From Cochliopodium minus (Eukaryota; Discosea; Himatismenida; Cochliopodiidae): 50,660 nt of DNA. The DNA is taken from NCBI GenBank assembly GCA_024220525.1, contig JAMYWO010000074.1, positions 1 through 50,660 of the forward strand, written 5' to 3'. Below are positions 1 to 50,660 of the stretch, piece by piece. The translations under genes were made by a program, and so were the position numbers. Each line of letters begins with the position of its first letter. Positions within the stretch are counted from its first letter, which is position 1. The notes beneath the pieces are model-generated. The model saw only the letters and a program-made list of their open reading frames with translations, was not told the origin of the DNA and searched no databases.

Positions 1-115
1 TTTTATTTTTATTTTTATTTTTATTTTTATTTTTATTTTTATTTTTATTTTTATTTTTTATTTTTATTTTTATTTTTGATTTTATTTTTTATTTTTTAAT
101 TATTTTTTATGTTAT
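1..115. repeat. (TTTTTA)n simple repeat at left edge
   Basis: The window opens inside a T-rich 6-base tandem repeat that decays into AT-rich sequence by about position 115. It lies in the intron after the fourth NUBPL exon (minus strand). The right edge of block B (before the N at 43500) is also T-rich on the plus strand and is preceded by the matching NUBPL last exon, so these two ends probably belong to one intron. Confidence 0.9.
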
Positions 116-189
116 TTTTTGATGATTTTTATTTTAATTATGATTTTCATTTTAAATTATTTTTTATGTTATTTTTTGATTATTTTTAC

Positions 190-1194
190 TGGGACGTTGA
201 CTTTGTGAAACATGTTGAGACCTTTAACTGCGCTAATAAGAGAAATGTCTTGAGGAGTTGAAACAACCACAGCACCATCAATAGGAACTCTCTGAGTCAA
301 AGTCAAATGAGCATCTCCAGTTCCTTAAATAAAAAATTTTTTTTTTTATTAATTTTTTTCATTGAAACATTGATTTTTTTCATTTAAAACATTTTTTTTT
401 TGATTTTTTTACCTGGTGGAAAATCAATGACTAGTATGTCTAAATCACCCCACTCTACTTTCCTCAACATCTGTTCAAGTGCAGACATGACCATGGGACC
501 TCTCCAAACAATGGGGTTGTCCTCATTAGGAAGCATGAATCCCATTGACATCGCTTTTATTCCATAGTTTTGTAAAGGTATCATTTTGTTAGTGGTTTCA
601 CTGATTTCTGGTTTTCCGGATAAGTTCATCATTCTTGGAACTTTTTATTTTATAAAAATATTTTTTTCTCTCATTAATTCATTTAGTTCATTTATCATTT
701 TTGTTGTAAGATTTATTTTTTATTTTCTCATAATTTTTTTTTACCCGAAGGACCGTAGATGTCTGCATCCAAAATCCCAATTCTCTTCCCAAAAGTTTCC
801 AAAGCAATTGCCAAATTTACTTTGATTTAGTAAATAAATTAAAGATTTTTTATTTTTTAAATTTTTTATAAATCGATTCAAATATTATTTTTGATCCAAA
901 TGTTTTTGAAGATATTGATAATAGGGATAGATGTTTTAATAATCAATATATTAAGGCTTGATAATAATTATTTTCTTTTATTTATTTACCAGATATTGTA
1001 GATTTTCCTACCCCTCCTTTTCCACTCGAAACTGCCAATATCTTCTTTACCCCATGCAATTCTGGCTTTTGGATTGATTGGGGATTAGTATTGTGCTTGG
1101 TATGCTGGGTATTGTTATGCCATCTTTTTTTCGTGGTGAAGAATTTAGAGATGGGGATGAATTTGGACTGATAATTGACCTTGAATTTGAACAT
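190..1194 (-). CDS. NUBPL: NUBPL/Ind1 Fe-S P-loop ATPase, 5' four exons
   Basis: Mitochondrial Mrp/NBP35-family ATPase that delivers Fe-S clusters to respiratory complex I. Exons by splice phase: 990-1194, 745-819, 413-640, 190-323. The first 45 residues are basic, hydroxylated and poor in acids, like a mitochondrial presequence. The deviant Walker [11 protein letters not shown] follows, then DADIYGPS, a conserved WRGPMV segment and VIDFPPGTGD. The last exon here ends at VNVP. The C-terminal exon is absent to the left but is found at 43188-43472 in the same phase. The two parts give 308 codons including stop, close to the human protein (319 aa). The start ATG at 1194 is the only one that gives the targeting sequence. 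Confidence 0.93.
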
Positions 1195-1488
1195 ATTTTT
1201 TTTTTCAATTCTTTGATCTTCTTTGATTCTTTCAATTTTATTTTTATTTTTTTCAGAAAAAATTATTCTCTGGAATTAATTGATTTTAAATACTTTAACC
1301 TTTAAATAACTAAATTATCATCAATGTAATAAATTTAACAAACAAAAAGTTGAAACAAAAAAGATTTGAGTTTTCTAGGTTTTCACAAACCCATAAAGCT
1401 CGAAAAAAATCTTTAATAATTAATGTGAATAATTGAAGAATTTAAACTTTACACAAACTAGTAAAAATTTATTAGATTTTTAAAAGTT

Positions 1489-2466
1489 TTAATTTTTCTT
1501 TAAAATTGGATTTGGAATGATTGTTCCAAGAAAACCGAAATATAATTCCAATATGATTTGCAAGATAGGAAAAGGGACCCTCAGCTTCATTCTTTTTAAA
1601 CATAAAAGAATAGTTTCGACCTTCTCTTTCTTTTTTTTATCAACATACTTATGATCGTTTTTGTTCCAGTATGTTAAATAATCTACTTTTAGATTATTCG
1701 ATTTGAATCTTTTGTATGAATCCATAAATGAATAATTAACACCAAAACTTGTTTTCGCAGAGACAAGATAATAGACCAAACGATATTTTTTACAAACCAA
1801 AATCATTTCTTTTAAAATCTCCTCTTTACTATTCTCCTCATTGTTAAATCCTTCAATAGAATCTATCTTATTCAACATTAAAACAATTGGTAGTTCATCT
1901 ATGTACTTTATTTTCTCTTCTTCATTCAATTTACTAAATAGTTTCTCTTTTTTGTTTTCATAATTATATTTTTCTTCGCTGAATTCCAAAATATATTTCT
2001 CAATCAAACCAATTTTATTGTATTCACAAACCAATATATAGCCCATTCCTTCTTTAACATAATTTTCCATATTCAATTCTACTTCTATTCTTTCTATGTA
2101 TTTATTTATATCTATTGTGTCCAATATTTCCAAAAGAACTTTTTCTTTCTCAATCCATTTTCCTTTTATTTACAGTTTCAAATGTAAGGGTGTATTATTG
2201 TATTGAATGGCTGATAAATTATATAAATTTTTTATTTTTACTGTATGAATCTTCAAAAAAGGTATTATCATATCTGCAATCAAGAAATATCTCCTGAATG
2301 AATCTGATAATTAGGCTTGATTTTCCACTCTCTTATTTTTCAATCAAAAAAATATAATTTGAAAAGAATCAAAAAAATATGTTTAATATTTACGACAAAT
2401 CCCAAAAACCATCATGATTGCTTGATTAGAAAAATCTATTGTTGGTTTCGTTTTTTTATTCCCCAT
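1489..2466 (-). CDS. Ras-like small GTPase with degenerate switch II
   Basis: Three exons (2394-2466, 2242-2331, 1489-2162) give 278 aa. G1 is GICQSGKSS, made by splicing. The effector region YDNTFFEDSYRKW resembles the Ras YDPTIEDSY. G4 is LNKID and G5 is SAKTS. The G3 position reads LDTIDIN instead of DTAGQE, so the glycine and glutamine needed for switching and hydrolysis are missing. The N-terminus MGNKKT fits N-myristoylation (Gly2, Thr6). The C-terminus ends PILKKN with no CAAX cysteine. The C-terminal half is longer than in ordinary Ras. Its start lies only 50 bp from the NSUN2 stop on the same strand. Ras superfamily is sure; subfamily and activity are not. Confidence 0.85.
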
Positions 2467-2515
2467 TTTTTTTTTTTAATTTTTTATAATTTTAATTTCA
2501 GTGAAATAATAAATT

Positions 2516-5528
<3,013 letters not shown>

Positions 5529-5744
5529 TGTTATTAACTCAATATATGAAGATGTTAGATGGGTTTCAATTTTTTTATTTTTTTTTTTTTTGATAATTTT
5601 GTTGGAATTTTTATTTTTTGAGAAATCATTCTTTTTTTCTTTAGGCTTTGGAGACTTTGATAGAATGTTGACAAGACATACTTTTAATTTTTTTAAAAAC
5701 TTTATTAAATACATTTGAAAAGATTGCGATGTTTTCTTTCCTTA

Positions 5745-7218
5745 TTATTCGTTGTGAAGAAACTTAAAAATATACATCAACAAACGACGAGGCAAAAGAG
5801 ATACTAGATTACCTTTTCTTCTTCTCATCATTAACATATAAATTTTTGCTACATTTTGTTTGTTGTAGACCTGTAAAAAAGTAAATTTTCACGGAATGAA
5901 AAAGTGTTATAATTAAATAAACAAAATTTTACTAGTCTTTCATAAATAGAACTTCTTATATTAGGGTCAATATCTTTATTATTCTCCATATTAATTACTC
6001 TGATAACTGCATTTTTATACAAAGAGTCCAAAATTGAACTTTTAAAATTTAAAGAGAATAATTTTTTGTGAAAAAAAAAATTTTATTTTTACGATGCTCC
6101 TGGGGAAGAAAACTCATTTGCAGCAATATCCAAAAAACACAAGATTCTATTTTTATTTAATGCATTAGCAATAGATTGTATACCAGTGTCTCCTATATTA
6201 TTGCTGTGTCTTTTTAAATTGAAATAAATTGGAATAAAGAAATAAATAAAAAGATTTACAGATTTAAAAAGATTAATGATTTGTTGATTGACAAAAAGTT
6301 GGATATTGTTTGGGCTCCCTCATTCCCGATTCGGTTGTATGAGAGCTGCAAATTTTGGATTGTTTCGTTTGTCATCAAAGCAATGAACAACTGGGTGATT
6401 CCTGTATCTCCTATTTCATTCATTCTTAGGTTGAGAGAAACGAGTGTTTTGTTGAATGATAAATTCTCCGAAAAGATTTTGAGATCATTCCCTATCTTGT
6501 TGAAGGAGAGATTCAGACAAGTCAATCCTTTGTTTGATTTTAATGCATTTGAAATCTTTTCTGCTCCTCTTTGTCCTAATCCACAATTTCTATCAAATAA
6601 AAAAAAAAAAGTAAATTTAGGATAAACGAAAATGAATAAGATACATATAGAAATAAAATTTGAGATTGATTTATATCAGAATTTAACATTATTTATAGGA
6701 AATATGAAATATACATTTTTGTGAACTATATATCCTCATAAATTATTACTAACTTTCAATTGAAATTTCAATTTCATTTACCTGAGATGTAATGTCTTTA
6801 ATCTGCTTCCTTCAAGGAGATACCTTTCAAACATAACACCACTAGTAAAATCAAAATTATTCTCTCCAAGATACAAATGCTTCGTCTTCCCTTCCATAGC
6901 TTGAATCAATACCTCCTCCAATTTATTATTCCTCATCATCTTGAAGCTATAATCCAAAATCTTTCCTTTCTTCATCTCCTCCTTTTCTTTTCTTTCCTCC
7001 GTTTCAATTTTATTCTCATTCACTATTTCTTTTTGAGGCTGATTATACATTCTATCAAAATTGTTGTATTTTATTGCATTATTATTATTGTTTTGAATGT
7101 ATATGGGTTGATTATTGTTATTATAATTGTTATTGTTAATATTGTTATTATTTGTGTTATCTATTTGGAATTCTACTGAAACTATTGATTTTTTCTTCTT
7201 TGATTGATTGAATCCCAT
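5745..7218 (-). CDS. Leucine-rich-repeat protein (RI-type), possibly myristoylated
   Basis: Five exons (6782-7218, 6260-6589, 6093-6209, 5933-6038, 5745-5870) give 371 aa. Residues 1-100 are Asn- and Lys/Glu-rich; the start MGFNQSKKKK fits an N-myristoylation signal with a basic patch. From about residue 110 there are ribonuclease-inhibitor-type LRRs of the pattern L-L--N-IGD-G---I---L--N. The C-terminal about 60 residues are helical and end in a Leu/Arg-rich stretch. No catalytic domain is visible, so a scaffold role at a membrane is only an inference. The gene shares a 250-bp divergent promoter region with RAD51B. Confidence 0.82.
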
Positions 7219-7468
7219 TTATGGAAAGAAAATTTTGAAAACTAAATTTACCAAATTTTTTTTTATTTTATTAAATATCCTGACGAATTTTTCTTTTTGT
7301 TCATCCACAAAATCATTCAAAATGAATCCGCGAATTTTAGGTTTCCTTTAACAAATATTTCCAGGTTGAATTTTGTATCTTTTCAATATATGAAAAATAA
7401 AAAAAAAAAGATTCTTGTAGATAAAAAAATTGACCCTATTTTGTATTATACAGAAATTAATTCATCAT

Positions 7469-8701
7469 ATGAACAAATTATTGAAAAGATTTTTAAAGGA
7501 AGAAAAATATTCGGATTCTCTGGAGAAATTAAAGAAAAACGATATAAACACCATAGAAGATTTGATATGTTCTTCATCATCCATATTCGAGATAGTTCAT
7601 AAATGTGATATTCAACCAGAAATGGCAGAAGAAATAATAAGAATTATCAGCGAAAAAAATTCACCAAAATCAACAACAGTATTCGAAATGTTGGAAATGG
7701 ATAGCAAGAATATACATCTATCTACCATGCATCAAGATTTGGATAAGGTATTATGTGGAGGGATAAAATCATCGAGCATAACAGAAATATGTGGTAAATG
7801 AAAATTGAAAAAAAAATGAAATTTTTGAAAACAAAATCAATCAAAAAACCTAATATAATTAATGTAACAATACATGCACAATAATCAATTTTTAAAAGGA
7901 TCAAATGGAGTTGGGAAAACTCAATTTTGTATGATGATGAGCGTAATTGCAAGTCTTCCTAAGGAGAAAGGTGGGTTGGGAGGAAAAGTATGTTACATAG
8001 ATACGGAAGGAACATTTTCACCAAAGAGAATAATAGAGATATGCAGCAGCAAATTCAAGGATATACTCACAGAAAGAAACGAGTTGGAAGAAATTTTCGA
8101 GTCAATAAAACAATACAGAATATCCACTACTAATTCTTTGATCCAATTTTTAAAAGAGTTGGAAATTTTGATTATCAAAAATAATTTCAAGTTTATTGTT
8201 ATTGATAGTATTGCAGCTTTGTCAAGAATCGATTCTAATATGGTCCAAACTAAATTGAAATTAGCCAATGAGGCACAGATTCTAAAAACTTTGGCTGCTC
8301 AGTTTAATATACCTATTTTATGTACAAATCAAGTGACTGCTTCAAAAAATTCTAAATTTTCTTTCGAAAAAAATAATGATTTTTCTTTTTTGAGAAACAA
8401 AAACTCTTTAAAACTCATCCCCGCTTTGGGTCCTTTGTGGTCTCATTGTGTAAATACTCGAATCATCATGGAATATGGAGATACACAAGACAAAAAGATT
8501 TTTAATATTGTAAAGTCTCCTGTCAGCAAAGTTTGTTCTTTCACTTACAGTGTTGATGTTTCTGGGATTGTCTTTGATGAGGGTCCTGATGATATTGATG
8601 GAAATTTTTGGGAAAGGGATATTCACACTAGAGCCAATTTTGTTGAAGGTGGTAATGCTACTGGGCAACATAATGTCATTCAAAACAAAAACCTTTTTTG
8701 A
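7469..8701 (+). CDS. RAD51B: RAD51 paralog, RAD51B type
   Basis: RecA-family ATPase; RAD51B works in the BCDX2 complex for homologous recombination. Two exons (7469-7793, 7899-8701) give 375 aa; human RAD51B has 384. Walker A GSNGVGKTQ is completed by the splice; GKTQFCMMMS, KGGLGGKVCYIDTEGTFS and the late LGPLWSHCVNTRIIMEY block match RAD51B better than RAD51, DMC1 or XRCC3. Walker B is FIVIDSIA. The N-terminal helical segment has the length seen in RAD51B. The ATG at 7469 is the first in frame; the bases before it are A-rich. A Phe/Asn-rich insert near residue 270 is unlike animal copies. Confidence 0.9.
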
Positions 8702-8764
8702 TCAAATTTTGCTTTTTATTTTTCCAATTAATATTATAAAAAATATAAAAAAAAAAAAAAAAAA

Positions 8765-9542
8765 ATGAATTTTAAAATATTTTTGGTCATCTTTTTATCT
8801 GTTATCTTCTATGCATCTTCAGCTGATATTTTGAGATGTTATATTGAAGGGAAATCTTGTGTTGATTATTCTGAGAGTGAATTATTGAGATCATGTGGAC
8901 AATCAATGTCTATTTCTGAAACATGCCAATGGAGACCAGATGGCCTTGTATAATATATTTCATACCTGATATATAAAATTTACCCTTTTATTTTTTTTTC
9001 CCAAATATTAGGATCCTACTTCTTTTGTTCAAGTTAAATATACCAAATCAGCTGATGGTATAAACTATTGAACTAAATATGAAATTATCATAAAAAAAAA
9101 ATATTATATATCTTCTTCATATTCAATATTTGGAAGCATAATTTTCATAATATCTGAATTATCACTAAAAATCAACAAATATTAATATTTTACGTTAAAA
9201 AATAAGGCATTCATTATTCTACTTTAATTATTCACATCACTGAAAAAATATCACGATAAAAAAGAATATAATTTTATATAATTGATAATAATTCAAAATA
9301 TAACTCATTTTCCGATTATTTTCAACAATTTTGATTCATTTACTTTGGAAATAGAATCTTATACCATCTACAGTGGACCAGATTGCTCTACTATCATCTT
9401 TGGACCTATTCAAAGAAACAGTTGTCGTTTTGATGAAATAGGGAATTACGGATCTTGGCTCTTATCTTCATCTGGAATCAACATTCCATATCTTACTTTG
9501 ATGATTGTTTTATTGTTTTTATCAGTGATGATTTATGCATAA
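8765..9542 (+). CDS. Small secreted or GPI-anchored cysteine protein
   Basis: Model of three exons (8765-8947, 9012-9057, 9355-9542), 138 aa. Residues 1-19 are a classic signal peptide ending near YASSA. The mature part has seven cysteines. The last about 20 residues (LTLMIVLLFLSVMIYA) are hydrophobic after a small-residue stretch (SSSG), as in GPI signals or a type I membrane anchor. The second intron is unusually long (297 bp) and its acceptor was chosen on phase, so a further small exon is possible. The start ATG follows a run of about 14 A, 63 bp after the RAD51B stop. Function unknown. Confidence 0.6.
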
Positions 9543-9657
9543 AGAAAAAGAAATAAAAAATGATTTATTAATTATTAAAACTGATTTAGAAAATTTCTTT
9601 TTCAAACATTATTAATTTCAAATAATAAATTAATAATTATTTAAGATAAATAAATTT

Positions 9658-10693
9658 TTAATTTTGATGCAATTTTTCTGCAGATAATAACAAACTTTTT
9701 TTCATCAATTGATAAGTTTTGGAACATCCATCTAAACATATTTCGGTCATTTGTTTGAGATCAGAGTAATCCATTTCTCCATTTTGGATCATGTGGGTGA
9801 TTTCGTTGGCAGAAGGCATGTAAGAAATAATGACATGTGATTGAGAAGTGTCCTCTTCTAATTCATTAGGATCTAAAAAGTTTCCCATTTTATCAACTTT
9901 TATCTTTTTTTTTTTTTGAAAAAATAAATAATTAAATAAAATTTAAAAATAAATAAATAAATAAATAAATAATTTTACCACTTTTGATGAAGCAACCAAG
10001 TCATACATATCAATACCTGCATCAGCCAAAGCAAGTGAAGCAACATTGATAGAAGAACTCAAAACACACCCGTCTGATTCTAAGACAAGTACGTAGACAT
10101 CAATGACTGATTTAGGAAATTTACTGAGTATGATGGATGACTCTAATGCTTTTTGCATCACGCTTTCTATTTCTTTTTCTCTTTCTTGTTTTTTTCTTTC
10201 TCCGCTTCTAGAGAAACTCGTGAACCTAAAGTCACAATGCAATTTTGCACTTTCACTGTTTTTGAAGAAAAATTATTTATATTTTTATTGAATGATCAAT
10301 AAAAATCTATTGAACAAATCATTGATAACCTTTATGTAATTTTGAAGATATTTTGTTTGTTGCTTTATTTATAATATTTTTGATTGATTTATTCCCTTTA
10401 TGAGATTTGATTGAATAGTTTTTTATAATCGATTAATAAGATTTTGGAAACTATAAATTGTTATTTTTGGATAATTTCTTGATAATTTACCTATATTGAT
10501 ATTTAATGGATTCTCTTGGACCAAATACTGTACATATGATCTTTGTCTTTCCACATTCCAAATATGCTGATCCATTTGCTTGACTGTTGATTCCTGTCTT
10601 CATAAATAAAGGTCTCAATTGCAATAAATTTCTTTTATCTCCTCTTTCACCATTATTTACAGAAAGTTTTTTATCATTTTCGAATCTGGGCAT
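9658..10693 (-). CDS. EXOSC6: Exosome ring subunit MTR3/EXOSC6
   Basis: RNase PH-like, catalytically inactive subunit of the RNA exosome core. Three exons (10491-10693, 9979-10249, 9658-9903) give 239 aa. RPLFMKTGINSQANGSAYLE and IICTVFGPRES are the RNase PH N-terminal motifs. LALADAGIDMYDLV matches EXOSC6 rather than EXOSC4/RRP41, as do LDPNELEE and the C-terminal LDGCSKTYQLM segment. The gene is convergent with the secreted-protein gene (115 bp between stops) and lies head-to-tail with the Clu gene. Confidence 0.92.
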
Positions 10694-10829
10694 ATATGTT
10701 TTAATTTCAATGTTTTCCCTTTTGTATAAATATTTAAGGATGATAATAAAGGGTGTTTTGATATTTTTCTTACATTTTTTTTTTTTTATTTTAAATTATT
10801 TTCAAAAAAGATAAAAAAAAAATCATTTA

Positions 10830-13800
10830 TTAAAGGGTGGTATTAAGATTGGAGGTTTTCAAGATGAGATTGACACTGTCACTGAAAGAGTTTGTAAAAT
10901 TTTCGTGCTCAGATTCAATCTGCTTTAACTTCTCGGCTGCCTGAGAAGAAGTGATAGAGTTGGAAAGAAACTTCTCAATGATTGACTGTTGACCACTGAT
11001 ATGACCAAAACGTGTTAAAAAAGAACTTCCAATTTTGCTTCCTTGTTTCAACAACAAGTTGCCATAAGTTTGAAGGGTTTTGATCTGATTTGGATCTACT
11101 TCTAATGATCTTAAGAAATATTCCTCAGCTCTAGTTACATCTCCCCAAAAATAGAGGAATTGGGCGTATTCTGCAAGAAGAGTGGTGTCCATATGGAGCA
11201 AGTTGATTGCTTGTTCGTAATATTTAGATGCACGTATCAAGTTGTCGTTGGTGGTGAGAGGATCAGCCAAAAGATCCCTTGAGGATTCTCCTCTGCTAGT
11301 ATCTCTATCTCTCAAGTTGTCCTTGGTATCCTTTCTGTTTTTGATTCTAAACTTGGCTTTTTCGACTTTGTTGATGATGTTTGCAAACTTTATGATGAGT
11401 TGAGGATCGGTAGGTCTTTTCTTTACTTCTTCTTCTATTGCATCGAGTGCTCTGTTGTAGTGACGCAAAGCTTCAAGATCGGATACTTGTAACAACCCTC
11501 TGTGCAAGTAATGAGTCAAAAACATTTCTGCTTGGATAGTTTCAATGATGTTCATGTGTTTCACTCTTACTCCAATATCTTTCAAGTTTGTGTATTCAAA
11601 TATTTGAGTGAGGGTGAATATTTCTGTGCTTGTTTCGAGCTCTTCCAAGATATCGTTTGTGAATTTGAGTCCCATCATTTCTATGATTCTGTTAAGAAGG
11701 ACATATTTCCCACTGAGTTTACCAAAATGGATCTTGGAGATTCTTTCTTTGAGATTTCCCAACTTTTTTATTCTTTCTTCGTTTAGTTTAAAGAAAGGAG
11801 TTAATTGTTCAGGAATGTATCTCTCCCAATAGGCTTTGGATTTTTTCAACAAGTATTCTTTTTGGATATTACCTGAAAGCAAAGCATTCAAGTTGTTGAT
11901 GATAAGGATATTGAAAGGTGCTTCCAAAGGAGACCTAACTGATTCCAATTTCTTTCTCATTAGATGTCTCAATCTATTTTTAACTATTCTAGCAAGAATT
12001 TCTACAAAAACGAGGTTATAGAAGTCTCCATTCTCTGGAATATGTTCAAACAAGTAACCGGAATATCTCATGTTGATTCCACAAGTGTGAAGATGGCTTG
12101 AAAGAGAAAACTTTGTGACTGGCTTCTTTGTTTTGAGGTATTCATTAAAATTGTTGAGGATTTCTGTAGATATTTTTGGGATTCTTTCTTTGATCAAAAA
12201 TATTGTTGCATCTTTTATTTCCTCGTTGTGATCTTTGGAATCTCTAGATTGAAAAGAACTGTATCCATCAGAAGAGAGAGGTGTTTTGTATGATTTGACA
12301 AATTCTGAGCGAAACAAGCAAAAAAAGTTTTGGCCATGCATTCCCAATTTCCCTTTTGGATAAACAGGAGGCATACTTCTGCTGTAATCAATGACATACA
12401 TTCTTTTATCTTTGTTGGATATGTGTCCTTCAAGATCGATAGCAGAATAAAGAAGTTTGTCTCTTCCCTTTCTCCCACACCAATGTCCTTTCAAGTTCAT
12501 GTTTTTGGAAGCAATCGAGATTTTTTCTAGAAGTTGTTCAGAGTCTGTATGCACGTCACATTCTTCTCCAGCGTTGTTTGATCCATACTTTAATGTCTCA
12601 CTTCCATTGATGGGCAAAATACTCATTGCAATTAATCTGTATCCTTTGTAATCAACAAGAGCCATCTTTTTTTTTTTTTTTCAATTGAAAAAAGGTTTAA
12701 GAGATTTAAAGTGAAAATTATTGTATGAAATATTTACCAATGGAAAAGAAAGGCCATCTACTCTTGCTCTAAAATAATCAATGCAACCTTTTAATTCATG
12801 TCCTGCAACTTTGTTTGCTGCCCACATTGGATCATGTCCTGTTTTTTTCAACTGTTCAAAAATTCCGTGTGCATCATTTGCAAACTTGAACAAGATATCA
12901 TTGACCTTGTATTTATCTCCACCAAGATAACCTCCGATCACAATAGGTTTGATAGTACGCATGTCCAAAGGTAATCTGTGCTCAGAAATGATCAATTTCC
13001 CATAAATAGTGGCACTCGCAACAAAGTCTTGTGCCAACTGAATAAGTTTCATGTTTGTTTCTTGAATATCTTCTGTGTTGGTTGTTCCTTTGAGCTGATC
13101 CAAATTTTCTATCAAGCTTTGAAATCTGCTGTTGAAAGATTCGTACTGAAACTGTTCTACCTTTGAATGCGACTTTTCTTGGAACAAAGGGGAGTCTGTT
13201 TCTCTTTTAATCTTGGGGGAGGATGGCAAATCTTCTGTGTTACTGTACAATGTGTTGCTTGAATTGGAATGAACAAGAGATGAACTCCCCTTTTTTGAAT
13301 ATTTAACTTCTTTATCTGATCCATCGCCATCACTATCCAATAATGAATTGATCACCAATTTTCTGGAATCTTTGAGTTTATTAGATTTTCTATCAACCAC
13401 TATATCAGTATCATCATCGTCATCGCCATCTTCTATCACCATATATCCATCTTGTACCTCATCTTCTGAATTCTTCTCATCATCCACACTTTGTTTATAT
13501 GTAACATTATCCACAGTATCCTCATCTTTGCTTTCTTCATCTCCAATTTGTTTATATCCTTCTTCCAAATTCTCTTCACTATTCTCCTCACTCTCTTTGT
13601 CTTTGATTTTATCAATAGGTGCATATCCATCTCCTTCGCTATTCTCTTCCGCAGAATCATCATTTCCAACCAATTTATATCCAGATGCAATATTTTCCTC
13701 TCCTTGCATCAATACCTCCAAATTATCAGTGCTTTTGTTATTATTGTTTTCTATTTGATTGTTCTTATTATTTGGGAGTGTTGTGAAAGAATTGTTGGAT

Positions 13801-14764
13801 TTGCTTTGCTTTCTCTTGAGAGTATCCCCGGTGGTCCATTTCCAATTCTTGCTAGATTTGATCAGGCTCAATCTTGAATCATTGGATTCCGAATCCTTAT
13901 TGTGCATCAAATCACTGAGTTCTGGAATCTCCACCCTTGGAAGTTGTTGTGCCAAAATCAACTTTCTCCTCTTTTCCAAAGCTATATTCTTTCTGTAGAG
14001 TTCAGTTGGATTGCATTCCATTATTAATCTTATTTTGGGTAATTTATCATTCGATTTTGTATTATCTGTTCAAAAAAAAATAATTAATTAATTTATATAT
14101 TTTTAAAATTTAATCGTTTGAATGCTTCCACAATAAAAGATTTTTAGCCATTTTTGATGTTTTGTTGAAAAGATTATAAATTATCATATGAGTTTATGAA
14201 GTATAAATTTTATATTTATGTTGACATGGTATGATATAATCGAACATTTCAACAATATGTTCAAATAAGAATGAAGATTTGAATATTAAAATTTTGAGTT
14301 TCTTACTTTCCACTTTCTTGCTTTCCTCTTTTTTTCCAATTTGCAATGTATATACTTTATCTATATTTACAGCCGAGATTATTGCAGCAAATGGGATTCT
14401 CAATTCACCTACTTGTTCAATTTTCGATTTGAATTTCGATACAATTGTGAACAAGGTGACTCTCAATAATTTTGTATTTTCTAAAACATCATGTCTGATC
14501 AATTCTCCCCATTCTGGAGTCAATGTTTTCTTTGATGTGGATGTTTTTCCTACTGATTCTTTATCAAAAAAAATTTCGCACCAATATTTTCTTTTTTCAG
14601 GCAATGTGGCATAAGAAACTGATATAAAATAATGAAATTGGTAAATATAGAATGATATGAGCAATTAAAATTGATTTCTATTTTTGGAAAATATGTAAAA
14701 AAAAATATTTACTTGTAATTGCAAAATTTGCTTCTATTTCTCTTTTCTTCTTTTTATCTATCAT
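10830..14764 (-). CDS. C2-Clu-TPR protein (Clu-family related)
   Basis: Four exons (14713-14764, 14307-14618, 12738-14065, 10830-12665) join in phase to 1175 aa. Residues about 10-120 form a C2-like beta domain (TPEWGELIRHDV, GELRIPFAAI). Residues about 130-420 are acidic and disordered, with repeated GYK-IGD-type motifs separated by Glu/Ser runs. Then come the Clu-type blocks VAGHELKGCIDYFRA, LVDYKGYRLIAMSILPI, YVIDYSRSMPP and HTCGINMRYSGYL, and near the C-terminus TPR-like helices with YYEQAINLL and AEEYFLRSLEVDPN. Clu proteins bind mRNAs for mitochondrial proteins and affect mitochondrial distribution. The C2 exons could be read as a separate gene, but donor GTAAGA, acceptor CAG and phase all favour one gene. 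Confidence 0.82.
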
Positions 14765-14939
14765 TGATAAATAGAAATATTCTTTTTAAAAAGTTGATCT
14801 TTAATTTTTTTTTATTTATATATTTGTTTATTAGCTTAAATTAAATTACCGTACAAATTTAAAAAAAATCAAAAAGGGAGAAAACAAAGAATTATCTTGC
14901 ATCTATTGAAATACCTACCTTTATTTAAAATATATCAAA

Positions 14940-17900
14940 ATGGACCCAAAAAAATCAATACCTTTAATTGCAGAATTGAATAATCATTTGAATTCAAGCA
15001 ACAATAATCTTCAACAAAAGAATTCTCCACCAAATAAATCCTATATGAATCAATTTCAACCAACATCTCCACCAAATAGAAAAATTTCCATGAATATGTT
15101 GAATAATAAAATAAATCAAAGCAATAATAATCACAATAATGAACCAATTGTGAGATCATCAAATGAAAATGTGAATTTATCAGTTGGAGATTGGTCATTG
15201 GGAGAATTCTCAATAATATTAAAGGATAAAGAATTTTCACCACTTAGCCCAAAAAACAAAAACATTGCAAAGAGAGATGATGGTATAAAATGATATTTTT
15301 CTATGAAAGAGATGTTTTGTTAAATATTTTTCTTTATAAAAAGAACTATCTTTATTGATATATTTTATGGGAAATTTCACAACATCCGAACCCACAGCAT
15401 ATAGATTTCCAGAGATGGGAAACAAAAATGTTATTCAAGTTGCAGCAGGAGGAAATTTTTTCTTATTATTGACCGATAAATGTGAAGTGTTTTCTTTTGG
15501 TGATAATAGGTAAGTCAAAATTCTAAATTAATTCGAATTTTTTTGGTGAATTTATTCATTTTTGATGAAAGATTTGGTAACATTCGACAAAAGTATTGAA
15601 ATATTTGTATTAAATTTCTTCCCAAACAATAATAAAGGTCAATTGGGTAAGAAATCAAAGATTGAAAAAGTCTTTTCTTTTTATTTAATTTTATATAGGG
15701 ACCGGAGAAAACATGAGAGAAATAACCACACCTCAACAAGTTACATTATTGGAAAACTATGAAATTACAAAGATATCTGCGGGATTCACTCAATCCGCAG
15801 CTATTGATAAAAATGGGGTAAATATACATTGATAATTTAATTCATATTTGAAAATTAAGATTGTAAATAGACTCTCTTTTTATGGGGATCATCAGAATTC
15901 GATAAACCAAGCAACATCCCTGTAGATCAAACAACATTACTCAAAGATGATATAGGAACAGAGGGAACCTTTAGAATAAAAGATATATCGCTTGGAAGAA
16001 ATCACATACTTGCGTTAACCAACAAAAAACAACTTTTGACGTGGGGATTCAACCAAAACTATGCTTTAGGAAATAATAAATCAGCTGGCCAAGTAAAATT
16101 CAAACCAGAAATCTTAGTATTTAGTGATGCTGTCAATGGTATCAGTGCAGGAGATTGTAACAGTGCTATTGTTACTTCTAAGGGAGAAATTTACTTTTGG
16201 GGGAAGAGTTTATACAAGAGAAATGAAGAGTCCAACGATCCTGTTCTCAAGAGAAAGCATTCCAAAAGCTTGCTTGAGATACCTTCTCCAAAAAAATTGA
16301 AAATTCCCAAAAAGGATAAACTCATAAAAGTCGTTTTGGGTATTTTTTTTTTAAAATATTAAAGGCTACTTTGTAAATATTTTTTTTAGGATCAAGACAC
16401 TTGCTTGCTTTATCTTCAACTGGTAATGTTTATGCAATGGGTGGTAAATATACGTGATAATTTCATTAAATTATTTATTGGATATTATTTTTAAAAAGAC
16501 AATAAACATGCTCAGGTAGGTAACGGAACTCTCGAGCCAGTAGAATCTCTAGAAAACATAACAAACAACATCAGTAAAGATGAAAAAACAAACATTGTCG
16601 ATATTGCAGCGGGAACGTACCATTCTGTTGCGCTAACGGGTATTTTAATTTTTTTTTATTGTAACAGTTTTTCAAACAAAATATTATATTTATTTGAAGA
16701 TGGAGGACATGTTTTTGTTTGGGGAAGAGACATTATGAAAGGAAATAGAATTCCAATTCAAAAACCAATGATTGTTGAAAAATTGCAGTCTTTGAACATT
16801 TTCATAGATCAGGTTACTTGTGGTAGTGATTGTATTTTATCTGTTGTTGGACTGAAGAATTTTGAGAAATTAAAATTCATTTCATTTGATCCTATTGTAG
16901 TTTATTCAGGTACTCTGGATGCTCTTATAGATTGGTTGATTCACCCGAGAAGATGCGCTCTTATATTCACTGTAGATGACTATCTCGAAAATCTTTTGAT
17001 TACTTATCTTACATTTTCTAATTCACTAGAATTGTTTGCTCTTCTCACTAAAAAACTTATGGAAGCAGAAATAGAGAAGAACAACTTTAAGATAAAAAGA
17101 ATCTTGAAAACGCTCCAAGAATGGCTCAAAATAAGAGAAACTGGTTTGCTTACTGAGTTTGACAATCCCCAATTTGCTTCTGCTGTTCAAACATTCATCG
17201 AGAAAATTCAGACAAAATATCCTGGAGCAAAAAAATTGAAAACCCTCTTAAACAACAGATATCCTAGACCTGTCATCCCACCAAATAAAGATATAAATGT
17301 AACCTTAAATAGTATCATTGAGTGTGGTGCCCAATCTTTAGCAGAACAGTTAACGGGTAAAAAAATTGTTTTAATTTTTAATTTGAAAAATAATTTTTTT
17401 TTTTTTTTATTTAGCTGCTGATAGTATCTATTTTTCTCTTCTCACTAGAATAGAATTTCTAGATACTAATTGGAGCAAGAAAAACAAGGAAGAGTTAGCT
17501 CCCAACATTGTGATAGCTACCGATCACTTTAACAGGGTTTGTAATTGGATTAAAACAGTGATAGTTTGTTCTACTACCGAAGACAGACACGTCAGGGTTT
17601 CTTTTTTTATTCAAGTTCTCAACGAACTCATAAAATTGAACAATTATTCTTCTGCTGTTGCAGTTTACGCTGCTATGAATGCTGTAATTGTCATTTTTTT
17701 TAATATTTTATTTCTTTTTAAATTGTAATTTAGGTACCTGTATATAAACTTTTGAGCACAGGTTCTCTTATCAAATATACTGAAGAAGAAAAGAAAAGTT
17801 TAAAAACCATCGAAACATCCATTTTCACCAAGAACGGTTCCATTTACAGAGGATGGGTAAAAAGTGCAATTCAAGAGGGAAGACCTTTGATTCCATATCT

Positions 17901-20371
17901 TGGTATCACACTCACTGACATCACCTTTGAAGAGAACAAAAAGAACACAATAGATGGTCTCATAAATTTTCTTAAAAGAGAAGCAATTGCGCGACATATC
18001 AAGATGATCTTGAGCCTTCAAAAATTGTTAAAGTGTTATAATATCCAAAGTTTTGTTCAACCTAGTGTTCAAGTTTTTATTCATCATCAATTGCCAATAA
18101 TTGAAGACATCATGCTTGACAAGATTTCTCAAAAAGCTAAAAACAATGTTCCTTTAAATAAAACAGAGTTAAGTTTTAAATTTGATCCAAGCTACAGTTA
18201 ACATTCATTTTTTTAATTTTTTTATCAATTTTAAATTTTCTTTTTTTCAAAGATTATGAAACAACTGGTAAACCATTTGGAATATTTTTAATTTTTCAAT
18301 AATTTTTCTTTTCAATAGAACGAAGTTCATCGAGTAAGAATTTACATTGTTTTCATACTTTAATTAATATTTTTAATACAAAAAAGATTTGCTTGAAAAA
18401 CCTCCATTAAGTAATCCCTTTTTATAATTTTCTTTGAAAAAAATATTAACTTTGAATAAATTAAAAGCTGAGAGAAAGGAAAGAAGCTCTTCAAGTAAAA
18501 ATATAATTTTATTTAATTATCAGATTATTTTAAATTTAAAATAAAATTTATTTGATAAAATTTTTTAGATTTGTTACAAGAAAAGGAAAAGAGTCTCACG
18601 AGTAACAAAAAAAATATCTTAAAATTTTATCTTTAATAACTCCATATTATTTTATTGTAGGAATAGAAATACCAGAAAAGGAGCTCAAGTCACCTCCAAG
18701 TTTGAAAAAAAAAAAATGATTACTTTTTTAAATTTTTATTTATATTAATCTTAGATGAAAGACAAAGGATCCTTTCTCCCAAAAGTAAATATCAAAATTT
18801 TTCAATTTATTTTCAAAATAATCGTTTTTTTTTAAAATAAAAATAACAAGAAAATGAAAGAGATCCAAATAAAGAAGATATTGAAGAGAACCAAGTTAGG
18901 AAAAATTCACTTCCCATATCAGAAGAGGAGATATCTATTTTTGAAAACGTTTCAGAGCTTACTTTTTGGGACAACATTAAATTGCTCAATGATTCTTCAA
19001 GAAAGATACTTTCCAAAAGCAACATCTCTTCTTATTTGAAGAAAATATTGAGCATGTTAGGTTCTGATATTTTGCTTGTGAAGTACAAAGACTCCAAAAT
19101 TCCCTACAAGAAGATGTTCAATTTTAGCGAGGCTTTGAAGAACATTGTAAAGTTTTTCATCAAAACTGGTTTGTTGGATGAAGAAAATAATTTCAATTTG
19201 TACAAAAAACTTTTATTGGTAAAATATGACTTTTTAATAGCCTTTTTTCATTTAATTTATTATTTTTAAAGACTACACTTCTTCCAAGCAGCCCAGTGGA
19301 TATGTTGACCCAGATATCCAAGATGATAGGAAGCTCACCAACAGAATACAAAAATCAAATGTGTGACTCTTTCGTCAACATGCTTGCTTCATACAGGAAC
19401 TTCTACGACATTTCACTAAACCCTAAAAGTGAGAAAGAGATGGGAAAAGAAGCATCAGAAATGGTCGAATTTATAAAGAATAAACTCGAATTGTTCCCTT
19501 CTTTGATTGACCCTCAAAGAGTCATTTATTTACACAATTTGTATGATAGCACCAATGTTGATCTGAATTCTGAAATTAGTAGTTCCATCGAAAAGTTTTT
19601 TGTCAGTGCCAAACAAAGCGGCGAGAGTGTCGAGAAAGAAAATTATTCTCAACAATTTGAATTTTTATCTCAAAGAGAAGCTAAACTACTCAAAAAATTG
19701 GAAAGTATCCGCAAACAAAAATTGGGTAAACTTTATTTTTAAATCATTTCTTTTGTTTTTTTTTTAAATTAATTTTTATACTTAGAAATACAACAGAAAA
19801 TGTCTTCATCTGTTCCTTCTAATTCTCCTCCCAAAGGATCTTTTTTGAACAACTTGGGAACTTCTCCTCTCTTTAACAAAGAAGTTGGTGTTTCTTCCAA
19901 TCTCCAACATTTGGCTTCCAACTTGAAGAATCAGTATAATCTTTTGCTCGAAAATTCTTTTCTGCAACACCAAAAGAACATGGAAAATCAGTTGTCAACT
20001 GTTGTATCTGTAAATAGGTAACCATATCTATTTTATTTTCTTTTTTATAACGTTTATTTTGATCGAAAAGATGGATTACTGAAATGTTGGAAAACTTTAT
20101 TCTTATTTTGAACATGTTGAAAGAAGATTTGCTACTATCTCTTGTTTTGTTTGAAAAGTCTAAGAGATCTTCCCGAAATTCATATCTTCAACTTTCCCTT
20201 TCGAGCTACGAAGAGAAGATGAATCATTTTGAGACTGTCAATCAGGTTTTTGAAAAGTTCATGAAATATCTTCCCATGATAGGAAACAATGACATTTTGG
20301 AAGAAAAGCAAGACATTTTTGATAAAATCAATCTATTAAGATTGGAGATAAAGAAAATACATTTGAAATGA
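14940..20371 (+). CDS. RCC1-repeat RasGEF protein, 21 exons
   Basis: Exons: 14940-15282, 15344-15509, 15594-15646, 15699-15817, 15871-16339, 16390-16443, 16499-16639, 16700-17356, 17415-17683, 17734-18196, seven micro-exons (18253-18784), 18851-19218, 19272-19725, 19786-20017, 20071-20371; 1423 aa. Residues 1-115 are Asn/Ser-rich. RCC1 beta-propeller blades follow (VFSFGDN, GQLGTGEN, FLWGSS, LLTWGFN, IYFWGK, VFVWGRD) to about 510, then a RasGEF N-terminal module (GTLDALIDWLIHP) and a CDC25/RasGEF catalytic domain (about 665-905: FNRVCNWIKTVIV, AVYAAMNA, PYLGITLTDI). The tail is Ser/Glu-rich, then helical and coiled-coil. It should load GTP on a Ras protein. The third exon is the weakest; the TAA at 18199-18201 would be an alternative end. 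Confidence 0.85.
18253..18784 (+). other. Cluster of seven symmetric phase-1 micro-exons
   Basis: Inside the RCC1-RasGEF gene: 18253-18267, 18319-18333, 18387-18410, 18468-18494, 18569-18601, 18661-18699, 18755-18784 (15, 15, 24, 27, 33, 39 and 30 nt). Each has an AG before it and GT after it. Each length is a multiple of three and each begins and ends in phase 1. Their sum encodes a Ser/Lys/Glu-rich linker with two RSSSN-like motifs. The frame runs unbroken from the RasGEF exon into the exon at 18851. Confidence 0.75.
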
Positions 20372-20451
20372 TTAAATTTTTAAAAAATTCATCCACTTGA
20401 TGTTTGTATTATAATGATTAAATTAACATGTTTTGATTTGAATAAAAAAAA

Positions 20452-21531
20452 ATGCTTTTCAAATCTTCAAAAAATAAAAAATTTGTTTTGAATAAATGTT
20501 TGGTAAGGTATATGCATTCGAAAATAACCAATTTCAAAGTGAGCAATAATTTGGAAGTTTCAATAATTCCTCAATGGAAAGATAATTATGCATATATTTT
20601 TGTTGATAAATCTAGCAATGAATCTGCATGTGTAGATGTATACGCTGATATTAAAATATAAATTTTAATTGATCAGAATATATTTCAAATAAAAGGTTAT
20701 AGAGCCACAATTGATAATAAATCACTGCAAAGATAAAGGATACAAATTGAAAAATTTATTTAGTACACATCATCACAATGACCATGTGTATGGAAATAAA
20801 GTAAATAAAAAGATTAATACAAAAATTAAAAATTGAATTCTATTTACCTAAGCAAATCAAAGAAGAAATAAAAGAATTGAAGATAGTAGGTTATGACGAT
20901 AGAATTCCTTTCATTACCGACTACATGAAAGATGGGGACAAAACAAAGATTGGATCATTAAATGTAGAATCAATATTTGTACCATGTCACACCTCGGGTC
21001 ACTGTAAAAATAAATTTTTTTTGAAAAAAGAATTTTATAAAAATTTTAAAAGTAATTTATAGGGTTTGGGAGGATAATTCTTTGTTTAGTGCTTTATTTT
21101 CTGGAGACACTTTGTTTGTTGCTGGTATGGGAAGGTTTTTTGAGGGGACTGCTAAAGACGCTCATAGTGCATTGGAGAAAATAAAGAAAATACCTGACAA
21201 TAATTATATTTTTTGTGGACATGAATACACTGAAAGTAATTTATTATTCGCAAAATCTGTGGGTAAACAAGAAATAATTTTTTGATAAAAAATAATTTAT
21301 TTTTATAAAGAACCTGAGAATACTGATATAACTAAAAAATTGGATTGGACAATAGGAAAAAGAAAGCTTGGTGAACCAACTATCCCAAGTCTTTTATCTG
21401 AAGAAATACTGTATAACCCTTTTATGAGGTATGATGTCCAATCTGTTTCTGATTATGCTGGGTCTCCTTTGGATGATCCTGTTTCTATTTTGGCAGTATT
21501 GAGAGAAAGGAAGAATAATTTCAAAGTATGA
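20452..21531 (+). CDS. HAGH: Glyoxalase II (hydroxyacylglutathione hydrolase)
   Basis: Hydrolyses S-lactoylglutathione to lactate and glutathione. Five exons (20452-20637, 20696-20800, 20853-21003, 21053-21262, 21311-21531) give 290 aa. Metallo-beta-lactamase metal motifs: THHHNDH, PCHTSGH (third His), FSGDTLFVAGMGRFFEGTA (bridging Asp) and CGHEYTESN. The C-terminal GEPTIPSLLSEEILYNPFMR is the glutathione-binding helical part. A first methionine gives a basic, mitochondrial-like leader of about 20 residues; a second in-frame methionine at 20512 (MHSK) would give a cytosolic form, as known for animal HAGH. Only 44 bp separate its stop from the convergent zinc-module gene. Confidence 0.93.
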
Positions 21532-21575
21532 AAGATTAAATATATTTATTCTATTTACTTTTTATTTTAAAAATT

Positions 21576-22700
21576 TCATTTAATCAGATATTTTTCCTTT
21601 TGGTTTTGTAGTTTTTTTTTTTTTTTGAGTAGGCATTCGTCACATGTTTTCTTTTTTTTCAAAAATTTGGATGGATTATCAATACTGTTATTTTTACAAT
21701 TATAACACTTTCCTTCTTTCACTTTTTCATTGGATTCTTTTTTTGATTTGTCGAGACAATCGTCACAAGTTTTATTTTTTCCTCTGAACTTCAATGGATG
21801 CTCGTCTCTTTTTTTTGAACAACGTTGGCATTTTCCTTCTGTGGTTCTTTTCTTAAAAGATTTAGATCTCTTGTTTATACACTTGTCACAAGATTTGTTC
21901 TCACCTCTAAATAAACTGGGATTATCCTTTCTGCTGTTTTTACAATAAATGCAGGTTACATCTTTTGTTCTTTCTTTTTGTTTCTCCTCACGATCTATGC
22001 AAGCTTTTAAACCAACAGCGTTTAATGTTTTATTAGTGATATTTTTTATTTTTTCTTTTTATTTATTTAATTTTTAAATTAATTAAATTCAATAAATTGA
22101 AGGAGTTTTCTTTTACGTTGGACTTTCTCGTAAAATATTTTTTTATTTCCTATCAACTTGTTTTGATCAATCCCATTACTTTTCCCTGAACCATTATTCT
22201 TTTTTGCTTTTCTATTGATCATTTCTGCGGGATGTTCTTTCCTTTTTTAGTTCTTTCCTCTGATGTGGATAGTATTCGATCTTCTGTATTATTTAAATTG
22301 ATTGTGCCGATTTGTTTATATGCTCCTTCTGATATCATGACATTTTTTTGGGAGCTTGTAATTTCATTTTGAATCTTGTCTTTCTAATTGAAAGTTGATA
22401 AGTAAATCAATTTATTTTGCCATAATAGTATTCAAAATTGGCCTCACTTCGATGATATATTGATTATATTCAAAAGAATTTTCATAATACTCTTCACTAA
22501 TGAAGTTATATTGTTGAATATCAAAAGAATTACAAAATCGATTTCTTCCAAATAGAGAATTTGGCTGTTAATTGTATTTCAATATTGTAATGATGAAATA
22601 TATTTAATGGAATTACTGGTTCTAAATTAAAATTTGATTGTTGGTAGGGTTGAAAAATGTTTAATGTTAAATCTTCCATGAATTCTTCATATGTTTGCAT
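21576..22700 (-). pseudogene. Three-module CxxC zinc protein, reading frame broken twice
   Basis: Not a family I recognise. The last exon (21576-22054) encodes three tandem modules of the form CxxC, 17-20 residues with a conserved Asp/Glu-x-P and Phe, then CxxC, each followed by a Lys-rich stretch (CIYCKN, CDKCINK; CQRCSKK, CDDCLDK; CYNCKNN, CDECLLK). Upstream, coding-like segments at 22117-22383 and 22448-22700 join through plausible introns. The frame slips once near 22570 and once in an A-run (T-run on plus) near 22245. Either base-call errors in homopolymers or a young pseudogene would explain this. A basic NINRKAKKNN-like patch suggests a nuclear protein. The zinc exon itself is intact. 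Confidence 0.55.
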
Positions 22701-22974
22701 TTTTATTTTTCAATAGAATTAATCTCATGTATATTCAATGTATTCACTCTCGCCTTTATTTTATTACTTATATTTTAATAAAAAAAAAAATGAAGAGAGA
22801 ATTTTCAAATTTGGTAAAAAATATATTGAAAATTATTAAAGAAAAACTTCAACAAATATTCATGGAAGGAGAGGTAGAACTATGAAAATAATAATAAATC
22901 ACTAAGTAAAAATTTACATTTATCCCATTTAAACAATATAATTGTTATTTTTTCATTTAAAAACAAAAAAAAAA

Positions 22975-23045
22975 GCCTCTTTAGTTTAGTGGTAGAATAC
23001 CAGCTTAGGGTGCGGGTGGCGGCAGTTCAATTCTGCCAAGAGGTC
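22975..23045 (+). tRNA. tRNA-Pro (AGG)
   Basis: 71 nt cloverleaf. Acceptor GCCTCTT pairs with AAGAGGT (first pair G-U). The anticodon loop TTAGGGT gives anticodon AGG and has the typical proline-tRNA surroundings. T arm GGCAG/CTGCC with loop TTCAATT. The anticodon stem has one A-G mismatch. CCA is not encoded; a T-run follows directly, as a Pol III terminator. Confidence 0.93.
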
Positions 23046-23856
23046 GATTTTTTTTTCAATTAGTTAAAAAACAAAAGAATTTAATTCAGCTCCTTCTATG
23101 TCCCACCAGGAATAAGATGAAAGCAGTTAAAAGCTGCAAATCAAATCCATATTTTTTAATTTTGTTTCCAAAAAGAAATAAGCAAAAGAGAATATACTGA
23201 AAAAAAATTGCAGCATTCCACATCATAATCTAAATTTCGTTGCTGATACTCCATTAGGTGTCTCTGGTTATTTTTTTAAAATCTCACATATCAATTTCTG
23301 TGTCAGACTCAAAAATGCTTCAATTTTTTATATTTTCTTTTTGTGAATATAACAAAGAGCATTTCATTATGATTTTAAAAATGTACCATATATTAATTAA
23401 AGTGGAGATACAATATTGTATAATAAGATTTATGAATTTTATTGAACAAATAACGTTATATTTGAAGTATAACCATTGAACAATAAAGAATTATAGAGAT
23501 TATCCATTAATTATAGATTTTACCTCTCATTAGAATTTATTTTGTGATTTTTTTTCTTTGTTTTTCCATCATAACGAAAAAACCAACAGATTTTTGATAT
23601 AGTTCAGTTGCGTAGAGAATACCACATTCTAATAAAGTATAATCTTTCTTCTTAATTTCAAAGCAGAACAATATCACTTATATTTTTTTGCATATAAAAA
23701 TATAAAAAAAATGTTTATTTCAATCTAACAATAAATTTTAAAAATAGTATGATATTCAAGAGTTTCTCAACTCTATAAAATTTAATGATGGATAATTTGA
23801 TAAATTATATAAAAAAGGTATTAGTATTATTATCATGCTATTTTAATAAATAAAAA
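23046..23856. other. AT-rich spacer between tRNA genes with short coding-like fragments
   Basis: No intact gene seen. A plus-strand open stretch at about 23219-23354 (starting IPHHNLNFVADTPLG) has no ATG. A minus-strand open stretch at about 23546-23684 ends in MEKQRKKITK and also lacks a start. Both have protein-like composition against an AT-rich background and could be exons of unrecognised genes or old remnants. A higher-GC patch at 23083-23140 is unexplained. Confidence 0.4.
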
Positions 23857-23929
23857 GGGCGTTTAGCTCAAATGGTAGAGCGGTTGCTTAGCGTGCATCA
23901 GGTAATGGGATCGATACCCATAACGTCCT
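23857..23929 (+). tRNA. tRNA-Ala (AGC)
   Basis: 73 nt cloverleaf. Acceptor GGGCGTT pairs with AACGTCC and contains the G3-U70 wobble that marks alanine tRNAs. D arm GCTC/GAGC. The anticodon loop TTAGCGT gives AGC. T arm TGGGA/ACCCA with loop TCGAT. The discriminator base reads T, which is unusual for alanine. A T-run follows as a Pol III terminator. Confidence 0.93.
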
Positions 23930-24435
23930 ATAATTTTTTTTTTTCAAAAGCTTATCCTATATTGATTGGAAATTGTAAAGTGTTTCGGATGATATTAAAT
24001 GAATAATTTTGTTCATTTATTGTATTAAGAATTTATAAAAAAACTGTTCCAGATATTGGAGATATTAATAAATGAATTAAAAATTAATCAGGAATTATGA
24101 ACTGGAGATGAATTATTGATCTATTCATCTCATAATCCATTTTTCATTCTATAATTATAAAGATTTCGTTTTGATTAGTTAAAATTGTTGAATTCTTCAG
24201 TAATCTCATTATCAAGGTAAATACATTTCATTTTTTTAGTTCATTCTTATTTGTAAATATTTTCTTTTAATTAATTATCTCTTAAAATATTCTCTTTTAA
24301 AATAAGTATTAATAGAATTATTGAAGAGATAGAATCTCAATTAAAGAATTAGAGTGGTAAATATAATTTTTTTTTCTTTTATCTCTAAATATTCTTTAAG
24401 TTAATGAATCAAAGAATAAAAAATCAATTTCAAAT
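23930..24435. other. AT-rich spacer
   Basis: Between tRNA-Ala and the end of block A. I see no gene, RNA or repeat here. Confidence 0.5.
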
Positions 24436-24496
24436 TCATCGAAAAGCAGAGATATCTTCGGATTTTTTCAGAGATTTGACGAATTTCGAGGTGTAT
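24436..24496 (-). CDS. Possible last exon of an unknown gene at end of block A
   Basis: A small GC-richer patch. On the minus strand an acceptor (TTTGTGAG) is followed by an open frame reading YTSKFVKSLKKSEDISAFR and a TGA stop. The rest of the gene would lie to the right of block A, beyond the N at 24522. It does not match the C-terminus of the kelch kinases. Too short to identify. Confidence 0.3.
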
Positions 24497-24521
24497 CTCA
24501 CAAAGAATAGCAAAACAATAA

Positions 24522-24522
24522 N
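24522..24522. other. Single N: contig join A/B
   Basis: One unknown base between non-repetitive sequence (left) and a (AAAAATA)n repeat (right). The kinase gene to the right loses its downstream exons here, so this is a real break and not just an ambiguous base. Confidence 0.8.
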
Positions 24523-24552
24523 ATAAAAAATAAAAAATAAAAAATAAAAAAT

Positions 24553-24584
<32 letters not shown>

Positions 24585-24640
24585 TAAAAATAAAAAATTA
24601 AAAAATAAAAAATAATAAAAAATTAAATTAAATATAAAAT
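24523..24640. repeat. (AAAAATA)n simple repeat
   Basis: 7-base A-rich tandem repeat in the intron after the P-loop exon of the kelch kinase. The same unit ends block C at 50660. Confidence 0.9.
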
Positions 24641-24647
24641 AAAATAC

Positions 24648-27600
24648 TTTTTTGACTGCGACCGTGTTGCAAATTGTTTCTCCATTGTTTGATTTAATCT
24701 TTAGCTCGCCCTCATATACAACACCATAACCTCCTTTTCCTACAGACCCTGGTTTTAGTTTTACGTCTTCTTGATTTACACTTTTGAATACCGTATAATT
24801 CCACATCGTTTTCATGTCTGAATCCAACAATGTTGCTAGATCTTTTATTAAATCAAAAAATAATAAAAAAAATTTAAAAAATAAAAATAAAATAAAAAAA
24901 ATAAAAATGAAAATTAAAAATGAATAAATAAAAATAATAATAGAAAAATAAAAATAATAAAAAAATAAAAATAAAAATTAAAAATTAATAAAATAAAAAT
25001 GATGATAGAAAAATTAAAAAAAAATATAAAATAGTAAAAATAAATAAAAATAAAAAAAACAAAAAATTTACCTTGTAAAACTACAATACCACCACAATCA
25101 ACAATTTGTTCTCTCCATAGAGGTGTCTTGGCCATTTCTACTAATAACTTGCACCACTCAAATCTCTTCAACTTTAAATCAGACTCCATGATGATCTGCT
25201 TGATCCTCTCGTTCTCCTTCTCCAAATCAAACTCCTCAATGGATTTCTTGAAGAAACTCAGCCAATTAACAAGCCTCTTGTCGCTCAAGTTCTCAGAGTT
25301 CTTATAATTGGAAAGAAAGGAGATTTTCTTCTGGGTGATCTCCTTTCTAAACTTTCTCCATCTTTTGTTCTCCAAGTTTGGCGAAAACTTTGATTCGCTC
25401 AAATACAACTTTCTTTCGCTTGGAGCATCTTTCTTTGAATCTACCTTGACAACATAGTTAAGAAAATATTCCCATGCATTCTCTATTTGATCTTTTTCTT
25501 TTTTAATGAAACCCCTTCCGACGGTATTGATCTTTTCTTTAAAAATCTCTTTTTCTTCCACCATGGGAGCAGTCACTTCGTATTCGTTTTCTTTGAACTC
25601 GTTGACCCATTTGATGTCTTTAAGGGCTAACTTTGGAGATTCTTCGCTGGAATTGTCGTAAAGAAGAGATGATTCTCTTTTCTCTTTGGTACCCACATTA
25701 TTATTTTTACTTTTATTTTTATTTTCAACATTATTGACGCTTTTTCTTTTGTTCTCAATGTTGTTAACACTCTTTCTTTTCTCTTCTATGTTGTTAACAC
25801 TCTTTCTTTTCTCCTCTATGTTATTGGCACTCTTTCTTTTCTCCTCTATCTTATTGACACTCTTTCTTTTCTCTTCCATGTTATTGACACTCTTTCCTTT
25901 CTCATTATCATTCCTATTAATTCTTTCCCTTTCTTTTTGATCATATTCATTTTTATAAATATCATTTTTCTCCTTTTCTTTCCTATTATTCCTTTCTCTT
26001 TTAATTTTATCTTTCTCTCTCCTATCATTTTCATATTCATGTTTGTCATTTCTATTTTTACTTTTGCTGATTTCATTTTTATCATCAACCTGACTTATAT
26101 TACTTGGCTCCAATATTTTTTCCATTAGAATCATCCCATCAGAATAAGACTTACTGCTTCTCTTTTTATCTTTCCCAAGAATTGCTTTTAATCTCAAATC
26201 CCTCAAATGAGAATCACCCAAATGACCAGCAAGATCTTTGTATTTTCTGACAGGAACGTTAGATTTCGAGAGAAGTTTTTCATCAGACTCAGATGATAAG
26301 TTATCCCTATCCATTTCTGGATCACTATCTTCTTCAAAAACATTTTTATTGTTTCTTTTTTCAGAAAAATTATTTGCTATCGATTCTAATTTCTCACCAC
26401 TGTTTCTCTTCTTGATTTCCTTTATGCTTGGAGAATCATTTTCGTCTAACTCACTCGTAGAAGAGTCACTATCACCTCGTTGGTCAAAAATTTCTGAAAG
26501 ATCCCCAATTTTAATATCATCATAAATATCAGAACCCATGAGCGATTCCCTCTTTTTCTTCTCTTTTTCGTACATATCATCACTTCCCTCAGTATTATCT
26601 AACTCACTAGAAAAAAAATCAGTGAGACTTGCTTTTCTGAAAATTTCACTCAATCTGCTTTCACTCGAACCCTCATTCTTCTTTAGTTTAGTTGGCGTTT
26701 CCCCAGTTTCTTCTTCAAAGGAATTTTCTTTCAAGTAATGATAATGTGCAGATAGATCAACACTGTAAATGTAGCACTTGGAAGGAATTGTCTTTTTCTT
26801 CCCTCCAAAAACAAACAAAGTGTCATCATATAGAAATGAAGAGTGCATGTAACTAGAAGGAGGTCTATTGTGTGTCTTTACTTCGCCCCAATGATCATTG
26901 TCAAAACAATAACAGTATAACCTGTTTGAGAACTTTGATTCACTAAGTTTTCCTCCGAATATAAACATGAAGTTTTTGTTGACTACTGCAGTGTGATAAG
27001 CTCTTGCTTGTACCATTCTCTCCGATTCAATAAACCTCCACTCGCTTGTTTTGAAGTCAAACTCGTATAGATCATTAGAATAACCCCTTGTCTCATTAAA
27101 ACCTCCAAATAAATACATTTTTTCCTTGTAAATAACTGCAGAGTGCCCTATTTATTATTAAGTAAAATATTAATTGAAATAATAATTTTTGCTACCTCTT
27201 CTTGATCCCGGAACTTCCCCTTTCGTTTCCAACTTTTTCCACTTTTTCTTTTTGATGTCATAAGACCAAAGATCCTTCAACTCTTTCGATAATGCAGATT
27301 GAGTGATAGTTTTTCCACCAAAAACATACATCTTATTATTGTAGACCTTTTTTTTGTTTGGAGATTGTTAATGATTGAATATTTCAAATCAATTTGTTTA
27401 AGAATTCTTACGACTGATGTGTGATACGCTCTACTAGGAGGAAGTTTTCCCAAAAGATTGATAAAGATATATGATCTCGTATCAAGATCAAACTCGATTA
27501 TTTGATTTGTGGTTTGTTTCTCTATGTTATTATATCCTCCAAAAAAATATAATCTTTTGTTATATTCGATACATGTTGAATTATTGCAGTCATATGGAAA

Positions 27601-27887
27601 TTTAAACCAATCATATTCTCCATTTTCTATAATGTTTAAATATTATATAATAAATAATGTTGATATTCTTTCATTATGATTTAAAGATCCATAATAATTC
27701 TTAAATAATACTCACTAAAATTTAATCTTTGAGCTATTGGTTGAAATTTTTTCGATTTCTTTGATTTAATCCCTGTTTGTCCAAATGTTAAAAGATATTC
27801 TCCATCAAAATGACATGCAGCAGAAAATGTAGAAGATATCTGCATATTCAAAGAGGACCATCCATTATCATTATTTGTGGAATTCAT
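24648..27887 (-). CDS. Kelch-repeat TKL protein kinase, 5' five exons
   Basis: Exons 27716-27887, 27412-27626, 27196-27346, 25072-27147, 24648-24841 encode 936 residues. About six kelch blades (LYFFGGYNN, MYVFGGKTIT, MYLFGGFNE, FMFIFGGKLSES, LFVFGGKKKT) form a beta-propeller. A long charged linker has Ser/Asp/Glu clusters and a decapeptide repeat. A conserved helical block (NAWEYFLNYV, RFEWCKLLVEMAK, QIVDCGGIVVLQ) precedes the kinase start: P-loop GKGGYGVVYEG and the ATP-binding lysine in VAVKK. The remainder of the kinase is missing to the left. It is probably the fragment at 48535-50484, giving about 1379 aa in total. The paralog at 43621-48043 has the same exon plan; its P-loop exon is also 194 nt. 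Confidence 0.88.
25700..25900 (-). repeat. In-frame 30-bp tandem repeat in kelch kinase linker
   Basis: About six to seven copies of a 10-residue unit of the type EEKRKSVNNI, with small variants (SANNI, ENKRKS), in the low-complexity linker. Copies are close at DNA level, suggesting recent slippage. The basic KRKS core with a serine could be a phosphosite array. The paralog in block C lacks it. Confidence 0.8.
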
Positions 27888-28408
27888 TATAAAGTTATCT
27901 AGAGTTTTATATATTGAATAATTCCAAACAATTTTATTTTTTATTTTATTTTATAAAGAGGAAATGATTTGTTTCAATTTTATTTTGAATTAATACTTCC
28001 TTTGAATCTTACTCTCGAACATAGATATCCTCATTTAATGTCTTCTCTTTATACTTTTGTCCAAAAATTAAAAGAGATTTTAAAATAATTAAAACTATAT
28101 CTACAAAGTTTTTATCTCACAATGATTTCACATTTTATTTTTCAATCTAATTTTCCTTTATGAGTAGAATTAAAAAAAAAGAATATCTAGTTTCCAAATT
28201 CAGATTCTGTGCTCCAAAATATTATAAATATATATTTTTAATCAAGGTTTGTTTTTTCATTGTAAAAATGAGATCACCATTTTCATTAAGTAAAAGAGTA
28301 AATAATTTGGATAAAATTTCATTTTCTTTCAAATTTAAATATTATTAAAATAAAGTCAAGGTGCTTGAAATAATAAAAAAAAATATCCAACCTTTGTTCT
28401 TCAATCAA
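27888..28408. promoter_or_regulatory. Divergent intergenic region
   Basis: Lies between the starts of the kelch kinase (minus) and the LRR phosphatase (plus). AT-rich; it must hold both promoters. A small 5' exon of the phosphatase could lie in it (there is an AG acceptor at about 28359-28360), but I could not phase one. Confidence 0.4.
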
Positions 28409-30113
28409 ATGTTAGATTTATCAAATAAACAATATGATTGTTTACCAATCAAATATGTGGCACATATCAACGAAAATAAAATAACAACCCTCAATCTACG
28501 AAAAAATAAATTTAGATGTTTACAGTTGGAGGATAATGACATAAAAAAGAATTTAATAGTGATTGATATCTCTTATAATTTCCTCAATCAATTTCCTGAT
28601 TTAAATGATTTTTCGAATTTGACGACACTAAACCTTTCGAATAATTCGATGAATAAAATCCCCTCTTCCATACAATATCTTACAGCATTGGTGGAATTAG
28701 ATATAACCAAAAATTCATTGAAAGAAATACCAACTGAAATTTTCTTTCTAAAATCTCTTGCCAAATTGATGATCAACGAGAATTTGATTGCAAACATTGA
28801 AATTCCAACCAATGATGAAGAAAACGTATCAACATCATTGACAGAATTGGATATAAGTAAGAATAAACTCATCACCTTCCCCAATATGAGATCCTTTAAG
28901 AATATAAAGAGATTATTCTTGAGAGGAAATAAAATTAAAGAAATAAATGAGAATCATCTTTCTGATTCATTGATATGCATAGATATGGCTGATAATGAAT
29001 TGACCAAAATTCCCTCATCGATATTCTTTTTGCCAAATATCGACAATCTTCAATTTTGTTACAACAAGCTCACTTCATTGGAATTCCAAAGCGAATCAAA
29101 TTCTCCTTTGAGAATATTATGCATATCGAACAATAAATTAAGGAATTTAACTGAATGTAAGAAAATATAAAATAAAATAAAATAAATATAATATTTAATA
29201 ATTTCTAAACTTTATTCATAACTAGCGATCAAATTATTCAAAAACTTGCAAGAGATAAATCTTTCTCAAAATTTTTTGGAAAGCCTCCCACAAGAGCTTT
29301 ACAATTTGAGTCTCCATTCACTAGAAATACTCAACATTGAAAAAAACAACATAAACATACCTCCCAAACTGTATTTTGACAATCCTAACTACAAACTAAA
29401 AAAACTACAAATAAATCATAATCTAATATCACACGAAGAAGTAAAAAAAACTTTTTTTTGAAAATTAATTCAATTTTTTTAAAATTTTGATACTATTATT
29501 TTTTTAAATATTAACTTTTTTAAAATATATTTTTGAATTAATAAACTTTTAAAATAAATTTTTGAATTTTTTTAAAGGCTTTTGATCTTTTTTCTCAAAC
29601 TAAAACCGATATTTGCGATTTTTATGAATCTGTTCCGCAAAAGGTGATAGATGGAATTTATATCGGTTCTGCACAAAGCGCAAGGAACATTCAAGTTCTC
29701 AAAAAGTGCAATATTACACATATATTAAATATAGCAACAAAAGAAAGACATAGACACTTTCCAAACGTAAAATTAATAATTTTAATTTAATTTAATTAAT
29801 TTTTGTTTTGAAGGAATTCATATATAAAGTTTTGAATCTTGAAGATAATGAGGTTCAAGAAATTTTTAATAGTTTTGATGAAAGTCATTGTTTTATTGAT
29901 GAAGCTATTAATAGTGGCGGCATCTTAATTCATTGTCTTCAAGGCATTTCTAGGAGCAGCACCATTGTCATTTCTTATTTGATGAAAAAGAAATCTATGA
30001 GGTTTCAAGATGCTTTAGACTTTGTCATAAGCAAGAGAAAAGAAACTAATCCTAATTCTAACTTTATGGAACAACTTAGAAAATATGATTCAGTTTTATT
30101 CGAAAACAAATGA
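28409..30113 (+). CDS. LRR-dual-specificity phosphatase
   Basis: Four exons (28409-29156, 29226-29440, 29578-29766, 29814-30113) give 483 aa. Residues 1-330 carry about ten leucine-rich repeats of the LxxLDISxNxLxxIP type. Then a dual-specificity phosphatase domain: IDGIYIGSAQSARN, THILNIA, and the active site HCLQGISRSST (Cys nucleophile, Arg, Ser), followed by the usual A-DFV-S-R helix. The general acid Asp in the NLED segment is present. The enzyme should remove phosphate from Tyr/Ser/Thr, with MAP kinases as the commonest targets. The start is uncertain: the frame is open for 48 nt upstream, so an extra 5' exon is possible. Confidence 0.88.
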
Positions 30114-30361
30114 AAATAATAAATTTTGTAACATAAAACTTAAAATTTAATTGGTTTGTTGGATACATGAAATTGATCCTTATACTGTAAAGAATGCACA
30201 TATTTCAGATAAATCATTTTACAAAATCAAATTGGAATATATTATATCAAAGATTAAAATTGGCCCTTCACAACCATTCCAATTCGTAAACAACCGCTTT
30301 GAAAAAATTTATAAAAAAAAAAAATTTGAAGAAAAAAACCAGCACCCGAGGAAATATCAAA

Positions 30362-32652
30362 ATGATGAAACTCAAAAAGATTTCTAAAAAGCAATATCTC
30401 AACAATTCTGTCAAGTATTTCAGTTCAACAACCAAAAATAATGGACCTGTAAGAAAAATTAAAGATTATTTTTATAACAACATATATATTATTTTATTTG
30501 AAACTGACAAATACAACATTATGATTTTTAATATATAACACAATTTTGTTTCATTATTTAAAGAGAAAAACACAACTCTACATTAATGGAGAATGGATCG
30601 AAAGTAAAACCAAAAATTGGATCGATGTCCACAATCCAGCTACCAATGAGGTAGTTGCATTAGTTCCAGAGCCAACTAGAGAAGAATTGCAATATGCATC
30701 CGACTCTGCACAAGAAGCTTTCTCTTCATGGAGAAATACTTCAGTTACCACAAGAGTTAGACATATGTTCAAATTGCAAGCTTTGTTGAATCAACACAAA
30801 GATGAAATCGCAAAAAGCATTACTGAAGAACAAGGAAAGGTAAAAAAAAAATTATAAATATATTTCCTTTTTCAAATAAGAGATCAAAAAAAAAAAAGAT
30901 TTAATATTTCTCAATAATAATCAGCTTATAATCATTTTTTAAATCTTCCTTTTGATTTTTTATCTTCTAAAAATATCTTCTCTCATATTTAAAACAATTG
31001 ATCATATTTCATTATAATTTTGAATATAGACCTTAGTTGATGCTCATGGAGATTTGTTTCGTGGTATTGAAGTTGTTGAACACGCTTGCTCCACTGGAAG
31101 TTTGTTGATGGGAGAAACCCTCGAGAATTTGAGTAAAAACATTGATACCTACTCTTATCGTCAACCATTAGGAGTATGTGCAGGTATCTGTCCATTTAAT
31201 TTTCCAGCCATGATTCCATTGTGTAAAACTTGTTTTCTCCTTTTATTTCTTTTAATTTTTAATCATTCTCCATCATGATAGGGATGTTTCCTCTTGCTCT
31301 CACCACTGGTAACACTTATATCCTCAAGCCATCTGAAAGAGATCCTGGTGCAGCTATGCTCATCACCAAATTGGTAGAAGAATCTGGAGTACCAAAAGGT
31401 ATAAATTAATATTCAATTATATTTCCACAATAATATTCGAATTATATCAAATAATATCCTTTAAAGTATAATATCCCTATTTATGTTCTATTTTTTTTAC
31501 CATAAATTCTTTCACTTTCAAGGTGTTTTGAATATTGTCCACGGAACCAAAGATACTGTAAACTTTATTTGTGATGATCCTAACATTAGAGCTATCTCCT
31601 TTGTTGGTAAAAATAAAAACCAAATTTGCAATTAAAAATAAAACTTACAAACTAATTTTAAAAATATTAAAGGTGGAGATCTTGCAGGAAGACACATTCA
31701 CTCAAGAGGTACTGCAAACGGAAAGAGAGTACAATCTAATATGGCTGCAAAGAATCACTGCACAATCTTGCCAGATTCTGATAAAGAAACTACCTTGAAC
31801 ACCCTCGTAGGAGCTGCATTCGGAGCTGCAGGACAAAGATGTAAACCCCATTTATTTTAAATAATTTATTTTAAATTTATTTTTTTATTACAATTAGGTA
31901 TGGCTTTGTCTGCTGCTATTTTTGTAGGAGAAAGCAAAAAGTGGATCCCTGAACTCGTCGAAAAAGTCAGAAAATTGAGAGTAGGTAACGGTTTCAGTGA
32001 TAAATCTGATTTGGGTCCAGTCATCTCCCCTCAAGCTAAGCAACGTATCGAATCCTTGATCGAAAGTGGAGTAAAGGAAGGTGCAAAATTAGAACTCGAT
32101 GGTAAACCAAACAAAAAGTTTAATCTACTTTTCGAATCCATTTAAATATTTTTTTTAAACTTTTCTTTGTTTAAACAACTTTGATTATTTTATTTTTTGA
32201 TAGGAAGGGGAATTAAGGTTGAAGGATTTCCTAACGGTAACTGGGTTGGACCAACTGTCTTGTCTGGAGTTAAACCAAACATGAAATGTTACACTGAAGA
32301 AATCTTCGGACCTGTCCTCGTCTGCCTCGAAGTTGACACCCTCGACGAAGCTATCCAACTCACCAATAACAATCCTTACGGTAACGGTACTGCTATCTTC
32401 ACCAAGAGTGGAGCAGCTGCACGTAAATACCAATTCGAAATTGATGTAGGTCAAGTCGGAATCAATCTTCCTATCCCTGTTCCTTTGCCTATGTTTTCTT
32501 TCACTGGTTCCAGAAAATCTTTTCTTGGAAGCACTCACTTTTATGGTAAGACTGGTGTTGACTTCTTCACCCAATGGAAGACCATCACTTCTAACTGGAA
32601 AGATGACTTTTCTGGAAGTACTGTTTCTACTTCTATGCCTTTGCTCAAATAA
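30362..32652 (+). CDS. ALDH6A1: Methylmalonate-semialdehyde dehydrogenase
   Basis: CoA-acylating aldehyde dehydrogenase of valine and thymine catabolism, in mitochondria. Eight exons (30362-30448, 30564-30839, 31030-31222, 31282-31398, 31523-31606, 31673-31840, 31898-32101, 32204-32652) give 525 aa (human 535). Residues 1-28 are a basic presequence ending SVKYFSST. Hallmarks: [60 protein letters not shown], and the catalytic Cys in GQRCMALS, which is split by an intron. EEIFGPVL and [12 protein letters not shown] complete it. All phases close. The coding GC is higher than in its neighbours, suggesting high expression. Confidence 0.96.
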
Positions 32653-32877
32653 GTTGTTTGATGGTTACAAAGACTAATAAATTAATTTTTTTTTCTTCAT
32701 TCTTTTTATTTTAATTTTAATTTTTGCGCCAAAAGAATATTTCATAACGCCATCTTTTTTAAAAAATATATATATTTGATCGGCTTCTTGTTTATCATCC
32801 TTTCCTCTCCATATCAAACAAGTTAATAAAAAAAAAAAAAAAAATTGAATTGATTTCTTTTGTAATTTATTTAATTA

Positions 32878-33981
32878 ATGTCTGATGATTCTTCTGATTC
32901 TTTATCCTCCTCTACCAATTGGATTGATTCTTTCTGTTCCATGAATGGCAATGATTTGTTCGTATCTGTGGATGAAGATTTCATAGAAGACACTTTTAAT
33001 CTTACTGGATTGAAAAAAATGGTACCTCATTATAATTTAGCTTTGAAAACCATTATGGACATTGATATAGGTATAATATTTATTTATTTAAAGATAAGGG
33101 GAGTAAAATAAAATATAATCGAACATTTTGAAGGAAAAATATATAGCATATCAAATGATATTCATAATCCCCTTACATGGTTTTCATAGATTTAAATATA
33201 TATAAGCCAAAATATCCATTAAGATGGAAGAAATGCTCTTAGATATTGGTTTGAAATAGATAATGAGCTTAAATATCTTTTTGAGACAAAATATATAGTT
33301 GAAGGATTTTATAATCATAAATTATAACAATGTTTTGATCCTTATTGGAATCAACAAACCTCATTTTGTTCAATCAAGGATATAAAAACTCCCAAAGCTA
33401 ATTGAATTTATACCTTTCAAAAAAAAAAAAAAAAGATGAAATGTAAAACTTTTTTGTAAAAAAAAAAAAAGATTATTCAGAAATACAAAACATGGAGAAC
33501 ATAAGTGACGAAATAGACAAATCAGCAAATTTGTTGTACGGTATGATCCACGCGAGATTCTTGATAACTTCAAGAGGAATCTCCCTCCTTTCTCAAAAAT
33601 ACCGAAACGGAGACTTTGGAATCTGTCCTAGAGTTTTGTGTGATGCACAGAAGGTTTTGCCTGTTGGTTTGTCTGATCTTCCTAATCATAATACAGTTAA
33701 ATTTTATTGTCCTAAATGCAAAGAAATCTACAATAATGGTAAACCTAAATATTCTCATCTAGACGGAGCTTATTTTGGTAATTTAAAATTTTTTTATTTT
33801 ATTTGAAATTTTTTTTTAAAATAAAATTTTATTAGGGAGAACTGCCCCTCATTTATTGGAACTTTTGCATAGAGATCTTTTCAACTTTTCTTCCCATCCC
33901 CATTCTCAGTACATTCCCAAAATCTTTGGGTTCAAAATTCATCCTTCTTCCAAACTCCCTACTCAAGAAAATGATTTGTAA
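32878..33981 (+). CDS. CSNK2B: Casein kinase 2 regulatory beta subunit
   Basis: Dimeric zinc-stabilised regulator of CK2. Three exons (32878-33070, 33472-33777, 33836-33981) give 214 aa, against 215 in human. VDEDFIEDTFNLTGL and VPHYNLAL are diagnostic, as are LLYGMIHARF, GDFGICPRVLC, LPVGLSDLP and FYCPKC with the four zinc cysteines, and the C-terminal PKIFGFKIHP. The N-terminus keeps acidic Ser-rich residues for autophosphorylation. The first intron is 401 bp, much longer than usual here, and contains broken coding-like sequence. Confidence 0.96.
33100..33410 (+). pseudogene. Coding remnant inside CK2-beta intron 1
   Basis: The long intron reads as protein-like sequence in shifting frames: IIEHFEGKIYSISNDIHNPL, then KPKYPLRWKKC, then RYWFEIDNELKYLFETKY and later FDPYWNQQTSFCSIKD. 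The composition (Trp, Tyr, Cys, Pro) is unlike the other introns. It looks like a decayed copy of an unidentified gene with a few breaks. It has no place in CK2-beta itself. Confidence 0.45.
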
Positions 33982-34190
33982 TTTATAAAGAAATATAGTC
34001 AAAAAAAAAGGCATTGTTTTAATAGTTAAATAAATTAGAAAAGAAAAATAATTGTTCTTCACTTTCTAAATTTTGAGACAAACTTTATTCTTCATTCTTT
34101 TAAAAAGAAAATTTAAGTAACCAAGTCGTTTAAAGTCTTTTTTTTTATAAATTAATCTGTTTCAAACAATAAAAAAAAAAATTGAGATAA

Positions 34191-34526
34191 ATGAATTCCA
34201 ATGAGATTCTTTCCGAGATGAATAAATCTTTTGGAATGTGCATAAATTCAATAAATATGATAGATCCAGTCGAACAAGAAAAATCAATGGTTTATTTGAA
34301 AGAATTTTTGGAAAATGCCTCGAAAATCAAAAATAAAATAATTATTGAAGAAAATAATATCCCAGTAAACAATGAATTGTTGAAGGAAGAGATAATTGAA
34401 TTGGAAGAGGAGTTAAAAAGGAAAGATAATTTGATTGAGAAACATTTGACAAATCTATTAAAATGGAAGATGACACTTGAAAAATTAAACAAAGAACAAA
34501 TAAAATTGGAAAAAGAACCAAATTAA
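34191..34526 (+). CDS. MED28: Mediator subunit MED28
   Basis: Single-exon gene, 111 aa, of the RNA polymerase II Mediator head. The block EEELKRKDNLIEKHLTNLLK aligns with the human MED28 segment NELQRKDALVQKHLTKL, and ILSEMNKSFGMCINSI with its VDELESSFEACFASLV. Predicted helical throughout, with coiled-coil heptads. Shorter than the human protein because the Pro-rich ends are missing. It is convergent with the START gene (139 bp between stops). Confidence 0.82.
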   Translation: MNSNEILSEMNKSFGMCINSINMIDPVEQEKSMVYLKEFLENASKIKNKIIIEENNIPVNNELLKEEIIELEEELKRKDNLIEKHLTNLLKWKMTLEKLNKEQIKLEKEPN

Positions 34527-34665
34527 AAGAGAAATTCAAGTTTGGAGAAGGAATTAAAAAAAAAAAAAATTTAAAAATCAATTAGAAAGTTTTTTTTTTT
34601 TGAAAAGGATTTTATATTATTGTTTTAAATTGACTTGTCTTTCCTTAAGCAAAAAAAGAAATAAT

Positions 34666-36138
34666 TTATTTTTTCTCTTTGAGATATTCAGGATATTTCT
34701 TGGCAGCTTCGTAGAGCTTTTCGAGAACACCTGGAGCAACTTTGGAGGTGACAGTGTTGGTAACCCAGTTAGGAATCCAACCTAAGGAAGAAAAAAAGGG
34801 AAGATAAGAATAAAGATAAGTCAGAAAAGTAAAAAGAAGTTTTGATATAATTATATTGAATTAAAAAGAAGCCAAACTATTATTTTAAAAGAATATTAAT
34901 CTCATTCTTCAAGATTAAGAGGAAATTTGTCAAATGTAAGATAATGTTTTGAATATTCGCTATCATATAAGGTTTATATATTCAAAAAGAAAAATTTGAT
35001 GGTCAATTTTATTTACCTTTAGGATCACTTTGAGTGATGTATCTCAATTTACAACCACCTTCATCTCTATCAATTAAATAACCAGTGCAAAAAGAATGTC
35101 CTCTAACAAAATTTTTGTCAACAGGCTTCTTAGGATGCTCTGCACTTCTGTTGAAGATGATATATCTTCCTTTTTCATCATCTCCTCTCCATGTACGATG
35201 GGTTACAAAATCACGCTAAAAGAAGAAAGAATTTGGTAAGTTTAATTGAGTATAATTTCATAATTATTTGATTAACAAAGTGCTCAATTTAAGAATAGTG
35301 ACCAAATCATTTTATTAATTTGAATATAAAAGTATAAATTTTTTTTCTTTGTCAATATTGTAGTGAAGAAGGATTGTTTTCCTTAATTAATCTTATATTT
35401 TGATTTAATTCCAAAATATTTTTATTATATTTAGTTTATCTACATTTTGATTGAATTAATTAGCTTTATTTTTCAATCTACAACAAAGTAAATTTATATT
35501 TTTGAATATATCTCAATCATAAATTTACAGTAAAATTATATATTAATTAATATTCCTTTATAAAATTTTTTTAGTTTACATTTGCAAGTGGAGATGGAAC
35601 TTTTGCTGCATAATAACCAATTTCATTGGTTTCATTGAGCATTTCAATAATATTTCCTTCAATCATATTTTGATCCCATACTTTACGGTAAGCATGATCA
35701 TTCAAAAGATCGAACAATGTTTTTGCTTCAACTCCATCAAATTTAGCGATAACCTTGACCAAATTGATAGTAGCTTTATCATCCTAGATTATTTGAATAG
35801 AATGCATTAATAATGTTTTAAATTATAAAGATACTTTAACAAAAATTAAGGCTAAATGCAATAATATTTAAATTTGGAACATATAGAAATAGTTTTTACA
35901 GGTCTTTTGTAAACATAGATAAAATCTCCTTTGTATGATTCAGTCCATGGTGATACTGTATGATCTTCTTCTGCTAATCCAATAAAGTATCTAAATAATA
36001 ATATATTTAGTATTGGAAAGGTGGGAAAGCGTTATTGAAAAACATAAAATTTCTTCAACATCAATAATCAAAAAATATCTTTTAAATTTAAAAAATTTAC
36101 TTATAATCTTCCTCAGTGAATGGTTTTGATTCTGTCAT
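34666..36138 (-). CDS. START-domain lipid-transfer protein
   Basis: Five exons (36101-36138, 35900-35990, 35580-35783, 35017-35215, 34666-34781) give 215 aa, the size of a free-standing START domain (PCTP/STARD2 class). FDLLNDHAYRKVWDQNMIEG is the typical START helix-strand, followed by RDFVTHRTWR, YIIFNRSAEHP, GGCKLRYITQSDPKGWIPNW and the C-terminal helix beginning APGVLEKLY. It should bind one lipid in a hydrophobic tunnel and move it between membranes. The ligand cannot be read from sequence. No targeting signal. Confidence 0.92.
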
Positions 36139-36360
36139 TATTGATTATTGGGAATTTTTGATATAAATTTTTTTTTTTATTTATAATTTTAAACTGTGAA
36201 AAAAATAAAAATTATTCTCATTTGTGTAAGAATTAAACAATTTGGATCAAATCTAAAGATCCATACTTCAATTTGGATCTTTTAATAATATTCATTTTTT
36301 TTGACAATTTATTCATTTAAATAAATTAAAAAAAAGTTAATTTGAGACAACTATCAAGCA

Positions 36361-38696
<2,336 letters not shown>

Positions 38697-38955
38697 ATTC
38701 TATTCTGTTTTTTTCTTTGTAAAAAAAAAATTGTTGAAATAAATAGTTTTACATAACCCACATTCTTTAGAACCATACCTTATCACATTCTAGAAATTCT
38801 TTAAAAAATAGTTAATTGTTGAGTTTTTTTTGCCCGCCCCTTTTTTAAAAACCGTTAAATCTTATTTTCTTCTTTGAAAAATAAACTGAAAATTTTAAAA
38901 TAAAAAAAAATTCCTAAATCAAAAGAATTTAAATCAATTCTTATATTTATATAAA

Positions 38956-39348
38956 ATGCCAAACAGAAGCAGTATTAAGGATTTAGACTCAAATGATAAG
39001 AGATCAACAGCGAAAACTTATGTGAGAAGAAGGTAAATTTAAAAAAAAAAACTGTTTTTAATTTGTTATAAATTGTTTTATGACATTAATAGTAAAAAAA
39101 TTACAAGAACTGCAAGTAGAATAAGCATCATACAAGAATTAAATTCCATAAAGAAAAAAATTGATAATGAATTCTCTGAAAAAAACAATTCCCAAAATAA
39201 CATATCTGATGTACCAAAATCTGTTGATGCAGGTGAATCTTCAAATAATTGTAATTTATTTGGTCAAGAATTAGAAGTATTCAGAATGCTCCAAACTCTT
39301 GATAGTTTTTCTCTATGTGTTGATGTTGAAATTGAAAATGTAAATTGA
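38956..39348 (+). CDS. Small unknown protein
   Basis: Two exons (38956-39032, 39093-39348) give 110 aa, with a consensus-like donor and acceptor and closing phase. Basic, Ser/Arg-rich first 45 residues (KTYVRRS, RTASRISI), then a short helix, an Asn/Ser-rich stretch and a hydrophobic C-terminal segment (EVFRMLQTLDSFSLCVDV). No family recognised. The RTASR core is a typical basophilic kinase site. Confidence 0.65.
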
Positions 39349-39500
39349 TGATCTTTATTGATCAACAAAGTTATTTAATGTATAAATACTTTTTAATTAA
39401 AAAATTTTTTGGAAAATTTTTTTAAATTTCATATTTTATTATATTTCATATTTTAAAAAAAAAAGGGGGAAAGAGAAATGCCAATTCTCTTTCAGTTTTT

Positions 39501-39784
39501 TTAAAAATAACCCCTTTTTTTAATATGATTTTGCAGAATCTTCCTGGTAACCCAGATAATTTGGTCAGATGATTGCCCAGACTTACATGGAACAATTGTG
39601 GGGGTTTCCTCTGGAAAATGCTCCTTCATATCTTGATAGAATGTCAAGTTTAATGTGTAAATGAAGATATATCTATTCCCTAAGTGGTTGTTTTCTTTGA
39701 GGTATATATCAATGGCTAAAAAAAACCTTCTGGTAATCGATGGACTTTTCAGTATTGCAAAAGAATATTCAAATTAGGCTTAAT
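39501..39784 (-). CDS. Unidentified coding exon without start codon
   Basis: A minus-strand frame stays open for about 94 codons to a TAA at 39501-39503 and is richer in GC than its surroundings. It reads protein-like throughout, for example RRFFLAIDIYLKENN, GNRYIFIYTLNLTFYQDM, PEETPTIVPCKSGQSSD and IIWVTRKILQ. Two good acceptors lie inside it, TTTTTTTTAG before 39715 and TTACCAG just upstream, so the true exon may begin there. I found no convincing 5' exon between 39785 and 40100. It may be the last exon of a small gene or a decayed one. Family not recognised. Confidence 0.5.
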
Positions 39785-40167
39785 TGATAATAAAAAAAGG
39801 GCGAAAATTTATTATTGAGGATAAATATCAAGAAACTTTTTCAACGTGGTTGAATTAGTAACATACTTTTGACCTATTTTTGTTTCTCTCTTTGATTCTT
39901 AATAAAGTAGGGAGATATTAAATTATCTTCATTTAAAAAAAAATTATATTTCATATTTTTCTTTTTTTTATATTGTTGAATATCGCATATTTTGTATGGT
40001 CATTGGCTTAATTAAGTGAATTATTTTTCTTAATGTTACCACTTACTTTAATTACCTATGCTGTTAAAACAAAAATCAGATCATAATGAAAAAATTAAAA
40101 AGGCAAATTTGTGAATCTTTTTTCTAACAGTAATGAAAGGTCAAAAAAAATACATAATAAAAAAAAA
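39785..40167. other. AT-rich stretch upstream of LRR gene
   Basis: No gene seen apart from possible 5' exon pieces for the minus-strand frame at 39501-39784, for example a 28-codon open frame beginning MKYNFFLNED that ends in a stop. It should contain the promoter of the LRR gene. Confidence 0.4.
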
Positions 40168-41502
40168 ATGGAAATTAACTTGTTTTCAGGTGATTGTCCA
40201 AATAAAAAATTGTTAAAAATAAATTCTACCCTAACTTCAATTGATCTTTCTGGAAATGAAATTGGAAAAGAAGGAGCAAAGTATTTATCTGATTGCTTAA
40301 AAACAAATTCTTCCATAACTTCAATTAATCTTTATGCAAATGAAATTGGAAAAGAAGGAGCAAAGTATTTATCTGATTGCTTGAAAATAAATTCTTCCAT
40401 AACTTCAATTGATCTTCATGGAAATGAAATTGGAAAAGAAGGAGCAAAGTATTTATCTGATTGCTTAAATATAAATTCTTCCATAACTTCAATTAATCTT
40501 TATGCAAATGAAATTGGAAAAGAAGGAGCAAAGTATTTATCTGATTGCTTAAAAACAAATTCTTCTATAACTTCAATTAATCTTTATGCAAATGAAATTG
40601 AAAATGAAGGAGCAAAGTATTTATCTGATTGCTTAAAAACAAATTCTTCTATAACTTCAATTGATCTTTCTGGAAATGAAATTGGAAAAGAAGGAGCAAA
40701 GTATTTATCTGATTGCTTAAAAACAAATTCTTCTATAACTTCAATTAATCTTCATAGAAATGAAATTGGAAAAGAAGGAGCAAAGTATTTATCTGATTGC
40801 TTAAAAACAAATTCTACCCTAACTTCAATTAATCTTTATAGAAATGAAATTGGAAATGAAGGAGCAAAGTATTTATCTGATTGCTTAAAAACAAATTCTA
40901 CCCTAACTTCAATTAATCTTTGTCTAAATCAAATTGGAAATGAAGGAGCAAAGTATTTATCTGATTGCTTAAAAATAAATTCTACCCTAACTTCAATTGG
41001 TCTTTATAGAAATGAAATTGGAAATGAAGGAGCAAAGTATTTATCTGATTGCTTAAAAACAAATTCTACCCTAACTTCAATTAATCTTTATAGAAATGAA
41101 ATTGAAAATGAAGGAGCAAAGTATTTATCTGATTGCTTAAAAATAAATTTTGCCCTAACTTCAATTATTCTTAATAGTAATGCAATATCAAATGAAGGAG
41201 CTCATTTTTTGTTGGAGTCATTGAAATACAATGTTTCATTGACAGAAATGGATCTAGGATTTATGAGAACAATTGACAAAGAATTGTTGAATGAAATCGA
41301 AAAGATTTTGATAAAAAATGTAAATATAGGAAAAAAAATAAAATTGGAGAAAGACAAATTAAATAAAGAAAATGAAAGGAGGTTCAAAAAACTTGAAGAA
41401 GAAAATCAAAATCTAAAAAGATTAATTGAAAATTTAATGTTAAGTAAAAAAGACTACCAAATAACTGAAATATTTGAAAGGATAGAAAATATATACTTTT
41501 AA
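40168..41502 (+). CDS. Repeat-expanded LRR protein (RI/NLRC type)
   Basis: 444 aa in one exon. After about 18 residues come twelve 28-residue leucine-rich repeats of the consensus NSTLTSINLYRNEIGNEGAK plus YLSDCLKT, spanning nearly the whole protein to about residue 354. The C-terminal 90 residues form a Lys/Glu-rich coiled coil. The start ATG at 40168 follows an A-run; the frame is open a little further up. The repeats form a horseshoe for protein binding. No enzyme domain. Related in type, not in sequence identity, to the LRR gene at 5745-7218. Confidence 0.88.
   Translation: MEINLFSGDCPNKKLLKINSTLTSIDLSGNEIGKEGAKYLSDCLKTNSSITSINLYANEIGKEGAKYLSDCLKINSSITSIDLHGNEIGKEGAKYLSDCLNINSSITSINLYANEIGKEGAKYLSDCLKTNSSITSINLYANEIENEGAKYLSDCLKTNSSITSIDLSGNEIGKEGAKYLSDCLKTNSSITSINLHRNEIGKEGAKYLSDCLKTNSTLTSINLYRNEIGNEGAKYLSDCLKTNSTLTSINLCLNQIGNEGAKYLSDCLKINSTLTSIGLYRNEIGNEGAKYLSDCLKTNSTLTSINLYRNEIENEGAKYLSDCLKINFALTSIILNSNAISNEGAHFLLESLKYNVSLTEMDLGFMRTIDKELLNEIEKILIKNVNIGKKIKLEKDKLNKENERRFKKLEEENQNLKRLIENLMLSKKDYQITEIFERIENIYF
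40222..41229 (+). repeat. 84-bp tandem repeat array, 12 units
   Basis: Twelve in-frame 84-bp units, nearly identical in DNA. Units 1-7 (mostly NSSITSI with GKEGAK) and units 8-11 (NSTLTSI with GNEGAK) form two subfamilies, as expected from block duplication. Unit 12 is diverged and acts as the cap. Variable positions cluster in the few residues after the LxL motif (SG, YA, HG, HR, YR, CL), that is on the exposed concave side. Confidence 0.95.
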
Positions 41503-42156
41503 AAAAACATACCAATTTTGTATGATTTGGAAGAGTTAGCATTACAGTGAAATGGTTCAAAATTTTATTCAAAAAAATGAATTCAAAATTAAAAAAAATA
41601 TTCTTTTCTTTTTTGTTTGATATATTTTGTTCATAGATTCTAAAATCAAAAAAGATCAACAATATATTTCTCAATAATGATCTAATAATCATTGATTTAA
41701 ACCAAAAGTATCTTTAAATCTCATTTTATTAATCAATTTAATTTTCAGCTTCAATTCATTTTATAACCTCATTTCTTCATCATCTAAACAATACAAAAAA
41801 TGAGTTAAATTTCACTTTATTAATATATTCCATTTTAGCTTCTTTTTCGAAATTGAAATTTATATTTTGGAAAAATTTTCAATAATAACACCTATTATTA
41901 GAGTAATCAATTAAATAATTAAAATGTCAAAGTTTACTTAAGAGTATCAATTATTTGTGAATGTAATCAATATTTGGTGAATATTTATTTGAAAGGTGAA
42001 AAAAATCATTTTATTATTTTTTTTTTATAAATAAATTAAAAAAAATCAAATCCTAAAAATTAATTAAAAAGTATTAGAAATTAGAAATTAATAAGTGAAA
42101 ATCATTAACTCAAAGGAACCCTCTACTTCTTTCATTGTATAAAATTGTTAAAAATA
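41503..42156. other. AT-rich spacer
   Basis: 654 bp with no supportable gene. A minus-strand frame at 41384-41692 overlaps the LRR 3' end and has Phe/Ile-rich composition typical of chance frames. Confidence 0.5.
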
Positions 42157-43091
42157 ATGAGCACAAAATCAAAATTAATCACACAAACCGTCAAATTATC
42201 ATTCCTCGATAATTGCAAAGATGTATTGTAAGATCAATCAAATTTCCTAAACTGATTCATATAAAATAATATTGATTATAGTACCAAAAAAAATATAAAT
42301 TCAACTTATCAAAATATATAAATTTTAATTTTCAAAACATTCTAAATTTATACTTGAATCAATAACATAGTGATGAACAAACAAGGCCATTCTTTGTTCA
42401 GATGCTCACAAACGGGAATATAAGGGATGAATTGAGCAAGATAATCGAGAAAAATAGCCAATTATTCGGCAAGAATGTTGTCAACAATCAGATGTTAGAT
42501 ACTAGAATAATCGATGAGATGAATGAATCAAGCAGCGAATTGAAAGTCAAAGAAAAAGCATCTCCATCCAAGATAGCAATAATGGAAGAGGGCGAAAAAG
42601 AATCCAGCTTCCATAACAACATACATAACAACAATTTCAATCCATCCATTGAGATAAGCGAATTTTGTGACAATCCATTGCTAAAGATGAAGCAAAGCGT
42701 GTTCTCAGATCTCAATGTAGAGGATCCAAACCGCATCATCTCCTCCCAAATGCTCACCAAAAGCAAATTCAACCTCACTTCCTCCCTCCCTAAGAACAAT
42801 CGCAACAAAAGGATCAATGAAAATGCAAATGCAGGATCCTTGCCAAAGAATACCACCTCTCCATCTGTATGGATCACCGTCAAAAATTGGCTCGATAAAG
42901 CAATCAAGAAGATCGGCCAGATGACCAATGATTTCTTACATTTCCTTTCCACTCAACGTAAAGCTTTGCTCATCGATTTTGGAATCTTGATTTTGGGCGT
43001 TGCTTTGCTTTTCACTGCTGGTGTCATTCAAGATCCTTCTTCCCTCTTCCAAACTATCTTCAAGAAATTGATTTCCTTTTTGGGATTTTAA
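42157..43091 (+). CDS. Tail-anchored protein of unknown function
   Basis: Two exons (42157-42227, 42371-43091) give 263 aa. The N-terminal about 60 residues look folded and helical (FLDNCKDVLFDEQTRPFFVQ, IRDELSKIIEKN). The middle is Ser/Asn/Lys-rich and probably disordered. Near the C-terminus a Trp- and Lys-rich amphipathic helix (VWITVKNWLDKAIKKIG) precedes one membrane span (GILILGVALLFTAGVI) with about 20 residues after it. There is no signal peptide, so a tail-anchored topology with the bulk in the cytosol is likely. Coding GC rises toward the 3' end. Family not recognised. Confidence 0.72.
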
Positions 43092-43187
43092 TATATTTCT
43101 TAACATAGTTTTTTTGTTCTTTTAAACTTTGAAAAAATTTTTTTTGTAAATAGAAATTTCAAAATTAAAAAATTTAAACAAAAAAAT

Positions 43188-43472
43188 TTATTCAATAACT
43201 ATTTTGATTTTCTCTTCCTTTTTTTCCAATCTATCCAATATCTTTCCTGCGATATCTATGTAGAGTTTTGCTTGATCAGAGTTTGGATTTGATGCGACGA
43301 TGGGTTTACCAGAGTCAGAGGTTTCTCTTATGTTTGTGCTGAGTGGGATCTCTCCCAAAAAGGGAATCTCCAACTCTTTTGCTTTGTTTTTGGCTCCATC
43401 TTTACCAAATATGTACTCTTTTTTACCACAACCACATTGAAAATAGCTCATATTTTCCACTATCCCTATGAT
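43188..43472 (-). CDS. NUBPL: NUBPL/Ind1 last exon
   Basis: An acceptor (AAAAATAG) and a 95-codon exon beginning IIGIVENMSYF in phase 0. The conserved CGCG (usually CPxC) metal-binding cysteines follow, then IFGKDGAKNKAKEL, PFLGEIPLSTNIRETSDSG and a terminal helix. This is the exact C-terminal continuation of the exons at 190-1194, which stop at VNVP; homologs read VNVPVLGVVENMS across the junction. To its right the sequence runs into a T-rich repeat and the N at 43500, after which an unrelated kinase gene begins. Confidence 0.92.
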   Translation of the reverse strand: MIGIVENMSYFQCGCGKKEYIFGKDGAKNKAKELEIPFLGEIPLSTNIRETSDSGKPIVASNPNSDQAKLYIDIAGKILDRLEKKEEKIKIVIE

Positions 43473-43499
43473 CTATTTTTAAAAATATTTTTTATTTTT

Positions 43500-43500
43500 N
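43500..43500. other. Single N: contig join B/C
   Basis: The repeat strand flips here: T-rich on the left, (AAAAATA)n on the right. Genes are cut on both sides (NUBPL on the left, kelch kinase on the right). Confidence 0.8.
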
Positions 43501-43578
43501 ATAAAAAATAAAAAATAAAAAATAAAAAATAAAAAATAAAAAATAAAAAATAAAAAATAAAAAATAAAAAAATAAAAT
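43501..43578. repeat. (AAAAATA)n simple repeat at left end of block C
   Basis: 7-base unit, about ten copies, in the intron after the kinase exon that ends WEIYHE. Confidence 0.9.
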
Positions 43579-43620
43579 GATAATCAACTTAATGAATAAA
43601 AAACTTTAAAAAACATTTAC

Positions 43621-46600
43621 TTCATGATAAATTTCCCATGCAACATACCCAAAAGCGTACATGTCTTGAGGAGAAGATGCAAGTATTTCGGTGGCCTCTC
43701 TATAACCCATGTTGTCGGAGAAAGAAATCTCCGACATTAACTCGGGAGCGTAGTAAGGAGAAGTTCCTCCAAGGATAGTCCTCCTGTTGTCCGTGACACA
43801 TTTAGAAAGCCCGAAATCACACAAAAACGCATCAAAAAGACTTGTCACCAAAACATTTGCTGATTTTAGATCCCTTTTTGGAAAAATTAAAAAAATTTTA
43901 AAAAATAAACGATTATCAGTAAAAAATTCGAAAAAAAAAATAAAATCTAATCAGAAAAAAATTTACTTTAAAATGAAAATAAAAAGAAATAATTTTTAAC
44001 AAAAATTTTGAATCTTAAATAATGTAAAAAATAAAAATACAATGTATTAAAAAACAAAAGATAGATAAATAAAGAATTAAAATTGAGACAAAAAGATAAA
44101 TTTATCAAAAATAAATAAAAAATTAAAAATTAAAATAAAAATAAAATTTTTTTTTTTATACCTGTGAACAATCCCATGCTTGTGCAAATATTCAATTCCT
44201 TTTGCAACATCTATCAATATTTCTAATTTTACACAAAGAAAAAGCTTTCCCTTAAACTTTTCATAAACTTTGTCGAGACTTCCCAAGTTGGCATAATCAG
44301 TTACGAGATAGTAATTCTCCTCCTTGTAATAGGCTCCCATGAAGTGAATCACATAAGGAGAAGACAACATAGAAAGTAAAACCAACTCCCTTCTTAAAAG
44401 TAAAGGATCCAACAATGAATTTACCTAAACAATATAAAAAAATATTAAAAAAATGAATAAATGAAAATAAAAAATAAATAAAAAATAAAAATAAAAATAA
44501 AATAAATATTTTAAATGAAAAATTAATTTAAAAAAATAAGTAGTAAAAAATAAAAATGAAAAATAAAAATAAAATAAAAAATAAAAAATAAAAATAAAAT
44601 AAAAATAAATATTTTAAATGAAAAATAAATTTTAAAAAAATAAATAGTAAAAAATAAAAAATGAAAAATAAAAATAAATAAAAAATAAAAATAAAAATAT
44701 AAAAATGAAAAATAAAATAAAAATAAAATAAAAATAAATATTTTAAATGGAAAATAAATAGTAAAAAATAAAAAATGAAAAATAAAAAATAAAAAAAAAA
44801 TACAAATAAAAAAAATAAAATAAAAAAAACTATTAAAATATGAACAATAAATTAAATAAAAAATTAATAAAAATTAAAATAAACTAAAAATAAAATAAGA
44901 TTAAAAATAAAAATTTATTACTTTTTTGACAGCAGCAGGAGTATAAGATATTTCTCCACTTTCAGACTTGGTTTTGAGTCTCGCTTTGTAAACAGTTCCG
45001 TAGCCTCCTTTTCCTAGAGGCTTGGATTCAATCTCAACATCTTCCGGTTTGATGCTTTTGAAGACCGTGTAGTTCCAAGTTGTTTTCATGTCAGTGTTCA
45101 ACAAAGTTGCAAGATCTTTTAATAAAAAAATTAAAAAAAATAAAAATATAAAAACTTCAAATCAAAGTCATTAAATAAAAATAATAAAATAGAAATAAAA
45201 AAAGAATAAAATAAAAAATGAAAAAATATGTGAAAAATAAACAATAAAATAAAAAATAAAATACAAAAATAAAGAAGAATAAAAAAATATTAAAAAAATT
45301 TTACCTTGTAAAACTACAATTCCACCACAATCAACAATTTGATCTCTCCACAAATTAGTTTTAGACATCTCCACCAACAACTTGCTCCACTCAAACTTCC
45401 CTTTCTTCACGTCAGACTCCTTGATGAGCTGCTTCAACCTCTCGTTCTCCTTCTCCTTGAGCTGGCTACCAAGATTATGCTTCATGTAGTTGATCCAATT
45501 CACCAAATTAATGTCGGTGATGTCTCCTTTTTCAATGTAATCATTGATGAAATGCATTTTCTCCCTATAAACTTTTTCTTTGTATCTTCTCCACTTTTCA
45601 TTTTCTCTTACAGGCGAACTTAGTCCTTCGAGCTGAGTCTTTCGTTCACTTGCGTGATCTCTTCCCATCTTTTCAGGCTTAGCGATTGTAGTTAGGAAAA
45701 ATTCCCAAATGTACTGCAGTTCCATCTCTTGGAGACCATTCAACCCTTTAATGGTCGCCCTCGCCACTTTCTTTCTGATGTTGCGACTTTTCTTTTTGAG
45801 ATTTTTGGGCCTTTCCTTCTTTGGTATAATTTTGGTTGGAGGAACCTTGTTAGGAAGACTAGGCAAGGGCATCTCGTAAAGGTTGACGGGGGAGGAACTT
45901 AGATTCGGAGGGGAAGGAGTGGCTCTCAAATTATTAGGAGAAAATCTGAACTCAGGAGGAGATAAGGGGCTCGTACTGTAACTACTCTCCGATATTGAAA
46001 TCTCAAAATCTTTGTCTTTTTCTTTTTCTTTGTCCTTTTCCCTTTCTTTTTCTCTTTGCTTTTCCTTTTCTCTTAGTATCAACAACTTGAGTTGTGTGTG
46101 AGATCCTATTTGAGGCGGAGACATTGGACTGGTTCCCAAAATATCTTCCCCCACTCCTTTCTCTTTTTGCATCTCCTTTTCCTTCTTCATCAGGTTAGAA
46201 ATTTGATAGAATTCTAATTCGGTGGGAGACATTGTCTTGTTTATATTTTCTTTGTTCGCTTTTTTATCTAGTTTTTTTTCTGTGATTTCATCAATATCTT
46301 CCTTACTATTTTCACTTCCATTAGCGTCTTTACTTTCTCCAAAAAAGATGCTTTTGTCTCTTTCTATTCTCCTCACGATATTTTCTGTACTCTCCTTCAT
46401 TTCTTTAAGATCATTTATACTATAATCTTCTTTGCTTTCGTTGAAAATACTCTCATTACTACCTTTACGAACATTTTCATGCTTTCCATTCTTTTCTCCA
46501 TTTTTATTGACATCACTAGTCAGATCTAATTTGTAGATGTAAGATTTGGAAGACTCTGTCTTCTTCTTTCCGCCAAACACAAAAAGAAAATTTCTGATAA

Positions 46601-48043
46601 CAAAACAACTGTGCATATAACAAGAAGGAGGTTTGTTATTGGTTACCACTTCTTCCCAAACAGCAGTGCTGAAAGAATAAGAGAAAAGTTTGTTTGAAAT
46701 TTTTGATTCGCTCAATTTTCCTCCATAAACATACATTTTCTCTCCACACATAGCAGATGTGTGAAATGCTCTTGGTTGCAAAGATTTTTTGTTATTATCG
46801 CTGCTCAATTTCTTCCAATTTTTATTTTCAAAGTTGTATTCGAATATTTCATTATAATATCCGTCCTTTTCGTTAAATCCTCCAAATATGTACATTTTGT
46901 TGTCTCTGAGAACAGCAGAGTGTCCTATTTCAAAAATATATGATAAGGAGAAAGGAGAATAAATGTTTAAATTATAAAAATATTAAATGTATTTAAATTT
47001 AATTGATACATATGAGATAAGAAAAAAAACTAAAATAATTTGATTATTAATTCTTTTTTGTTAAATCAATTTTGAATGTTCACTTTATAAATTCTGATGT
47101 TGTTTTATATTTTATTATTATAAGCAAAATAGATGTCTAAAAATTTTCTTCTAAAAAAAAATAATTTACCTATGCGTGGTTCGGGGATATCTCCATAAGT
47201 ATCCAATCTCTTCCATTTCTTCTTTTTGAAATCATAAGACCATAAATCGTTCAATTCTTTCGAAGAATCCATCGTGATGGTTTTTCCACCAAAGATATAC
47301 ATCCTTTCTTGATATAGGACGCTTGAATGTGACATTCTACTTGGAGGGGATTTACCATTGGGGATGATGAATGAATAGATCCTTGTCTTTATGTTTAATT
47401 CTATAATTTGGGAGATGGATTCTTTATCATCGTTGCTATATCCTCCATAGAAATACAACAGGCCATTATTTTCGGTGCATGTCATATTTTTGGAATTGTT
47501 TGGATAGTTGAACCAATCAAATTTTAAATTTCCTTTTTTAAAGAGAAAATATTCATTTAATTTCAGGATTATATTTTTAATAAAGAACATAATTGTATTT
47601 CATTTCAATAGGAGATCCATATTTGTATATTATTAATTTATTCATAGATTTTTTCCACGAAATCTCCATTTATAAAGAATTTATATAATCTTGAAATGAA
47701 AATATCTTGTTATTTTGATCTATAGTTGATCACATCAAACCATTCCATTAGTTTAATATAAGAATAAGTATTAAAAATTAATTTTTTATTTTTTCTCAAA
47801 GTTAATTTTGATTTCTATTTTACTAAAGTTCAATTGTTGTGCTAATGCCTTATAAATTTTCCCCTTTGGATTGGATAGAGTTGGACCAAAGGTATATAAA
47901 ATTTCTCCATCAAAAAAGGATGTGCTTCCATAATTGGAATAAATTTGAGGAGATAGGGAAATCCAGTTAAGTTCATTCATTTTGCTCATTTCCTCTCTAT
48001 TTTGATGAAAATTTCTTTCAAATTTTTGGTTTTTTATTCTCAA
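43621..48043 (-). CDS. Kelch-repeat TKL protein kinase, missing 3' exons
   Basis: Exons 47824-48043, 47170-47532, 45305-46924, 44922-45115, 44162-44424, 43621-43873; 971 codons. Kelch blades LYFYGGYSND, MYIFGGKTIT, MYIFGGFNEK, KMYVYGGKLSES and LFVFGGKKKT come first. A Lys/Glu- and Ser/Pro-rich linker and the same helical block as its paralog (RDQIVDCGGIVVLQ) follow, then the TKL kinase: GKGGYGTVY, PAAVKK, HRDLKSANVLV (split over an intron), DFGLSK and YYAPEL. The kinase C-lobe exon and C-terminus lie left of the N at 43500 and are not in this window. The first methionine (48043) may be too early; MSKMNELNW 57 nt downstream aligns with the paralog start. Confidence 0.87.
44425..44921. repeat. 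A-rich repeat-filled kinase intron
   Basis: Almost the whole 497-bp intron is imperfect AAAATA/AAAAATA repeat (T-rich on the transcribed sense). The equivalent intron of the paralog holds the same kind of repeat, at 24523-24647 and 50485-50660. Confidence 0.85.
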
Positions 48044-48534
48044 TTTTTTTTATTTTTTTTAATTTTTATAATAAAATTAATCTCCTCCAAATAAAAGGTT
48101 TTCAAAAAAAATGATTTTGCTTTGTTGAATTCCAACAGTTAATTTAAATTGAAAGAAAGTTTATATTTAAAATTAATATTTGATAAATAATTGATTTATT
48201 GTTTAGAATTTATTTCAAAAATCAACCAAACTATTATAATCTATTGTTAAATTCCTTTGTTTCTTCATGTTTTTTTTTTATTTTTTTAAAATTGTTTGTT
48301 CCTTATTTCATATATTTTTTTCCGCAAAGTAAATGCTTTACAGTGATCAATTCATATAAAACGAAATTAGTCAAAAAACAATTTATATTAAATCAAAATC
48401 AATTGAAATTGGAAGTGAGAAATTATTAAATAAAAATTAAATTATTAAAAATATAATATAAACATATCTTGTTGGAATAACTTTATAATTATTAGAAACA
48501 TACTTTAAGAAATAAATAGATACATTTTATTGAA
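48044..48534. other. Spacer between tandem kelch kinases
   Basis: 491 bp, AT-rich. It should contain the 3' end of the gene to the right and the promoter of the gene to the left. No coding signal seen. Confidence 0.5.
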
Positions 48535-50484
48535 TTATTTTTTTTGATAGATCCAATTATTCAAAGACAAGATAGCAGTGAAAGAAATGATGGTGAGCTT
48601 TTGTTTGAGGATATCAACAATCTTCTCGAAATCTTTAGGAGGGAGTAAAATCAAAATAAAGTTTTCCCATCCAAAAGACTTTAACTCATCAACCAAATTT
48701 ACCTAAATAAAAAAAATAAAAAAAAAAAAAATTGAATAAATAATTTTTTTTTACCAAGTTGCTGCGTGCAATAGAAAAAGGAAAAGTCTCGTCAATTTTA
48801 ATTCCAAACATCAATTGAATCTGTTTGATAATGGAAAGATATTGGTTCTCAATATCACTCTTGTTATTGTTGAGATTGTCATCACGATTAGGACTAGATC
48901 TGGTCTCCCTAATATTATTCTCAGGAGAATTTCTGGAAACGGGTTTTTCAAGAGAATTGCTCATTTTTTTTTGGACAGGAAACCGTTTGTTTTTTATTTT
49001 TTTAATTTTGTTAGCGGAAGGATCTTTTTTCATGGGAACGATTTTGGCGGAGCTGGGTCTCTTTGCTTTCTTCTCTACTCTTCTCTTGCTGAGTTCGTTC
49101 TTGAAGAATCTCTTAAGATATCTGGATTTTTCTTCTCTTGAAGGAATATCAGTGGAAATTAGTCTTGAATTTCCATCCTCTCCTTTAAAAAAAAATAAAC
49201 AAAAAATTTAAAAAAATTTAAAATATAAATAAAGGTTAATTTATCAAATTATTTTAATTAAAAAAAAAAATTTTTTTACGTATGACTTGTTCCAGTTGGG
49301 TTTTGAGAAAGAGAAGGTTTTTTAAACATTGGGACGAATCCATTCTCATCTTGGGATCAAAGCTCCAGCAAGACTTTATTGCGTTTATCCAGGGTATCTG
49401 CACGTCTAAAGGGAGAGGGCTGTTGTTTTTGTTGGTGACATCATCAAATTTCATTTTTCTGAGAGCATTGTCAGCTTTTAAACAAAAAAAAATGAAAAAA
49501 TAAAAAATAAAATTAATAATGTTAAAAATGAAAATATGAAAAAAAAATCAAAAATTGGGAAAATATTAAATATAAAAAATAAAAAAAATAAAATAAAATT
49601 AAAAAATAAAAGATAAAATCAAAAAGAATAAATATTATAAAAAAAAAAAAATTTTTCACAATAATTAGAATAGGCTAAAGCTTCATGATAAATTTCCCAA
49701 GCAACATATCCAAAGGCATACATGTCTTGAGGTCCACCAACACTCACTTCAGTGGGCTTTTTGTATCCTAATTGGTCGCTGGGAACCATTTCACAGATTA
49801 ACTCGGGAGCGTAATAAGGAGTTGTTCCTCCCAGAATGGTGTTCTTTCTGTCTCGTTTGATACATTTAGAAATTCCAAAGTCACACAAAAATGCATCAAA
49901 GAGATTAGTCACCAAAACATTTGCTGATTTTAGATCCCTTTTTTTTTATAAATAAATAAAAAATTTTAATAAAAATAAAATCTTAATTTATCATAAACAA
50001 ACCTTTAGTAATAAAAATAAAATCTTAATTAATATAAATAAAAACCCAAAAATATAAAATTTTTTAAAAAAAATAAAGCAAAGATAAATAAAGATTACTA
50101 TCAGTAAAAACAAAAAGATTAAATTTTAATAAAAAAAAAATCCACAAAAATTAAAAAAGAAAAAAAAAATAAAAAATTTTTAAAAAATAATACAAAATTA
50201 AAATAAAAATTTTTTTTATACCTGTGAACAATACCATGCTTGTGCAAATATTCAACTCCTTTTGCAACATCTATCAATATTTCTAATTTTACACAAAGAA
50301 AAAGCTTTCCCTTAAACTTCTCGTAAACTTTGTCGAGACTTCCCAAGTTGGCATATTCAGTTACGAGATAGTAATTCTCCTCCTTGTAATAAGCTCCAAT
50401 GAAATTGATTATGTGAGGAGAAGACAACATAGAAAGTAAAACCAACTCCCTTCTTAAAAGCTGGGGATCCAAAAATGAACTTAC
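48535..50484 (-). CDS. Kelch-TKL kinase, 3' five exons
   Basis: Exons 50222-50484, 49660-49937, 49280-49474, 48755-49182, 48535-48702 encode the kinase from after the ATP-binding lysine: LRRELVLLSMLSSPHIINF, YYLVTEYANLGSL, HKHGIVHRDLKSANVLV, DFGISK, YYAPEL, PQDMYAFGYVAWEIYHE and a C-lobe with CWSFDPKMRMDSSQCL. A basic Ser/Lys-rich tail and a hydrophobic C-terminal exon (FILILLPPKDFEKIVD) follow, absent from other TKL kinases I know. The 5' half is cut off at the right edge; its first exon starts in phase 0, exactly as needed by 24648-27887. The exon lengths 263 and 194 are identical to those of the complete paralog. Confidence 0.88.
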
Positions 50485-50660
50485 CTAAACAATAAAATGA
50501 TGAAAAAAATGAATAAATGAAAGTAAAAAATAAAAAATAAAAAATAAAAAAATAAAAAAATATAAAAATAAAAAATAAAATAAATAAGTAAAAAATAAAA
50601 AATAAAAAATAAAAAATAAAAAATAAAAAATAAAAAATAAAAAATAAAAAATAAAAAATA
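50485..50660. repeat. (AAAAATA)n simple repeat at right edge
   Basis: The window ends inside the same 7-base repeat that begins block B at 24523, in the intron between the P-loop exon and the next kinase exon. Confidence 0.9.

Follow-up and report, generated by a model that had tools for sequence, protein, structure and literature searches.

The two halves of a split NUBPL-like gene very probably lie on pieces of one scaffold that were joined in the wrong order

In the DNA analysed here, a NUBPL-like gene breaks off at the first base of a contig and its apparent last exon lies 43 kb away on the same strand, which raises the question of whether the gene is truly split or whether the pieces that carry it have been misplaced. 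The stretch that we analysed (the window) spans positions 1 to 50,660 of contig C74, which is 166,097 bases long and extends past the window, in an assembly of 44.65 Mb and 598 contigs that its intron-containing genes mark as eukaryotic; the G+C content of the window is 27%. The window consists of three blocks, A (1..24521), B (24523..43499) and C (43501..50660), which are separated by single Ns at 24522 and 43500. A preliminary description had placed the right end of block B directly to the left of position 1 and did not mention the N at 24522.

We found that the gene is encoded on the minus strand and that four of its exons lie at the left end of block A. Exon 1 (990..1194) contains a deviant P-loop (Walker A) and the beginning of the PF10609 match, exon 2 (745..819) and exon 3 (413..640) have GT/AG boundaries, and exon 4 (190..323) ends in ...FHKVNVP in phase 0 with the donor GTAAAA; the three introns between these exons are all GT...AG. 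The first part of intron 4 (1..189) is interrupted at the left end of the contig, within an array of units of about 6 bases that is T-rich on the plus strand. The missing exon 5 with the stop codon (43188..43472, minus strand) lies at the right end of block B, follows the acceptor AAATAG, is in phase 0 and starts IIGIVENMS. These boundaries, on both sides, can be read in the sequence as the preliminary description gave them. The same description had both ends running into T-rich repeat, which holds for the left edge of block A; at the right edge of block B there are 27 bases between exon 5 and the N at 43500, nearly all A/T, which brings the known parts of intron 4 to 216 bases. The joined halves do encode a full-length protein, although its length is 308 amino acids plus stop and not 307. 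The PF10609 profile is matched from 2 to 166 by the part from exons 1–4 (E 5.5e-74) and from 167 to 245 by exon 5 (E 9.1e-22), and the joined halves cover 2–245 of 246; the two parts are consecutive (166, then 167), in agreement with the claim that they neither overlap nor leave a gap. Residues 42–296 of the joined protein align with an iron-sulfur cluster carrier protein, which is the best solved chain, and the protein also has a DADIYGPS motif and a basic N-terminal extension.

We looked in the readable genome for a separate NUBPL last exon, which the preliminary description had named as evidence against its reading, and did not find one: exon 5 as a query had three matches at E ≤ 10, namely itself (1.7e-57) and weak matches on contigs C68 and C307. 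Exons 2–4 matched themselves, C68, C307 and, weakly, C28 (E 2.9e-6), and there was no exon-5 match on C28 in the readable genome. On both C68 and C307, the matches to the two parts of the gene are on one strand, no more than about 1.1 kb apart. These relatives bear on the idea that the gene is truly split over 43 kb and that trans-splicing joins the transcripts of separate loci. Such a process would be compatible with halves that end in an intact donor and an intact acceptor with matching phases, as they do here; however, both halves end at assembly edges (the contig start and a single N), the relatives on C68 and C307 keep both parts close together, and nothing peculiar to the NUBPL-like gene is required to account for the split. 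Among the titles listed in the literature on NUBPL and trans-splicing, there was no split NUBPL.

A second gene, unrelated to the first, is also cut at block edges. There are two copies of this kelch-kinase gene in the window, both on the minus strand. Copy 2 (43606..47599, in block C) is unbroken across the intron in question and served as a template: between an exon ending ...VKK and an exon starting VNSLLDP, it has an intron of 497 bases that is T-rich on the gene's strand. In contrast, copy 1 is in two parts. Its kelch part lies, together with the exon that precedes the kinase core, at the left edge of block B (24648..27642), where this last exon (24648..24842) ends ...VAVKK and is followed by 125 bases of the corresponding intron, which is cut at 24523. 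The kinase core exons of copy 1 (49619..50484, consisting of 50484–50221 and the exon with RDLKSANVL...) lie by the right edge of the window, where the continuation VSSFLDPQLLRREL... is preceded by 176 bases of similar intron that exits the window's right end in an array of units of about 7 bases, A-rich on the plus strand. Thus, one and the same intron is interrupted in both unpaired halves, in each case within an array of a 7-base unit. No Pfam family was matched by the N-half of the gene, and within it, at 25731–25903, a 30-base unit repeated 5.8 times codes for EEKRKSVNNI-type repeats. Elsewhere in block B, at 40209–41201, an 84-base unit is repeated in tandem (11.8 copies, 93% match) and codes for leucine-rich repeats of the type NSSITSINLYANEIGKEGAKYLSDCLK.

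When we searched the readable genome with the N-half exon, we found at least two matches (100% and 60%) and no others at E ≤ 0.001. The C-half exon had at least 19 matches; two are close (100% and 90%), and the identity of the remaining 17 is 26–41%. One N-half and one C-half form the intact pair in block C, and the other pair consists of the half at the left edge of block B and the half at the right edge of block C. The unpaired halves are most likely partners, which puts block C to the left of block B; together with block B before block A, this gives the order C-B-A. It could instead be that just B and A are misplaced and that the kelch-kinase pieces represent two incomplete copies that do not belong together, in which case C before B would be wrong and B before A still right. 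DNA to the right of 50660, outside the readable genome, could hold another N-half belonging to a third copy, which would weaken the placement of C before B but not that of B before A. We consider this unlikely, given that the readable genome holds at least two N-halves and two close C-halves with one of each lacking a partner, and that both unpaired halves are cut in the same intron and in the same kind of repeat.

Taken together, these data indicate that blocks B and A are nearly certainly misordered, and the gene structures suggest that block C very likely stands before block B. The most likely true order is therefore C (43501–50660), B (24523–43499), A (1–24521), with the present orientations kept, as opposed to the deposited A-B-C: block C belongs to the left of block B, block B between C and A, and block A to the right of B. 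The preliminary placement of B before A is supported by the NUBPL-like gene, and the unrelated kelch-kinase gene, which also shows blocks out of order, extends it to C before B before A; that B stands directly before A, with no other DNA between the gene halves, is something that we infer. The NUBPL-like and kelch-kinase genes are each cut in an intron with matching phases, and the missing halves lie at the edges that the order C-B-A predicts. The edges at which genes are broken coincide with the single Ns at 24522 and 43500 and with the contig start at position 1; at 50660, the edge is just the end of the window. At neither N of the window (24522 and 43500) does any reading frame remain open over more than 40 codons in both directions, and the two Ns are probably chimeric joints, A|B at 24522 and B|C at 43500.

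The right end of block A has features of its own. The stretch 24400–24516 resembles a stretch on C120 (86% over 28 query residues), with one in-frame TAG in each. In a search of the genome with the end of block A, there were two overlapping matches, both on C120, and a repeated element may form the end of block A. Further to the left, block A carries a tRNA-Pro (AGG) at 22975–23045 and a tRNA-Ala (AGC) at 23856–23930, both on the plus strand.

The same pattern is found in two other contigs, C400 and C598, each of which has one N and was read end to end. In C400 (30,708 bases, N at 26022), a RuvBL2 gene on the minus strand exits at the left end and re-enters at the right end. The first 400 bases match the TIP49 profile from 279 to 340 (of 347), and the sequence at 30.3–30.6 kb matches TIP49_C from 1 to 61, both on the minus strand; the donor and the acceptor share phase 1, and the joined piece aligns with RuvBL2 (E 6.3e-49). 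A search of the readable genome at E ≤ 0.01 gave these two halves and nothing else. The internal N of C400 has a formin FH3 gene on its left, an open frame that lacks a Pfam match begins at the N, and no long reading frame crosses it. In C598 (10,038 bases, N at 2378), a RasGEF-type gene has a phase-2 donor at 9888 that fits an acceptor at 194. The contig contains a RasGEF domain, and the second half of the gene matched no Pfam family. Strong matches to the halves are confined to their own sites; weak ones are also present on C43 and C223, with none that spans the junction. The argument for C598 is one of phase and uniqueness, and this is the weakest of the four cases.

Because the end joins the start in both C400 and C598, one could propose that the pieces are circular molecules in which a contig end naturally meets its start. 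We consider this highly improbable: in C74, the deposited order is at odds with B before A as well as with C before B, a combination that is impossible for a circle with correct internal joints, C74 is 166 kb long and continues beyond the window, and the internal N of C400 is not crossed by any long frame. In all, the order is reversed and the orientation kept at four of four testable junctions in three contigs (the window, C400 and C598), with the limit that these junctions were selected by searching for contigs that show cut genes in this pattern. Trans-splicing would have to account for three other unrelated genes that are cut in the same way at the edges of contigs or blocks, and we regard it as almost certainly not the cause of the split NUBPL-like gene.

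A reversed order with the orientation kept at all four tested junctions could also be produced by real scrambling of the DNA, such as a developmental rearrangement, with the deposited order being right for one form of the genome. Against scrambling, the breaks are located at single Ns, at contig ends or at the end of the window, beside simple AT repeats; all four gene breaks are intronic; and an N elsewhere, at C1:6847, cuts an exon. Scrambling is, in our estimate, extremely improbable, and it is hardly credible that exons of several housekeeping genes are truly out of order in one genome form and reassembled by DNA rearrangement or trans-splicing. We conclude with high confidence that the split NUBPL-like gene is a scaffolding artefact, a relocation; trans-splicing and DNA scrambling are both very unlikely. 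As part of the same explanation, and with the same confidence, the gene is an ordinary five-exon gene with the B/A junction inside intron 4.

To see how far the pattern extends, we considered other single Ns and contig ends. We saw eight single Ns in the DNA that was read, two in the window and six beyond it (C1:6847, C73:9066, C75:7411, C200:14461, C400:26022 and C598:2378); of these contigs, C1, C73, C75 and C200 were read in part. At C1:6847, a Rab exon halts mid-exon at the N, and a neighbouring copy (about C1:5.6–5.9 kb) reads on; the missing tail of this exon was not placed among the 49 Rab-like matches returned. The region 500–6846 of C1 holds a cluster of several Rab-like GTPase genes, the last of which is the one cut at 6847. 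By eye, a reading frame appears to continue across the single N at C200:14461, which may be a mere ambiguous base; some single Ns may therefore not be bad joints. Contig C75 begins, by eye, a few bases inside an apparent tRNA-Ala gene (1–70, anticodon TGC), which is another sign of piece ends cutting genes.

We surveyed 600 bases at each end of C401–C420; seven left ends were N, leaving 13 of the 20 contigs usable. Inspection by eye of the 600-base ends of these 13 contigs revealed no convincing gene running from end to start, and C404, part of whose sequence is N, gave a weak candidate by eye. The full sequences of C500, C550 and C590 contain no N at all, and by eye there was no end-to-start gene in their first 1.8 kb and last 1.5 kb. 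With regard to size, 11 of the 20 contigs C401–C420 follow a falling series (30.7 to 28.6 kb), and the other nine are much shorter (11–22 kb), as if shortened after sorting. The misordering is probably recurrent in the assembly and an order error across the whole genome is likely, a generalisation for or against which the ends of C401–C420 do not speak.

How could such an artefact arise? Simple AT repeats break assemblies, and long AT repeats make up most of the piece ends at the four junctions tested. We propose that the assembled pieces broke in long AT-repeat introns and that a later step would have strung neighbouring pieces together with one N as a spacer, keeping the strand and reversing the order. 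One possible cause is that the direction of links was read backwards: a misread link direction would give a negative gap estimate, for which a scaffolder writes a minimal spacer, here one N. Alternatively, a reversed path may have been output with just one of the two operations, so that the order was reversed and no complementing took place. The agreement in orientation at four of four junctions argues against a random assignment of strands.

The NUBPL-like gene is biologically ordinary, and the finding matters to users of the assembly, not to biology. If single-N joints are generally order-flipped, gene models, synteny and claims of split genes will be wrong at such joints, and a split gene found there should not be taken for trans-splicing. 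If this is true, there would be a mechanical remedy, which is to reverse the order of the pieces in each scaffold and keep their orientation.

With regard to known systems, the protein shares with NUBPL/Ind1, a P-loop NTPase of the Mrp-NBP35 family (PF10609), the near-full PF10609 match, the P-loop and DADIYGPS. In contrast, it lacks the CxxC motif at the conserved site, where the C-terminal cysteine pair is C-G-C (FQCGCGKKEYIFG; FQCGCGKK, at 43428–43436 on the minus strand, in exon 5), one residue short of CxxC. The corresponding residues are CPHC and CPCC in the relatives on C68 and C307. The CxxC cysteines are described as functionally important in PMC6196649. We named the protein NUBPL-like because of C-G-C in place of CxxC, a difference that may reflect a lineage-specific alteration of the cluster site.

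The order error has its own counterpart in relocation in the dnadiff sense, defined in PMC3253782 as adjacent blocks of the same sequence that are inconsistently ordered. The passages of the general assembly literature that we examined do not describe this exact error, a one-N spacer with flipped order. As in a relocation misassembly, the pieces are on the right scaffold and in the right orientation, the order is wrong and the breaks are at artificial joints. The case differs in that the same reversal is found in all three multi-block stretches that were read through, with a single N between blocks.
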